Both the position numbers and the translations under genes were made by a program. Below are positions 1 to 64,000 of a DNA stretch of 64,000 nucleotides, one piece after another. The number at the start of each line of letters is the position of its first letter. Position 1 is the stretch's first letter. The notes below the pieces were generated by a model. The model saw nothing but the letters and a program-made list of their open reading frames with translations. It was not told where the DNA came from and did no database searches. The stretch comes from Stentor roeselii (taxonomy: Eukaryota; Ciliophora; Heterotrichea; Heterotrichida; Stentoridae): contig RSEH01000008.1 of NCBI GenBank assembly GCA_006503475.1, positions 124,001 to 188,000 of the forward strand. The letters run 5' to 3'.

Positions 1-3000
1 GCATAAACCTTTTATAGCTTCTCTTAAGACCTCCTCTCCGATTTTAATTATATCTGCTCCGGGTATCACTCCAGACAACAGCGATGATAACAATGGGACG
101 TCTTCGGCAATTAACTTGGGAACGACAGTGTCACAAACTGAACGAAGTAAAATATTCTGCTCCCAGTCTTCTAAAGATCTGTCTTCTTGAGTTTCAGCTC
201 TTTTAATGTTACCTGCTGTGACAAGGACACTCTTCAAGGCTCTGAGTCCAAAGTCGTAGTGAGGCTGATTTGAAAGCTGATCATTGCAGAGGTCAAACAA
301 CGAGACTATCTTCCCTGAAAGTCTTTCAGCAGTCTTAAATCCCTGAGAGTAAAGCATGACCTGTGCAATGAGTTCTTTATCAGGTTTGACCATAGCAATA
401 GCTCTGAACAATTGTTTTAAGTTATCAGGCAAATTTGACCTTCCAGCGTATCCTGGGTTCATTGTGACGAAAATTCCAACTTCTGACTTGAGTTTGACTT
501 CTTTTCCGAGAAGCTCGATTTTAGTGTGATGGTCCATGAGACCTGTTTGGATCACGAGGATCTGTTGAGAAACGGCTGAAAGCATTCTTTCTTCTAGACG
601 GTTGAACTCGTCGAAACAGCCCCAGGCACCCACTTGGCAAAGTCCTACGAAAATTCGACCCATTGCTTGGAAGTCGAAGGTCTCGTCGCAGTTGAAGACT
701 AGAACGAATGTTCCTAGTTGGCATCCGAGAGCTTTCACACTTTCAGTCTTTCCAGTTCCTGCTGGACCGAATGGGTTACCTCCTAGTCTCATGTGAAGAG
801 CTTGGGTTAGGGTTAAGTAGCATCTGTCTGTTAGAGGAGTTTGGACTAACTTGTCACCTACTCCTAGGTACTCGAAACCGTAGTAGAAGTGAGCGTTTGA
901 CATTTCGATGTTTAGTTTTTTCATTGGGTCTGATTCTTTAGGATGCCAGTAAAACCTCATATGAATGAGCCATTCAAAGTCTTTGACATTATCAATTTTC
1001 TTATTCATTAAATACCTAGTAACATCTCTCTGATGCACTAAGTCAGTAATAAGCTGTTCAAACTTTTTCCTAGTCTGTGGAGGAAGACTCTTCAAAACAC
1101 TTTCAGCAAGTAAAAACAACATACTAACAACATGTTCTTCAACCTGCTGCAAAGACCTGCTCGGAACATGAGTTTCAATCCGATGTGACCAGTCAACTTG
1201 TGACCCAAGTACCATGATCTGAGCAGGAAAAGCATTAGCGCAGTCCAAAAAGTTCTCATTCGACTCAATCCTCTTAACGCACTGTTCCAAGCTCAACGCA
1301 AGACTTTCCCTCATCTGCAGTTCGACCTTCGTAAGCCAAGCATGAATAGCGGAGTCTTCACTGATTTTAACAGGTTTCGGAAAGTCAACTTTTTCATCTT
1401 CTCTTGAATTCATGGCAATCATGCAGTCGTTTTCACCTTCAGGAGTTGATAAAGAGCTTATCCCTGCGAACATCTTTGAAAAGTGTCTTTGAACATTTTT
1501 CACATCTTTTGAATTTCCAATGATTTCTAAAAGGTCCTCATCTCCGACGAAGTAAAAACGAGCGAAGGCTTGTCGCTGAGTTTCTAGATAGTCTCCGAGG
1601 GCTTTTTGGATTTTTGCTAATAGTTCGCTAAGTCTTTCGAGAGTTTTTTGGATGCCTTGTTGGTTTAGAACTTCTAAAATCTGGGGCTTGCTTGATACTT
1701 TTCGCATTAATGATGTGAACTCATTGTCGATTGATTTGAATTTTGAAAATTCTGATGGAAGTTGTTGTTTTATGTCGGCACTGCCGAAGAAGATACCTTC
1801 TAGGTATACCCAACGTCTTTGAACGTCGATCCAGATGTCGAAGACTAGACGGATTTTTTGGAGTTTCTCGTCCCAGGGACCTACTTCTTCTTCGAAGACT
1901 TTGTAGTGAGGTGACATCTTCATTGATGTTAGGGAGTTGATGTGCTCGTCAAGCTTCTGGAACAGGTCATCCCATCCACGAATAAGTCTGCATTTATTCT
2001 GATAATTAACCAAGTCCAGCAAGTACCCCTGCCAATACTCCTTAACCCCTCTCAAGAACTCCTCAAGCGCTAATTCCCCAGCAGCTTGAGAAAGTACCTC
2101 ATTAATAAACTTTTCATGTTTCAAAGGATCAGCATCCCAAATATTCCCTAAAGTCATTTCATTAATTCCTCCTCTTTTAAGACTAAGTCTTGTATTAAGA
2201 GTTTTCCAATGTCTTTCCTTGAGTGCTTCAGACTTCAAATCCGCGATCATTCGATTAGACTTGCTAAGTCGACTAAGTTTAGTCTTCATAGCATCAAAAG
2301 CTTCATAATTTCTGAGTCGATTAGGCAGTGCATTCATTTGTTCAACAGCCTTATCAATAGCATCCTTGATCTTCTTCGTAACAATGGCGCTCCAAGGAGT
2401 ATCCCTTAAAGCGTCGATTCCAGTCCAGACCTTTGCGAGTTCCGCCCAGACTTCCTTCAATCCCTGAATTTCTTCAGTAAGAGGATTAAGCCGATCAGGG
2501 TCCGAGCTGTCCATGTCGAGCACTTCCTTCGCTTTGCAGATCTTCGAGTACTGATCAGCGGCTTTTTTCACTTTTCCTTCAATTGAGCTGAGCGCTTCAA
2601 TCGCCTGTTGAGGGGACTGGTCGCCGCTGCAAGGTTTTTGAGTCCTCCAGTGTTCTTCAAGTTCTTTGATTTTATCATTCAAGACCTTTTCCTCAGTCTT
2701 GATCTTGGCCTGAAGGACAGGAATTTCACTTTCCATTGTCTGGCTCTTGCGAGTGAGAATCTGACGGAAAGTGGACCAGTCGCCTTCTAGCTGGTCAATC
2801 CAAAGCCAGTCACTAGGGAAGTGGAATCTTTGTCTTTCCAGAAGTCTTTGAGCAGTTCTGTATTTGTTCATCTCGCCGTCCCAGGACTCGAGGTTCTTTT
2901 TAAGCTCCTGGATTTCAGTGACGAAGACAGTGACATCAGAAGAAGAACTTTCAAGGTTTTGCTTTTCCAGGTTCATCCTCGCGTTGTTGATTGACAAGTT

Positions 3001-6000
3001 GAAGCCTCTCATAGTATCTCCTAATTTCGCTCCAAACTTAGTCAAGATATCCTTATGCCACTGGTCATACTTATGATTCACTTTAGACTGTACAGCTTTA
3101 TAATCAATCACAATTGCACCGAAGTGAATTTCAGTTTCAGAGTTATCAAAAGTTGTACGATTTTGTTTAATTTCTTCCAAAAGCTGTTGCCACAACTCAA
3201 TATTATCACCAAGTTCATTGTAAACGTCAGAAGCCTGAGTGTCCCAAAGTGCCTGGTACCCGAGCCAGGTCTTTACATACCCTTCGCACTGGCCGAGGAC
3301 CTCGTCAAGGACTTTGTAGGCCTGGACGATTTCTGCCATGATGTCAGCGAGCAAGTTGGTGTAATCTCGTTTCGTGTACTGCTTCAACACGTCGTATTGC
3401 GTCGCTTCTATCCGGCTCTGTCCACAGATAGTGAAAAGCTGTCGATGGAAAAGAGTCGTCCAGAAGGCACGGGCCTCTTCAAGAGGAGGGTCGAGGAAGA
3501 GGATCTGGTCCTTTAGTTTGATTTCGTGCACTGTGTTGCAGTTTATGTACACTGCTTCCTTTTGAGCCTCGTCCCATTGTTGGAACTCTTTCAGCCAATG
3601 CTTGATTAACTCTGCTAGACGCTTTTTTAACACGTCTTCAACGATTTTGTCGAGACTTTCCACCCAGACCTCCAGGTTTGAGAAGTCGTTTAAGCTGAGG
3701 TCGTCGATGATTTTCTGGATTCTTGACATGTGCTCTGTGAAGTTCTCCTTGGTCACTGCGCAGAGTTGGAGACTTTCTATTTCTTTTTGGATGGTTTCGT
3801 GTTTTTCTTGCACTTCGATTACTTTTTCTTCGAATCTTATGACTTTTTCCATTAGTTTTTTTACGTATGCGTCGAGTCTTGCTTCTGAGTTCCACATTAG
3901 ATTGGTTCCTTCTAAGAAGATTTTGTGGATTTCTGACTTGCTTTCGGCTAAAAGCTTTTCTATCTTTGAGTCTATTTTTCCGCAGGTCTGCTGGTAGGTT
4001 CTGAGTGCTTCTTGAAGAGATGTCGCGTAGGGATAGTAGGTTTTGATGTCGTCTGCCTTGATTTTCATTGAAATTAAACCTTTGAACTTTAGCCAGGTTA
4101 GAGCTCTGACTTCTTTAAATAAGGTGATGACCTGCTCGTCGAAGTTTACGGTTAGTTCCCAGTACTCCTTGCCAAGTTGATCTCTTCTGGATACGACTAA
4201 GAAGATTTTATCACTGAAGTCGAAAGTTCCGCAGTATGTCAGCATTTCTTCTATCCATTTCTCTATTGTGTCCTTGGTGTCAAGTTTCTTCAAAAACGCT
4301 TCTCCAATTTCAAACAATTTTTTCCCATCAGGGTGTTGTTTCCAATCTTTCCCAAGTACAGCCTCAACTCTTTCCATATAAATCTTAAGTTTTCTTTCAA
4401 TTTGTCTAGCCCAAATAATAGCTCCAGAGACAGAAGGAAAGTCTCTGACCTTACTAACAAGAGCAGCTTCAGTATTATTATAATGTTTTTTATACTTCTC
4501 CTGCAAGAGCTGTATATCATTTTTGACCTGAGCAATAAGCTGAGTCTGATACTCCTGAATAGCAACTTTAATTCTCGGCCTGATAAACAACGCATTGAAC
4601 TTCGCGAAAACTCTAAACATTTCATTGGCACTTTTAGCAATTCCCAGACGATCTCTAAGTTTAGTCGTAATCTGACTTTCAACTCTATCAATTTTCTGCT
4701 CATATTGTTTTTTCGCCATTTCCCACATTTCCTGCCCTTCCTTGGTAAGTTCAAGAATATCAAAAGTAGTAAAGTGGGCATATGCCAAGTTAATTTCTCT
4801 CAAAGCCATGATTTCGCCTTGTTGTCTTTCTTCACTGAAGACACTAGTTATAACTTCTTTCAGTCTTTCATGAGAACTTTTGAAGTTCTGCAACTCGATG
4901 ATGCGGTTGTTAAGAGCAGTGTGCTCGAAGTCTTTCTTTGGCAGAACTCTTTCAATTCCTCCTTTTCGCTTTGCCTGCAAACGGACGATATCTTTGAACT
5001 GTTTATACTGCGCTTCCCAGTTGGCAAAGACGTTGAGCGTTGATTTCATTATTTTGTCGAAGTCTTCAAAGTCAAGCGACATGAGTCGTTCTTTATGCAA
5101 AATTTTAAGCAGTTGATTCGACATGTCTTTGCTGACAAGGTCAATGATTTGTTGTGCCTTCAGCAGTGGGTAGGTATCATTATGTTTCAATTTTTTCATA
5201 TGAGAAAAAATCCCTGTGATCGACTCTGAAGTGGCTTCAATCGAATCAGAAGCGAAAAGTTTATTCGCTGGGAAATCCTTCATCAAGATATTCGACATCT
5301 GACACATCTGAAGAGCGTGGTCAAGACCAGTATCCGTATGAAAGCTCATCATTGTATGAATTCTTTTCGCTTGTTTCAAGATGTCTAAAGTGATCGTCAC
5401 TTCCGGCAGCTTCATCTGACTGTCAATGTGGGTCAAAGCACGAGTGAGACATTCCCAGAAGTTGACTTCATGAAGAATAGTAGGCGCTAAATGCTCCCTA
5501 GTGCTAAGTCTTGTCACTTTTCGAATCTCATGAATCCATTTATCGACACAACCCGTTAAAATCGAGAGATACTCCTTGTCTTGCACCCTTTCATCAAACA
5601 TCTCGATGGTCACTTTCGCATTGGTTAACTTTGCCTTGATGAACTTTTCCTTCACATAAGGGTCGATATAAAGTACAAATTCAGGAATTTCCACGTCTTG
5701 TTGATACTGCATCAAAGCCAGCATTGTTTCAGAGATTTTCTTTTGGACTGTCTGAAGACCGAGTTTCGAGTCCATTTTTCCTTCTTCTTCAGCAGAAGCG
5801 TTTTGGCCTTTGTAGGTGTTAAGCAGTGGCATGAATGAATGTTGCATGTAAGTGTGAAGCAGTTCGAAAGGGGTGCTGTCTGGGGATATGTAGCTTAGGT
5901 TCACTATTTGCAACTGGCCTCCCAGGTTTTTTTCCTCGAGAACACCCTGGCCTTCTCGTTTGACGAAAGCGAGAATAGCGAAGGTCGGGCCTTTGTGCTC

Positions 6001-6228
6001 GACTTCGAGTGAGATGGAAACTTCTTCTTCTGACTTGTTGACCACTATCACCTTTCGGGATGACTCTAAAGCGAATTGACTGAGGTACTCTTGAGATGAA
6101 CTCCGGTATAAAGCGCTGTATAGACTGTCCTTCTCGACTTCTAGGATTGGACATGATACGTTTAGGATAAACTCACTGAGTTTTGGAACTACTAACGATT
6201 CTCCTTCGCCTTGGTAAGGATCAGCCAT
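1..6228 (-). CDS. DYNC1H1: Cytoplasmic dynein 1 heavy chain, N-terminal part (runs off left edge)
   Basis: The frame is open from the ATG at 6228-6226 to the left edge, giving 2,076 codons; every line I checked in frame was free of stops. The N-terminus aligns by eye with the tail of cytoplasmic dynein 1 (an LAFVKRE-like segment, then SPDSTPFELLHTY, then an EIPEF segment, then a KWIHEIRKVT segment) rather than with axonemal chains. Near the C-terminal end lies the AAA1 module: Walker A GPAGTGKT at about residues 1821-1828, followed by FNCDETFDFQAMGRI-type sequence and a WGCFDEFNRLEERMLS-type Walker B region. The piece covers tail, linker and AAA1; AAA2-6, stalk and microtubule-binding domain lie outside the window. 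It is the minus-end-directed motor for retrograde and nuclear transport. No intron is needed. The divergent neighbour starts 412 bp away. Confidence 0.95.
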   Translation of the reverse strand, partial: MADPYQGEGESLVVPKLSEFILNVSCPILEVEKDSLYSALYRSSSQEYLSQFALESSRKVIVVNKSEEEVSISLEVEHKGPTFAILAFVKREGQGVLEEKNLGGQLQIVNLSYISPDSTPFELLHTYMQHSFMPLLNTYKGQNASAEEEGKMDSKLGLQTVQKKISETMLALMQYQQDVEIPEFVLYIDPYVKEKFIKAKLTNAKVTIEMFDERVQDKEYLSILTGCVDKWIHEIRKVTRLSTREHLAPTILHEVNFWECLTRALTHIDSQMKLPEVTITLDILKQAKRIHTMMSFHTDTGLDHALQMCQMSNILMKDFPANKLFASDSIEATSESITGIFSHMKKLKHNDTYPLLKAQQIIDLVSKDMSNQLLKILHKERLMSLDFEDFDKIMKSTLNVFANWEAQYKQFKDIVRLQAKRKGGIERVLPKKDFEHTALNNRIIELQNFKSSHERLKEVITSVFSEERQQGEIMALREINLAYAHFTTFDILELTKEGQEMWEMAKKQYEQKIDRVESQITTKLRDRLGIAKSANEMFRVFAKFNALFIRPRIKVAIQEYQTQLIAQVKNDIQLLQEKYKKHYNNTEAALVSKVRDFPSVSGAIIWARQIERKLKIYMERVEAVLGKDWKQHPDGKKLFEIGEAFLKKLDTKDTIEKWIEEMLTYCGTFDFSDKIFLVVSRRDQLGKEYWELTVNFDEQVITLFKEVRALTWLKFKGLISMKIKADDIKTYYPYATSLQEALRTYQQTCGKIDSKIEKLLAESKSEIHKIFLEGTNLMWNSEARLDAYVKKLMEKVIRFEEKVIEVQEKHETIQKEIESLQLCAVTKENFTEHMSRIQKIIDDLSLNDFSNLEVWVESLDKIVEDVLKKRLAELIKHWLKEFQQWDEAQKEAVYINCNTVHEIKLKDQILFLDPPLEEARAFWTTLFHRQLFTICGQSRIEATQYDVLKQYTKRDYTNLLADIMAEIVQAYKVLDEVLGQCEGYVKTWLGYQALWDTQASDVYNELGDNIELWQQLLEEIKQNRTTFDNSETEIHFGAIVIDYKAVQSKVNHKYDQWHKDILTKFGAKLGDTMRGFNLSINNARMNLEKQNLESSSSDVTVFVTEIQELKKNLESWDGEMNKYRTAQRLLERQRFHFPSDWLWIDQLEGDWSTFRQILTRKSQTMESEIPVLQAKIKTEEKVLNDKIKELEEHWRTQKPCSGDQSPQQAIEALSSIEGKVKKAADQYSKICKAKEVLDMDSSDPDRLNPLTEEIQGLKEVWAELAKVWTGIDALRDTPWSAIVTKKIKDAIDKAVEQMNALPNRLRNYEAFDAMKTKLSRLSKSNRMIADLKSEALKERHWKTLNTRLSLKRGGINEMTLGNIWDADPLKHEKFINEVLSQAAGELALEEFLRGVKEYWQGYLLDLVNYQNKCRLIRGWDDLFQKLDEHINSLTSMKMSPHYKVFEEEVGPWDEKLQKIRLVFDIWIDVQRRWVYLEGIFFGSADIKQQLPSEFSKFKSIDNEFTSLMRKVSSKPQILEVLNQQGIQKTLERLSELLAKIQKALGDYLETQRQAFARFYFVGDEDLLEIIGNSKDVKNVQRHFSKMFAGISSLSTPEGENDCMIAMNSREDEKVDFPKPVKISEDSAIHAWLTKVELQMRESLALSLEQCVKRIESNENFLDCANAFPAQIMVLGSQVDWSHRIETHVPSRSLQQVEEHVVSMLFLLAESVLKSLPPQTRKKFEQLITDLVHQRDVTRYLMNKKIDNVKDFEWLIHMRFYWHPKESDPMKKLNIEMSNAHFYYGFEYLGVGDKLVQTPLTDRCYLTLTQALHMRLGGNPFGPAGTGKTESVKALGCQLGTFVLVFNCDETFDFQAMGRIFVGLCQVGAWGCFDEFNRLEERMLSAVSQQILVIQTGLMDHHTKIELLGKEVKLKSEVGIFVTMNPGYAGRSNLPDNLKQLFRAIAMVKPDKELIAQVMLYSQGFKTAERLSGKIVSLFDLCNDQLSNQPHYDFGLRALKSVLVTAGNIKRAETQEDRSLEDWEQNILLRSVCDTVVPKLIAEDVPLLSSLLSGVIPGADIIKIGEEVLREAIKGLC

Positions 6229-6640
6229 TTATAGGCTACCATTCGTTGAATTAGAGGATTAGTGGGTATGGGTTGTGACTCTTGGAATCGATTTTAAGGT
6301 TTAAAGGGTGAATTTTTTCTGGAATTTTTAAGGATTTTCAGGGGGTTTTGGTAGATATAGATTGGAAGAGGCTTTGCTGTTTCAGGTCTCTGTTATTGCT
6401 GAAGGTTCTAGAAATATATTTATCCTCGTTTTTCTGCAAATAAAAATTTCTCTTGTTAAAGTCCTTTAAAATTTAAATAATATGATAAAGATTATTACTC
6501 CAACTTCCAGTCTTCATGATGAATTTTTCTACTTTTGTTATTCAAAATAACACCTAAATAAACCCTTATCTTTTCTCAATTCCATAAAAATCTCTTAACT
6601 TTTGATTCTCCATCAAGTCCTTAATAATCTTGTCAGCCAA
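6229..6640. other. Intergenic, divergent promoter region
   Basis: AT-rich gap between the dynein start and the next gene on the plus strand. It must hold both promoters and 5' leaders. I see no ORF or RNA gene in it. Confidence 0.5.
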
Positions 6641-7918
6641 ATGAATCTAAAAAAGCTCGAGTCCAGGTTCAAAGACATCGAACATCGTGAAAAACAAATA
6701 AACTCTTACTTCAACCCTTTCACCTCAAACGGTCCCAAGCACTACTGCATAAAAGACCTATACCGTGACTACGAATACGACACGAAGCTTTACGGTTTTG
6801 GTAAATTCTTCCAGCTTCCATCAGACCAGCCTTCTGAAATTCATCAATCTCCAGCAAAGAAGTCATCTTTTAACTTCAGCAGTGCAGGTCAAGACACTCA
6901 CCCAAAAGTAAATCAAATGACGGCGAAGCCGTCATCAGTTCAAAGAGAAGACTACCACGGGGCCTTTTCCAGTACTCGCCTTCAGCCTCGAAACACTTCT
7001 CTGTCAAGCAACCAGCACATTCGGTCAACTCCTGAATGGTCAGGGTCAGTTGCGAATGAAAGAGTGACGAATAAGTCAGCCCTGGAAAAAGTTAGGTTCA
7101 ATCAACCGTCTGAAGCCCTTCCAATCAACCTGTTCAAAAAGCAGGTCAAGGAAAAAGTCCAGGTCGACCCGAAGGAGTGGGTGGCTGAAACTCAGTATTC
7201 TTCTAAACCAATGAAAAAGTTCTCACTTGGTGAAGAAAAAGTGAAAAAAAATGAAGAAAAACTGGAGTTTAAGTCGAAGTGGTTTGATATTCGATATTGT
7301 TTAACACCCTGTTGGACTGCAAGTGAAAAAGGTTTCAGCTCTTTCATGCTTGTTAGTTCTAATGAATGTCCTAGGGTCAGAGTGAAGACTGTGAAGGGGC
7401 AGGTGTTTAATTTAAATGAAATTGACTGGCTGAAGTACTGGAAGAATAAAATAATCAGAGTTCAGGAAGAGTTTTCAAATTATTATGAATATTTCTTGTT
7501 TTTTGGTGAAAGGTTTGAAGGAAGTGACAAGTTTATTGAAGATGAAATTGAGTTGTTTTTTCGGGTTAATGTTCCAAGGAACAGGAAAAAATCAAGTGTT
7601 TCTCCTGTCATGCCAATTAACCTAAAAAGCGGAAAATTCACTTCACCTGGGCGCAGTAAAAGCTCCATTAAACTTCCCGTGATTAAAGAAAAAACAGAAG
7701 ACCGTCAGATCCAAGACGACCACACTTTAACCCAAAGACTTGTAAAGTATCGAGAAAGTTTCCACAAGTTCAACCCAGTAACTTTCCCTGCAAACCTCAC
7801 AATTTTCGAGATGCATGATTTGATGGAGACCCGTTACCGAAAACGAGTAAAAGTAAAACATCTTCAAGACCCAGAACCCGTAATTCTCGGAATAGACGGA
7901 AAGTCAATGAAATCTTAA
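6641..7918 (+). CDS. Hypothetical protein, 425 aa
   Basis: Not recognised. I start at the ATG at 6641 because the frame upstream of it offers only a TTG. The N-terminal part is basic and contains tyrosine-rich stretches; residues 80-200 are serine-rich and look disordered. A more ordered region around residues 210-310 has aromatic and hydrophobic periodicity (WFDIRYCLTPCW, then an LKYWKNKIIRVQEEF segment). The C-terminus is basic. No membrane segment or signal peptide is evident. It is divergent from dynein and followed by a RING-H2 gene 133 bp away. It could be a structural or cytoskeletal protein, but the sequence does not show that. Confidence 0.8.
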   Translation: MNLKKLESRFKDIEHREKQINSYFNPFTSNGPKHYCIKDLYRDYEYDTKLYGFGKFFQLPSDQPSEIHQSPAKKSSFNFSSAGQDTHPKVNQMTAKPSSVQREDYHGAFSSTRLQPRNTSLSSNQHIRSTPEWSGSVANERVTNKSALEKVRFNQPSEALPINLFKKQVKEKVQVDPKEWVAETQYSSKPMKKFSLGEEKVKKNEEKLEFKSKWFDIRYCLTPCWTASEKGFSSFMLVSSNECPRVRVKTVKGQVFNLNEIDWLKYWKNKIIRVQEEFSNYYEYFLFFGERFEGSDKFIEDEIELFFRVNVPRNRKKSSVSPVMPINLKSGKFTSPGRSKSSIKLPVIKEKTEDRQIQDDHTLTQRLVKYRESFHKFNPVTFPANLTIFEMHDLMETRYRKRVKVKHLQDPEPVILGIDGKSMKS

Positions 7919-8051
7919 TTATTTAAATAAACAATCGTTTTTCAACTGTTTCTTAAAAATTCACAAATTTTTTCTGTTTAAATCAGTTCAACCCAATCAA
8001 GATCGAGAAGATCGGCCATTCGAATAAAACAATGTTAAAATATTAATTTAA

Positions 8052-8450
8052 ATGGACTTACAACCAAGAAGACAACGAGAAGAAATCTACATCGCCAACG
8101 GTATTCAGTTCATCGTCTACAGCGACTCGAGTTCGGACGATGAACACCCAAGACTTTTGAATTTTGAGCTGTTTTATCAGGAAATCCTTCCGAAAACTCA
8201 GGGCCTTTCAAATGAAGATCTTAATAAATTAGGAGAAAGCTCTTGGAAAAATGAGTTCAGCCTTGAAGAGGCCAACTCGAATGCACTTGTTTTAAGGAAA
8301 AAAACTGTCCTTTGCTCGATTTGTCTAACCGGCATTCAACAGGGCGAGCTTGTCAGAAAACTCAATTGTTCACATTTTTTTCATAGAGAATGCATTGATG
8401 GGTGGCTTAAACTTAAGGGAGTTTGTCCTTTGGACAGGAAAAAAGTTTAA
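8052..8450 (+). CDS. Small RING-H2 finger protein (probable E3 ubiquitin ligase)
   Basis: 132 aa. The C-terminal third holds a RING-H2 finger: CSIC, then a CSHFFHREC core (C-x-H-x2-H-x2-C), an IDGWLK segment and a final CPLD. The last metal ligand is aspartate where most RING-H2 fingers have cysteine, an arrangement also seen in Rbx1. The N-terminal two thirds is acidic and has no recognised domain. By family it would recruit an E2 enzyme and promote ubiquitin transfer. The finger ends at the very C-terminus. Its start ATG is preceded by AT-rich DNA. Confidence 0.85.
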   Translation: MDLQPRRQREEIYIANGIQFIVYSDSSSDDEHPRLLNFELFYQEILPKTQGLSNEDLNKLGESSWKNEFSLEEANSNALVLRKKTVLCSICLTGIQQGELVRKLNCSHFFHRECIDGWLKLKGVCPLDRKKV

Positions 8451-8692
8451 CTGTATGAATGTGTTTTTAGAGTTTTATGGTTTTATGGTTTCTGGTAGTT
8501 GATTAAGAATGGAAACTTTTGTCAGAGATTTGGAGTGAAGTTTGGATGGCTTTTGGGGGATTATTGTTAGGATTGTTGGGGAATTAATTAGGTGGAGAGA
8601 ATCGGGAATTCTAATGAGAGAAAATGGTCGGTTCTGGTGTATTGGATAAGAATTTCTATTAGTGTCCTCAGCATAAAAAACCTAATTTTCAA

Positions 8693-9937
8693 TCACTTCG
8701 AATCAAAAACTTCAACAAATTCTGATTGTCCTTTCCCAAACTCAGAAATTCCTCCTTGTTCAATGCGACAATCCACATAAACCACATCATCCTGAATCAA
8801 AGCCGATAAAGATTTTCGAAAGAGTCTCTCTCCATTCGGCAGTTTGACAAGAAAAATTCTTAAAAACTCTAAAAAAACATATTCCAAGTCCATCCCTTTA
8901 AAAACCTTCGCACATTGAATTTCAAAGCAAAGTCCCGAAGGAACCAAAAATGAATTTTTTCTGAAAATTTCCCACAATTTAAGTAAATTTTTAAAAGAAA
9001 CTTGAAAATCATTTCCCAACAGTTCAGGTAAAAAAACAGTAAAAATTTCCTGTTTTTCAGATCGAATTTTCAATAAAGACCTGTGAGATAGAGTTTCGAT
9101 TTGAGCAGAGGCATAAAAGAAAGAGAAAAATCCAGTATCTTGAAGAGAAGTGACTGAAAATAAGTGCTCTAGGTCTAAAGGATGAGGAGACTAATGAAAA
9201 GTTACCTCAAAAAAAGCGACTGAGCTTTCGATGCAAGCATCTTTTAACCAATCTTGAGAATTTTCTGAAATAAGGATTTTTATATCTAGAGTTTTCAGCT
9301 CGTTTTTGAGATGGTGTAAAGAAAACTTTGTCTGAGTATAAATATCGTCTAAGGTCCCTTCATACCCGATCTTCATCGGGTCAAGTTTCTTAACAATTGC
9401 GACTCCACCAGAGTAAAAACTAGAAATGTTGAACCTGCACTGTCCTCTCACAACGATTCCCTGAAAACCTTCAAAAAATTGATCAATCACCACAAAATAC
9501 GGTCTCGGTACAACAATCTCCTGACCCATCACAACAATCATCTGCTCACAAACCCCAAGAAACTTATCAATAACTTCTTGATCATATCTACTACTAAGAA
9601 AAGTCCTAGAAATCCTTAAAAGTGTGAAAATTTCTAGTTTTTCTAAAATCGCTATTTTTTTCCTTAAAGTTTCGCGAAGCTGATCAATTTTTTGATAAAT
9701 ATTTTGAAGTTCTTTCAAAGAAATCTTTCTTTTAATCGCAAGTAAAAAAAGAATCATCAAACTTTTACGAGAATCAGGTAATTTTTCGCAGCTTGCCAAA
9801 AGAAACTGTTCAACGCTTTCAAGTTTTTTAAACCTGAGTATTTTCAAAGGGTCAGAAGAAAAAGTCCCATCCTTAAGCACCATTCTCCCTAAAGGTCCAA
9901 GAGTTTCATTCAAGACAATAAAAAATCTTTGACTCAT
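8693..9937 (-). CDS. Divergent chaperonin-like protein, possibly BBS chaperonin (MKKS/BBS6-like)
   Basis: Two exons, 9937-9206 and 9190-8693, are joined by removing the 15-nt intron at 9191-9205; the product is 409 aa. The N-terminus (TLGPLGRMVLKDG) resembles the ATP-binding start of group II chaperonins (TLGPKG...), and the following helical region and a GQCRFN / YSGGVAI apical-type segment follow the layout of MKKS-like proteins. Canonical GDGTT catalytic motifs are not visible, and the length is below that of CCT subunits (about 550 aa), so ATPase activity is doubtful. If it is a BBS chaperonin it would help assemble the BBSome for ciliary trafficking. The family assignment is tentative; another divergent CCT relative is possible. 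Confidence 0.4.
9191..9205 (-). other. 15-nt intron
   Basis: GTAACTTTTCATTAG on the minus strand. Removing it deletes an in-frame TAG and joins two long frames of the chaperonin-like gene in phase 0. Confidence 0.9.
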
Positions 9938-10006
9938 TATTCCACTTTTAATTCAAATAACTTCATTATTCACTTTTAATTTACTAAACATTCACCATAT
10001 TCAATA

Positions 10007-10945
10007 ATGAACGGTTTCCTCGTTTGCAGCATAATATCTTTGATTATTTACACTTTTCTATACGATTGGACCTTTATCTTCTTGTTCCTCTCATTCTTTT
10101 CAGCTTATCTTCTACTTGAGCGTATTTTTGTTCCAGAATCCGCCAGAAAAATCAACAACCTCCGAAGAAAGCTCGCGATAGCCACCTGGTCAGACCCAGA
10201 CTCTCCTGAATGTCACGGTCACATGAAGGTGAAAATGACTGAAACTCAAGAATACATCGAAAAGTTCTTCCAAGAAACAGGAAAAAGACTGACAATCACA
10301 CAAGTCGTGATCAAAGCTTGCGCCGACGTCTTGGCCGACTATCCTGATATAACTGGAAAGCTTGTATTTGGATACTACGTGCCTTATGAAACTGTTGACA
10401 TCAGTTGTCTTGTCTCTCTCGAACGCGACAAAGACCTCAGCTTTATTTGCTACTCGGATGCGAACAGAAAAACTATGGGACAGATCTGGGATGAAAGTCA
10501 GGAAAAACTTAAAAGTATTCGGACGGGTGATGGGTTAAAAATGCATAAAAAAGCAAGCTCGCCTTTTAAATTGCTTCCTACTGCTTTAGGAGGAATTTTA
10601 ATTGAAATCTGCTCGTTTTTAGCTATTCCTCTTGGAATCGACCTTCCTATGTGGGGAATCAAAAGACATCCGTGTGGAAGTCTTATTATTACTAATGTGG
10701 GAAATCGAGGGTTTGATATTGGATATGCTCCTTTTCCTACTGTTGTCAGGGTTCCTGCTGTTTTTGCACTTTCTTCGATTAAAGTTGAACCAGTTGTTCA
10801 TCAGGGACGTATTGAAACTGCTCAGGTTTTAACGATTTTGTTCACACTTGATCATCGATTTGGTGATGGGACTAGAGCTTTAAAGGCCTTGAACCAGATT
10901 AAGGAAAAATTGGAAAATCCATTTGAAGCTTTTAGTTTTAATTAA
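10007..10945 (+). CDS. Membrane-anchored 2-oxoacid dehydrogenase acyltransferase (E2-type) catalytic domain protein
   Basis: 312 aa. Residues 1-40 are strongly hydrophobic, one long or two short membrane segments. From about residue 70 the protein matches the catalytic domain of E2 acyltransferases: a TITQVVIKACADVLADYP helix, a VDISCLVSLERDKDL strand, and DHRFGDG at 282-288, which fits the catalytic DHRxxDG with His and Asp intact. There is no lipoyl domain and no E1/E3-binding domain, so it is not a normal pyruvate or 2-oxoglutarate dehydrogenase E2. The fold is shared with chloramphenicol and other CoA acyltransferases, so it may be a stand-alone membrane acyltransferase with an unknown acceptor. 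Divergent from the chaperonin-like gene with 69 bp between start codons. Confidence 0.75.
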   Translation: MNGFLVCSIISLIIYTFLYDWTFIFLFLSFFSAYLLLERIFVPESARKINNLRRKLAIATWSDPDSPECHGHMKVKMTETQEYIEKFFQETGKRLTITQVVIKACADVLADYPDITGKLVFGYYVPYETVDISCLVSLERDKDLSFICYSDANRKTMGQIWDESQEKLKSIRTGDGLKMHKKASSPFKLLPTALGGILIEICSFLAIPLGIDLPMWGIKRHPCGSLIITNVGNRGFDIGYAPFPTVVRVPAVFALSSIKVEPVVHQGRIETAQVLTILFTLDHRFGDGTRALKALNQIKEKLENPFEAFSFN

Positions 10946-10985
10946 GTCTTGATTGGTACTCTATTCATTTCTGGTATTTGGAAAT

Positions 10986-12047
10986 ATGAACTCAGATCAT
11001 CAAAATATTTCTACCGAATGCCCCCTCAAAGTTGAAGAATTGAATCCAGGGCTCGAGACTCGCAAGCTGTTCGCAACAGTTGAAGAAGTAATAAAAATAA
11101 GCAAATCTTTAAAACGATTAAGACTACTTGACAGTCAAGGTAGGCAGATATTTTGCCTTCTATTGAACCACTGGGCAGAAAAGGACCTCTTAATTAAAAA
11201 AGGATTCAAAGCAGTGATGGGTCCTTGCCTGTTAAAAGCGATTCCAAGTAAAAGCGAGTTATTTCCAAGCTCAAGCCAATCATCAAAACCGTTTAACCTA
11301 TATCTTCATTACGAAGAAAAGTCTTTATTCCTGGAATTTTCAGTAAAATTTCAAGAACTCTCAGAAGCGGACATGCTCGGTTTTACCGGAAACTCAGGAA
11401 ACATTTCAGGAATCATAGTCGACCGACAGAAAAGCGTATATCAGGGTCACATCGTTGACGAAATCTTTTTAGCAGATAAAAAATCAAGAATAAGGGTCAA
11501 ATTTTTAACAAATATCGAAGTACTCGCTGTAGGTCAGCTTGTTTTGTTGTTCGCTGTCAAGTTTTTCAATGGATCCTGTGAAACCTTTGGTGTCGCTGAT
11601 GAGGACTCTGAGTGGATCATTGCTGATGACTTGATTTTACAAGGATTAGGCCTGAGTCGTTTGAAGGAGGTGAGGATGGACTTTGAGGATGAGATGAATC
11701 GAGGAGATTGCTTGAATTTTGCTGGAAGTCCTTTATTTTGTCATGTTTTGAAAAGATTTGATCACTTTCCGAGTTTTGGCATGTTTTTTTATGTCGTGTT
11801 TGACCAGGCAGGATTTTATTTTTTGAATTCGTTTTGCAGGGTCAATGTAGGTTGGGTCAAGATCACTAAAGCTAGACTAGCTGGGGGATATGTTGAAGTT
11901 GATGACTTGTCTAGTGTCAGTCAGTTTCCTGAATGGCTGAATCCAGTCAAAAGTCTTATATTGAACCATTGGCCGAGACTTGAAATAGTAAGACAAGAGG
12001 CTTTGAGAGGAACAACATTCATGGACTTATTAAATGAATTTATTTAA
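10986..12047 (+). CDS. Hypothetical protein with possible OB-fold segments
   Basis: 353 aa. I start at the ATG at 10986. Strands and spacing around residues 30-100 (RKLFATVEEVIKISKSLKRL then LLDSQGRQIFCLLLN) and around 140-200 (NISGIIVDRQKS then LADKKSRIRVKF) have the look of OB-folds in single-strand DNA-binding proteins such as RPA1, but I cannot see a diagnostic motif. No zinc-binding cysteines, membrane segment or signal peptide is evident. It lies 40 bp after the acyltransferase gene on the same strand and converges on the methyltransferase gene. The OB-fold idea is an inference. Confidence 0.75.
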   Translation: MNSDHQNISTECPLKVEELNPGLETRKLFATVEEVIKISKSLKRLRLLDSQGRQIFCLLLNHWAEKDLLIKKGFKAVMGPCLLKAIPSKSELFPSSSQSSKPFNLYLHYEEKSLFLEFSVKFQELSEADMLGFTGNSGNISGIIVDRQKSVYQGHIVDEIFLADKKSRIRVKFLTNIEVLAVGQLVLLFAVKFFNGSCETFGVADEDSEWIIADDLILQGLGLSRLKEVRMDFEDEMNRGDCLNFAGSPLFCHVLKRFDHFPSFGMFFYVVFDQAGFYFLNSFCRVNVGWVKITKARLAGGYVEVDDLSSVSQFPEWLNPVKSLILNHWPRLEIVRQEALRGTTFMDLLNEFI

Positions 12048-12149
12048 GATTAATTTAAGTCTTCACAATCATGAATCTCCATAATTTCCCTGATATTGAA
12101 AAATTACCTTCATAATCATTCCACTAAACCCTCTATTATCTATAACCAC

Positions 12150-12929
12150 TCACGGCTTAAAAGCTACTGCAATCAAAAGATCAAAAGTCAGGCATTTCCC
12201 TCCAGATATCACATTTTCCGCTTCAACCTTAGCAAAATTCAAAGTTTTTTCATAAATTTCTTCAGAAGATCCTTTAAGTCCTAGCATTCCAGGAAAGTCA
12301 TGAAACATGAGGCTAAGGTCCTCTCCTTTGCTAGCTTTGACTCCAACAGCACTATAAGTAGTTAAAACTCTTTGAAACCCCGCATTTTGAAAGCGATTTC
12401 TAAGTTCCACTTCATCATTAAGGTGAAAATGCGACCTTTGCTCTTCAGCATATCCTGCCTTTTCAAGTGCATTGCTCATAATATGAAACAAATTCGTTTC
12501 ACTTTTCTTTCCCCAGACAGTAAACCCAGCGATTCCTCCACTTTTCAACACTCTAAAAGCTTCCCTCAACATTAAATCAGGATCAGGGACAATATGCAGA
12601 GAAAGATTCGCGATATACCTATCAAATCTCTGATCTTCAAAAGGAAGTGCTTGATTATCAGCTTGTACGAGTTCTACCTGCAAGTTCTTCGCTCTGGCCT
12701 TATCAAGAAACGCTTTAGAAAAGTCGCAAGCGACGATGGGAACGCCTGGTTTCGCTTCTTCTTTAATGAAAGGCACAGAGTTGCCAGTCCCGCAGGCGAC
12801 TTCCAAGATACTTGTGGCAGTTGACAGCCTTAGCCGCGGGCGCATCAAATGAAAAGCTCCGGTCGTGTAAAGCTCTAATTTTTCCTCGTATTTCGGGGCA
12901 AACGCGTTCCAAGCATCGACTTCTGACAT
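12150..12929 (-). CDS. Class I SAM-dependent methyltransferase
   Basis: 259 aa, starting at the ATG at 12929 (MSEVDAWNAF). Motif I ILEVACGTGN lies at residues 41-50, followed by an acidic motif II end (IVACDF), a QADNQALPFEDQRFD motif III-like segment and AFRVLKSGG typical of the UbiE/COQ5/type-11 group. These methylate small molecules such as quinones, sterols or lipids; the substrate cannot be told here. There is no targeting peptide. Its start codon faces that of the golgin gene with only 10 bp between them, so the two must share or overlap promoter and leader sequence. Confidence 0.88.
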   Translation of the reverse strand: MSEVDAWNAFAPKYEEKLELYTTGAFHLMRPRLRLSTATSILEVACGTGNSVPFIKEEAKPGVPIVACDFSKAFLDKARAKNLQVELVQADNQALPFEDQRFDRYIANLSLHIVPDPDLMLREAFRVLKSGGIAGFTVWGKKSETNLFHIMSNALEKAGYAEEQRSHFHLNDEVELRNRFQNAGFQRVLTTYSAVGVKASKGEDLSLMFHDFPGMLGLKGSSEEIYEKTLNFAKVEAENVISGGKCLTFDLLIAVAFKP

Positions 12930-12939
12930 TAATATAAAG
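12930..12939. promoter_or_regulatory. 10-bp divergent intergenic gap with TATA-like core
   Basis: TAATATAAAG is the whole space between the ATGs of the methyltransferase and golgin genes. It contains TATAAA. The gap is too short for two separate promoters and leaders, so at least one transcript probably starts inside the other gene. Confidence 0.4.
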
Positions 12940-13959
12940 ATGAGCTCTTTCATCAAATGGACCCAGTCAACTATTGACAAATTCGACTTAATCGCTTCGA
13001 AAGCCCTGAACCTGTCAGTTGACGGTGAAAGTGAAGAGGCTGAGTTAGAAATAACGAGATTGAATGAAGAGATCAAAACTATCAAGTCTGTCGCAAATTC
13101 ACAGATGAGAGACTTGAATGAAAAACAAACTGAGGAAGTTAAGAGTAAGAAAAAAGAGTTCTCTTTAATGAGGTCTGAATTGAAAGCACTGACTGAGACG
13201 AATCATGTCTTGAAAGAACATCTTAGGAATGCAGATGGAAAGCTTTCGAGACTTATGAGAGTTAATGAAGAACTGACTTCTAAACTCGACCTCGACCAGG
13301 ACAATCCTGATTTAAACTCCGTTGAAGGCTCTGAGTACCAAATCAATCTTCTTAATGAAAAAATCAAAAGACTTGCAGGGCTGTTAAAAGCTGAAAAACT
13401 CAAAACAGTCGATGCTCTTAACGAAAAAAATCACATTTGTAACTTGATTGAACAGGAAGAAAAAAAAGAACTTGAAAAAATTGAAGAACTTGAAAAAGAA
13501 CTTGATAGTTTAAAGAAAGAATCCGTTGAAATCAAGGAAATGATTGAAAAAAAACCTAGAATTTCGGAAAATTGTCAAAGTTTGAATGAGTTGTCTGATA
13601 AACTGCAAGGAAAACAGAGGATGATTGAAGTTTTGCTTAGTGAGAAGTCGGCTCTTGTCCTTCAGCTTGAAAATGAGGTAAGGGTCAGATAGAAAAATGA
13701 GAAGTTTATGCTCATGGAAAGCAGATTGAAAAATAGGGTCACTAGACAGCCACTTGCTCAGATTAGTCTTTTTGTTGCCAGAAGGCATCTCAGGAGGGTT
13801 GTTGAGTGGGTTGATGATGGGGTCAGAGAGTTTACTGATTTGATGGAGGAGGTCTCGGCTGTTAGACTTGCTGTCGCTGTTTATTTATTCACGGTTCATT
13901 GTTTTTTAATGTTTTGGATGTTTGGTGGTGGGGATTTGAATAGAAATAATAACACATAG
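12940..13959 (+). CDS. Golgin-84-like coiled-coil protein with C-terminal membrane anchor
   Basis: Two exons, 12940-13677 and 13693-13959, with a 15-nt intron at 13678-13692; 334 aa. Residues 30-245 are a nearly continuous acidic/basic coiled coil. The junction region (SDKLQGKQRMIEVLLSEKS, ALVLQLENE, MESRL) follows the conserved end of golgin-84/GOLGA5, and a hydrophobic anchor lies near the C-terminus (AVAVYLFTVHCFLMFWMF) with a short polar tail. Golgin-84 tethers vesicles at the Golgi rim. The protein is shorter than human golgin-84 (about 730 aa) and the assignment rests mainly on the C-terminal third. Without the intron the anchor would be lost. Confidence 0.7.
13678..13692 (+). other. 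15-nt intron
   Basis: GTAAGGGTCAGATAG. Its last three bases form an in-frame TAG; removal joins coiled coil and membrane anchor of the golgin gene. Confidence 0.95.
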
Positions 13960-14993
13960 ATAATCGTTGATAACCCACATAGAATAGATACTTTCTTGCC
14001 AAACATTTAAAGTTTTTAAGTGCATGCTACTCTTGTCCCAAAAACTATCGAAATGATTTTTTATGTTCGTTTGAGATTTTAATCAATGTTTTATTCAATA
14101 AAATTTAATCTCAAATGACCATTTTTAATTATTATTATTTCTAGGCTATAAAATAACTATTATATATCCTAGAAGACATTGTGAAAATGTTGAAAAATAT
14201 TGTATCCAAAAATTAGATATTATTTGTAGAAATTTTAAGGCGAATAAAATTAAAACCCACTTCACAATTTTTTATTTCATCCAGATCAAATCATGAAATA
14301 TGAATATGATCCCTAATTAGGTAAATAAATTTTAACGATTTAATTAGATGATTAGAACTTTTAAGAAATAACTTAAGGATTTTAGAGAAAAACATACAAA
14401 ATAGATATCAGTGGAAAATAGATCAAAATTAAAAAATGACAATCATTTATAGAATTATAGTTGTGGGTTCAAAATAATTTACCTTTTATAAGCTATTTTA
14501 AAGCATTTCTTTATTTTTCAACAGAAATAGTGCTTCATTTATTTGATGAAATTTATAATAATTGTTTTTACCTTGAAACTATAAAAATGAAGAAAATCAG
14601 TATTTTTCAACTACGAAAAAATAAAGGTGGCATTTTCTTAACTTTAAGAGTTTAAATCAATTTATTCATTCCATTATCTTGAGTAAAATTATACATGTTA
14701 TTTGATTAATTGATCTAACTGAAATTTTTAAGGATCTATTGTAAAGATAAATTCTTTATGTTTTAAAATAAATCTAAATATGAATTGATTTTATTATTCC
14801 AATATAATATTTAAATTAAAACATGATTTATTTACTATGTAGTGATATAATGAACATATACTTCTTTCCTAATTGAAAATTTCTTATGTATAAAACTCAC
14901 TAATCATAAAGCATTACTCTTTAATCACACATAATGCCGAAACTTCCAAAAATCAATTCATTTTCTATCGATCAAACAGTCTCTCTTATTATA
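13960..14993. other. AT-rich intergenic region
   Basis: About 1 kb of very AT-rich DNA with many stops in all frames. A 64-codon frame at 14461-14655 opens without an ATG and has no protein-like composition. An ATG at 14934 is in frame with the kinase gene that follows but would add only 20 residues. Confidence 0.6.
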
Positions 14994-17645
14994 ATGGGAA
15001 ACTGTGCTTCACAAAAGCAGTCAAAAAAGCAAAATCAGACAACCCGAATGAATAGAAAGCCAGAAGAAAACACTCCGTCCTCCTCTGTTGACCGAATATC
15101 AGACCTACGTACAAGCCGTCCATCATTCCTAGTCTCTTCAGCACGCCACACAAAAACCCGTTTAAGCATCTTAAACACAGGCGAAGAAGAAGCAAAGCAA
15201 GCTCAAGTTTCAGCCGTGAACAAGAAATCACGAGACACGATCCAAATAAAAAACTACCTCTCAAGTCATTTTTTATTCAAGAGCCTTCCAACAGAAGTGC
15301 TTCGTCAGATAATGGAAGAAATGAAACTTTTCTCATTCAAAGCGAATTCGATAATTTTCGACACAGACAAGGTATCCAAGTATTTTTTCATCATAAAAAA
15401 AGGCCGAGTAGAAATAGTCGTGGACGGCAAAGTGAACGAAATCCTCGAAGCAGGTAAAGGTTTCGGCGAAGTAGCTCTTTTACTAGACGGCAAAAGAACA
15501 TCCCGGGCACGAGCAATCGAAGCCTGTGATCTTTGGTGTCTCTCAAAAGACAGTTACAAGCTTTCAGTCAAGGCGCAGAACATAAAAGTCCATTCAGAAA
15601 ACAAAGAATTTCTTCGAACCCTTCCGTTATTCAACCTTTTAAACGAAAACGACTTGGAAGCCTTGTCAGAAGTTTTAGCCTTTCAGAGTTTCAGCCAATG
15701 CGACGTAATCGTGAATGAAGGGGAACCGGGGGACCTGGCTTACATAATCAAGTCAGGCACGGTAGGCTGTTATATCAACAAAGAAGAAAAAAGACAACTG
15801 GGGCCAGGAGACTTCTTTGGAGAACAGGCTTTGTTGTATGACACTCGCAGGACTGCCACTGTCATCGCGATCAGTCAAGTTGAAGTGCTCAGTCTTGGAA
15901 GAAGGGACCTTTCGAAAGTTTTAGGAGGGCATCTCGAAGCAGTTGTTTATCGGAATTCAGTCAGAATGGCTTTTGATAGAAGTCCAGCTTTTAGTCTTTT
16001 GTTGAATCATCAGATTGAAGCATTGATTGAAAGACTTGATGTCTACAAGTATAACCCTGGAGATGTTGTGGTTGAAAAAGGAACTCTTAAAAAAGTAGAT
16101 GTTTTCATTGTTCTTAATGGAGCACTTGAAGGTGAAGGAAATTATGATGTGTTTCAGTGCATTGGAGATGAAGAACTGCTGAAACCCACTGAAAACGCTT
16201 ATAAGAAAAATATTGTCGCTGCTGAAGGAAGTGTTGTTGGAAAAATCACAAAAGAATCGATTTTCGCTGTGATTGGAGATGATTTTGAAAAAGTTGTTAA
16301 AACTAACAAGTATATTGAAGTGTTGTATAAAGTTCCTTTGTTTAAACACTTGTCTTTTTCCAGGATTGAGTCGATGTTACCCTTTTTCAAGTCGAAAACT
16401 TACAAAAAAGATGAGGTTTTATTCAATCAAGGTGAAGACGGGACGACTTTTTACATCATCACGAAAGGAAGTGCAAGGATTTTAGTTGACAATAAAGAAA
16501 TCAGGACAGTTGGAAAAAATGACTTCTTTGGTGAAAGGTCGATTTTAAAAAATGAAGCAAGAACAGCGACTGTCATCGCTCGGGAAGAGTTGAAATGCGG
16601 AATTATCAGTTCTCATGCCTTTAAGACCATCATGGACGAACCTGTTCGACAGAACCTGGTCAAAAGAATGGAACTTCAAAATGATTCAATTATGCTGACT
16701 GATTTGCAACCGGTCGCTCTTGCTGGAAAGGGACAGTTTGGATCGGTTTTTCTCTGCAAGGATAGAAATAATGTTGAATATGCTCTTAAGTCTATTCCTA
16801 GGGGTATGATCAGTCATTATGATCTGGTTGAAAATTTAATGCTTGAAAGGAAAATTCTGTTACTTCTTGATCATCCGATGATTGTCAAACTTGTAAAAAC
16901 TTTCAAAACTAATAATCGGGTTTGCTTTTTGATGGAGTATGTCAAAGGAATGGACTTATTTGACGTGCTCCGAGCTTTGAATATCTTAAAAGAGCCTGAC
17001 TGTTTATTCTATTCTTGTTGTCTTATTTTAATTTTACAGCACATCCACTCACAAAGCATAATTTACCGTGATCTAAAACCAGAGAATGTAATGGTTGACT
17101 CTGACGGGTACCCAAAACTAGTAGACTTCGGCATATCTAGAATAATAAAAGGCCGTACATATACAATCATCGGCACTCCTCACTACATGGCTCCCGAGGT
17201 GATAACAGGAAAAGGCTACGGAATTCAAGCTGACTACTGGAGCTTAGGAATCATGATCTACGAGTTCATCTACTGCAACGTCCCCTTCGCTCCCAGAGAT
17301 GAAGACCCTTACGCTGTATACGAAAAAATCCTTGAACGAAATCTTTCTTTTCCAGAACAAGTCAGCATTCCAACTGCCAACAAACTTATTCAACAGCTCT
17401 TGTCAACTAACCCGTCTTTAAGGGGAACCATTGAAACTATCAAAGATCATAAATGGTTCAAAGGGATGGCCTGGGAAAAGCTACTTGATAAGATCTTAAC
17501 TCCTCCTTATAAACCTGAAGTCAAACCTCCTAAAAAATGCGACTCGGGAAATCGTGGGATTATTCATTTTCTGGATAGGTATGATATGCAGAATGAGTTT
17601 AGAGGGGAGTATGTTTCGGATAAGAAATGGGAGTTCGAGTTTTAA
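14994..17645 (+). CDS. PKG: cGMP-dependent protein kinase, alveolate type, with four CNB domains
   Basis: 883 aa. I start at the ATG at 14994 because it gives MGNCAS, a good N-myristoylation and palmitoylation signal; an in-frame ATG at 14934 would bury the glycine. Four cyclic-nucleotide-binding domains follow: CNB1 (about 90-205, FGEVALL), CNB2 (210-325, FGEQALLYDTRRTA), CNB3 (335-440, no phosphate-binding cassette, probably dead) and CNB4 (450-560, FGERSILKNEARTA). The kinase domain (about 575-830) has GKGQFGSV, a YALK lysine, YRDLKPEN, DFG and APE, so it should be active, and an AGC-type C-tail. Three working CNBs plus one degenerate CNB match apicomplexan and ciliate PKG. By family it is activated by cGMP and acts at membranes. 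It lies 18 bp before the SZT2-like gene. Confidence 0.92.
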   Translation: MGNCASQKQSKKQNQTTRMNRKPEENTPSSSVDRISDLRTSRPSFLVSSARHTKTRLSILNTGEEEAKQAQVSAVNKKSRDTIQIKNYLSSHFLFKSLPTEVLRQIMEEMKLFSFKANSIIFDTDKVSKYFFIIKKGRVEIVVDGKVNEILEAGKGFGEVALLLDGKRTSRARAIEACDLWCLSKDSYKLSVKAQNIKVHSENKEFLRTLPLFNLLNENDLEALSEVLAFQSFSQCDVIVNEGEPGDLAYIIKSGTVGCYINKEEKRQLGPGDFFGEQALLYDTRRTATVIAISQVEVLSLGRRDLSKVLGGHLEAVVYRNSVRMAFDRSPAFSLLLNHQIEALIERLDVYKYNPGDVVVEKGTLKKVDVFIVLNGALEGEGNYDVFQCIGDEELLKPTENAYKKNIVAAEGSVVGKITKESIFAVIGDDFEKVVKTNKYIEVLYKVPLFKHLSFSRIESMLPFFKSKTYKKDEVLFNQGEDGTTFYIITKGSARILVDNKEIRTVGKNDFFGERSILKNEARTATVIAREELKCGIISSHAFKTIMDEPVRQNLVKRMELQNDSIMLTDLQPVALAGKGQFGSVFLCKDRNNVEYALKSIPRGMISHYDLVENLMLERKILLLLDHPMIVKLVKTFKTNNRVCFLMEYVKGMDLFDVLRALNILKEPDCLFYSCCLILILQHIHSQSIIYRDLKPENVMVDSDGYPKLVDFGISRIIKGRTYTIIGTPHYMAPEVITGKGYGIQADYWSLGIMIYEFIYCNVPFAPRDEDPYAVYEKILERNLSFPEQVSIPTANKLIQQLLSTNPSLRGTIETIKDHKWFKGMAWEKLLDKILTPPYKPEVKPPKKCDSGNRGIIHFLDRYDMQNEFRGEYVSDKKWEFEF

Positions 17646-17663
17646 TTAGTTAATTTTCATAAA

Positions 17664-20600
17664 ATGTCAAAACAATCATGCCCCTACAAGCCTCATGATT
17701 TCCTAAACGCCAAGAAATCCTACATCCTCTCATCAGGTTACACAAGCGAGATAAATTTTTCAAACCAGAAGTGCGTGATAATGATAGACCTAACCCCAAG
17801 CATGTACTCCTACCATTCAGGTCTGAAAGACGTGATATACAATCGAATCCTTCCAACACTAAAGTCATTCATAAAGTCCCTCTACGACCTAAAACTCGAT
17901 TTAGAAGTATCAGTGATTTGCACACGAATGGCAAGAGCACCTTTACACGTGATCGTCCATTCCTTCAAAGTCCTTCCATCAGGAGACTACCACGACCTAT
18001 TAATTCGAGTAAAGTTCGCATTAGTCAATCTTCACCTCATCTCTTCCAGCTTAAAAGACGAAGGACGTAACATAAAATTCAACACTGTACTTAAATGGAG
18101 CCTTTTCGCCCTCGAAATGATGGAAAAAGAGCGTCTTCCTTCAGTAGTCCTCATCACGAATACAGTGAATAGTTTCGTAAGTTCAGCGATTTATGATGGT
18201 CTTCTTATGCAGTACTGTGCCAATGAAGTCTCTTTCAACGTCATCGCCCTGTGCAAGGAAAGCGGCCTTCGCTTTGGCCTGCATTCGGACTACCTGTGTT
18301 TAAAAGACGCGACTTTAACAACAGGTGGACAGTTCCTATGGGCTGAGCAGGTGCAAGAAAAAACTTCAGAGATTTTTACGAGAAAACTTTGTGAAAGTGA
18401 AAAAATTTCAAATCTTTCAAAGACTTTGATCCAAGAGTACTCAATTGCCATCTCATTTGAAGACCTGCTTCTTTGTCGCCTCCGAGAAGGCTTTCTTCTT
18501 TCTCAAACAGGAGAAGCCACTGTGCTGGTCCTTCACTGCGGGAACGACACAAGCATTGAGTACCATTTAAAGACTGCCTCTAATATTTGCTTTGTTCAGA
18601 TCTTCATCACCGGCTGCGAGGGACTCGCAGCTAAAGTAAAGGAAAGACTAAAAACGAAAACTGTCAACATCAAAGACACAGAGCCGAGCTTTCCTGAAAG
18701 AATTTCTTGGATACTCGCGAATATCACTGAAACTGAAAATTTTGCTGTTTATTTGGAACAGGTGCTAAGCAAGAAGTCGTCTCCTAACAAGCTCATCACC
18801 ACGAATCTTAACATCTGGCATCGTTGGATGAACGTCGAAAGACTCGATATCATCATCGCCAAGACCAACAACGAGTTCGCATTGACCCAGGGCAGGAAAA
18901 AGTTGATTGAAGGTCTTCAGAAAATGTTTAAAAGTTGTGAAAATGACTCTTTTATTGATGTTCAAAGTGATACCTTGGTTCTAGGAAAAGTTATCTGGGA
19001 AGGGGTGAATAAAGCTGTTTTGTTTATTGCGAGTTATGGCGAAAATGAGGGAAAAATTTCAGAAATTGTGAATTTTTGTAAGAAACTTTTGGGAATTGAT
19101 GTGTTTACAAAACCTTTGGGGAGGATGATTGTTGAAAGTATCTCGACTAGTAAGAACTACAGCTCGAACCCGGTGCAATCAGCGCAGACTTACAAGCCAC
19201 ATATAGAGGCGTTAAAAGCTTATCTTTTAAGAAAAACAAGCAAATTTCGACTTCTAAACAGTTCCTGGTACCCTCATTTTTTAACCCTTTTACAAGATAC
19301 AACAGTGAAGGAAGGTTTTTTTTTCATTGGAAACTGTCCGAATGGGAAGAGTTTGTTGATAAAGACTTTGAAATTAAAAGAAAGAGATCAACCGATTTTT
19401 CTTCAGTTTTTGTTGTTTTTGAGTTCGAATGAAGTGATCACCGAGTTCTACATCGACCCGCAGGTGATCAATGATGAGGACTGCTGGACTGAGTCGTTGA
19501 GGACCTTGGACCGTCTGCATGATTTCGTGTTTAAGTCACTTTCCGCTCTGGACTACCTGATTTTTCGCTGTTTAAGAAAAAAACTCGACGATGAAGACTA
19601 CTGCGCCGAAGACGACTCGGGTGAAAAAGTTTTCAAACTTTCTACAAGTGATGATATTTTTTGTTATACTGAAAATTCTTACCTTTCTTATAAAGCTAAT
19701 AAAAAAGCTATCAGAAAAAACATGCTGAAAGTTCTAGAAAAGTACGAATCCTTCCATGTTGACCCTCCGAAAGTCTCAGTTTTGATAAAACATTCAAATT
19801 ACAGCAGTTATCGATTTGAAAATTTCATTCCAGACACTGATCCAGTCAAGATACGACAGGTAAAATCTGAATTTTATACAAATCTCGTCTCAGCCTTTAC
19901 AGAAATCAGTGATTATCACTCAATAGAGCAGAAAATCCATTATTTTGTCAGGTACTTAAATGAAGAATCTCTGATTTTATGGGTTTTACCGTCTTTCGAA
20001 GTCTTTTTACTCAAACTTTCTCAGTACTTCAGCATGAATTTGTATGAATGTTCTTTAAAACGCATCGATGCAAGCAACACTGAACCAGTGAAGCCTCGTG
20101 AAAAGCAGTCTTCAGCAGTGGTTTCAAAGACTTTAACTTTAATTCAAAGAGTTTACAACTCAGCTTACAACGTCACTTTTTGCAAGATGTTTCAAGAAGT
20201 GCAGAACAGTGAAAGCGCTTTGACAACAGTGATAAAAAATTGCATTGTCGAGTATTCAGACATCGACTCTTCTGGTATCTTTAGAATGATTCGAAAGACT
20301 TGGACTGACGCTTCAGGTCTTTCTGAGTCGGTCATTGACAGGTGCTTGACGCTTTTATCAGATGACTTTTCATTGATGGACAAGGAGTTTATTGAGGAGA
20401 TTGACCGACTGTTTATAAGGATCGGGAAAACAAATTTGTATATTTTTAAAGATACGTCTTTTGGAGTTTTTCTCAAGTTTGGAAGATTTTCAAATAAACT
20501 CTCTCATTGCTTGAATGGCCCGAAAGTCACTTTTGAATTGTTTTCATGTGTTAAAAATCATTTTTTTGCAAAGGAAGTCGCTGCTTTAAAAAAAATTGAA

Positions 20601-23600
20601 GCGTTTTCTCAGTCTGATATACTTCACTCGATATCACAGAAAGCGTCTTCTTTGATGTCGCAACTCGCGCTGAAACTTCTCATCGATGTGAACCCGAAAA
20701 CTGAGAAAGTTATTGAAAATGTTAAAAAACACCTAAAAAATATCCCAGAAACCGTTGAAATCCTTTTTCAACTTGATTTGAGCACGAAAGGAATCGACCA
20801 GACTGAAATAATTTACTCAGAACTCTCGAAAAACCTTGTTTTTTACTGTAAAAACATTGAAAAAACTTATTTTTTCGTAAGTTCTGAAACAAATAAGAAC
20901 TTTTTCATGCTTCAAGACTACGAAAAGTCATTTTGCGACTGGAACTACCAAGAAGACAACATTTTTTGGGTTGATTTTTGGGTGTTATTATCAGTAAAAA
21001 GCAACAACACCTTACATTTCCTTTACTTTTTACCGAAATCGCAAGAATTTCCTTTACTTAGTTCCGAAAAAGTGAAATCTCGTCTTCTCCACCAATCAAA
21101 AGTCCTTGAAAAGCGAATAAACCAGAGAATTCTATTAAAATCCCTTCGAGAAACAGGAAAAATCAGTCAACTTTTAATTCCTGACAAAGACTTAGAGCCT
21201 CGAGTCGAGTCCTCTTCAAACAAAACAGACCCTTGGAAGTCTCGTCGTCAAGAAGAAGTGACTCGAAAGCAAAGTATAAAAACTCATGGTTTTTTTCGCC
21301 TTCCAACTCAACTAATCCACTATTTTTCAATAACCGACAAACTAGTGATAACTGAAGTAATGAAGTCCTTATCCAGCAAGTACTCAATCGACCCATTCAG
21401 CATCGACAACTTAGAAAACATGTTCATGTTAGTCGACAAGCAAGAAGTAAACCTTTTCAAATTTTTCCACACTGAGATCAAAACCGCTTCAAACTTTCCA
21501 GTAAAAAACGGGAAACCATCAACAGAAGCCCAGACAGTGACTTTAAAATACATTCGTCTTCAGGTATATGGAATTGACCCGCTTTACAGTGATACTGTTG
21601 AAAAGCTGAAAAAAAATGTACATGATTTTTTACAACAAATTTCAATGACCCGCTTGGCAGACCTCCTCACGAAAAATGCGAAAAGGACGATGACTACTAA
21701 TGATTATCAGTTTATCACTGAAGGAAGCTGGCCACAGATCTTGATGTACCCAGTCTCGCAGATTATCGGAAATTTCGAGTTACTCACTGCAATGATTAAA
21801 CAAAACCTTCTTCGCTTTTTAAGTCCTTTCAGCATTCAAGAAACTGTTGTACTTGTTTATAACTTTTTAAATATCTTTGAAGCGAACTCGTCGAAAAACA
21901 AGGGAAACTTTCACTCGAAAAGCAACGGGTCGGTTAATTTCTTGGGAAATACTTTTGGAAAGGCCTTAGCTTTAATCACTTATGATATCGTTTATTTTGA
22001 TGGGGAAAACTTGACTGATTTGAGACCTGCTCAGGAAGTTGAAGAGTTGTTTGTTGAGGCAGAGTACCTCAAAAATGAATTTGAAAGTCTTGAAAAATTC
22101 TCGAATATGCCTTCACCGTGTCAGCCTGGGTACTACCTAGAGATCAAAATTTCTCAAAAGGGCTTTTTAAACACAGAAGCCTTTAAAAAACAGCTGGACT
22201 CTTGCATCAAGCAAAGTGTTTTCGAGTACATTTTAGAGAAAATACAAGAAAAATGCTTGAAACTGCCTTTTCATCAACGTTTTTTCTTCTGCACTGAGAC
22301 TTCTCGAGTAGCTCTTGACCTGTCTTTTAAAAGTCGTTCAGTGAAAATCGCTCATTATTGTCACTGGCAGAATATTTTCCTGATTTATTCTCAAGTCTTA
22401 GCGATAGTCGAGGAACAACTTGACCATAAAGTGAAGTTTTGCTATGGTTTCTCTTGTAAAGGCGAGGTTTTCAGCTCGAAAAGCAGAAACGAGGTGCAAG
22501 ACCGTTGGAAGAGCATCATGGGTGAAGAGCACATCGGCACGCCAGTGATTTTTTCAGCGATCATTGACCAAGACGAGCTTTTAGACAGTCAAATCCAGGA
22601 CCTGAAGTTTTATTTAACTGAAACTTTGAATGGAGTCCATATAAAACGTTCGATTTATTTGTATATTGAGGTAAGTAATGAAAACTTACAGGTAAGCACT
22701 TATAACTTGAACAGGTCAGCTTTTTTTAAAATCCAAAACGCGATCGAGCTTCATTTAAACTGGACTCGTGAACGTTTTTTACATTTAAACTCGATTTTAA
22801 TGCAGAAACTCGGACTTTTCTATCACCAGCTGCATGTGAAAAGCAACTCTCCAGAAGACCAAGTAGAAATCGTTCACAATGTCCTTCCAAAAGCTTGTTG
22901 TTTGCTGGAAGTGAAAGAAACTAAAAAGAAGTTCTCAGCTGAAGCTTTTATCAACCCTTACGAGTTGAGCCACACTGAAAACGACGTGAAAGAAACGCCT
23001 CAAGACATAAAGTTAAAAGGCTCATACCCGCTGATCCGCTATGGAGTCAACAGGCCGACAGACGAAGACCACGTCAGAAGGCACAGTTTCAACATGTCCT
23101 CATTTTTAGACAAGAAAAACGACCACATCAACGAATACGAAAATTGCGCACTGGCTTGTGTAAGATGGACTAAAATGGCTGACAACCCGATCGACCAAAT
23201 GATTTTGAAAATTTCTAGAAAAGCGAAAGCTCGAGATGAAATTCATCTCATGAAAAACATCTTGGGATCTAGTCACTTGTTTTTTAAAGTAAACTCTAAA
23301 TTTTACATGAAATCAAGTGATAAGTCTGGCAGAATTCACTTTGTTTTATGTGAGGTTCTTAAAAGTTACACGGAAAAATTGATAAAAACTACGAAATTCG
23401 ACCCACCCATGCAAAGTGAACCGAAAAGTTACAGAAAAAATTCTTATGAAGACCCGGAGAATCCTTTTAAGTTTATCAAGACTTTTTATAGTTCCGGGGC
23501 TTTGTTGACTGAAAGAGGGAAGATAGAAAATATGCAGAGTTACTTGAAGAGACAATATGAAAAGGCCTTGATTGTGATTGAGGTTTCATATGAAAATAAC

Positions 23601-24668
23601 ATGATTTATACAAATGGTTACTGTATTGAAAATTTTTATAAGTGCTTTCCGATGGCGAGATGGGAAGATGTGGACTTGAATGTGACTCTCACAAAAGAAC
23701 TCTGCAGACTCAAGTTCAACATTGACCCGATTTCTAATTTGTACGACATCCATATCAGATGTGTTGGAAACATTCTTGAAGGCTTCAGAGATTCTTATGA
23801 AATCGATGTCATCGGCACTTTAAACGCCATTCACAATGAATTCAAGAAACCTCCACGAAAAAGCAGCAACTATGTCGCGAACTTCGTGATTTATATCAAC
23901 CTCGGTGAGGAAAAATGGACACCTGACGAGTTTTTTCAGTTCTTTTTGATAAACTGTAAAGAAAAAGGATTTTCTTCTGTTACCCAGCAGAAGAAGGAGA
24001 AGTTTGCTTATAAGAAAATGCAAGATATGATCGATGACGTGAATTTTAAAGGAAAAAACTCGGTGAAATGGATGATTTTAACACAGCATCAAAGTAAAAT
24101 CCCTTTACACTCAGGAGAACTGGCGTTAAAATGTTACATTCTCCGTTGTGACGAGGCAAGAAAGTTCAAAAACGACATTTTAAAACAACTTAAAAAATCA
24201 ATTCAAATCGAAATCGCCAGCATGATGGAAGAATACAAAGAATTCTACGAAAGAGATCAACTTTGGAATAAAATCCGCGAGCAAATCACGAGTTTTTCAT
24301 TAGAAGACTTCCAGTCTTTATTAAAAGCTTCGAAGGTTTCAAGGATGCAAGAAATCGACAGTCGAATCAAGTATCTGACTTCTTTTAAAAATGTCTTCAC
24401 AGTCAATTGTTTCCGGTACTTGACTGAAGCCTATAGCAGGTCTTTCAAGTTGTTTGATTTAGGTGAAGAGGTGAATTTAGTGATAATCTTCTCTCAGAAA
24501 ATCCTCGCACATCTTATTTTAAATCGCGAAGACCAAAGTTTGCAGATTTTTTCAGTCAAAAGGTCAATCGGGTGCAGTCAGAAGGAAGAAGATGACCTGA
24601 TCACTGAGCTCATCAATAAAATCATTCAGTGGTTGTGGGTCAGGTTCACTACTAATGAAACTTTGTAA
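17664..24668 (+). CDS. SZT2: SZT2-like giant protein (KICSTOR-type TORC1 regulator)
   Basis: 2,334 aa in one uninterrupted frame. The first 250 residues have a von Willebrand A-like fold layout: VIMIDLTPS near residue 36 compares with an IELDLSPS segment in vertebrate SZT2, and VVLITNTVNS compares with IIVITDGVTS. Further anchors in the same order are RLREGF near 271 (RLREGY), SIEYHLK (RIEYVA), HRWMNVERL near 388 (QRWLHMHRL), KEGFFFIG (SEGFHFAC) and VITEFYIDPQ (LVTEVWVEPQ). Vertebrate SZT2 is about 3,400 aa; this one is shorter. In animals SZT2 is the core of KICSTOR, which recruits GATOR1 to lysosomes and restrains TORC1. The comparison is from memory, not from an alignment program. The gene follows PKG by 18 bp and converges on an ankyrin gene. 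Confidence 0.75.
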   Translation: MSKQSCPYKPHDFLNAKKSYILSSGYTSEINFSNQKCVIMIDLTPSMYSYHSGLKDVIYNRILPTLKSFIKSLYDLKLDLEVSVICTRMARAPLHVIVHSFKVLPSGDYHDLLIRVKFALVNLHLISSSLKDEGRNIKFNTVLKWSLFALEMMEKERLPSVVLITNTVNSFVSSAIYDGLLMQYCANEVSFNVIALCKESGLRFGLHSDYLCLKDATLTTGGQFLWAEQVQEKTSEIFTRKLCESEKISNLSKTLIQEYSIAISFEDLLLCRLREGFLLSQTGEATVLVLHCGNDTSIEYHLKTASNICFVQIFITGCEGLAAKVKERLKTKTVNIKDTEPSFPERISWILANITETENFAVYLEQVLSKKSSPNKLITTNLNIWHRWMNVERLDIIIAKTNNEFALTQGRKKLIEGLQKMFKSCENDSFIDVQSDTLVLGKVIWEGVNKAVLFIASYGENEGKISEIVNFCKKLLGIDVFTKPLGRMIVESISTSKNYSSNPVQSAQTYKPHIEALKAYLLRKTSKFRLLNSSWYPHFLTLLQDTTVKEGFFFIGNCPNGKSLLIKTLKLKERDQPIFLQFLLFLSSNEVITEFYIDPQVINDEDCWTESLRTLDRLHDFVFKSLSALDYLIFRCLRKKLDDEDYCAEDDSGEKVFKLSTSDDIFCYTENSYLSYKANKKAIRKNMLKVLEKYESFHVDPPKVSVLIKHSNYSSYRFENFIPDTDPVKIRQVKSEFYTNLVSAFTEISDYHSIEQKIHYFVRYLNEESLILWVLPSFEVFLLKLSQYFSMNLYECSLKRIDASNTEPVKPREKQSSAVVSKTLTLIQRVYNSAYNVTFCKMFQEVQNSESALTTVIKNCIVEYSDIDSSGIFRMIRKTWTDASGLSESVIDRCLTLLSDDFSLMDKEFIEEIDRLFIRIGKTNLYIFKDTSFGVFLKFGRFSNKLSHCLNGPKVTFELFSCVKNHFFAKEVAALKKIEAFSQSDILHSISQKASSLMSQLALKLLIDVNPKTEKVIENVKKHLKNIPETVEILFQLDLSTKGIDQTEIIYSELSKNLVFYCKNIEKTYFFVSSETNKNFFMLQDYEKSFCDWNYQEDNIFWVDFWVLLSVKSNNTLHFLYFLPKSQEFPLLSSEKVKSRLLHQSKVLEKRINQRILLKSLRETGKISQLLIPDKDLEPRVESSSNKTDPWKSRRQEEVTRKQSIKTHGFFRLPTQLIHYFSITDKLVITEVMKSLSSKYSIDPFSIDNLENMFMLVDKQEVNLFKFFHTEIKTASNFPVKNGKPSTEAQTVTLKYIRLQVYGIDPLYSDTVEKLKKNVHDFLQQISMTRLADLLTKNAKRTMTTNDYQFITEGSWPQILMYPVSQIIGNFELLTAMIKQNLLRFLSPFSIQETVVLVYNFLNIFEANSSKNKGNFHSKSNGSVNFLGNTFGKALALITYDIVYFDGENLTDLRPAQEVEELFVEAEYLKNEFESLEKFSNMPSPCQPGYYLEIKISQKGFLNTEAFKKQLDSCIKQSVFEYILEKIQEKCLKLPFHQRFFFCTETSRVALDLSFKSRSVKIAHYCHWQNIFLIYSQVLAIVEEQLDHKVKFCYGFSCKGEVFSSKSRNEVQDRWKSIMGEEHIGTPVIFSAIIDQDELLDSQIQDLKFYLTETLNGVHIKRSIYLYIEVSNENLQVSTYNLNRSAFFKIQNAIELHLNWTRERFLHLNSILMQKLGLFYHQLHVKSNSPEDQVEIVHNVLPKACCLLEVKETKKKFSAEAFINPYELSHTENDVKETPQDIKLKGSYPLIRYGVNRPTDEDHVRRHSFNMSSFLDKKNDHINEYENCALACVRWTKMADNPIDQMILKISRKAKARDEIHLMKNILGSSHLFFKVNSKFYMKSSDKSGRIHFVLCEVLKSYTEKLIKTTKFDPPMQSEPKSYRKNSYEDPENPFKFIKTFYSSGALLTERGKIENMQSYLKRQYEKALIVIEVSYENNMIYTNGYCIENFYKCFPMARWEDVDLNVTLTKELCRLKFNIDPISNLYDIHIRCVGNILEGFRDSYEIDVIGTLNAIHNEFKKPPRKSSNYVANFVIYINLGEEKWTPDEFFQFFLINCKEKGFSSVTQQKKEKFAYKKMQDMIDDVNFKGKNSVKWMILTQHQSKIPLHSGELALKCYILRCDEARKFKNDILKQLKKSIQIEIASMMEEYKEFYERDQLWNKIREQITSFSLEDFQSLLKASKVSRMQEIDSRIKYLTSFKNVFTVNCFRYLTEAYSRSFKLFDLGEEVNLVIIFSQKILAHLILNREDQSLQIFSVKRSIGCSQKEEDDLITELINKIIQWLWVRFTTNETL

Positions 24669-24749
24669 GAAGAAAATTTAAAAGTTTGATAGAAAATTAA
24701 TTATTTTTTGTTGATGAATGACTATTTTTTTTCTAGAGAACTTTAACTA

Positions 24750-25247
24750 TTAAACAAGGTCGGAAATTTCTAAACGGTCTTGAAATGTCGCATCGATCAA
24801 TCTCGCGACTTTGCAATGTCCTCCGCTTAGTGCCAGGTCACTTGGTGTCTGACCTTTCTGAATTTTTTTTACGATGTTTTTGAGCTTTTTGGCTTCTGAT
24901 GTTGGAAGCAATGCTTCTACTGTTTTGTAATGACCTCGGCAAGCTGCAAGGTGTAGAGGTGTTTCATTGTGCTGAATAGGTCATACTTTGTCAACTGAAT
25001 CAGTATCCAGGCCAAGTTTAATCAGTTCAAGGCAAAGTTGGGAGTTTCCATACCAACTAGCCAGATGTAGTAAATTCCAATGATTCTAACTGTTTCTTAC
25101 TTCTGACACTGAATATTTATCGTAATTTGGAATACTTTTGATCAAAGGGATAACTTCTGGAGATCCTTGCTGGATCAATTGAACCATAACACACATATCA
25201 GGGGAATCTAGTTTCGAGAACTTGTTTGATGAAGTCATGGAGCCCAT
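24750..25247 (-). CDS. Ankyrin-repeat protein, three exons
   Basis: Exons 25247-25101, 25085-24987 and 24971-24750 join in phase 0 after removal of two 15-nt introns, giving 155 aa. No single frame is long, so the gene is easily missed. The middle and last exons carry ankyrin repeats: WNLLHLASWYGNSQ followed by ELIKLG, then ETPLHLAACRGHYKTVEALL, then QTPSDLALSGGHCKVARLI. The N-terminal 30 residues have no recognised domain. Ankyrin repeats mediate protein binding; the partner is unknown. The stop lies 81 bp from the convergent stop of the SZT2-like gene. An upstream alternative ATG at 25260 meets a stop after 20 codons and was rejected. Confidence 0.85.
24972..24986 (-). other. 15-nt intron
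   Basis: GTATGACCTATTCAG on the minus strand, second intron of the ankyrin gene. It contains an in-frame TGA and interrupts between repeats. Confidence 0.9.
25086..25100 (-). other. 15-nt intron
   Basis: GTAAGAAACAGTTAG on the minus strand, first intron of the ankyrin gene; ends in an in-frame TAG. Confidence 0.9.
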
Positions 25248-25556
25248 AATTATAAGCCATGGGTTGACTTTTGAAAATCGATAGATTATTTAACTAACTT
25301 AATCAAGATTTTTACAGCCAGAGAATGGTTAATCTTCTTTTTAATTATTAAAAAAATCTACCTAAAAACATCTAAAACCCAGAAATTCCTAAAAAAAATC
25401 CTACTTAAAATCCCTAGATCATTTTTAGTTTAAAAAAAACAAATAAACTTTAATTAATCCTTCACCTATTATTCCTAAATTTTCAAGAAAAATCACTTTT
25501 AAACTAAATTTTCAAGAAATCCTTCAATCTTCTCAAGATTTCAGGTAAATTTTCTA
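25248..25556. other. Intergenic, divergent promoter region
   Basis: AT-rich gap of about 310 bp between the divergent ankyrin and HIBCH genes. No ORF or RNA seen. Confidence 0.5.
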
Positions 25557-26636
25557 ATGGACCGGTTAAAAGTAATAAAGTCCCACCTGAGCCCATTGAT
25601 AAACCCAAAAGAGTTCAATTCTGTGATTTTTTTAACAATAAACCGGCCAAAGACTCTGAATTCCTTCAACTTCGAGATAGTACTGACAATAATTTCCTAC
25701 ATGGAAAAGGCGCGTGTGTCAAAATCCCACATAATTGTGACAGGCGAGGCCAAAAAGTACCTAGGCTCAGGTGGTGACCTGGTGTTGACAACAGAGAAAA
25801 TTCAAGAAATTCCTGAGTTCATGCGTTGTTTGCACCACATGTTTTACCTGACATCAAAGGTGAAATCAATAAGTTTATGGACTGGGTACGTCATCGGCGC
25901 ATCTGCAGGACTTGCCTGTTCTTCAGTCACGAAAGTCGCTTTTCCCAGTTCTAAGTACTTGATGCCTGAAACTGAAATTGGCCTCTTTCCGAATGTTGGA
26001 GGTTCTTACTTCTTATCACATCATCTGCCTCAACATATAGGACTCTATTTGGGCCTCACGGGGCATACTTTGAAAGGAGCTGATTGCTTTTTATATGGAC
26101 TTTGCCAGTTCTTTGTACTTGATGAAGACTATGACGCCCTTGTAAATGAACTTTTCTTAGGAAATCCTTTGAAAACATTGGAAAAATTTCATCGAGAACC
26201 TCTTTGGCGTAAGACTTAAATAGAATGGTCTGAACTTAAAAATTTTGAAGATGAAATTCGTGAGAATTTCCTGGGAAAGAAAAACGTTGAAGAAATTTTT
26301 AAAAGTTTACAACAAAAAACAACACCCTGGGCTGTTAAAACTTTAAAAAAACTAGAAAAAAGATGCCCATTATCTCTTAAAGTTGCTTTTAAAGCGTTTT
26401 ACTCAGCTGCTAAGAAAACCTTTCGAGAGTCTCTTGAAATGGAATTTTCGATTGAACTGTCGATGATGATTCACTATCGTTATAATTTCCTGAATGGAGT
26501 TCGAGCCAAGCTGATGAAAAAAGAGTTCCAGGACTGGATACCTGCATATTTAGAAGACATCACAGAAGAAATGCTAGAAGAACTTTTCAACAATCGTGAC
26601 GGTCTAAAGCTAGATTTGAGATTTTTAGATGACTAG
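25557..26636 (+). CDS. HIBCH: 3-hydroxyisobutyryl-CoA hydrolase / enoyl-CoA hydratase family
   Basis: Exons 25557-26208 and 26224-26636 with a 15-nt intron at 26209-26223 give 354 aa, close to human HIBCH (386). The crotonase fold is clear: FLTINRPKTLNSFNFEIV at the start, a LGSGGDL oxyanion-hole segment, then SLWTGYVIGASAGLA (usually MDGITMGGGVGLS), MPETEIGLFPNVGGSYFLS and LGLTGHTLKGAD. The LFPNVGGSYFLS stretch and the long C-terminal half are typical of HIBCH and its plant CHY1 relatives rather than short-chain hydratases. HIBCH acts in mitochondrial or peroxisomal valine breakdown. No obvious targeting peptide is visible. Without the intron the enzyme would lose its C-terminal third. Confidence 0.88.
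26209..26223 (+). other. 15-nt intron
   Basis: GTAAGACTTAAATAG, phase 1, contains an in-frame TAA and restores the C-terminal part of the HIBCH frame. Confidence 0.95.
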
Positions 26637-26697
26637 AAAAACCTGTTAAAACTAAAAAATATTCAATTTCTAAAAACTCTAATTTCTACTAAAACAA

Positions 26698-27567
26698 ATG
26701 TTTAATTTTTACGCTTACAACAAAAAGCGAGCAGAACAAGAAACAAATCAACAAGAAGTCCAAAAAGTTTCCCAGTTAAAAGACCGAATGAAGTCCCATC
26801 GCGACCGTCTTTACGAGAACTACACAAAACGCATCTCAGAGTTCATCTTGCACATGGAAAAGCAGCCAATCCGCATTAACACCTACGCCTCGCCCTTAGA
26901 AAACGTGGGGCGAGTGACAGACCCTGCGAAATTCAAAGGCAAGCCGCATATCGTGGTCCGGGAATACAAAACTCACAGAGAAAGACTCAGAGACGGGCTG
27001 AAATACGCCTCAATACACGTTCCTGACCCTCAGTACCAGAAGCCACTGAATCCGATCCTTAAACATTCAGTCTCGGCGAAGGACAAGCCGAAAAGAATGT
27101 ATTTTAAACCGAAAAGTAACTTGGAAAGAGTTGTTGATGAACTTAAAACACGAAATGCTGATATTTTTGAACTGGAAGGAAATAGCAAGAAAAAAAATCA
27201 GGGGATTAAAAAATTCTCACCGAGGAAAACTTGGATTGCACTGCCTAATTATGCTGAACATAAGGAAATTGAAAAAGACTCGGAATCCGAACATTCTGAG
27301 GAAATTGCACCTAAACAGATTTTTGCTGGGTTGCATAATAAGACTTATTTTAAAGGAGTTACGAGCTTGCTTATTACTGCTGATTCTAAGTATAGGTTGA
27401 AGGGAAATATGGATACTTGTGCTCAGGAGATTTTGATGAGTTGTAATGTGAAACCGAAGGTTTGTGATAGGTTTCTGAAAAGTGGAGAAGGGAAATTGGT
27501 TAGTAATCCGGAGGAATCGGTTAAAGAAACTTATATGATGTTGAAAAGTTCGATTAATCACTATTAA
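26698..27567 (+). CDS. Hypothetical basic protein, 289 aa
   Basis: Not recognised. The N-terminal 60 residues are helical and charged (coiled-coil-like), residues 60-150 are basic with many Pro/Tyr/His, and residues 190-215 contain an acidic patch (EKDSESEHSEE). The pattern is that of a small cytoskeleton- or microtubule-associated protein, but no family motif is visible. It starts at an ATG 61 bp after the HIBCH stop on the same strand. No membrane segment or signal peptide. Confidence 0.8.
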   Translation: MFNFYAYNKKRAEQETNQQEVQKVSQLKDRMKSHRDRLYENYTKRISEFILHMEKQPIRINTYASPLENVGRVTDPAKFKGKPHIVVREYKTHRERLRDGLKYASIHVPDPQYQKPLNPILKHSVSAKDKPKRMYFKPKSNLERVVDELKTRNADIFELEGNSKKKNQGIKKFSPRKTWIALPNYAEHKEIEKDSESEHSEEIAPKQIFAGLHNKTYFKGVTSLLITADSKYRLKGNMDTCAQEILMSCNVKPKVCDRFLKSGEGKLVSNPEESVKETYMMLKSSINHY

Positions 27568-27827
27568 TTTGTGATCAATTAATAGAGTTTTGGGATTATG
27601 GATTGGTTAGATTGATTTTTAAGTTTAGGATTGGATGTGGAAAGAATTTAATAAATTGTCATTTTTTCTTAACTTATACTTTAGTATTTTTTTAATGCTA
27701 AAATTAATTATTGAATTTTAGCTTAATTTAACCAGGCTACAACTTTGATTAACAGTTCAAGGATTTTATCATTAATCGAGGTTTTGGTTTGCTAAGTAAG
27801 GTTTCAATTTTCTACCCTTTCCTATAA

Positions 27828-29027
27828 ATGAAAGAAGAAGGTTTCCTACATGTCAAGACTTACACATGGGTAAAAGAAACCCACGGTTTATTCGACTACG
27901 AGTCAAAATTACAATACACTAAAAACGTCTTCACCATCTCAGAAACCCAAAAAATTTTAAGAAAAAACCAAACCTGTTTCATCGACAAGTCAGAAAACAA
28001 CACCTTTTCCCATGGTCTAATGAAAGTAGAGAAAAAAGACTCAGAGTTCCTGATTTCTCAATTAAACCAAGACTCCTTAAGCAAGATGTGGCTTGTCATC
28101 AGAAAACTTCCTCAAGGCAGGCCTTCAGGTTACAAGTTAAGTGAAGGCGACTGGTTGCGTTTAGGTAGAATTCGTTTCAAAGTACTGAAGATTTGCATGG
28201 AATCCGATAAATCATCAAACAGCCTTCTTCCAAATTTTTTCATGAAAAACTCGAAACAATTAGAAATAAATGAAGAAGTTTCAGAGATTTTACTAGAAAA
28301 ATCCTCCTGCAGGATCTGTTTAAGTGATTCAGAAACAACGGTCGACCCTCTGATCTCCCCTTGCAAATGTTCAGGATCCATGAAACACGTCCATTTAAAC
28401 TGTTTAAAAGAATGGCTCCGAAGTAAAATCACTTCAAAAGTCTCTCCAAAAGGAATGAGTTTCCATGTCCGTGACTTGCTCTGCGAACTTTGCAGATCAG
28501 GTTTCCCTTTGATCATGCCTTACAAGGACCAGAAGATCACATTATTAAGTCTTGAGCTTCCCAGGAGTTCATATCTTTTACTAGAAGAATACCGTCCAGA
28601 CAACAATTCAAGAACTGCTCTTCACTTCATAACATTGAACCCGAAAGAATCAGTTCAAATCGGCCGTGGACAAGAAAGCGAGTTAAAGATTTCTGACATT
28701 TCAGTGAGTCGCAAACATAGCAAAATCTCCAGACATGGAAATTTTTTCTACCTTGAAGACCTAAAAAGTAAATTCGGGACACTTGTCAGGGTGAAAAAAA
28801 ACTTTTTAATGAAACCGCGGTTTAGACTCACTGTTCAGATCAGTAGAACTGTTTTAAAACTCAACTATAAAGTGCCCTGGTCCTGCAAAGACTTCTGGAA
28901 ATGCTGTAAAAATGAAAAGGTCGTCACTCAGAGCTACTCACATCTGACCCAGCCTGACGTGAACGACAGTGATGTCGACCTGGACTCTTCTCAGGTGCAT
29001 TTGGCAGGTTTTAATATAATTAACTGA
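27828..29027 (+). CDS. FHA / RINGv (MARCH-type) / FHA protein, probable E3 ligase
   Basis: 399 aa. A RING-variant finger at about residues 161-222 has CRIC, CKCSGSMKHVHLNCLKEW and CELC, the C4HC3 order of MARCH E3 ligases. A clear FHA domain follows at about 262-330 (QIGRGQESELKISDISVSRKHSKI, with conserved G-R, S-R and H). Residues 40-118 look like a second, divergent FHA. MARCH proteins usually have two membrane helices; none is visible here, so phosphothreonine binding by FHA may provide targeting instead. It ends in TGA directly followed by the ATG of the next gene in the same frame; no 15-nt intron can remove this TGA. Confidence 0.88.
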   Translation: MKEEGFLHVKTYTWVKETHGLFDYESKLQYTKNVFTISETQKILRKNQTCFIDKSENNTFSHGLMKVEKKDSEFLISQLNQDSLSKMWLVIRKLPQGRPSGYKLSEGDWLRLGRIRFKVLKICMESDKSSNSLLPNFFMKNSKQLEINEEVSEILLEKSSCRICLSDSETTVDPLISPCKCSGSMKHVHLNCLKEWLRSKITSKVSPKGMSFHVRDLLCELCRSGFPLIMPYKDQKITLLSLELPRSSYLLLEEYRPDNNSRTALHFITLNPKESVQIGRGQESELKISDISVSRKHSKISRHGNFFYLEDLKSKFGTLVRVKKNFLMKPRFRLTVQISRTVLKLNYKVPWSCKDFWKCCKNEKVVTQSYSHLTQPDVNDSDVDLDSSQVHLAGFNIIN

Positions 29028-30548
29028 ATGGATGGTGAAGTTGTTCAATTAATTCACATTTCCTCGAAATATCTTGCACAGGGAATGAATAAAAAAGCTT
29101 GGACGGCTCTTGAACGTGCTGCGAGTTTGTTGAGACCTGAAATGAATCAACAGGTAAAAATTTTCACTTTGATTAATTTGGCCTCTTGTCTTGCCAGAAT
29201 GAAAAGTTTCATGAAAGCTGCTGAGTGTCTTGCAGATGCTTTGAATGGACTTGAAGATGTTTGGCTTAAATCTTGTGTTTTGGTTAATCTTGCTGCTGTT
29301 AAATGTGAACTTGGGTTTTTTCAGCAGGCTTTGGAAATTGATTTAAGTGTTTTGAAAGATTTGAATGATATGAAGAGTGGAATTAATAAGGATACTGTGG
29401 AAGTTGTTGTTTGTAGGAATGTTGCTGTTGTTTGTGCAGTGTTGAAACAGGCTGGAAGGGTTAAGGTCTTTGAGGGGAGGGCTAAGGAGGTGGCTATGAA
29501 GAAATTGGGACCTTCGAATTTGTTGACTATGGTTTTGCAGAGGTTTAGAGTGTTCGAAATCTCCCCAGTTCAATTCCAAATAAAAAAAGAAAAGAAAAAC
29601 GAGAGATTTTTAAAAAAAATCCGGTTCATCACAGGCGAAAGACTTCAACCAATGCATAACAATCGAAATGCCTGGACAAAAAGATTGAAATCTTTACATT
29701 TAAACCCAATAATTTCAGCAAACCAATCAAATGATGAAAAAAGAGAAAGTTCCAGGTCTTTAATAAACGAAAAATTCTCAAACATCTCAGAACTAGTGGA
29801 AAATATCAGAAAATGTTCCAACAAATACAGAAACAAAACACAAGAAAATCAAAATCTTCCAAAATTTGAAGAAAAAGAGGTAGAAAGTATGAAAAACATT
29901 AAACATAAGTCAATAAAAATAGTAAATTTCAAGGATTTAAGAAGAAATAAAGAAAAAAACAGAGCAGCTGTCATTATTCAGAAGAATTTTCGCATGTTTA
30001 GCCAGAGACAGAAGTACTTGTTGTTCAAAAAGATAGGAAAGAAAATCGAGTATCGAATGGAAACTTTAGACATGTTCAACTCAAAGAAACTTGGAAATTT
30101 GACTGTGAAAGAGTCTGAAGAATATGAAGAAAACGACTCAGAAGAAAATGAATCAAAGCTCAACAAAATCAAAGACTCTGAAGTATTGAAAAAAACACTA
30201 AAAAAGCAAGATTCAAATAAATCCTCTAGTTTAACTGAAAAAGAACCTTTTTTCGATGAGAAAGAAAAAGAATTTCTAGAAGATCAAGAAAAAAAATCAG
30301 AGAAAAATGATACCGAAGTCCAAAACGATGAAGAAAAAAAAAGCACCTCTGAAATGTGTTATTCCGACGACTTCAAATCCAGTATTTCCGAGCCAAACCT
30401 TCAAACCATTGAAGAAAAATCCGCGCTAACAATCCAAAAGCACTACCGTAATCACCTTTCCTTAAAATATCACGGTTTCCCAATAACCTCCTCAACTCTT
30501 GCAGCCTTAAAGATCCAAAAAGCATTCCGTTCACGTAGACCTTATTAA
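29028..30548 (+). CDS. TPR and IQ-motif protein
   Basis: 506 aa. Residues 1-170 consist of helical hairpins typical of TPR repeats (MNKKAWTALERAASLL, SFMKAAECLADALNGL, FFQQALEIDLSVLKDL). The rest is basic then very acidic and low complexity, with IQ calmodulin-binding motifs near residue 307 (AAVIIQKNFRMFSQRQ), near 467 (ALTIQKHYRNHLS) and at the C-terminus (ALKIQKAFRSRR). The product probably binds calmodulin or centrin-like proteins. Its ATG immediately follows the TGA of the FHA/RINGv gene in the same reading frame, so it could be a separate gene, a read-through extension or a fused gene with one recoded TGA. Confidence 0.8.
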   Translation: MDGEVVQLIHISSKYLAQGMNKKAWTALERAASLLRPEMNQQVKIFTLINLASCLARMKSFMKAAECLADALNGLEDVWLKSCVLVNLAAVKCELGFFQQALEIDLSVLKDLNDMKSGINKDTVEVVVCRNVAVVCAVLKQAGRVKVFEGRAKEVAMKKLGPSNLLTMVLQRFRVFEISPVQFQIKKEKKNERFLKKIRFITGERLQPMHNNRNAWTKRLKSLHLNPIISANQSNDEKRESSRSLINEKFSNISELVENIRKCSNKYRNKTQENQNLPKFEEKEVESMKNIKHKSIKIVNFKDLRRNKEKNRAAVIIQKNFRMFSQRQKYLLFKKIGKKIEYRMETLDMFNSKKLGNLTVKESEEYEENDSEENESKLNKIKDSEVLKKTLKKQDSNKSSSLTEKEPFFDEKEKEFLEDQEKKSEKNDTEVQNDEEKKSTSEMCYSDDFKSSISEPNLQTIEEKSALTIQKHYRNHLSLKYHGFPITSSTLAALKIQKAFRSRRPY

Positions 30549-30580
30549 ATTTTTCGTGATCTTAAAAAAAAACAATTAAC

Positions 30581-31591
30581 TTACTTCTTTCCTTTTTTTC
30601 CCTTTTTTCCCCTTTTGCCCTTGCCTTTTCCAGAGCTGATAGTTTTGATTAACTCGTCCATTTTTTCCTCGCTGATTTTATTTTGACTAAGAAGCAAGTT
30701 TCCCAGAGTAGTGTTGCGTCTTTCGACTTCATTTCTCAAGCCTTCACAAATGGCGTCAACGCCCGTGTCGTAGAACCCGTTGTACCTCAAGTCAAGGGTC
30801 GTTAAGGTCTCGTTCATCCTCATCATGTCGAGAAGTGCCTCGATTACGCTTTTTTCTTCGCCGAACTGGTTGTCGCTTAAGTTTAGCTTCAATATTGACT
30901 TGTTTATCTGCATCGCGTGAAAGACCTGTAATACTCCTTCACCTCTTAATAAGTTACCTTGTAAGTCGAGGTCTTCCAGTGTTGAGTATTGGAAGATTAT
31001 TATTTCTAGAAGAGCTCTCCCGCCTTCTTTACCGTCTAAACCGCAGAAGGCTAGACTTAGGAACTTTAAGTTGATGTTTGTGCAGATGCCTTTTGCTAGG
31101 TTCTTCATTCCTTGATTGCCCAGGTTGTTGTGGTCTAGCTTTAAGATGCTGATCGCGCTTGGAACTGATGGACTCAGCACTTTTCCCAAGAATTCGCAGG
31201 ATAATGGCGTCAGGTTGCATTCTACGAACTCTAATGCACTTACTGTAGGCTGTTGTTGAAGGTATGTGCATAGACTTCGAACACCATCGTCTTCTGTGTT
31301 AGCTTTCCAGAAGCGGATGTTGCGTAACTGGTTGTACTGAACGTCTTTTAGTGCATCGGCTATCGCTCTTACTCCTAAGGGGCCGATTTCGTCCCAAACG
31401 ACCAGATCAGACAAAGTTCCAGGGTTCTTCTCATCCCTGATTTCCATAAACTTCTCTTCTAACTTCCTCGGCATAGACAGTCCCAGTTCAGCTAAATTCC
31501 TACGATACGCTCTATAAACTTTTTCCACCGAGTCATCAACCGCATCTTTTTTTCCCCCTCCACCTCCTTCAGCTTTTTTTTTCGCTCCCAT
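30581..31591 (-). CDS. Leucine-rich repeat protein (ribonuclease-inhibitor type)
   Basis: 336 aa. It starts with a short basic, glycine-rich leader and ends in a Gly-Lys repeat tail. Between them are at least six RI-type LRRs: SILKLDHNNLGNQGMKNL, LKFLSLAFCGLDGKEGGRAL, LEDLDLQGNLLRGEGVL, LKLNLSDNQFGEEKSV and LTTLDLRYNGFYDTGVDAI. Such proteins are protein-binding scaffolds and several are axonemal in ciliates and algae, but nothing here assigns it to a complex. It converges on the TPR/IQ gene (32 bp between stops) and diverges from the TauE gene (68 bp between starts). Confidence 0.88.
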   Translation of the reverse strand: MGAKKKAEGGGGGKKDAVDDSVEKVYRAYRRNLAELGLSMPRKLEEKFMEIRDEKNPGTLSDLVVWDEIGPLGVRAIADALKDVQYNQLRNIRFWKANTEDDGVRSLCTYLQQQPTVSALEFVECNLTPLSCEFLGKVLSPSVPSAISILKLDHNNLGNQGMKNLAKGICTNINLKFLSLAFCGLDGKEGGRALLEIIIFQYSTLEDLDLQGNLLRGEGVLQVFHAMQINKSILKLNLSDNQFGEEKSVIEALLDMMRMNETLTTLDLRYNGFYDTGVDAICEGLRNEVERRNTTLGNLLLSQNKISEEKMDELIKTISSGKGKGKRGKKGKKGKK

Positions 31592-31659
31592 GAATTATTT
31601 ACCCAAAAAAATTTTCAAAGTTATTCAAATTCCGACATCTTGATGAATGGTTATAATAA

Positions 31660-33246
31660 ATGATTAAGCCTTTAATTTTTCTGCTTGTTTTTTCCAACGC
31701 GCAAGAGACTTGCTTCGTTGATAGTGATTGTTTGGAGTTAAGCAGTTGTCATGAAGGACTCTGCGAACACAAAGAGCTCTTTCCCTTGGCAGTGAGTGAG
31801 ATCATCGGTATTTTTGTGATGATTGTTGTTTCTGCCTTAGCCAACGCTGGAGGTGCCGGGGGGAGTTCGATGACTTTGAGTCTTATGCTGCTTCTGCATA
31901 AGTTCGACCCTCATTCCAGTGTGGCCCTGACACAAGTTTTCATGTTTGCAGGGACCTGCACCGTGACTATCCTAAAAATGCGTGACCGTCATCCCACCCG
32001 TGACCGTCCTTTGATTTATTATGATGTTTTAATGCAAATCGTCAGTCCTATCTTGATTGGAGTCTCCGTTGGAGTCACTCTTAATCCTGCCTTTCCTGGA
32101 TGGCTCATCCTGGCTTTACTCACTCTTGTTGTTATCTTCTTGGTTTATGATATACTTAAAAGAAGTGTCAAAATTTATAGGAAGGAAAAAGCTGATCAAC
32201 AAGTCATTCCTAGTCAAAATTTGGATGAAAAGTCTCAAGGGTCTGGAGAAGTCAGCTCGGGAATTACTAATAAGGCTCGGGAAAATGATGGAAAATTGAA
32301 TATTTGTAGTGAAATCGGAGGAGTTAAGGGGAAGGAAGATGGAAATCGATCTAATGAGGCTTCTGTAAGGCCAGGTGGATTTGATGGAGAAGAGGATCGG
32401 GAGAATGGGGTTAATATGATGCAGGGTTTACAGGGTGTACCTCCTGCTAGGTCTTTTAGTGATGTTGATGAACATGCTGCTCATCCACCTGAAACTGAGT
32501 CATCTAGTGAGTTGTTGAGAAAACTGACTACGATTTATCAGGAAGAGAAGAAAATCATTGCTTGGGTCCCTTTTTTTTATTTTATTTTGTTAGCTGGAGC
32601 TAGCATCGCCTTTCCTTTGATTAAAGGAAGCTCTTCAACTCAGTCTTTTGTCGGGATCAAGTCGTGCTCGGCTGGGTATTTTGGAGTCACGGTTGCGTAT
32701 CTGGTTTTTATGATACTCATGAATATTTTATCATCAGTTTATTTGGTTAGAAAGACTTTTGTTTGTGAAAGTACCAACTATGTGTTTGACGAAGGAGATA
32801 TTCATTGGACTTACAAGAAATGTGCTTATGTCTCAGGCTGCTCAGTTGTGGCTGGATTGGTTGTCGGCCTCTTAGGCATGGGTGGTGGAAACTTGATAGG
32901 TCCAATGTTATTAGCCTTAGGAGTTCGTCCTGAAATATCAACAATTTCATCATCTTTTACAATTTTTATCAGTTCAGGTACAGCAGCTGCTCAATACTTC
33001 ATCACTGGGAAGATAGACCCTCAATACTCAGCCTGGTTCTTCATGTTATCGATTATAGGTAGCTTGATAGGAATTCTGGTACTTAGGAAAATTGCAATTC
33101 AAAGACAACGTGTTTCGGTGTTGATATTTTGCCTTTTCTTTATCTTATCTGCATCTTTGGTTATCATTCCAACAGTTGGAGTTTTGAATGCTGTGAAACA
33201 GTCTCAGGAAGGAACTTTTCAGCTGGGCTTTAAACAACTTTGCTAA
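31660..33246 (+). CDS. TauE/SafE family membrane transporter
   Basis: 528 aa. A signal peptide and short Cys-rich luminal segment (CFVDSDCLELSSCHEGLC) are followed by the first half of a TauE/SafE domain (ANAGGAGGSSMTLSLML), then a polar cytosolic loop of about 130 residues (around 185-300), then the second half with GLLGMGGGNLIGPMLLALG and PEISTISSSFTIFISSGTAA. The duplicated G-rich motifs are diagnostic. About nine membrane segments are visible. Bacterial members export sulfite or sulfoacetate; eukaryotic ones are plant and protist membrane proteins of mostly unknown substrate. Confidence 0.92.
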   Translation: MIKPLIFLLVFSNAQETCFVDSDCLELSSCHEGLCEHKELFPLAVSEIIGIFVMIVVSALANAGGAGGSSMTLSLMLLLHKFDPHSSVALTQVFMFAGTCTVTILKMRDRHPTRDRPLIYYDVLMQIVSPILIGVSVGVTLNPAFPGWLILALLTLVVIFLVYDILKRSVKIYRKEKADQQVIPSQNLDEKSQGSGEVSSGITNKARENDGKLNICSEIGGVKGKEDGNRSNEASVRPGGFDGEEDRENGVNMMQGLQGVPPARSFSDVDEHAAHPPETESSSELLRKLTTIYQEEKKIIAWVPFFYFILLAGASIAFPLIKGSSSTQSFVGIKSCSAGYFGVTVAYLVFMILMNILSSVYLVRKTFVCESTNYVFDEGDIHWTYKKCAYVSGCSVVAGLVVGLLGMGGGNLIGPMLLALGVRPEISTISSSFTIFISSGTAAAQYFITGKIDPQYSAWFFMLSIIGSLIGILVLRKIAIQRQRVSVLIFCLFFILSASLVIIPTVGVLNAVKQSQEGTFQLGFKQLC

Positions 33247-33895
33247 TTATTTATAGTCTTTTTTATAATAGAGCTTTCTTTTAGTTCTTTTTTATAATAG
33301 AGCTTTCTTTTAGTTTTTAGTTTATATGAGATTTACGATGATTTTATGGTAATAAAGATTGTTAGTAAAATCATGAAGAACTTATATGTAGCACTAGCAG
33401 AATTATAATAAAGAAATTATATATACCTTCGAAAAGGTATCTTGATGTAATTATACAAACTAAAAGCTCTATGAATCGAACATTAAAACCTACAAAAGTG
33501 CGCTTTGGTCTCCTTTCGCTCAGCCATTTCGGCATAGTTCGGTGTCTACAAGGCCTTAAAAGTGAAATCCTGAAGGTCTGATGCTTTAAAACCTGAGAAT
33601 CTGTTCAGAAATCTAATATCACCACTTTCATCATCACGATCAGCACACATTCACATTCAATATTTCACCACAAGTGATAACCAGTGTACCCAGGTTGATT
33701 CTTCTAAAATCTCTAACCGTAAGCCTCCCTCAATCCTTCTATAAAAAATCACGATAAAATAAATTTTCTTCACAAATTTCATTCTTTCTTTATTCCCTTG
33801 TTTCTTTATTAATCCTTCTAATATTGATTCATGAACACTGAAGATTCCTAAACATCAAATTTCTTCTCTGCTTTAAAATTCATTTATTTACTTAA
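33247..33895. other. Intergenic region with 29-bp tandem repeat and a GC-richer island
   Basis: Contains the perfect tandem repeat at 33257-33314 and a less AT-rich island at about 33470-33720. Short frames on both strands there (36 codons from 33471 plus strand; 54 codons from 33535 minus strand) are too short to support. No tRNA or snRNA motif was recognised. Confidence 0.5.
33257..33314. repeat. 29-bp tandem repeat, two perfect copies
   Basis: 33257-33285 and 33286-33314 are identical and begin TCTTTTTTATAATAG. They lie just after the TauE/SafE stop codon and may affect its 3' end. Confidence 0.95.
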
Positions 33896-34708
33896 ATGGA
33901 AGAAAAATCCCACTTCAAACCCTGGCATTTCGCTGCATTCGCCACTGGTCTTTGGGCTTATTTTGAATGGAAACACGTGGATATCAAGCAAGAAATCCGT
34001 AAAAACATCAGAGAACCAGGTCAAGTCCTTCCTGAAAACGAAGGAAAACCAGTTCTAGCCTCAGGAATCGTGAATTCATCAAACTACCTTGAAGACAAGT
34101 TATTTAATATAAAAGTCGAATGCTTGAAACTTGAAAGAAAACTCCAGCAGTATAAAGGAAAGTGGCAAAGTTGTCAGGAAACTCCTCCAACTTGGATGTC
34201 TTCAGAAGAAACTATTTCCCAAGACTCTTTCGAAATCCCTCCTTTTTTGGTGGAAGGAAAGTTATTCAAAGAGATTCCCGCTGATATAAAAATAAAGCCA
34301 AAAGTACTTCCCAGGAGCTTTAGAGACGTGATTCTCTCAAAAGGCTTCGCAGTTTACAGTGATGATTCCGGGTACTACTTGTCAAGATTTAAGAGAAAGT
34401 CAGGAGTTTATAAACCAGTTGATGGTGACTACCAAGTCACTTTTCACCGTCTTATGAAAGGTCAACTTTTCACTATTTTAGGCCAACAAGAAGGAAATTT
34501 CATTTCTTCTTATCGCTCTCCTCATCTCCCCAGACCTGTCATAGTAATCAAGCCTGGCCTTCATTCACTAGAGTCAATGTTAGAAGACCTTCCTTCCCAA
34601 AGCCTTTCTTATCTCTTCGCATTGAGAGCTCTTAGTGCAAGTTCGATTTGCTTCAGTCTTTTCTTACGATTTTACACAACCTCAACAAATCTCAACTCTA
34701 AGCCTTAG
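33896..34708 (+). CDS. TMEM43 (LUMA)-like membrane protein
   Basis: 270 aa. A membrane segment lies near residues 10-22 (WHFAAFATGLWAYF) and a second hydrophobic stretch near the C-terminus. Between them, an ENEGKPVLASGIV segment followed by VECLKLERKLQQYKGKW compares with the EGRLVHIIGAL and KLRRHVEMYQW segments of TMEM43 (DUF1625), and a YKPVDGDYQVTFHRL strand is also family-like. TMEM43 is an inner nuclear membrane/ER protein. Human TMEM43 is 400 aa with more C-terminal membrane segments, so this copy is short. Its last 11 bases overlap the last 11 bases of the convergent Rpn8 gene. Confidence 0.6.
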   Translation: MEEKSHFKPWHFAAFATGLWAYFEWKHVDIKQEIRKNIREPGQVLPENEGKPVLASGIVNSSNYLEDKLFNIKVECLKLERKLQQYKGKWQSCQETPPTWMSSEETISQDSFEIPPFLVEGKLFKEIPADIKIKPKVLPRSFRDVILSKGFAVYSDDSGYYLSRFKRKSGVYKPVDGDYQVTFHRLMKGQLFTILGQQEGNFISSYRSPHLPRPVIVIKPGLHSLESMLEDLPSQSLSYLFALRALSASSICFSLFLRFYTTSTNLNSKP

Positions 34709-35528
34709 TCTTATTGCTAATTAAAGAATGGAGGGCTAAGACATTTCTTGTGATACTTGCGAGGTACAGAGCCAGATACGTGTTATTCTGGTTTACCGCG
34801 AAAGACTGGGCTAAACTTTCAGTGTCTGGCAAAAAGTTGAAAGTTTCTTGTAACTTGAAGAAAATCTCGTGGTTTGTTTTTCCGTCGTTTAAAACGGAAG
34901 AGATATATTCTTGGATTGTCTGAATACGGGCTAACATGGCTTTTAATGCTGCGATTTTATGCTGAGTTTCGGTTGCTAATGATGTTGCGGCCACGTCACG
35001 GACATCTCGCAATAAGTGCTCCACTCCGACTTCTTCGGGTTCTGAACATCCTAGGATTGTGGGAAGATGCAAAAAGTTCCTGACGATTGAACCTTCTTCA
35101 TTGACCTCTTCTTTAGACACGTATGCTTGTGCTGGGAGTTCTAAGGTTTCGGAAGCCTGGATGTCGATGACTACAAAGACCGGGTTCGGTTCGTATCTTT
35201 TGAAGCTTTCATTGATTTGGATGTCAGGACTTTTGACCCCCGGGCCTGATGAGTACCAGCCGATGATTTTTTCACGTGCGTTGATTCGCTTGTACATCGC
35301 GAACATAGTTTCGATGTAGTTATGGTCCACGAACCAGACTTTCGCGTCGCTTGGGTCTTCCTCGAATGGAACTGCGAATGAGTTGATCACGTCCAGCCGC
35401 CCTTTGAAAGTTTCTCCCAGTAAAACTCCTACGACTCGCTTTTTTGAGTCTTTTGAGACTCGGTGGTAGTGGTCGACTACTGACAGCAGAACCAAAGGAT
35501 GAACTATCACTTCTTCGATGTTTTGCAT
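34698..35528 (-). CDS. RPN8: 26S proteasome regulatory subunit Rpn8 (PSMD7)
   Basis: 276 aa. The MPN domain is unmistakable: VHPLVLLSVVDHYHRV, RVVGVLLGETFKG, NSFAVPFEEDPSDAKVWF, DHNYIETMFAMYKRINAR and IIGWYSSGPGVK. The metal-binding JAMM histidines are absent (GWYSSGP instead of a HTHP-type motif), as expected for Rpn8, the inactive partner of Rpn11 in the lid. EEVGVEHLLRDVRD and the C-terminal helices (YLALYLASITRNVLALHSLI) are also present. The C-terminal Lys-rich tail of animal Rpn8 is missing. Its stop lies inside the convergent TMEM43-like coding region. Confidence 0.97.
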   Translation of the reverse strand: MQNIEEVIVHPLVLLSVVDHYHRVSKDSKKRVVGVLLGETFKGRLDVINSFAVPFEEDPSDAKVWFVDHNYIETMFAMYKRINAREKIIGWYSSGPGVKSPDIQINESFKRYEPNPVFVVIDIQASETLELPAQAYVSKEEVNEEGSIVRNFLHLPTILGCSEPEEVGVEHLLRDVRDVAATSLATETQHKIAALKAMLARIQTIQEYISSVLNDGKTNHEIFFKLQETFNFLPDTESLAQSFAVNQNNTYLALYLASITRNVLALHSLISNKTKA

Positions 35529-35672
35529 TTTTATTCTAGCATTGGATTAGGAAAAATTTAGGGATTGAAAATTAGAGAAGAAGGAAGGATTTTGGGTATG
35601 TCAAGGAAAGGATTTTTAGGGTTTTGAGATTAGTTTTTATGATTTTATAGTTATCGAAAGTTGATTTGGATA

Positions 35673-37889
35673 TTAATAAAATGTCTTGATCGTGTGAGGA
35701 GTGCTCATCACCCGATTAAGCTGCTCCTTCATATTATTAAGCCACGAGCCATGCCTCATGATAACATCCTTCATATACTCCCTACTTTTGCACCATTTAT
35801 TGACCTGTCTCTGATAAACATGCAAATTATGATTCTGCCAAGGTTGTCTCTGATAAGTATTAATCTGATTGCTCTTAACATCCGTATTTCTCCACATTTC
35901 CATCAACAACTCTTCATCTTCACTCGCTTCAACATCATCCTGTTCCGGTCTAAACAAATCCTCAGCCTGTTTGAGTTCCTTGACCCTTGCATTATGTTTA
36001 GCTATATTTTTTTCAATAATCCTCTTAACATTATAAAGTTCAATCCTCTTCCTTTCACTCGGGTTATTCTTATACTCCCTCATTTCCTTATTCCACTTTT
36101 CCCTATCCTGTTTCAAAACCGCCTGAAGATGTCTAAGTTCTTCCTTTTCAGAAGCCAAGGCAAATTTAACCTTATCATTATCCTGAGTATTCTTTCCACT
36201 AATCATCACTTTTTTCAATGACCGTACTTCGACTTCTAGATATTTAAGTCTTTCATTTTCAGATTCTGAGAACTTCTGAATTTCATTTTCCTTTTCAATG
36301 ATTTGCTTTTCCAGATCAGCAACTACAACGTTTTCAATTCGAAAGTCCTGGGCTTGGAGGTCGTCTTTTTCAATTTCAATTCTGTGAATTTCAGTTCTTA
36401 ATCGCGCTTCTTCGTCTTTGGCTTCATCGAGTTCTAGACTTTTAATGTAAAGTAAGTGTTCGATATTCGCCAGGTCTTTTTGTAACCCGCGGATGGATGA
36501 CTCGAGTTCTGCTTTACGTTCTTCTTGGATTATTGATGAAGAGCGCTTTCGAAGAGAAGCTTGTTGCTCTTCGGATTGGAAAAAACGATGCAGCTTTTGA
36601 TGAAGGTCTTGAAGGTCGGCTTCGAGGTCGGCTTCGCGTTTTGCTTTGTAGGAATTAATTGATTCGGATAAGAGTTTTTTTAAGTCCTGCTCTCGTGAGG
36701 CTAGGTCTTGTTTTAAGGTCAGTTCGGAATCGATTCGGGCTTTTTTTGAACGGGATTTGTTTCTTTCGAGAAGTTTTTCACGTTCTTTTGTGAGTTTTTC
36801 GAGGTTTTCTTGCTTCAACTCGGATATTAACTTTGAGTAGGAAAGGCTTAGGTCTTTTTCGAGGTTGTAGAGAAGGGTCAGGTCGTCTTTTTGTAGTTCT
36901 CCCGAATCTTCTTGGCGAATTACTCGGATTTGCTTTTCGAAGTCGTTTTCAGATCTTTTTTTCTCGATTTCTAAGTCTTCTGCCATTTTTTCTCGTAGTT
37001 TTTTCAGTTTTGCGTGATGTTTGTCTTTGAAAGTTTCAGCTTCTTGGAACTCAGAGTTGATTTTTTGCTTTAAAAACCGGATCTCGTTTTTGAGACCTTC
37101 GATTTCAAGGTCATGAGACTTTTTATAAGATTTTTCAAGATTTTCCGAGTTTTTCTGTACCTTGATAATAATTTCTTTTTTTTCACTTTCAATTAAATTA
37201 AAGAAACTCTTTTCAACATCTTTAATTTTTTCATCAAATCCTTTTCTTTCCCTATTCAACATCTCATTTTCCTGACTTTCCAGTTGTTTTTTCAAGTAAC
37301 TTCTTGCCTGTTCCAATTTATTCCTGGCATTTTTTCCAGAATTATCATCTTTTTCCATCTGAGTTTTTCTAAGCCTATCTTTTTTTTCCTCCAGTTCTTT
37401 TTCAATGATTTTTTTCTGAGCGTTTTTCTTTTCAAGGAATTCTTTTTTCTGTTCTTCAGCAAATTTGGAAAAATCGTCTTCAAGTTCTTTTTTTCTTTTA
37501 CTGAGTTCTGAGTTTTCTGGTTGTTCCAAGACAGGACTGATGCTGAGAGGTCCAATGATTTTTTTAGAGTGAGTTAAAGTTTTCGGTTTATTTTTGAGTC
37601 TTTTGGCTTCTTTTGCATCTTTTACCTTCTTTTTATATAAAGAGTCGCAAGGGTGCTCCCAGACGCTTTCTCCTGTTTCGAAGTTAAAATAAAAGATTTG
37701 GTCATCTTTCGTCTGACAAGGTTTCCATTCTTTCGGAAGCCGCGCTTTGAGACCTTCTCTGGCGAGGTAGATCAAGTCGTTGTCTTCGGGAAAAGTGAGT
37801 CCGAGGCTTTCTCCGTATTCCAGGAGTTCGTCCTCGGTGGGGATGTAGTTCGGGTCGATGTCTTCTTCGAGTACAATGCTGTCACCCAT
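35673..37889 (-). CDS. CEP164: CEP164-like centriolar distal-appendage protein
   Basis: 738 aa. The first 85 residues follow the N-terminus of CEP164 closely: IVLEEDIDPNYIPTEDELLE, then LIYLAREGLKARLPKEWKPC, then a WW domain (about 51-82) with IFYFNFETGESVWEHPCD. The remainder is nearly all charged coiled coil (about 100-660). In animals and ciliates CEP164 sits on distal appendages of the basal body, docks it to the membrane and recruits TTBK2. Human CEP164 is about 1,460 aa, so this form is half as long. The start codon faces that of phosphatidylserine synthase across 16 bp. Confidence 0.9.
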   Translation of the reverse strand: MGDSIVLEEDIDPNYIPTEDELLEYGESLGLTFPEDNDLIYLAREGLKARLPKEWKPCQTKDDQIFYFNFETGESVWEHPCDSLYKKKVKDAKEAKRLKNKPKTLTHSKKIIGPLSISPVLEQPENSELSKRKKELEDDFSKFAEEQKKEFLEKKNAQKKIIEKELEEKKDRLRKTQMEKDDNSGKNARNKLEQARSYLKKQLESQENEMLNRERKGFDEKIKDVEKSFFNLIESEKKEIIIKVQKNSENLEKSYKKSHDLEIEGLKNEIRFLKQKINSEFQEAETFKDKHHAKLKKLREKMAEDLEIEKKRSENDFEKQIRVIRQEDSGELQKDDLTLLYNLEKDLSLSYSKLISELKQENLEKLTKEREKLLERNKSRSKKARIDSELTLKQDLASREQDLKKLLSESINSYKAKREADLEADLQDLHQKLHRFFQSEEQQASLRKRSSSIIQEERKAELESSIRGLQKDLANIEHLLYIKSLELDEAKDEEARLRTEIHRIEIEKDDLQAQDFRIENVVVADLEKQIIEKENEIQKFSESENERLKYLEVEVRSLKKVMISGKNTQDNDKVKFALASEKEELRHLQAVLKQDREKWNKEMREYKNNPSERKRIELYNVKRIIEKNIAKHNARVKELKQAEDLFRPEQDDVEASEDEELLMEMWRNTDVKSNQINTYQRQPWQNHNLHVYQRQVNKWCKSREYMKDVIMRHGSWLNNMKEQLNRVMSTPHTIKTFY

Positions 37890-37905
37890 TTAAAATAATA
37901 TAAAT
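37890..37905. promoter_or_regulatory. 16-bp divergent intergenic gap with TATA-like core
   Basis: TTAAAATAATATAAAT is all that separates the ATGs of CEP164 and phosphatidylserine synthase. It contains TATAAA on the plus strand. Confidence 0.4.
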
Positions 37906-39150
37906 ATGAAAGACGCTGAAGTCCAGACAATCGTCGACAGCGCTGTCGGACCCAGAGTCTTTTCAAAGACTCCCCTTCCCGAGTTCGAGTTCCCTCAATT
38001 CCTATACAAGGCAAGGACAGTCCTCTGGCTTCAGTTCGCCCTAGCGTTGACAGCTTGTGTTTCCTTATCAAGAGACGATTCTCATTCACCTGCGAATCAC
38101 AAATTCGGTGTATTTTGTGCGATTTTATTATTTTTATTCATCTCCGCAGTCCATTTGCCAAACTCCGAATATCTCTTTCGCCCTCATCCCGTATTTTGGA
38201 GGGTGTTACAAGGATTGTCTTTTGTTTACGTCACTTTATTAGTTTATCTCTTGTCACAGAACTTGCGTGATGCCAGAGAACTTCTAAAGGTCCTTGATGC
38301 GAAATTAGGAGTCCCTTTGCCTGAGAGGTCATATGCCACACAATGTGATTTATATACTCCTGATAATGACGAGTCCAGCTTTGCAAATTTGAAAGACTGC
38401 ATTTTTGATGTGCATACTTTGGCTCATGCTCTTGGATGGTGGTTCAAAATGATGATTGTCAGGGATTATAAACTTTGCATGTTTTTAAGTGTTTTGTTTG
38501 AGTTCATGGAAATCACTTTGAGACATCAACTGCCGAATTTTTGGGAATGCTGGTGGGATAGCTTGGTTATGGATGTTATTGTTTGTAATGGGGGAGGGAT
38601 TTATTTGGGATGGATCACTTGTAGGATTTTTGAGGTTAAGGAATATCATTGGGGAATGGGGAATGATGCGAGAAGTGAAAGCGGAAAATTTAGTGCTTTA
38701 TCAAGATCTGCAAAACAACTAACTCCATATTCATGGGCAGTCTACAAGTGGAACATGTTTGCTTCTAGTAAAAACTTTGTGACTACTTTATGGTACATAG
38801 CTTTTGTGAACTTAGTAGACTTAAGCAACTTCTACATGAAATATATTCTATGGGTTCCAGCAAATCATAACATTTTACTCTACCGAGTCTTATTCTGGGC
38901 ATTTCTTGCTATTGCTTCAACGAGGGAGTATTACGAATATGTGACTTCAGGTTTCAAAATCCGTCTCGGTACTCACTGCTGGATGGCTCACCTAATAATC
39001 GGTTGTGAATGGTTTTTCATCTTAAAGCATTCTCCAGGTTTATTCCACGATTCCATGCCTCTCTGGATCCAGTACACATGGAGCCTAGTAGCAGGTTTCC
39101 TATTAACAATCGGAATCACCTTGTTCTACAAAGATTTAACTAAAAAGTAG
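37906..39150 (+). CDS. PTDSS1: Phosphatidylserine synthase (base-exchange type, PSS1/PSS2)
   Basis: 414 aa. The family signature is clear: FRPHPVFWRVLQGL, then DVHTLAHALGWWFKMMIVRD, then FEFMEITLRHQLPNFWECWW, DSLVMDVIVCNGGGIYLG, and YHWGMG. About eight to ten membrane segments are visible. This ER enzyme exchanges the head group of phosphatidylcholine or ethanolamine for serine. The frame is uninterrupted. It diverges from CEP164 and its stop is 6 bp from that of the convergent Noc4 gene. Confidence 0.95.
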   Translation: MKDAEVQTIVDSAVGPRVFSKTPLPEFEFPQFLYKARTVLWLQFALALTACVSLSRDDSHSPANHKFGVFCAILLFLFISAVHLPNSEYLFRPHPVFWRVLQGLSFVYVTLLVYLLSQNLRDARELLKVLDAKLGVPLPERSYATQCDLYTPDNDESSFANLKDCIFDVHTLAHALGWWFKMMIVRDYKLCMFLSVLFEFMEITLRHQLPNFWECWWDSLVMDVIVCNGGGIYLGWITCRIFEVKEYHWGMGNDARSESGKFSALSRSAKQLTPYSWAVYKWNMFASSKNFVTTLWYIAFVNLVDLSNFYMKYILWVPANHNILLYRVLFWAFLAIASTREYYEYVTSGFKIRLGTHCWMAHLIIGCEWFFILKHSPGLFHDSMPLWIQYTWSLVAGFLLTIGITLFYKDLTKK

Positions 39151-39156
39151 CTAATC

Positions 39157-40524
39157 CTAAAAAATCTCTTCAAAATTTTTTACTTGAGTTTCAGCCCTAA
39201 CCGAATTTCTAAAAAGTTCAACTTCACTTGGAGCCATTCTCGGAATTTTTTCAATATTTTTCTCAAATTCTTTGACAACTTCAACGATTTGAGGACTCCA
39301 ATGATGCTTTAAAACTTGTATTTCCCAAAGAGAACTTTCAAGAGCCTTGGTCAAAAGTGGGTCGTTTACATTGAGGTCGAAGTGATCTTCAACAGACTCA
39401 TTGTGAAGCATTTTCGCTAAAGCTGGATGAGTTTTCAAACATTTCAAGGAAAGGACGAGAGTCCAAAGGGTGAATTCAGTTGAAGACCTCAGAGATTCCT
39501 TTAAAAAAAGACGGATGAAAGAAGCGACCAGCGCAGCTGGGAGCAAATGAGAAGAAAGGGAAAGTTCTACGAGTCGTAAAAAGCCGGGCTTCATTGTTTT
39601 TCCCTTTTTCAGTCGGAGTTTTAGAAGGCTGAATAACTTGTTATAATAAAGTTTTGGCTCTAACCCGTACTTCGTACTTAAAACGAATAAACCGTTCAGT
39701 GATAGCATTGAAAAAGTGTCGCCAAGGTCGAAACTTCTCAGGAAAAAATCACTGAAGACAAGAGGGTTAGAAACTTGTTGAAAGGCACTTTTAGGTAAAT
39801 ACTTTAAAAATAACTTCGTTTCTGATTCTTTCAAAGGCTTTGCAAGGACAGTTATCCAGATCCTTGAAATAACTTCTTTATACCTGTATTCAAAACTTTC
39901 AGTATCAACTAAAACTTTGCTTTCCTTTATTTCCGGGTCGAAATTTTCAACCCTAACTCTTTTTTTTGGAAGTTTTTCTTCAAACTCATTCCAAAATCTC
40001 TGTTTTTTCACTTTTTCAAAAGACGGTAAAGCTTTAGAAACCATCAAAAAAGTCTCAGCCATTAAAAAGTTCTGAAGCAGATACGAGTGAATACCTTGAA
40101 TAATATTCAAAGCAAGGTCCTCAAACTCTCTAATTAAAAAACTCAGGACTTTCAAGCTTCCTGAAAGCAATTTACTGACAAGTTCATCAAAAGCTTGACT
40201 TTTGTTTATATTTTCAGAATTATACTTGATTTTCAGCAGTCTCAACAAGACTAATCCCCAAGCTGCTTGAAATTTTTCCTCATCAGCAGTTAGTCCTTCA
40301 ATGCACGTTTGGACTACCTGGTCAAAGATATTCCAAAGGTACTCCGTGATTGAGTTTTTCAAGGAAAGGACCTGCGACGACCTGTACTCTTCAAAGACTT
40401 TGCAAAGACTTTCAACTGTTTTCATCTTTTTAGTCTGAGACTCAGCGTGAAGCTTTTCCACGAGTTGTTTCAACAGAGAAACATTTGAAATGTCAGAAAG
40501 TAGCTCGTTTTCCAGGTCGGCCAT
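39157..40524 (-). CDS. NOC4: Noc4-like ribosome biogenesis protein (CBF/MAK21 domain)
   Basis: 455 aa. The C-terminal half carries the CBF/Noc domain: FFLRSFDLGDTFSMLSLNGL, YYNKLFSLL, FLRLVELSLSSHLLPAALVA, SFIRLFLKE and ALESSLWEIQVLKHHW, all in the order seen in Noc4/NOC4L. The N-terminal half is helical, HEAT-like. Noc4 binds Nop14 and is needed for 40S subunit processing and export. It is close in length to human NOC4L (516). Its ATG faces that of the TOM1/TOM3-like gene across 10 bp. Confidence 0.92.
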   Translation of the reverse strand: MADLENELLSDISNVSLLKQLVEKLHAESQTKKMKTVESLCKVFEEYRSSQVLSLKNSITEYLWNIFDQVVQTCIEGLTADEEKFQAAWGLVLLRLLKIKYNSENINKSQAFDELVSKLLSGSLKVLSFLIREFEDLALNIIQGIHSYLLQNFLMAETFLMVSKALPSFEKVKKQRFWNEFEEKLPKKRVRVENFDPEIKESKVLVDTESFEYRYKEVISRIWITVLAKPLKESETKLFLKYLPKSAFQQVSNPLVFSDFFLRSFDLGDTFSMLSLNGLFVLSTKYGLEPKLYYNKLFSLLKLRLKKGKTMKPGFLRLVELSLSSHLLPAALVASFIRLFLKESLRSSTEFTLWTLVLSLKCLKTHPALAKMLHNESVEDHFDLNVNDPLLTKALESSLWEIQVLKHHWSPQIVEVVKEFEKNIEKIPRMAPSEVELFRNSVRAETQVKNFEEIF

Positions 40525-40534
40525 TTGTATATTA
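40525..40534. promoter_or_regulatory. 10-bp divergent intergenic gap with TATA-like core
   Basis: TTGTATATTA is the full space between the Noc4 and 7TM start codons; it contains TATATT. Confidence 0.4.
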
Positions 40535-41596
40535 ATGGCAGACTCTGAGAGTCAAAATGGAATCAAAGGAAAAGTTGAATTTGAAGTCTTATGGGCCTTG
40601 GCTGGTGTTTATTCTTTACTTATGACTGTTTCTTTAGTGTTTTTTATAAGAACAGTCGTGGTTCCTAACTGTTCAGCGATTTTTCGTCAGAGGTTTTATC
40701 ATGGAAGTATGGTTTTAACGAGTGGTGGTAAGAATTAAATAGTGAGGGTTGTTTGGATTGTTTTATATACTTCTGATGCTGGGGGTAGACAAGTTCAAGA
40801 GCTTTTTGATGCACTTCCCAATATTTTAATGTGCTTTCTGGCCTCGACGATTACTTTATTATGGTATGAAATCTACTTAAGCTCCAGTCTTTTGATTTCT
40901 CCGCAGTCAAAATACCATCGATTTTTACTCTCTATTATTTTCTTTATAGTTGTGAATATCACTTCTATTACTTTTACTTTTCTTATTCTTTTTGATTCAG
41001 GAGGTAGTTGGGATTCTTTAAATAACAAGTTCAAAAATTTTACAATTTTGGACTCGGTTACAAATGTTTTGAATTCGACTGGAATGATTTTTTCTGGAGT
41101 TCTTTTGTCGAAAAATGCGAAACTTGTGTTTTATGGACGTGTTGGAGAGATGGTGTCTCGGAGGATCAACAGTATTTCTGTGTTCGCTTCGATTATGTTT
41201 ATTGGAAAAACTGTTGTTTTGCTTGTTAGTCTCGCGTATCAGTCTTTATTAGGGGAGCAGAGGTCAGATATTGAGTAGGGGTTATTTAGTGTCTTGATGA
41301 TCTTTGTTTACTTCTTTTTTCTTGAGATTATTCCTATGAGTGTCATTATTTTTATCATTCAGAAGACTAGTCAGAGTACGAGTGAGGATTCGTTGCCTAG
41401 TGCTTTTAATAGCTTTGTTACTGGACATTTGGGAAGCTTGGAAGCTGCGAATAATTTGGTTTCTAGACTTTTTAGCTTACCTCATCAAAATTTTGCTGCT
41501 TTTGAAACCTTGAAACATCCTAATTCACTTCCTTTGAGAATTAATCATGAAGAAAATATTGAAGAAAAAAAGAGATTACATTCTTTATTCGTGTAG
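40535..41596 (+). CDS. Seven-TM protein of the THH1/TOM1/TOM3 (GPR137-like) type
   Basis: Three exons, 40535-40727, 40743-41274 and 41290-41596, joined by removal of two 15-nt introns; 343 aa. Seven hydrophobic segments are visible, starting with LWALAGVYSLLMTVSLVFF. RQRFYHGSMVLTSGVRVVW, then a WYEIYLSSSL stretch after the third segment, and GRVGEMVSRRINSI before the sixth, resemble plant TOM1/TOM3 and animal GPR137 proteins, which sit on vacuolar or lysosomal membranes. The C-terminal tail is Ser-rich. The family call rests on topology and loose motifs, so another 7TM family is possible. Confidence 0.65.
40728..40742 (+). other. 15-nt intron
   Basis: GTAAGAATTAAATAG, phase 1, first intron of the 7TM gene; it contains an in-frame TAA and links membrane segments 1 and 2. 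Confidence 0.95.
41275..41289 (+). other. 15-nt intron
   Basis: GTAGGGGTTATTTAG, phase 2, second intron of the 7TM gene; contains an in-frame TAG. Its fourth base is G, unlike most of the set. Confidence 0.9.
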
Positions 41597-41807
41597 GATT
41601 TCTTTAAAATTATTCAACGAGAATTGTAAGAATAATTTAATTAGTAAATGAATTGTGTTTTATTTGTTTAAATACTTGAAATTTATGTGAAAATTACTTT
41701 AAAGGGTTTTGATTCGAATAGATTAATGATAAGCATGATAAACTTATTGAGGTAGTGAAAGAGAGTCAAGCCTCTTTGCTTGCTCAACCATCTTAATTAA
41801 TATCCAT

Positions 41808-43091
41808 CTAATTTACTCTCAGGGCATCATACTGTCCAGATTTCACTGATTCCCTATAAGCTTTCTTCTTTTTATAAATAATCAAAAGGATAACAAACGA
41901 TGCAAGAACAACACTAACAGTGCAAACAACTACAACAATAACAACCCAAGCTTCAGCAGAGTTATCATCAGAGTCATCATTATTAACGCTTTTCATGAAC
42001 CCTATCCTTTCCTCTTCATAATCCCAAAGCGAGTAATACTTCCTCAAAAAGATCTGTCCAAGAATCCACCTATTTTGATGAGTTCCATAAATATGAATAG
42101 TGCAAATTTCATGATGCTTCTCCACAAACCACTTGGCACTCAAATCATAGTCAATTCCATCCATAACAAAAGTAATATCTCTGAAATTCTCATAATCATT
42201 ACAATGACACTTGTATTCTCCGTCATCAGTATAACAAAGATGTCTAATTCTAATCAACCCTCTGATTCTCTCAACAACGGCATTAGGTCCATATAAGTAC
42301 TTACTGCCCGGGTCGATAATAACATCAAAGTTCTGCAAAAAGTTGTAAGAAGAAAATCTGACTTCAGACAGTTCCAAGTACCAATGCTGTGATTCTTTCT
42401 CAACATCATGATAATGAAAACTATCCCCTGAATGTTGAGCGTATTTATCTTTATCATGTCCTCCAAAAATAATACTACTTTTTTTTTTCTGTGATTTTTC
42501 ATCTCTAAAGCCGACATTGCTGAGATAAAGTGAAAAAATCGCTTTTTCAATAACTTTTTGCGATTTTAGCCAAGTGACAATTCTAGAGCCGGAGATTTCT
42601 GAATCAGAAAAGCCTAAGCCGAGGACTCCACCTGACTGGAAATCAGAGCAGTTACAATAAGAAGCTAGGAGAAATTTAAAATTTTGAGTAGTGACTGGGC
42701 TATCGTCGCCAATTGTTAAAGTTTCTGAACAGTATTGCCCGTCAATGTCGTTGTCATCTCTGAACTACTGGGATTTTACTTCAATGGCTCCGGTGATGTT
42801 TAGAGGAATGAATGACGATGATAAGGACGGGTTGAAATATTTCGAAGCATCGCATGAACTGCCGATTTTTGGCACTGTTGTTGACTGATTGAAGATTACT
42901 GTCGTCCAGGTGGAGATAAAGACTCGGAATGACTGAGGAGGGGAGCCTAGTGAGAGACTTGTGTAATATGCCTCGTTGTCATCATTGTCTGAATAGGATC
43001 TGGGCTCGGAAGATAGTGGGAGAGTTATTTGCTTAGATGATGACGGATGCGCAATGGCTAACAAGAATATTCCGGATAATAAACCTTGCAT
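41808..43091 (-). CDS. Membrane-anchored pepsin-like protein lacking the first catalytic Asp (pseudoprotease)
   Basis: Exons 43091-42780 and 42764-41808 join across a 15-nt intron to give 422 aa. A signal peptide is followed by a two-lobed pepsin fold: YYTSLSLGSPPQSFRVFI, GGVLGLGFSD, SIIFGGHDKDKY, HWYLELSEVRF and WILGQIFLRKYYSLWD. The first active-site motif, normally DTGSS, reads STWTT, with Ser60 in place of Asp. The second reads DPGS with Asp255 kept. A membrane segment at about 376-400 and a short basic tail follow. With one of two Asp lost it should not cleave peptides and may bind ligands. BACE-like and plant nepenthesin relatives share the anchored layout. Confidence 0.85.
42765..42779 (-). 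other. 15-nt intron
   Basis: GTAAAATCCCAGTAG on the minus strand; in phase 0, ends in an in-frame TAG, joins the two lobes of the pepsin-like protein. Confidence 0.9.
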
Positions 43092-43351
43092 TTATTAAGA
43101 TGGAAAGAATTCCTCAATGAAATTTGGATTTGTTATTATCTTAAATTATTTGATTTTTTTAGGTTTTATGGAAGTTTTTAAAGGAAAAATCAGGTTTTGG
43201 TATTTTTAGTAGTTGATAGAAAAGGAAACACTTTTTAGTTAATTTGTATTTTTCTTAGAGTCATCTTCTCATTTTTAAACAAATTATCCGATTTCGATTA
43301 CCATATTCAATTATTTAGGTCATTTTAAGTTGTTTTATTAATCTTTTCTTG

Positions 43352-43681
43352 ATGCCTCTAGAAATTCAAATCATTACACTTGGAAATAGTTCTCGTTTTC
43401 CCAAATCAGGAGAAAAAGTAAAAATTCACTATGAAGGGTTTCTTGAAAACGGGTCAAGAATTGATTCTAGTAGATCTCGAGGAGTTCCTTTTACTTTCAA
43501 AGTTGGAAGAGGGGAAGTTATTAGAGCTTGGGATATGTCGCTTCCGCAGATCGCTTTGTATAGTACTGTCCTTATCACTGCGTCTCCTGACTTGGCCTAT
43601 GGAAGTAAGGGCCTTCCTGGAGCTGTTCCTCCTAATTCATTTCTAAGATTCGAGATTGAACTACTTGATATATTTAGTTAA
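43352..43681 (+). CDS. FKBP1A: FKBP12-type peptidyl-prolyl isomerase
   Basis: 109 aa, the usual FKBP12 length, starting at the ATG at 43352. The fold matches residue by residue: RFPKSGEKVKIHYEGFLENG, IDSSRSRGVPFTF, GEVIRAWD, SPDLAYGSKGLPGAVPPN and LRFEIELLD. Active-site residues are kept (Tyr of HYEG, Asp of IDSS, Phe of FTF, Val-Ile and Trp of EVIRAW, Tyr of AYG, Phe of LRFEIEL). One segment, DMSLPQIALYSTV, departs from the usual GVAQMSVGQ. It catalyses proline cis-trans isomerisation and in other eukaryotes mediates rapamycin binding to TOR. Confidence 0.96.
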   Translation: MPLEIQIITLGNSSRFPKSGEKVKIHYEGFLENGSRIDSSRSRGVPFTFKVGRGEVIRAWDMSLPQIALYSTVLITASPDLAYGSKGLPGAVPPNSFLRFEIELLDIFS

Positions 43682-45210
43682 TAAGAAAAAATTGATCGTT
43701 AGTGAGAGTTATCATTAAACTTGCCTGAGCTTGAATGGGATCTTTCAACCTTAATGAATTTCTTCAATGAGTTTTCTTTTGATAAAATTTTTGATCATTT
43801 TTAGGTAAGCTTAAATATTTTATTTTAGTATTTTTGCTACATGATCAATATTCAATTTAAGTTATGAATAGAACTGGGAAAATTCAGTGAAATTAATTAT
43901 TGAATCATCTTTTTGGGAAAATCATCTAATTATTGGGTAAATGATCTGGATAATTGAATGAATTTACACAGGTATAGTTTTGTGCTAACTGCATATGATT
44001 AAGTGAGAATCCTAATTATATGAAGAAAGTTTATATAAAAATATAGATTTGTGATAATCTATGAAATACATATGAGTTTACCAAAAAAATGTTTGTTTAT
44101 TACTTTAAAAGCTTAGGTTTTGAATAATGTGTCAAAAGGCTTAGCTTAGTTGTGATATCAATATGATTGTTTTAATACTACCTAAATAACCTGAAGGACT
44201 GTATACCATATATTAAAATATTTTATCTTTTAAAGAAACTAAAGGCGTGTATATCTTCTTGATATTTTATTATGCCTAAAGCCTTTCTATTCATATCGAG
44301 ATTTTACTAAAAATCTTTAACACATATAATTAAATAAATTTATCTGTATCAAATATTGCTTAATTGCATCATCTTGTAGTAATATTTCATAAAACTTAAT
44401 CAGACCAGACAAAGATTCTAAAACTACTAATTCCTAGTTTATGAGAGTGATCATGAATCTTTCAATTGATTCATTCAATATTTATATAATGAAAATCTAG
44501 AGTTGAACTCAGAGTTGTTAAAATACTTGAAATCTTGTTTGATTAAACTTATGTAATTGAAACTATTTTTTATAGATTCTTAGAATATCAGTAATTTTTT
44601 TTGTGTTATTAGTTTCAAGATACTGAAAAAAATAATCGACCTGTAAGTAAATATCTTCACTGTCAGTTTTGTATCTACGAAATCATAAAAATATCTTAAA
44701 GTATCACACAATAGGGGATTTGGCAGTTAATAAGTTACTTAGTAAAGTTTGATCATCGAGAAATCTAGAATAGACAAGATAGATTATCGATTCACAAATT
44801 AGCATAAAAAGAAAAAGATTCAAGCACAACTATGCATCTAAATCTAAATTAATAATAGCAGTTAAATGAACCGCGGATATAATGGCTTAAGCTTTCTTGG
44901 CCTCATTAAAATGCTTATCTTGTCTACTTCATCATTCATTTTACTATAACGAAAATTAAAATAAAGTCGCTGATGTTACTTGTAATTTATAATTATTGAA
45001 TTTTGTTCTCACTTAACCTTAGAATCTCAATCTAAGTAAATAACTGATAAACTCCTAGTTATTAATCAAAAAGTCCTCTAAATAATTACCAAAAATCTAA
45101 AAAAATCTTTAATTCCTCATCCAAAACTAAAAAAAATCATCAAAACCCTCCCATTTAAAAATTTCTTAAAAATCTTCCAATCCTATTATTCCAAAAATTT
45201 GTCGAAAAAA
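43682..45210. other. Long AT-rich intergenic region
   Basis: About 1.5 kb, very AT-rich, with stops in all frames. A 27-codon hydrophobic frame begins at about 44867 but has nothing to support it. No repeats or RNA genes were recognised. Confidence 0.6.
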
Positions 45211-46050
45211 ATGAAAACCCTACTTATTCTCATCATAATCCCATGCCTAGTCCATTCAGGTTACGTGCAAGTTCTAAACGACAACTTTTCCAACATGAAC
45301 AACTGGGTATCAGTAGTAGAAACAGGAGCCCAAACAGGAAACAGTGAATTAGAGTACTACACTTCGCGGTCAGTGAACGTAGGAATCGTGAGTACTCAAT
45401 ACGGAAACGCGTTGCAGCTTCACGCGCAACGAGAAAGCTATCAAGGCTACAACTACACCTCAGGAAAAGTCCACTCGGCCAAGGCCTGGGGTCCTTATGG
45501 GTTCTTCAACGTAAGAGCCACTGTTCCTAAGGGAAACGGACTTTGGCCTGCTATTTGGCTGCTTCCTCCTAATGCTGCAAGTCAGTATGGCACTTGGGCT
45601 GCTTGTGGAGAAATTGATATCATGGAAACTATCTGCTCTTTTGACCAGGCTTATTCTACTCTTCACTTCGGAGGAGAGTGGCCGAAAAATGTTCAGTACC
45701 CTACTGGAGGAAAAAATGTTTATCCTTTTGGAATCGACTGGACTAAACCTCATTACTTTGGAGTTGAATGGCATCCTACGTTTATGACTTTTTGGTTTGA
45801 TGCATCGGTCGTTAACGGAGTAGTTCAAGGTACTCAGATCTTTACAATCCCTTCTTCCCAATGGTATTCGCTCAAGACTGATGGGAGCAGATGGCCAGGT
45901 AATGCGCCTTTCAACCTACCGTTTAATATCGTCCTGAACGTGGCTATAGGAGGGAGCTGGCCATGTGGAAAAGGCTGTTGCACGAATATTGCAGTTCCAG
46001 CCAACATGTTGATCTACAACGTGCAGGTTTGGGAGCTGACGCAAGAATAA
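45211..46050 (+). CDS. Secreted GH16 endo-beta-1,3-glucanase (laminarinase-like), copy 1
   Basis: 279 aa, starting at the ATG at 45211 with a clear signal peptide (MKTLLILIIIPCLVHSG). The GH16 catalytic motif GEIDIMET places the nucleophile at Glu134, the helper at Asp136 and the acid/base at Glu139. SAKAWGPYGFFNVRA, GLWPAIWLLP and NLPFNIVLNVAIGG are also typical. The family hydrolyses beta-1,3- or mixed beta-glucans such as those in algal and fungal food. It is tandem to a near-identical copy about 500 bp downstream on the same strand. Confidence 0.95.
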   Translation: MKTLLILIIIPCLVHSGYVQVLNDNFSNMNNWVSVVETGAQTGNSELEYYTSRSVNVGIVSTQYGNALQLHAQRESYQGYNYTSGKVHSAKAWGPYGFFNVRATVPKGNGLWPAIWLLPPNAASQYGTWAACGEIDIMETICSFDQAYSTLHFGGEWPKNVQYPTGGKNVYPFGIDWTKPHYFGVEWHPTFMTFWFDASVVNGVVQGTQIFTIPSSQWYSLKTDGSRWPGNAPFNLPFNIVLNVAIGGSWPCGKGCCTNIAVPANMLIYNVQVWELTQE

Positions 46051-46550
46051 GTTCCTTTAGTTAATTAGGAAACTCTTTAGTTGTTATGAGGAAAGAATGA
46101 TGTAATGTAAGTCTTCTGCAGAATAATGGTTATCTCTTTGTAGTAATAGGAACAATTCAAATATCTGAACTGATCTGGTACATATCTTTGAGTCTTTTAT
46201 GCTCGATTCCTTAAACTACAGCATGAATTTTATTAATTTTTGATATCTTAGTCTTACGAATATTTTCCTCCTGATATGTTTAAATGATTTATTCTTGAAC
46301 CTTATCACCATGAAAAATTTTTCTAACCTTTAAAAGATCCATCACAATTTATATATTCTTTTCAGATTTATCACCACCTAAATTAAAATCAAAACCAAAT
46401 CAAATACTAAATAAATCTCTATAATATTATAATAAATTTAATGTCCTGTGATTCATTCAAAAATCTTCTTCATCCACATAAGGTTCTCATAAAAACTTGC
46501 CATTTCCTTATCTTTTGACAATCTGATCTCTGAAAAACTTGTTGAAAAAA
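46051..46550. other. Intergenic region between the GH16 copies
   Basis: AT-rich, no ORF. Only the last dozen bases before the second ATG (a TTG-TTGAAAAAA-type leader) closely match the leader of the first copy, so the duplication is mostly limited to coding sequence or the flanks have diverged. Confidence 0.5.
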
Positions 46551-47411
46551 ATGAAAACCTTGCTGATAGTTTTTCTAGCCTCGACCCTTGTCCATTCAGG
46601 ATACATTCAAGTGCTCAACGACAACTTCGCCAACATGAACAACTGGGTGGCCGACGTGATGCCTGGAGCGAACTCAGGGAACAGCGAATGGGAGTACTAC
46701 ACTTCGCGCTCAGTGAATGTGGGAATTGTGAGCACTCAATACGGAAATGCGTTGCAGCTCCACGCGCAAAGAGAGAGCTATCAAGGATACAACTATACCT
46801 CGGGAAAAGTCCACTCGGCTAAGTCCTGGGGCCCTTACGGTTTCTTCAATATTAGGGCTACTGTTCCGAAGGGAGATGGACTTTGGCCGGCTATTTGGCT
46901 CCTTCCTCCTGGTGCTTCTAATACTTATGGCACTTGGGCTGCTTGTGGGGAAATCGATATCATGGAGACTGTCTGCTCTAGTAATCAGGCTTATTCTACT
47001 CTTCACTTCGGAGGTGAGTGGCCCAAGAACGTTCAGTACCCGTCTGGAGGAAAAAATGCTTATCCATTTGGAATCGACTGGACCAAGCCTCATTACTTCG
47101 GAGTCGAATGGCAGCCTAATTTCATGACTTTCTGGTTTGATGCATCGGTTGTAAACGGAGTAGTCCAAGGTACCCAGATCTTTTCAATCCCTTCATCCCA
47201 ATGGTATTCCCTAAAGACCGACGGTACCAGATGGCCAGGTAACGCTCCATTCAACCTTCCGTTCAACATAATCCTAAACGTGGCAATAGGAGGAAACTGG
47301 CCATGCGGAGTAGGCTGTTGCAACAACATCGCAGTTCCAGCGAACATGTTGATCTACAACGTGCAGATCTGGGAGCAGTCTCAATTAGAAGAAGCCGATT
47401 TAGCAATTTAG
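46551..47411 (+). CDS. Secreted GH16 endo-beta-1,3-glucanase (laminarinase-like), copy 2
   Basis: 286 aa, ATG at 46551, signal peptide MKTLLIVFLASTLVHSG. It has the same GEIDIMET catalytic motif and is nearly identical to copy 1 through the core; differences cluster in the signal peptide, a short loop after NNWV (ADVMPGANSGNSEWEYY against SVVETGAQTGNSELEYY) and a seven-residue longer acidic tail. Both copies look active. The CacyBP-like gene starts 12 bp after its stop. Confidence 0.95.
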   Translation: MKTLLIVFLASTLVHSGYIQVLNDNFANMNNWVADVMPGANSGNSEWEYYTSRSVNVGIVSTQYGNALQLHAQRESYQGYNYTSGKVHSAKSWGPYGFFNIRATVPKGDGLWPAIWLLPPGASNTYGTWAACGEIDIMETVCSSNQAYSTLHFGGEWPKNVQYPSGGKNAYPFGIDWTKPHYFGVEWQPNFMTFWFDASVVNGVVQGTQIFSIPSSQWYSLKTDGTRWPGNAPFNLPFNIILNVAIGGNWPCGVGCCNNIAVPANMLIYNVQIWEQSQLEEADLAI

Positions 47412-47423
47412 ATAATTCTAGAA

Positions 47424-48005
47424 ATGAAGCTTTACGCGCACTGCAACGAAAAAGTCACTCCATTGACAGTGAGTCCCAGTGACTCAATCGGGCAACTGTC
47501 TCAGTCCCTCAGCAACTCTTTTCAAGTGGCTTCAGTGAAAGTAAGCAAATTCGAGAAAGGTGCTGAAATCGGGGCAGATGTTTTGGTTTCTTCTTTTTTT
47601 GAACCTTTTGATGATGTCTGGGTGGTGAAAAAAGAAGAGAAAAAGGAAGTTTTCAGTCATTTGCCGCCTCCTGCCGCTCTTCAGTTTGTTAGTCTTTCGA
47701 AGTACTCGTTTTATGAATATGATAATAACTGGGTTAGGGTTGAAGTACCTTTTCCTGGTGTTGGAATCCATGATAAGAGGAAGATTTCTTGTGAATTTGA
47801 TGTGAATAGCTTTGTGCTTAAGATTTTGGAATTCGAAGGAAAAAATTATCAGTTCTCTGTTATGAGGATGCAGTGTAATGTGCAGAAAGAACTTTGTAAA
47901 TTCGCTGTGCTTAAGGATAAAATAAGGATCTCGCTTAGGAAGGTGAAGGAAAATGATAACTGGTTCAGCTTGTTCAAGACTAAGACTATTGGAGGAGATG
48001 ATTAA
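47424..48005 (+). CDS. CS-domain protein, CacyBP/SIP-like
   Basis: 193 aa. A CS (p23/Hsp20-like) domain spans about 90-180: YSFYEYDNNWVRVEVPF, CEFDVNSFVLKILEFEGKNY and KIRISLRKVKENDNWFSL, the last being the arrangement in calcyclin-binding protein/SIP. The N-terminal 60 residues look ubiquitin-like (MKLYAHCNEKVTPLTVSPSD) rather than like the CacyBP Siah-binding helix. CS-domain proteins work as co-chaperones or scaffold parts of ubiquitin ligases. Only 12 bp separate it from the glucanase upstream. Confidence 0.75.
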   Translation: MKLYAHCNEKVTPLTVSPSDSIGQLSQSLSNSFQVASVKVSKFEKGAEIGADVLVSSFFEPFDDVWVVKKEEKKEVFSHLPPPAALQFVSLSKYSFYEYDNNWVRVEVPFPGVGIHDKRKISCEFDVNSFVLKILEFEGKNYQFSVMRMQCNVQKELCKFAVLKDKIRISLRKVKENDNWFSLFKTKTIGGDD

Positions 48006-48245
48006 ATAAGTTAGTGGGTTTGAGAGTTATGGTCTTTAGGTAGAAAGTAGTGGTTTTGGAAAGTTACTTTAAAGAATCTTTGTCTTGAAATATATCTTCA
48101 GTCCTTCGAAACTATTTCAAATAAATATAAATTTTCTTTAAATTCTTTCTGTTAATAACTATTTCTTCTCTAAAATCCCTTAAACCACCAATCTTCTCCA
48201 AAACCCCATAATCCCTAAAATAATCTCCTGCCAACCTACTTAAAA

Positions 48246-49298
48246 ATGCTAATTAAAAAAGCTTTTACATACTGGCAAGGAAACAACAAATTCATCTTCT
48301 CAGGGAAGGTCCTTCTCGGGTAATCAATATTCAGTCCAGACTACCCAAAAGCTCTAATAACAATGACAATAATCCTACTATCATCCTCATCATTCCTCGG
48401 AACAGTATGCATAAGATTCCCAGTCTGGATATCAATCCTAAGCATCTTCCTAACACTAACAACTCTCTTTCTTCTTCTAAAAACAGGAACAACAGACCCA
48501 GGTTACATCTTAAGACAAGAGTATCCCTTCACATCAGGTCCATCAGGGTGTCCAACGATTTACTCAGCGCTTGTGTCAGACCCAACAAAAGCAGCAGCAA
48601 TCGAGACTCAGTACTTCGAAAGCATCGTCTGTGGAAGTCGGGCAAAGCTAAAATACTGCAGAACTTGTTGGATCGCCCGGCCTCCTCGGACTTCTCATTG
48701 TCCTGATTGTGACTTGTGTGTTGAGCAGTTTGACCATCACTGCCCTTGGATTGGAATTTGTATTGGAAAGTACAACTATGTTTATTATTTCGCTTTTCTT
48801 TCTGTTACTGTAACTTTACTTTTGTTTAACCTTGGAGTTTGTCTTGTTGATATCGGGTTTTTTGCTCAGGGTGAAGGGAAGGGTGGAGAAGAGGTTATGA
48901 AAAGAGCTGGAGCTAGTATTTTTTTAGGGCTTTTTATTATTGTGATGCTTTTTTTTGTTGCTGGGTTGTTTTTTTTTCATGTTTATTTGATTGCGATTGG
49001 ACTTACCACTAATGAAGCGATGAAGAAGTCTTTTGGAAAAATGGAGATGCAGCCTTATGATAGGAGGTCTTTTTGGAAAAACTTGAGATTTAGAAGTAAC
49101 TTTAAAAAACTTTGGAAGTTTAATGCACAGGAAGATATTAGACCTGGAAGTAAAGAGATTTGTGTTTTTGCTCATTCGACGAGAGCTCTTGTTAGGTTTG
49201 GAGTTCCTACTGAACTGGACCAGAGGAATGGGTCGAATAAATTTGATAGGGATGATATTTCGGAAACTCCTTCAATTTTGCATGATATTATTAAATAG
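48246..49298 (+). CDS. DHHC palmitoyltransferase
   Basis: Exon 48246-48319 and exon 48335-49298 join across a 15-nt intron at 48320-48334; 345 aa. The first exon supplies the typical cytosolic start (NNKFIFSGKVLLGPDYPK). The Cys-rich domain reads CPDCDLCVEQFDHHCPWIG, with DHHC at about residues 158-161, preceded by CRTCWIARPPRTSHC. Four membrane segments are visible and a TTNEAMK segment (usually TTNE) follows the third. The enzyme attaches palmitate to cysteines; possible substrates in this window include the MGNC-type PKG, but no link is shown. Confidence 0.95.
48320..48334 (+). other. 15-nt intron
   Basis: GTAATCAATATTCAG, phase 2; includes an in-frame TAA; joins the start of the DHHC enzyme (LLG|PDY) to its membrane domain. 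Confidence 0.95.
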
Positions 49299-49642
49299 TA
49301 AATTTTATTGGGATTGGATTACGGCTGGAGTTGTGAAGATGATTTTATGTGAATTTTAAGAAATTATTTTTTGGTAGAAAAGTTGGAGGTTTTTATTGTG
49401 TTTAAGTTGGAGTAATTATGTGGTTTTAGTGGAAATTGTTTATTTACAAAATTTATTCTTGATGAGGGATCCGTTTACCTAACAATCAACTTATCATTAA
49501 ACATTGATTTCAAGTAATCACTAATAAGCCTTTTCATTATAATTGATTCTACCTAATAAAAACATTATTTCCTATTAATCCAATCAACCCAGTCAATTCT
49601 TTTAACAAATCTCTTTACTATCATTAACTAACATCTTTAATA
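49299..49642. other. AT-rich intergenic region
   Basis: About 340 bp between same-strand genes. Nothing recognised. Confidence 0.5.
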
Positions 49643-50119
49643 ATGTACGACACTCAAGCCTTTGAAAAGCTTTTAGGTACGCCATCTTCAGATACTCCTC
49701 TTACTCCAGAATTCCCAACAAAAAAAGTGATGGTTCATTACTGGCGAGATTACGACAAAGGAGATCATCTTTTCACAGAAGTTGAAACAAGTCCAGACTA
49801 TTCAGTACTTGACTTAATGCATGAGATGAAAGAAAAGATAAATAAAAAGCTAGAAGACAAAAAAGACATTAGTAACTATGTGATAAGAACTGCGAACAAA
49901 GAAGGCAAACCTAAAATTGACATGCCGATATTAGAAACCTCTCAAAAAGTCCACAGTTTAGGTTTCGTTCGCTTTGTTTTATGTGAAAGTGACTTAGACA
50001 TCCGAGCCCGAAAGAACTTAGAAGAACTAACATACATGACAGACGAAAATCTCGAAACAAAAAGCGAAACCGAAGTAAAAGTCAAGAGTTTCTGGAAAAG
50101 ATGTTTCTGTTGCGAATGA
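49643..50119 (+). CDS. Hypothetical protein with C-terminal cysteine cluster
   Basis: 158 aa. Residues 25-110 look like one compact beta-rich domain (VMVHYWRDYDKGD, then ETSPDYSVLDLMHEM, then HSLGFVRFVL), possibly ubiquitin-like. The tail is charged, then basic and ends FWKRCFCCE, which looks like a palmitoylation site next to a basic patch and would attach it to membranes. The family is not recognised. The stop is TGA, and the next gene starts 26 bp later. Confidence 0.8.
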   Translation: MYDTQAFEKLLGTPSSDTPLTPEFPTKKVMVHYWRDYDKGDHLFTEVETSPDYSVLDLMHEMKEKINKKLEDKKDISNYVIRTANKEGKPKIDMPILETSQKVHSLGFVRFVLCESDLDIRARKNLEELTYMTDENLETKSETEVKVKSFWKRCFCCE

Positions 50120-50145
50120 ATGTAAATAACTAGAGTCTTATAAAA

Positions 50146-51825
50146 ATGGACGAAGACATTGCGATCCATGTGGTAATTTTCATCTAGAACGACTCCCACG
50201 TCCAAGCAGATTTGGGTTTAGTGCATATGAAGATCCAAGAAACCGTCCAAATCTTGACGAACTTCAAATCTTCAGGTCAGACTCGCTCGCGCTCGTCGTT
50301 TATTGAGGAGCTGGTCGATTTGATAGTGACTTACTACGAGTACAACAGGGAACTCGCTGAGTACTTCACTAGTTTGTTTCCTCCTGCCGAACTTCTCAGC
50401 TTTTTGGAGTCCAGTCAGGCACCCAGGCCTCTGGTCATCAGGACTAACTCTATGAAGGCCAAGAGAAGAGAACTTGCTCAGCAACTTATTCAGAAAGGAG
50501 TAAATCTTGACCCGGCTGGTGAATGGAATAAGGTTGGATTGAAAATTATTGAAAGTCAGGTACCTATTGGAGCTACTACTGAGTATTTGGCTGGAATGTA
50601 TATGTTGCAGTCTGCTAGCTCTTTTTTACCTGTTATGGCTTTGGCTCCTAAACCTGGTGAAAGGGTTCTTGATTTGTGTGCAGCTCCCGGAGGAAAAACA
50701 ACTCACATCGGCCAGCTGATGAAAAACTCAGGAGTAATAGTTGCAAACGAGTTCAAAGAAGACCGTTGCGCTTCAATAAAAGGAAACATCCACCGAATGG
50801 GTTTAACAAACGTAGTAATAACCAACTACGACGGTAGAAAAATCAGCAGTCATCTAAACGGCTTCGACCGCGCATTAGTCGATGCGCCTTGCTCAGGTCT
50901 AGGAGTGATCTGGAAGGACCCCTCAGTGAAAAGTCTAAGAACCTTGAAAGACATAAAGAGAAACGCTCATGTTCAGAAGGAACTTCTTCTTTCCGCAATT
51001 GACGTGGTGAACGCGAGAAGTAAAACAGGAGGATTTATTGTTTATTCAACTTGCAGTATTTCAGTTGAGGAGAATGAGGAAGTCGTTCATTACGCTTTGA
51101 AAAATAGGAGAGTTAAACTTGTGGAAACTGGATTGCAAATTGGAGAACCTGGACTTCATAAGTTTAAAGGAAAAATTTTTCATCCAAGTCTTGCTCTTTG
51201 CAAAAGGATTTATCCGCATGTTTATAATATGGAAGGCTTTTTCATTGCTAAGTTCAAGAAAATTGATAATGATGTACCTGACATGGCTTCTAAACCCCAT
51301 ACTGGAGAAAAAAGAGAGAAAAAGTCGAAGGGTAAGAAGAAGGAAATTGAAATCGATGAGGATCACGGTGGGAGTCAAGAGATTGAAGAGAAAATTGAAG
51401 AAGTTCAGGAAGAGGATGTCATGATCAAGGATATTAAAGAAATGTTTCATAGGAAAGGAAAAGATAAGAAATTCAAAAAAGAGGAAGGTGAGGAAGAACA
51501 GGTAGAGGTTAAAAAGAATAAAGGGAAGAGGAAAAATGAGAAGGGAAAAAATGATGAGATTGAAGAGAAGAAGGAAAAAATGAACATAAAAAATTCAGAT
51601 GGGAATAAGAAAAAATCAGGAAATAAAAGTGGAGGAAATCTCGATGTATTGAAGGGTTCTGTTGATCAAAATCAAGCTAAACAAAAAGAAAAAGTGAAGG
51701 AAAATCAAGCCTCAAAATCTGAAACAAAAACAAAAGGAAAAATTGAAGAAGTCGACTTACCCAAAAAAAGAAATTCATCTAACGATCAACCAAAACAAAA
51801 GAAATCAAAATTAGATAAATCTTAA
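50146..51825 (+). CDS. NOP2: NOP2/NSUN-family rRNA m5C methyltransferase
   Basis: Exon 1 is only 27 bp (50146-50172, nine codons); after a 15-nt intron at 50173-50187 exon 2 runs to 51825. 554 aa. The core contains VIRTNSMKAKRRELAQQL, LAGMYMLQSASSFLPVMAL, motif I VLDLCAAPGGKTTHIGQLM, motif IV DAPCSGLG near residue 241 and motif VI YSTCSIS near 296; both catalytic cysteines are present. The last 170 residues are Lys/Glu-rich and low complexity. NOP2 methylates 25S/28S rRNA in the nucleolus and is needed for 60S assembly. Confidence 0.94.
50173..50187 (+). other. 15-nt intron after a nine-codon first exon
   Basis: GTAATTTTCATCTAG, phase 0; ends in an in-frame TAG. Without it the NOP2 frame would have to start at a later ATG. 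Confidence 0.9.
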
Positions 51826-52348
51826 TCTTCCCTTGTTATTGATTATCCGAAAAAACCATTCTAAAAAAAATATATATTTTCAATCGATCCTAAAAAAATT
51901 ATCCTTCTCATAAAAGTTAATAATGCTCAACTTGAAATTATCAGTTGAGTAAAATGCATGTTCAATGAATTTTTATTCTTTTGAACAAATATCCTATCAA
52001 GTTCAGTAGATATCCAAGATATATATGAAAAATATAACTTTGTATTTGATGAAATTATTGAAAAATTTAAGATTCTTCAGAAAATATAATATTAAACCTT
52101 AATTATATCCACCTATAAACCATAAACCAGCAGAAATCAAACATCTAAAAATTTCTATTTAAAACTTTTCCTTAATTCCAGCCAACCTGCTAAACCTAAT
52201 TTTTTAAAATGCAGTAATCATCGAAAAATCTCAATAATTCAAATGACAAAAAATCCCAGATTGAAAAATCAAAAATTTTCGAAAATCTCAAAAATCAACT
52301 CCAGAAATATTCCTTCCAATAATTACCTAATTAAAGTCTTATATATTA
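51826..52348. other. AT-rich intergenic region
   Basis: About 520 bp, no ORF or RNA gene recognised. Confidence 0.55.
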
Positions 52349-52642
52349 ATGTCTATTCTACTTGATCAAAAAGAAGATTACCAAGTCTTGAAGAAAAGTA
52401 CCTCCACGTCTCGGCCTATTTTAAAGAAATCTAATCATAGATCTCAAAGTTTACCTAAGAATCTAAACATGAAAGGAAAAAAAATCAAAAAGCGCGTAAG
52501 TTTTGCAGATGGAAGATTGCAAAAACTTGTCACGATAATAAACACAGCTCCTAAAACTAAAGAAACGGAAAAGTCAGCAGAAAGGTTGAAAATGAAAAGT
52601 TCAAACAAGGTAAACAAAGGGTGTTCATGCTCAATTTTCTAA
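52349..52642 (+). CDS. Small basic protein with PP1-binding RVxF motif and lipidation-type tail
   Basis: 97 aa. Residues 47-54 read KKRVSFAD, which is the RVxF docking motif in the form found in glycogen-targeting PP1 subunits (RVSFAD). The C-terminus is GCSCSIF: the last four residues (CSIF) fit a CaaX box with Phe, which favours geranylgeranylation, and the additional Cys two residues earlier could be palmitoylated. The rest is basic and disordered, Ser-rich. The simplest reading is a membrane-tethered PP1 regulator or inhibitor. It stands alone between two AT-rich gaps, so being a real gene rests on these motifs and a clean ATG. Confidence 0.7.
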   Translation: MSILLDQKEDYQVLKKSTSTSRPILKKSNHRSQSLPKNLNMKGKKIKKRVSFADGRLQKLVTIINTAPKTKETEKSAERLKMKSSNKVNKGCSCSIF

Positions 52643-53949
52643 TCATTTTCGATATTTGAATCTAGGTGATTAATATAGTTTTAGGGTAAGAACTAATTTC
52701 TACAGGAGTTTTTATTATAAAGTAAGTAGAATTTTGATAAGATTATGATATTTTTTTGAAATTATTGGGTTTGAGATTAGGATACTCTAATTAAAAGTTT
52801 TCGGATAGATTCAAAGTTTGAAATTGGGTAAAGAGAATAATTTTAGAATTTATTAATGAATTACTCTTTATTGATTGGAAAAGTCCCTTGGAAAATAAAT
52901 AAATTTGAAAGGATTTTGTAATATTTTTCAGTAGAAAGTTTTGATTGTAAAGATAGATTGGGATTTGATGTGTAAAATATCAATGAAAATATAAAGAGTA
53001 ATGATCTTATTCAATTTATTCCAATATCTTTATGGAAAGGTAATAATTTTACATAATTTAGTGGAAAAATATTTTTTAGAGAGAGTGGGATCAAAGTACT
53101 ATCGAAAATTAATTTCTTTTATAATTCAAGAGATTTTAATTATTTAGATTAGAAATATGGGCGCATTTGAAGAGATTTCTGAATGATAAGAATTTAACAA
53201 TATAGAAAGATTCCACTTATAAATTTTCATATATTGAAGTGATACTTAATTCAAAGAATCTATTATAGCATGTGCTTAATAATATTTTGAATTTTATTAT
53301 TTAATTTATAAAGAACTCTATTTCATAGAATATAAATTGAACAAATTTAAGTATATATTAAAATATTATTACTCTTAGCTCTATTATTTTATAATTATTG
53401 TAGATATTCCAACTTAAGCCTGGAAATCCTGTTTAGTTCAAAAAGAATACATTTATAAAAAATATTTCAGTCATCCTTAGACCAAGAATGAAGAAGAGAA
53501 AATAATTCAATTGCGATATTTTATTATAAGCATAAGATAGTCTTGTAAAACTATTAGTTTTCTTATGGAAAACTGATGAAACTTTGAACAATCATGGCTT
53601 ATCCTAGATCTGTGATATCCTATGAAGACTCATAGATTTTACAAAATACTTGGAAGAAGCATATACCGATGAATGAATCATCAAAGAAATTGCGGTAGAT
53701 TGGAATGCTAATGAAATAAAGCACTTCAAGTGCTAGACATTCTAGTTAACTATTCTTAATTCTAAAATTTTAATTCAAAATTAGGAAATATTATACATCA
53801 TTCAACTACAGCAATTTAAAACAATAAAATTATCTGTTTTTCTAAAACTTTATCTAAAAAAATCTAACTTTTGAGCATCTCTTTACATAAATTCTACTTA
53901 AATTAAACTCATAAACGCTTACATTCAATTATAAAACTTTAAGCTAATC
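52643..53949. other. Long AT-rich intergenic region
   Basis: About 1.3 kb. Near 53590-53735 a stop-interrupted plus-strand frame has protein-like stretches (for example TKYLEEAYTDE and IAVDWNANEIKHFKC) and may be a gene relic, but it is too short to call. Confidence 0.5.
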
Positions 53950-56151
53950 TTAGATAAAATAGTTAAACTTGAAGTTTAAGTAGTGAAGTTTAGCCGCTGC
54001 TTGAGCTGCAGCAGCCTGTTTAAAAACGCTTTCTCTAATGAAAGACTTTTTCCAGATATCAGCAGGTACCCAAGGTTTGATTTTTCCACTTAAAACACTA
54101 AGATTTCCTTTAAACTCTTCACCAGCAAGAATAACAGCAGCAGGTCCAAACATGCAGAGCAAGACCGCGATTTTCGAGTGAAGTTCCATTTCAGGCAAAA
54201 GCGCGATATTCCCAACACACTGTCCAGAATCATCGAATAAAATCCTTCCTTTGAACAAGACACAACTTCGAATGCCGTCTTCATTCATAACAACGATGAT
54301 TGTATGCGAGTGAAGCGAGTCTTGACTTAAAAAGGCGATTGCGTAAATATCACGAGCAACAGCGACACTGCTTAGTTCTTCAATTCCTGGAATCATTCTT
54401 ATATGGTCCATTACGAAGCCGACTTTTATAGAAGCGAATCTTTTATCGGGAGTTGCGTCTTTTAACACGTCTCCTATAAAATCGGAAAGGGCTAAAACGA
54501 TTTCGCTTTCGTTTTCGAATTGAGCTTCTTCACATATGTAGTTACCGTCGCCGTTGGGGTTTAAACATATCATTCTGATTGTTTTTTGCTTGACTTGGAC
54601 ACCCACTTCTAAAAAGTCTAGATCTTCTGTGAAGACTGAGTCGCCGATATCGTCATCAGCGACAATATTAATCGCCTTGCTGAGGTCAGTATTAATAGCA
54701 GTAAATGATTTTTTATACGGTCTCAGTACATAAATTTTATACCGTAGATGCTTAGCCCTAAACCAAGAATACGAGTTGCTCCATGTAAATAAATAAAGAC
54801 CCGGTGATGTCAAAAGCCGAATACCAGCAAAAGGGTTATCATCACATTTAACCTTATGTTGACTAATAATCACCTCAGGTTCAGGAAGGTCGACCCGAAG
54901 AAGAGAAAAAGACAAGTCATAAGACTCAGTCGCGAAGCCAAAGGTCAACAAACATCGACTTTCAGGGACTTCCACAAGATGAGACCATGCCCCTCCTGAT
55001 GGAATCACTGAAGCTAAAGGAAATCCGACGTTTATTTGCAAAGATTCCATTTCAGTCTCTTCTCCTAATTCGAAAATCTCTTCATTTTCTTCTTGGTTTA
55101 AAAGAACTGTCAAAATTCGCTCGTTTTCAAGCTTGGACTTGAAATCTGGAGAAGTTTCTTTACTGTTCATCACGTCTGAAAGTAAAAAAATTCCTGATTT
55201 TTTGGCTTCTTCTGTACCTCCTGATGCGATTTCTTTTAAGTTGTGGAAAATCAAGTCGTAGAGAAGGGCTCGGTTGTCTCGGAATAGGTTCCATAGACGG
55301 TGGATTACTCTTGCGAGGTTTTGGGTGATTAGAATGTCACCTACTTGTAGAATGCTGATCATCGAGATGAAGATATCGAAGTTTTGTTTGTAGTTTTTTA
55401 CAAGTTTGAACTCGCTCACGGTGTAGGCTTGGGCATACATCGGGCTATTTGGATCATATTTACTGAGCTGGACGTTGAAGTTGTACTTAAAGACAAAATG
55501 TTCTAGCAACTCTAGAAGTTTTAATAGAATCTCTCTATCAATCTCTTCATCAGACTCCATATTCTGTTCAAGGACCAAGACAATAGGCTGCATAAGAGTC
55601 GAGAAATAAAAGAACTGGTCTTGTATAGAGTTCATCGAACAGAAGCAGTCCATAAGTCTACTTAATCCAAAAGGGTTATTTTCTTTCAAGTCAGAAATAA
55701 TCCCATCAAGTAAAGTTTCAGGAAATTCGATTTGTGATGAATTCAACAAATTACGAAAGAAGGACTGGTCTTGATTAGATAACGAAGGGTCAAGCAACAT
55801 ATGATGACTCTCTTGTTGAAGCATGCTTCGAAGAATGTAACTCAAGTCAGTCCCATGAATCACTTCGCTTAAAGACTTCACATCTTTGCAAAGAGCGATC
55901 AACACTGGTTTATTCGTCTTTGGAAAGTATTGAAGAAGTGACTTGTAAAGCTTTCCAAGTGTTAGCGCTTGTTGATATTTGTATGTATCTAGAAGTGTCT
56001 TCAAAGAGTTTAAAGAATCGATTGTTAACATTTCTGAAGACTTTGAGGATTTCAGGTAAGACTTCGCTTTTAACAGCAAGTCATTCACTTCTGAGAGAGA
56101 ATTGCTTTGTTTTGCTGAGAGGATTAAAGAGTTAAGGTCATTATCTTGCAT
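53950..56151 (-). CDS. GOLD-domain protein, 733 aa
   Basis: The N-terminal 350 residues are all-helical with no recognised domain. At about residues 375-480 lies a GOLD domain: GGAWSHLVEVPESRCLL, FATESYDLSFSLLRV, a segment ending ISQHKVKC, then SPGLYLFTWSNSYSWFRAKH with LRYKIYV, where the PGxYxLxWDNSYSWFRSK pattern is diagnostic. GOLD domains occur in p24, Sec14-GOLD and ACBD3 proteins and bind membranes or cargo in the secretory pathway. The C-terminal 250 residues form a beta-rich region of unknown type, ending in an Ala-rich helix. No membrane segment is evident. Confidence 0.82.
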   Translation of the reverse strand: MQDNDLNSLILSAKQSNSLSEVNDLLLKAKSYLKSSKSSEMLTIDSLNSLKTLLDTYKYQQALTLGKLYKSLLQYFPKTNKPVLIALCKDVKSLSEVIHGTDLSYILRSMLQQESHHMLLDPSLSNQDQSFFRNLLNSSQIEFPETLLDGIISDLKENNPFGLSRLMDCFCSMNSIQDQFFYFSTLMQPIVLVLEQNMESDEEIDREILLKLLELLEHFVFKYNFNVQLSKYDPNSPMYAQAYTVSEFKLVKNYKQNFDIFISMISILQVGDILITQNLARVIHRLWNLFRDNRALLYDLIFHNLKEIASGGTEEAKKSGIFLLSDVMNSKETSPDFKSKLENERILTVLLNQEENEEIFELGEETEMESLQINVGFPLASVIPSGGAWSHLVEVPESRCLLTFGFATESYDLSFSLLRVDLPEPEVIISQHKVKCDDNPFAGIRLLTSPGLYLFTWSNSYSWFRAKHLRYKIYVLRPYKKSFTAINTDLSKAINIVADDDIGDSVFTEDLDFLEVGVQVKQKTIRMICLNPNGDGNYICEEAQFENESEIVLALSDFIGDVLKDATPDKRFASIKVGFVMDHIRMIPGIEELSSVAVARDIYAIAFLSQDSLHSHTIIVVMNEDGIRSCVLFKGRILFDDSGQCVGNIALLPEMELHSKIAVLLCMFGPAAVILAGEEFKGNLSVLSGKIKPWVPADIWKKSFIRESVFKQAAAAQAAAKLHYLNFKFNYFI

Positions 56152-56268
56152 TGTTTTTGTATTATTGAATTTTAATAATTAAATAAAAAATCTTAGAAAA
56201 CCCTTCAAATCCAATCTTTTAAACAATATCTAAAAACTATCATATCTTCCTCCTCATATCTAATAAAT

Positions 56269-56907
56269 ATGTTAGGCCGAAACCAAAAAACCCCAGGAAA
56301 AGCGCCTTTATCTAAACTTTCCCTTTCAATCCCAGTCTTTTCCTTCCAAAAGTCCAGAACTTTCTTATCCAAACTAAAACAACGACAAGAAAAAATCTCA
56401 AAAAAAAACATTTCTGAGAATTCAAGTCCTGACTCAAAATCTCATCGATTTTCAAATAGAAGCTCAAAAAACCTGACATCGACAAAAGATTCTAACTTTT
56501 CAAGGGTCCCTGCTGAAGAAGACATTTTAAATGTGGTTAGAATTCAAATTCCAAAGGCAGAAATAAGAGATTCTCCTTTGATTCACAGTGCTCGGCACTT
56601 TTCACCTTCGAAGTTTTGTATTGAAGAACAGTCTGATGAGTTGAAAAGTGACTTGAAGAATCAGAGAGCGAAGTATCGCAAGTTGGAAGCGCTTTACAAT
56701 GAAATGCTTCATAAAAATCAGAGGGTTGAACAGTTTTATAGAGGAGTTGCCGAAAGTATCACGGGGAAAATCGCGAAGTGCTCTTTGGGGGAAAAACAGA
56801 AGAAGGCTCGAGAGGTTCTTATGGAAGTTATTGATATTAAGGAGGCTTTGAAAGGGATTGTTCATAGAATTGAAGGGGTTACACAGAAGATTAAGGAGAT
56901 TAACTGA
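56269..56907 (+). CDS. Hypothetical coiled-coil protein, 212 aa
   Basis: Not recognised. The N-terminal 110 residues are basic and Ser/Lys-rich, probably disordered. From about 120 to the end the sequence is helical with heptad-like spacing (ELKSDLKNQRAKYRKLEALY and AREVLMEVIDIKEALKGIV), so a coiled coil is likely. It diverges from the GOLD gene with 117 bp between starts and ends in TGA. Confidence 0.75.
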   Translation: MLGRNQKTPGKAPLSKLSLSIPVFSFQKSRTFLSKLKQRQEKISKKNISENSSPDSKSHRFSNRSSKNLTSTKDSNFSRVPAEEDILNVVRIQIPKAEIRDSPLIHSARHFSPSKFCIEEQSDELKSDLKNQRAKYRKLEALYNEMLHKNQRVEQFYRGVAESITGKIAKCSLGEKQKKAREVLMEVIDIKEALKGIVHRIEGVTQKIKEIN

Positions 56908-57600
56908 GTGGTAGGTATTAATGGGGATCTTTTAAGAGTTTTTATGTGAAATGGAGTGATTTAATGGAGTTTTTATTTTAGGGATTAGTGTTTGGAAGTT
57001 TTGGATGAATATTGGAGAGGAGATATTTGTTTAGGATTAGTGAATGTTTTTGAAGACTTATGTTCAGATGTATTTTATTTTATTATTTAGAAAAATGGAA
57101 TGTGGTTTTATTCAAAGATGATTTTTTTTCGTAATACTATATTAAAATATGATTAGGTAATAACTAATGATTGATATTTGTAACTTATTAACATATTAAA
57201 TCAAAGATTAACAATCCTAATCACTTCATTTTATCTATATGCTTACATATTTTCTCAACTTAAATAAGGAAATCAAATAATATACAAGTTTAAATTAACT
57301 AATTACAGATTCTTTTATTTTGCAGATTTATTTTAGTTTAGATAGATTTTTCCTGGATAAATACAATAGAGGCATTATATTAAATAATTTATAATCGATC
57401 AAAATTAATTGAATATATTCATAGAGAATATTGTGTTTATTGAAATCATTGAAAATGATACTGCTAACAAAGAGAAAGATGCTATTTAAGAATATTTTAG
57501 GTCAATCTGATTTTTTTTAGTGAATTAAATTAACCTAACTTTTTACTAATTTTATCTAATTCCATTAGGATTTACCAAAATAATGATTATATTATCTAAC
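56908..57600. other. AT-rich intergenic region
   Basis: About 690 bp, convergent. No ORF or RNA gene recognised. Confidence 0.55.
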
Positions 57601-58482
57601 TCAATTAACTAATGAAATTTCCTCACCAACTTTAAATCTTAAAGCATTTCTGAACTCACTTGTTAACCCAAGCACTATAAAATTAATAATCCCGATTGAA
57701 TTAAGTATAAAAGCTGAAAATTCCGCAAAGGCTTCTGGAACTTTATCATGAGAGGCCTCTCGAAGTTCAACAATAAAAGTAAAAAAATATGAAAAAAACA
57801 TAATAACAGGATAAATTAGTAATCTGAAAGTTTTCAAATCTACAACTTTAATATTTTCACGAATAATAAAAAAAATTTTCACACTGACTATTAATCCCCA
57901 GATACAAGAAATAAAAAAAAACACATAATAACCTAAAAATCCAAATAATAAGAAATTTGATAAGTCATCATTACTAGTAACCCTGCACGAATAAATGTCA
58001 TTTTTGTATAAACCTAAGGATATAAAGAGTATTGAAGTGATAAAGCTGATAGAAAAACTTATAAAAATTGATCCAATTAAATTGATAGCTTCGTTTTGAT
58101 CTTTGTTTAAACAGATTTTTCTATATACATAAAAAGAAAACCAAAACATCCAGATCAGCTCACATATAGAAAACAACTGATCAATAAAGGTTGAGAACAT
58201 ACAGAACCCTTTTTGATAGTTTTTCGGTAATAAGTAAATGGGAATCAAACTATTAATTGACAGGGTCATATCGATGAGTTGGAATATTGCAATCATTTTC
58301 ATTGAAACCTTTTCTCTTAGAGCTTTATATCTTATAAAGAAAATAAGAAAAGTTCCAGAGGCAAATGCACTAATAGAGCATGACACATAAGTCACAATGA
58401 AGATATTTGTATTTCTCATTACTCTAAAATTATATAATTTTCTCATTAATCTAAATTTTATAATTTTCTCTTGAAATTTCAT
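57601..58482 (-). CDS. cAR-like seven-TM receptor
   Basis: 293 aa from the ATG at 58482; upstream the frame begins only at a TTG. Seven membrane segments are visible. IAIFQLIDMTLSINSLIP (segment 2), CELIWMFWFSFYVYRKI (segment 3 and loop) and KTFRLLIYPVIMFFSYFF (segment 6) resemble the Dictyostelium cAMP-receptor-like GPCR family, and a Cys pair (one before segment 3, one in the second extracellular loop) could form the usual disulphide. The C-terminal tail is very short, so kinase-dependent desensitisation through the tail is unlikely. It is very AT-rich compared with the genes to its left. Confidence 0.7.
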   Translation of the reverse strand: MKFQEKIIKFRLMRKLYNFRVMRNTNIFIVTYVSCSISAFASGTFLIFFIRYKALREKVSMKMIAIFQLIDMTLSINSLIPIYLLPKNYQKGFCMFSTFIDQLFSICELIWMFWFSFYVYRKICLNKDQNEAINLIGSIFISFSISFITSILFISLGLYKNDIYSCRVTSNDDLSNFLLFGFLGYYVFFFISCIWGLIVSVKIFFIIRENIKVVDLKTFRLLIYPVIMFFSYFFTFIVELREASHDKVPEAFAEFSAFILNSIGIINFIVLGLTSEFRNALRFKVGEEISLVN

Positions 58483-59399
58483 AAGAATGTTTAAATTGAA
58501 TTTAGTTCTCCCAGTATTTATTGACAATATTTATATGCAGAGATTCATGATTGATCAAGAAAATTGATCTGATGAACTTTGGATTCAGGCTCTTTAAATA
58601 GCCCTTATTTCACCTAGGCTTCTATATTTTTTGGCTTTTCTATATAATTCCCTACCTATTGACATACTGAGGACAAATTGGAACAGGTATATTTTTTTGT
58701 TTAGTGTATTGCAGGTATTCTGAATTGTTATGGACTCTTCTCTATATTCATTTGTATCCACTAGGTATTAAATTTCTGGAGAGATGGTTTGGTCATTCGA
58801 ATATGAATACTTGATGGCTTGCTAACTTTATTTTTTGTTTAGTGTATTGCAGGTATTCTGAATTGTTATGGACTCTTCTCTATATTCATTTGTATCCACT
58901 AGGTATTAAATTTCTGGAGAGATGGTTTGGTCATTCGAATATGAATACTTGAATAATTTATTCTTTATAAAAATTCAATATTTTGAATACTTAGGACTTT
59001 TAGGTTTAATATGAGATAATAGATTTAAAGTGTTGGTAGGCTTTATTGATTGGTTAAGGTTAGTTGATTCCTAAAATATTGTTTTCAATTGAAAGTTTTA
59101 TTGACATTTTTCAAATATTTCTAAGGTATCAACAGTTCAACAATAAACTTATCATGTATTAAAATATAATTAAATTCCTTAAAATATTTAGATATTCTGT
59201 CAAACTTAAGATAAATCGATTGCAATTTTATATTAAAACTAGAATTACCCAATATAAGGACTTATTCGCTAATACAATTTTCAAATCTTACCCTTTAATA
59301 TTATGCCTTAATTATCAAAACTTGAAAAAACTGAACTAATAAATCTAAAACTATTTATTCTTTTATCTAAATTATCTAACAAAATCCCAGGTCTTCCAA
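58483..59399. other. AT-rich intergenic region with 122-bp direct repeat
   Basis: Contains the duplicated segment listed separately. Around 58560-58960 the plus strand has stop-interrupted protein-like stretches (for example FLAFLYNSLPIDILRTNWN and IKFLERWFGHSNMNT), perhaps a gene relic. Confidence 0.5.
58693..58952. repeat. 122-bp perfect direct repeat, two copies
   Basis: 58693-58814 and 58831-58952 are identical, separated by 16 bp (TGGCTTGCTAACTTTA), a 138-bp period. No terminal inverted repeats are visible. Perfect identity in non-coding DNA points to a recent duplication, or to an assembly artefact. Confidence 0.95.
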
Positions 59400-60212
59400 A
59401 TTGAAACTCCTTCAACAAACCTTCGGTAAAACATCAGGATCAAGAGAAAAATTATCAAGGTAGTCCCAAAGTATTTCCTTCAATCAACCTTCCCTGCGTA
59501 AAGAAGAGCAGCGCAAGGCTATCTTTAAGCTTTGTCTGATAAATAAAATACTTTCCTTCTGACGGTAACTTCGAATAAGTTTTAATCCAAACCTCTTTTT
59601 GAGGACATTCCATGATAGTTTCATCAAAAACAACAAATGGTTATTAAGTCCAGCACTTATATAATCAAATCTTTCCATTAGCTAGATCATGAAGCTCTGC
59701 ACCTTGACAGTAGTTTCACTTTTGGAGTTTGGGTAAAACACAGTGTTTTCTAAAGTTTCATGTAAACCAAATGTGGTCGAAGTAAGCAAAGTTCTTTCCT
59801 TAGAACTTCTGGTAGTACAATAGAAGTTGGATGAAAGCAGTTTCAGTGTAATTCCTTTTTAACTTGCATTTTCGTCACTATTGAAATCCCGGAAATTAAG
59901 AAAAATTCGTTTTCTGCTGAGTGGTCAACTTTTAAAAAGTAGTCTTTAAGGATCAAGTGAATCGAGCTAAAAACATTGAGTTTGGAAACGCTTGTGTTGT
60001 GGATGCAGTAGTCCAGGAAAAGCAATATTTTTCATTTAATTTCGATTAAAGGTAAAGAGAAGTTAAAGGGAGGTTAGGTGTTGTTTTTAGAGGTTAGATG
60101 CTTTTTCTAGGTTCCAGTATAACTCATTTAAAATCTTTGCCTACTGTTGAGGAGTGCTCTCGACGTATTGAGAAGGTGAGGTTGGAGTTGGACATGAATA
60201 ACTTATACCCAT
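59400..60212 (-). pseudogene. Decayed paralogue of the gene at 61539-62441
   Basis: On the minus strand, from an ATG at 60212 (MGISYSCP, compare MGVDYSVP), successive frames match the intact plus-strand gene in order: FSIR, then KDF, then YWNLEKASN, KQHLTSL, LILKDYFLKVDHS with ENEFFLISG, NPFVV, EGKYFIYQT and GRLIEGNTLGL. Reading jumps frame at several places and there are several internal stops, so no product of full length can form. Removing 15-nt introns does not mend it. The copy is inverted relative to the intact gene, with 1.3 kb between the two starts, head to head. Confidence 0.9.
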
Positions 60213-61538
60213 TTTTTTTTGTCTATATTTTTCAACTTTTGGAATAAATTTATGCTTTTGAAGGAAGGGGTTTCAGTTATTCGTGCTTGAACGCACGTTT
60301 ATTTTAGAGTCTAAAGAGAACGGATTACTTATATAATTTTCATCCAAGTAATCTTTTAAGCTTAAGATATAAGAAAGATTAATCAACAATTTTCCTAATC
60401 TATATTATATTTTTTCATCTGCTTGTCGTCCTGATTCAATAATCCATAACAACTAGAAATTATTTTTTGATGCTTCTAAGAAATAAAGGTATCTTGCGAC
60501 ATATTTGAGTGATCTTGATTATAACAAAAATAAATTTTAAAAGTTATATTTCTATCTTACTTTTATCAGATTTTTAATTCCTGCAATCTTTTTTTTACAT
60601 TTTCATTTTATGAGATTTGAACAGTTATTTACTAGCCGGCTTATTTTAGATATAAAATATTCAAAGACTTCATTTTTTTTTGTTCAATAGATCATGATGA
60701 TCAATGAATTCTCTATTGTATGATTTATGTTAGAATGATAATCAAACTCTAAGGACTACCCCTCAATGATTAAGTTCAATCTTTCTTGGGTCTTGAAACA
60801 TCATTAAAATTTATAATGCAAGCACAAATGAAACATATTTCAAGACAAACCTAATAATCAAAAAATTAATTTTAAATATGAACCTATTCAATTCATTGAA
60901 TATATCTAATTCTTTATATAAAATATTAATCTAGGATTTGTTCGTAATAAGTTTATATAGAACTATCAGTTATATTTTATATAAAAGTATATTTGACCTG
61001 TTAAAGTTCTATCTGCATTTATAAGTAGAATTGTTAAAAATTATTAATATTCTGGTTAGATACTCTTTTTAAATTTTAGAAATAGATAAGATAAAATACT
61101 ATCGATAATACTACATTTATAACTATGCCATATATTGTAATAATCTCTTAATAAATCAATTATGATAATTTTAGTTAAACTTAACATATAATCAGCAGGT
61201 AAGCAGGCTGATAGCTTTATAAATATTTAAAATTATTTTAGCTTATCATTTAACTGTATTTTATATTAAATTGATACTACTAAGAAAGAGAAACACATGA
61301 AAGTTTTAGATTTTTTAGGCTAATTCTCTCATCTCACTTAAAATTATATTCAAATTCAACAAAATATTTAAGATTTTATAGCAAATATTATGATAAAGAA
61401 AAAAGACCACCCCAAAATGCAAAAGTAATTATTTGAAAATTTAAATTGGAAGGTCAAAATATCATTCGATTAGATGTGTTGGTCTTGTGTATAAGAAAAG
61501 AATAATTTACTTTGAATAGGAATATTTAGTGATAATTA
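60213..61538. other. Long AT-rich intergenic region
   Basis: About 1.3 kb between the pseudogene and its intact paralogue. Very AT-rich; no ORF or RNA gene recognised. The two head-to-head start regions show no obvious shared upstream sequence. Confidence 0.55.
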
Positions 61539-62441
61539 ATGGGAGTTGATTATTCTGTACCTGGACCAGGAAATATTCCAAAATTCTCATTTTCAATTCG
61601 TCCTGGAATCTCTACGATACTGAGCAAAGACTATTACTTTGAAGTTTACTGGAACTTTGAAAATGCAACTATTGAAGAAAAACAATACCTGACTTCTCTC
61701 TCACTTCCTCTTTATTTGGAAGCAACATCAAAAGAAAACATCAATTTATTCCTCAAAGATAGTATTCATAACCCAAACATACAAGAACAGTTTTTAATAC
61801 TAGCTAGAGACTCAAGGTCACATCAGCCAAAAGGAATGATCAGCTGCATTTTATCAAAAGATTATTATTTAGAAGACAATTATTCATTTCAAAACGAGTA
61901 CTTAATAATTTCTGGAACTTCTTCCGTTGCCCTAAATGTAATGGGAAATGGGATGTATAGTGAAATGATTCAAATTTATGGAAAATTGTTTTTTGATCGG
62001 TCTAATGGGAAGAATTATGTTTATTTTGACATGGCCTTAAATCCTATTGCATACTTAACTACTACGAAACACCTCCTTGTTTACCCAAATTTATATTCAG
62101 AAACCCCAGCTTCAATTGAAAGTTTTTTGAAAAAACTTATGAAAAAATATAATTATGTCAGTGCAGATCCAAAAAATCCTTTTGTTGTCAAAGAGATGAT
62201 TAAAATCGAGAGCTTAAAAAGAGAAAAGTGGTTGAAAAATTATGAAAATTTAACAAGAGAAGGTAAATACTTCGTGGATCAAACTCAAATGAAAGAATAT
62301 CATGGACTGGCTTTCTTAGCCCCTGGACGACTCATTGAAGGTAACAGTTTAGGAGTTAATGCCTTTGAAATTCCATCTGAGAAACTTGTAGTCCCACAGG
62401 TTTTGATTCGAGATTTTTATTTCACTCGTCCTTTAATTTAG
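61539..62441 (+). CDS. Hypothetical protein, 300 aa, intact member of a duplicated family
   Basis: Family not recognised. It begins MGVDYS, where Gly2 and Ser6 would allow N-myristoylation. The segment STILSKDYYFEVYWNFENA (about 30-48) is echoed by SCILSKDYYLEDNYSFQNEY (about 105-124), suggesting an internal duplication. The rest is mixed alpha/beta with GRLIEG near residue 265. No membrane segment is seen. Conservation with the pseudogene at 59400-60212, including its start, shows that this frame has been under selection and that the ATG at 61539 is right. Confidence 0.8.
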   Translation: MGVDYSVPGPGNIPKFSFSIRPGISTILSKDYYFEVYWNFENATIEEKQYLTSLSLPLYLEATSKENINLFLKDSIHNPNIQEQFLILARDSRSHQPKGMISCILSKDYYLEDNYSFQNEYLIISGTSSVALNVMGNGMYSEMIQIYGKLFFDRSNGKNYVYFDMALNPIAYLTTTKHLLVYPNLYSETPASIESFLKKLMKKYNYVSADPKNPFVVKEMIKIESLKREKWLKNYENLTREGKYFVDQTQMKEYHGLAFLAPGRLIEGNSLGVNAFEIPSEKLVVPQVLIRDFYFTRPLI

Positions 62442-62655
62442 CTTAGATATTTCAGATTTAGTTAAGCCACAGACTTCTTGATTATTAGCAAAACATGAAT
62501 AAACAATCATATCAGTTGAAACTATTAAAATTTCCCTATATCGATAATTTACAATAAAAAATTCAAGTCTCAAAAAACTTTCAAACCGAAAAATAATTTC
62601 TCATTTTCCCCCTTCTTCAAAAAAACCCATCAACATCAAATTCTTCAAAATAAAA

Positions 62656-63981
62656 ATGAGTGTATTAGGAGGATTCTTCAGTACAAAGTCCCAATGCCAC
62701 AACTGCACCACAAAACTAAGATTCAAAAAACTTCGAAAATGTTTAATATGCAGTACTTAAAACATAGAAAATCTATTCTGCAACGATTGCAGTTTAAAAG
62801 ACAACCAATCAACCTTCGATTTTCTCTCTCCAAAGCGATACTGTTACAACTGTTACACAGAAATGGACCACAGCAAAGACCGTCTTTACCAAAAGTTCAT
62901 TTCCTCAGAATCCTCATCAAATCCTCCCATCACTTCGCCAAACCCTTCGGAAAAATCATTCATTCCAATATCCCAATTACTCGAAAACCCTGAAATCCTC
63001 AACAACTGCGAACCTCAACTAATCCCAGTTCTCGAATCTTCAAAACCCTCAGAATTTCCTTTACCTTCTCAAGATACAATTCAAAAAAATCTAGAAAACC
63101 TTCAAATAATAAACGAAAACCCTGACATCTTCTACGAATTCATCAGAATTATCGGAGAAGGAGGTTCTGGAAGTGTGTTTTTAGTTCGTCAAAAACAAAC
63201 AGGAAATAATTTCGCCTTAAAAAGAATTTTGATAAAGTCTTCTCGTATCCAGTCACAGATATTAAATGAAATTTCTCTGACGAGTTTAAGTGCAAATGAG
63301 AATGTTGTTCGTTATTTTGAGTCTTACTCGCATTCGGGTTATCTTTGGATCGTTGTAGAGCTGATGTCAGGAAGTTTGACTGATTTAGTGATGGACAAAG
63401 CAGGGCAGATCCCTGAAGAACTAATGTCTTATATATTAAAAGAGATAATCAAAGGACTTGCGAGTCTTCATTCACAGCATCGGATTCACAGAGATATAAA
63501 AAGTGACAATATTTTAGTTTCTCTTGAAGGAGATGTGAAATTAAGTGACTTTGGGTACTCAGCTCAACTTACCTCTGAGCAGGACTCAAGGGCGACTGTT
63601 GTTGGGACTCCTTGTTGGATGGCTCCTGAACTTGTCACTGGAAATCGATATGATGTTAAAGTTGATTTATGGTCTTTGGGAATTGTTGCTTTGGAAATTG
63701 CTGATGGTGAACCACCTTTGTTAAGGGAAAATCCGATGAAAGCACTTTATGTTATTGCCACTTCTGGACCACCTAAACTTAGAAATCAGGAAAAGTGGAG
63801 TCAGGAGTTTAGAAGTTTTGTTGAAGGTTGTCTTGTTAAGGATCCTTGTTCACGTTTGAGTTCTGAGGAACTTTTACAACATCCGTTTATAGTTAATTGC
63901 CCTGGGAATGGAAAAGAATTGTTTAAAGAGTTTTTAGTTCAGTGGAAGGATAGGAAGAGGAAGCAGGGAGTAAATAGTTAG
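62656..63981 (+). CDS. STE20/PAK-type kinase with N-terminal FYVE-like zinc finger
   Basis: Exon 62656-62752 and exon 62768-63981 join across a 15-nt intron at 62753-62767 (phase 1); 436 aa. The spliced N-terminus has four CxxC pairs (CHNC, CLIC, CNDC, CYNC) at about residues 14-62, the spacing of a FYVE/PHD-like finger, without the basic RHHC patch of true FYVE domains. A disordered linker follows. The kinase domain has GEGGSGSV (about 162-169), FALKRI, HRDIKSDN (273-280), DFGYSAQL and GTPCWMAPE, as in PAK/MST kinases, and looks active. Without the intron the finger is lost. Confidence 0.9.
62753..62767 (+). other. 15-nt intron
   Basis: GTACTTAAAACATAG, phase 1; includes an in-frame TAA; joins the two halves of the zinc finger of the STE20 kinase. 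Confidence 0.92.
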
Positions 63982-64000
63982 AATGGTGATTTTTTACTTA

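What the first reader, a model, noticed from the sequence alone, without database searches (positions are those of the whole stretch)
9191..62767. Eleven introns, every one exactly 15 nt
Introns at 9191, 13678, 24972, 25086, 26209, 40728, 41275, 42765, 48320, 50173 and 62753 (lowest coordinates) are all 15 nt, all start GTA and end AG, and each contains a stop in the reading frame or restores a domain. Nine have A at position 10 and two at position 11, a likely branch point only five or six bases from the 3' end. That leaves almost no room for normal spliceosome contacts. Uniform 15-nt introns are known from Stentor, which also identifies the organism.
Basis: partly seen in the sequence, partly recalled or inferred. 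Interest (0 to 1): 0.8.

Follow-up and report, generated by a model that had tools for sequence, protein, structure and literature searches.

The report
Fifteen-letter introns in a heterotrich ciliate
The eleven 15-base gene interruptions are very probably real introns, among the shortest known, but this is a published trait of heterotrich ciliates such as Stentor and Blepharisma rather than a new system.

Summary
All eleven 15-mers are at the stated coordinates, GTA...AG on the gene's sense strand, A10 in nine and A11 in two. A gene finder told only "GT...AG, any length 10-60" puts 10 of 27 introns at exactly 15 nt in 248 kb; six decoy dinucleotide pairs put 1 of 134 there. With 15 nt favoured it recovers 9 of the 11; the other two join exons of a THH1/TOM1-like membrane protein and of a FYVE-like zinc finger. 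Over the 44.4-Mb genome one consensus occurs 242 times at 15-nt spacing, against 31, 17 and 15 at 14, 16 and 18 nt. U1, U2 and U6 snRNAs with normal recognition sequences are present. So these are major-spliceosome introns held to 15 nt. That is already published: S. coeruleus 92.8% 15 nt and 7.2% 16 nt with A10; Blepharisma likewise. "Identifies Stentor" is too strong: code and telomere fit a heterotrich other than Blepharisma, the species is open. Additions: a likely stop-free twelfth intron (24858-24872), GTG/GTC/GTT donors outside the window, no clear 16-nt class, and a U2 pairing that fits A10 only with a shifted bulge. No RNA reads were available.

The parts
9191..9205 (-). 15-nt intron GTAACTTTTCATTAG, phase 0, A at 11; unassigned gene 8693-9937 (409 aa spliced)
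   Evidence: Found by the length-unbiased decoder; in-frame stop removed; no Pfam match
13678..13692 (+). 15-nt intron GTAAGGGTCAGATAG, phase 0, A10; unassigned gene 12940-13959
   Evidence: Recovered with 15 favoured; seven longer GT-AG choices also keep the ORF open; only a below-cut-off Pfam match
24972..24986 (-). 15-nt intron GTATGACCTATTCAG, phase 0, A10; ankyrin-repeat gene 24750-25238
   Evidence: Ank_2 score 87.3 spliced, 78.7 retained
25086..25100 (-). 15-nt intron GTAAGAAACAGTTAG, phase 0, A10; same ankyrin gene
   Evidence: Ank_2 87.3 spliced, 84.5 retained
24858..24872 (-). Candidate twelfth intron, GTAAAAAAAATTCAG, phase 0, A10, no in-frame stop; same ankyrin gene
   Evidence: Listed; removal brings the TP-to-TP ankyrin spacing from 38 to 33 residues, designed ankyrin proteins in the PDB align with a 5-residue gap there, Ank_2 87.3 to 89.2 and Ank_5 37.3 to 42.4, Ank and Ank_3 within 0.2. 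Moderate support
26209..26223 (+). 15-nt intron GTAAGACTTAAATAG, phase 1, A10; 3-hydroxyisobutyryl-CoA hydrolase-like gene 25557-26636
   Evidence: ECH_2 match 25-339 spans the junction at residue 217; score not lower when retained (221.5 against 221.2)
40728..40742 (+). 15-nt intron GTAAGAATTAAATAG, phase 1, A10; THH1/TOM1/TOM3-like membrane protein 40535-41596
   Evidence: THH1 score 26.5 spliced, 19.8 retained
41275..41289 (+). 15-nt intron GTAGGGGTTATTTAG, phase 2, A10; same membrane protein
   Evidence: Not recovered by the decoder; joins two ORFs into one protein with a THH1 match 18-269 over both junctions; 26.5 spliced, 25.4 retained
42765..42779 (-). 15-nt intron GTAAAATCCCAGTAG, phase 0, A at 11; pepsin-like gene 41808-43091
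   Evidence: Asp domain 171.3 spliced, 161.8 retained; continuous alignment to gastricsin over the junction
48320..48334 (+). 15-nt intron GTAATCAATATTCAG, phase 2, A10; DHHC palmitoyltransferase gene 48246-49298
   Evidence: the only GT-AG pair of 10-60 nt that keeps the ORF open; upstream of the DHHC match
50173..50187 (+). 15-nt intron GTAATTTTCATCTAG, phase 0, A10; RsmB/F-type RNA methyltransferase gene 50146-51825
   Evidence: short first exon of 9 codons from ATG; upstream of the domain
62753..62767 (+). 15-nt intron GTACTTAAAACATAG, phase 1, A10; FYVE-like zinc finger plus protein kinase gene 62656-63981
   Evidence: Not recovered by the decoder; spliced protein has a below-cut-off FYVE match 11-66 (22.5 bits, cut-off 27.8) over the junction at 32, match lost when retained

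Best explanation
These are ordinary major-spliceosome (U2-type) GT-AG introns of a heterotrich ciliate, held to a fixed length of 15 nt. U1 and then U6 read the first six bases (GTAAG-like), U2 reads the short stretch around Y8-T9 so that A10 (rarely A11) is the branch adenosine, and the 3' splice site is the AG that ends five bases downstream; the product would be a 10-nt lariat loop with a 5-nt tail. The scarcity of consensus sites at 14, 16 or 18 nt suggests that the machinery works as a length ruler: donor and branch point must sit side by side in the catalytic core. Because 15 is a multiple of three, a retained intron is detectable by translation only if it holds a stop in its frame, and the consensus tends to supply one (TAG at the 3' end in phase 0, TAA from GTAA in phase 2). 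Shown: sequence, length specificity, domain restoration, snRNAs. Inferred: splicing itself, the branch point, lariat geometry, ruler and surveillance.
For: Sites verified. Length-unbiased decoder peak at 15 nt, 10 of 27 against 1 of 134 decoys. With 15 favoured 22 of 28, against 7 of 58 over four decoy pairs, and 17 of 89 when 12, 14, 16, 18 or 21 nt is favoured for GT-AG. Independent set: 13 introns outside the window chosen without using A10 or T9 have A10 in 12 and T9 in 11. Whole genome: 242 sites at 15 nt against 31, 17, 15 at 14, 16, 18. Looser pattern: 52 of the first 100 listed matches (of 2800) are 15 nt. Domain scores fall at 6 of 7 sites when the 15 nt are kept. U1 ACUUACCU, U2 GUAGUA and U6 ACAGAGA intact. 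U1-complementary bases at intron positions 1-6: 4.4 in 24 introns against 3.0 in 1477 random GT-N11-AG.
Against: No RNA data, so no junction has been seen. Domain scores do not discriminate at 26209, and change only by 1 to 3 bits at 25086 and 41275; the FYVE match at 62753 is below its cut-off. Four sites (9191, 13678, 48320, 50173) lie outside any matched domain. Frame alone allows longer introns at 10 of 11 sites. The reversed-pattern control of the genome counts exceeds the real off-length counts (51 to 82 against 15 to 31), so the spacings themselves are the control. With the textbook register (bulge at A10, base 9 paired to U2's U) U2 pairing in the introns is no better than in random sequence (2.50 against 2.62 of 6); it is better with a shifted bulge at 10 (3.46 against 2.67) or a bulge at 11 (3.79 against 3.11, and shifted 2.88 against 2.24), six registers having been tried. 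Introns without stops can hardly be counted here, so 'fixed at 15' rests on detectable ones plus pattern counts.
Confidence: 0.96

Rival explanations
1. Stop-codon reassignment or readthrough: the 15 nt are coding and the stops inside are read as amino acids, as in many ciliates.
For: Ciliates often reassign stops; 15 is a multiple of three, so reading through keeps the frame; at 26209 the domain score is no worse with the 15 nt kept.
Against: Under the standard code the decoder ends 51, 32 and 19 of 102 genes on TAA, TAG and TGA; that use is built in, but the codons after these stops score 0.07, 0.08 and 0.14 bits each against 0.34 for coding sequence. A reassigned codon would not sit inside GT...AG units of one length, 242 against 15-31 at other spacings. 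Six of seven junction-domain scores fall when the 15 nt are kept, and the FYVE match is lost.
Confidence: 0.01
2. The 15-mers are short germline inserts (IES-like) left in the assembly and removed as DNA, not RNA.
For: Ciliates delete short DNA inserts during macronuclear development, often between TA repeats (recalled), and 9 of the 11 units hold TA at 2-3 and again at 13-14.
Against: A TA-to-TA deletion would take out 11 nt and shift the frame, whereas removal of all 15 restores it. The units are always GT...AG on the sense strand of the gene, whichever strand that is, and fit U1 better than random. No DNA reads were available for a direct test.
Confidence: 0.02
3. The true introns are longer GT-AG units that happen to contain these 15-mers.
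For: At 10 of 11 sites 1 to 7 longer pairs also keep the ORF open.
Against: The length histogram peaks at 15 without being told, and the 15-nt spacing is enriched across the genome.
Confidence: 0.01

Closest known systems
Stentor coeruleus 15/16-nt introns (PMC9505925; parts 1-3 of 6 of the text read)
   Same: 15 nt, GT-AG, A10 as putative branch point, standard code, U1 ACUUACCU, U2 GUAGUA and U6 ACAGAGA conserved, Cwc25 N-terminus without the Gly-Gly-Gly motif
   Different: There 7.19% of 8806 introns are 16 nt, here no clear excess of 16-nt sites is seen (17, against 15 at 18 nt and 31 at 14 nt); intron A+T 75.6% there, 68.9% here; the Isy1 N-terminus is called non-conserved there, here Isy1 aligns with the worm protein from residue 11 and with the human one from 33
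Blepharisma stoltei 15/16-bp introns (PMC9942806; passages)
   Same: Predominantly 15 and 16 bp introns, CCCTAACA telomere repeat, compact genome of similar size (41 Mbp)
   Different: UGA encodes tryptophan there; here TGA behaves as a stop
Loxodes magnus introns (PMC11441545; passages)
   Same: Very short introns in the sister group of heterotrichs
   Different: Mean 19.3 bp, mode 17, under 16 bp negligible, 3n lengths depleted; here the one dominant length is a multiple of three

Membership tests
Heterotrich 15/16-nt spliceosomal introns | Dominant length 15 nt | tested here: met
Heterotrich 15/16-nt spliceosomal introns | GT...AG ends on the sense strand | tested here: met
   11 of 11 in the window; decoy end pairs show no 15-nt peak. 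For the 13 outside the window GT...AG was imposed
Heterotrich 15/16-nt spliceosomal introns | Conserved A at position 10 of 15-nt introns | tested here: met
   9 of 11 and, independently, 12 of 13; random GT-N11-AG 31%
Heterotrich 15/16-nt spliceosomal introns | Minor class of 16 nt with A11 | tested here: inconclusive
   17 genome-wide sites at 16 nt, 15 at 18 nt, 31 at 14 nt; at the S. coeruleus ratio about 12 extra expected, P 0.02 to 0.0006 by background chosen, one consensus only. Against absence: the flat decoder gave one 16-nt call, and favouring 16 nt gave 6 of 20 for GT-AG against 2 to 4 for decoys
Heterotrich 15/16-nt spliceosomal introns | Major-spliceosome snRNAs present | tested here: met
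   U1, U2, U6 over Rfam cut-offs, one match each; U4 and U5 not searched genome-wide
Heterotrich 15/16-nt spliceosomal introns | Minor spliceosome absent | not tested
   U11, U12, U4atac and U6atac were not searched genome-wide
Heterotrich 15/16-nt spliceosomal introns | Spliced in RNA | not testable with these tools
   No RNA reads on hand
Genus Stentor | Standard genetic code | tested here: met
   Long ORFs under table 1; sequence after TAA, TAG and TGA gene ends lacks coding character (gene ends were called under the standard code); shared with Climacostomum
Genus Stentor | Phylogenetic position by rRNA or proteins | not testable with these tools
   The one 18S search failed and I found no ciliate reference collection among the tools
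Class Heterotrichea | Telomere repeat CCCTAACA | tested here: met
   TGTTAGGG array at 1 of 19 contig ends read, the C175 end; repeat named for Blepharisma

The most novel reading that the evidence does not exclude
This heterotrich has a single-length intron system: the 16-nt class of its relatives is gone and the spliceosome accepts only a donor-to-branch distance of 10 nt, with A10 bulged in a U2 register shifted by one base from the textbook one, so that the U1/U6 helix and the branch helix lie end to end with no linker.
Probability: 0.2. Interest if true: 0.5.

Novelty: already known. Interest (0 to 1): 0.25.

Why it matters
Fifteen nucleotides is at or near the lower limit for spliceosomal introns, so such genomes test how much intron the spliceosome needs. 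This assembly gives a data set in which length, donor and branch position can be measured together. A genome with only 15-nt introns would be cleaner than one with 15 and 16 for asking what sets the length. It also warns annotators that stop-free 15-nt introns can hide inside open frames as five extra residues.

Tried and rejected
A first codon-score scan with strict thresholds found only two 15-nt sites and was dropped as too insensitive. A cruder ORF-extension count gave 6 at 15 nt but also 4 at 16, 6 at 34 and 5 at 40 nt, so no clear peak. The test for avoidance of intron-like 15-mers in coding sequence was inconclusive: GTAA...A..YAG at 15 nt occurs 8 times in sense exons (5.7 expected from synonymous shuffles, 6 antisense), and 14, 16, 17 and 18 nt give 1, 0, 1, 0; the wider GTA form gives 8 at 15 nt against 13.8 expected, but 14, 16, 17 and 18 nt are low as well. 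One of the eight (L007) looks like a real intron at a predicted gene end. Selection for in-frame stops cannot be tested here: 23 of 24 pooled introns hold one, but detection favours that. 42885-42899 in the pepsin-like gene (GTAATCTTCAATCAG) is undecided: removal changes Asp by +2.0 and TAXi_N by -3.2 bits. A kinase candidate in L024 (2731-2745) is undecided too: Pkinase 178.3 to 177.5, PK_Tyr_Ser-Thr 115.3 to 118. A 16-nt call at 34328-34343 under a 15/16 prior lies in an unbroken ORF and was rejected. The reversed-pattern control of the genome search is poor (51 to 82 against 15 to 31 real off-length sites; 4761 against 2800 for the looser pattern), so off-length spacings were used instead. 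Organism naming by 18S failed, and paper searches for other heterotrich genomes named no match for this assembly (listings only).
Full report
OBSERVATION. All are GTA...AG on the sense strand; A is at position 10 in nine and 11 in two. In each the unspliced frame meets a stop inside the 15 nt.

IS IT CHANCE? I wrote a two-strand gene decoder with dicodon scores learnt from long ORFs of the window and other pieces of the same genome (248 kb in all). Given only "GT...AG, 10-60 nt, all lengths equal" it predicted 27 introns, of which 10 are exactly 15 nt and no other length has more than 2. Six decoy dinucleotide pairs gave 134 predictions with 1 at 15 (Fisher 3e-8). With 15 favoured, 22 of 28 GT-AG predictions were 15 nt; four decoy pairs (GT-AC, GA-AG, CT-AG, AG-GT) gave 7 of 58, and favouring 12, 14, 16, 18 or 21 nt gave 17 of 89 for GT-AG.

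HOMOLOGY. Of nine spliced proteins, six have clear Pfam families; a seventh, the THH1/TOM1/TOM3 match (26.5 bits, cut-off 25), is marginal, one has only a below-cut-off match and one has none. Matches run over or next to the junctions in five genes, covering seven introns. Keeping the 15 nt (X for the stop) changes the score of the domain at the junction thus: Ank_2 87.3 to 78.7 (24972) and 84.5 (25086); THH1/TOM1/TOM3 26.5 to 19.8 (40728) and 25.4 (41275); Asp 171.3 to 161.8 (42765); FYVE 22.5 (itself below the cut-off of 27.8) to no match (62753); ECH_2 221.2 to 221.5 (26209), that is, no discrimination. PDB alignments run through the junctions at 26209 and 42765. Sites 9191, 13678, 48320 and 50173 lie outside matched domains and rest on frame and consensus. 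Frame alone is weak: at 10 of 11 sites other GT-AG pairs of up to 60 nt also work, though 15 is always the shortest.

WHOLE GENOME. The window is part of C522 of a 44,391,514-base assembly in 522 contigs. Counting GTAAG-N(k)-TAANTAG over all of it gives 31 (14 nt), 242 (15 nt), 17 (16 nt) and 15 (18 nt). A looser pattern, GTAA-N(3-8)-TANNTAG, has 2800 matches; of the first 100 listed, 10, 52, 6, 8, 7 and 17 are 14 to 19 nt. The tool's own reversed-pattern control is higher than the real off-length counts, so I compare spacings with each other.

CONSENSUS. Thirteen introns outside the window, chosen with only GT...AG and length 15, have A10 in 12, T9 in 11, A4 in 12 and Y13 in 12; random GT-N11-AG has A10 in 31%.

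HIDDEN INTRONS. A 15-nt intron without an in-frame stop leaves the frame open and is all but invisible to a reader. Scanning coding sequence for the consensus turned up GTAAAAAAAATTCAG at 24858-24872 in the ankyrin gene. Its removal brings the TP-to-TP spacing from 38 to 33 residues, the same 33 as in the repeat before it; designed ankyrin proteins in the PDB align with a five-residue gap there; Ank_2, Ank_5 and Ank_4 scores rise by 1.9, 5.1 and 2.2 bits while Ank and Ank_3 move by 0.2. I call it a probable twelfth intron.

MACHINERY. U1, U2 and U6 are present, one match each, with ACUUACCU, GUAGUA and ACAGAGA intact. Of the branching factors, Cwc25 begins MGLAFLN, without the Gly2-Gly3-Gly4 of the human protein (named in PMC9505925; the PDB alignment starts at residue 6), as reported for S. 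coeruleus. Isy1 aligns with worm isy-1 from residue 11 and with human ISY1 from 33, so its N-terminal helix is less divergent than the paper's wording for S. coeruleus would suggest. U1-type complementarity is 4.4 of 6 bases against 3.0 in random. U2 pairing is at chance if A10 is bulged in the textbook register, and above chance if U9 pairs with the A of GUAGUA and A10 is bulged next to it, or if 11 is bulged (six registers tried, 24 introns). I read this as a one-base shift of the bulge, a suggestion only.

ORGANISM. Telomere repeats TGTTAGGG end contig C175 (1 of 19 ends read), the CCCTAACA repeat named for Blepharisma. Under the standard code the decoder ends 51, 32 and 19 of 102 genes of at least 150 codons on TAA, TAG and TGA; the use of TGA is built into that, but the codons after the TGAs score 0.14 bits each against 0.34 for coding sequence and 0.07-0.08 after TAA and TAG, so TGA looks like a stop and Blepharisma is unlikely. 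Stentor and Climacostomum use the standard code. Intron A+T is 68.9% against 75.63% published for S. coeruleus (P 0.002, 24 introns), and the assembly is smaller than the 83 Mb I recall for that species. I conclude a heterotrich, perhaps a Stentor, probably not the published S. coeruleus assembly.

KNOWN OR NEW. Already known as a kind: PMC9505925 (8806 introns, 92.81% 15 nt, 7.19% 16 nt, A10; first three of six parts read), PMC9942806 (Blepharisma; passages), PMC11441545 (about 95% 15 bp, rest 16; passages). The original paper (Slabodnick 2017) is not held. What could be new is the lack of a 16-nt class: 17 sites, where about 28 to 35 would be expected at the S. coeruleus ratio, with one consensus only. 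Against it, the flat decoder called one 16-nt intron, and favouring 16 nt gave 6 of 20 for GT-AG where decoys gave 2 to 4.

MECHANISM AND LENGTH. Other ciliates avoid 3n introns or load them with stops (PMC5014332, passages). Here the dominant length is 3n, and the consensus itself supplies stops: TAG at the 3' end in phase 0 and TAA from GTAA in phase 2. That such stops are selected for is inference and could not be tested. Nine of the eleven units also hold TA at both ends, as IESs would, but a TA-to-TA deletion takes 11 nt and would not restore the frame.

Noticed in passing
window 41808-43091 (-): The pepsin-like protein lacks both catalytic motifs: STW where family members have DTG, and DPG at the second site (motifs recalled; alignment), so it is probably a pseudo-protease; its C-terminus looks like a membrane anchor.
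   Followed up: partly
window 42885-42899 (-): A consensus-like, stop-free 15-mer (GTAATCTTCAATCAG) in the same gene; Pfam scores do not decide whether it is an intron.
   Followed up: partly
window 17664-24668 (+): An intronless ORF of 2334 residues with no Pfam match at 1e-5.
   Followed up: no
window 14934-17645 (+): Kinase with three matched cyclic-nucleotide-binding stretches, a PKG-like layout.
   Followed up: no
window 1-6228 (-): N-terminal 2076 residues of a dynein heavy chain in one open frame.
   Followed up: no
L007 9232-9246 (+): A predicted gene ends on the TAG of GTAAGAATTATTTAG; splicing it extends the frame by 85 residues.
   Followed up: partly
genome-wide, 14-nt pattern: 31 sites at 14-nt spacing, above the 15 and 17 at 18 and 16 nt, though its reversed control is higher too (82 against 57-59); two lie 2 kb apart on C239 and two 124 bases apart on C284. 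Not examined.
   Followed up: no
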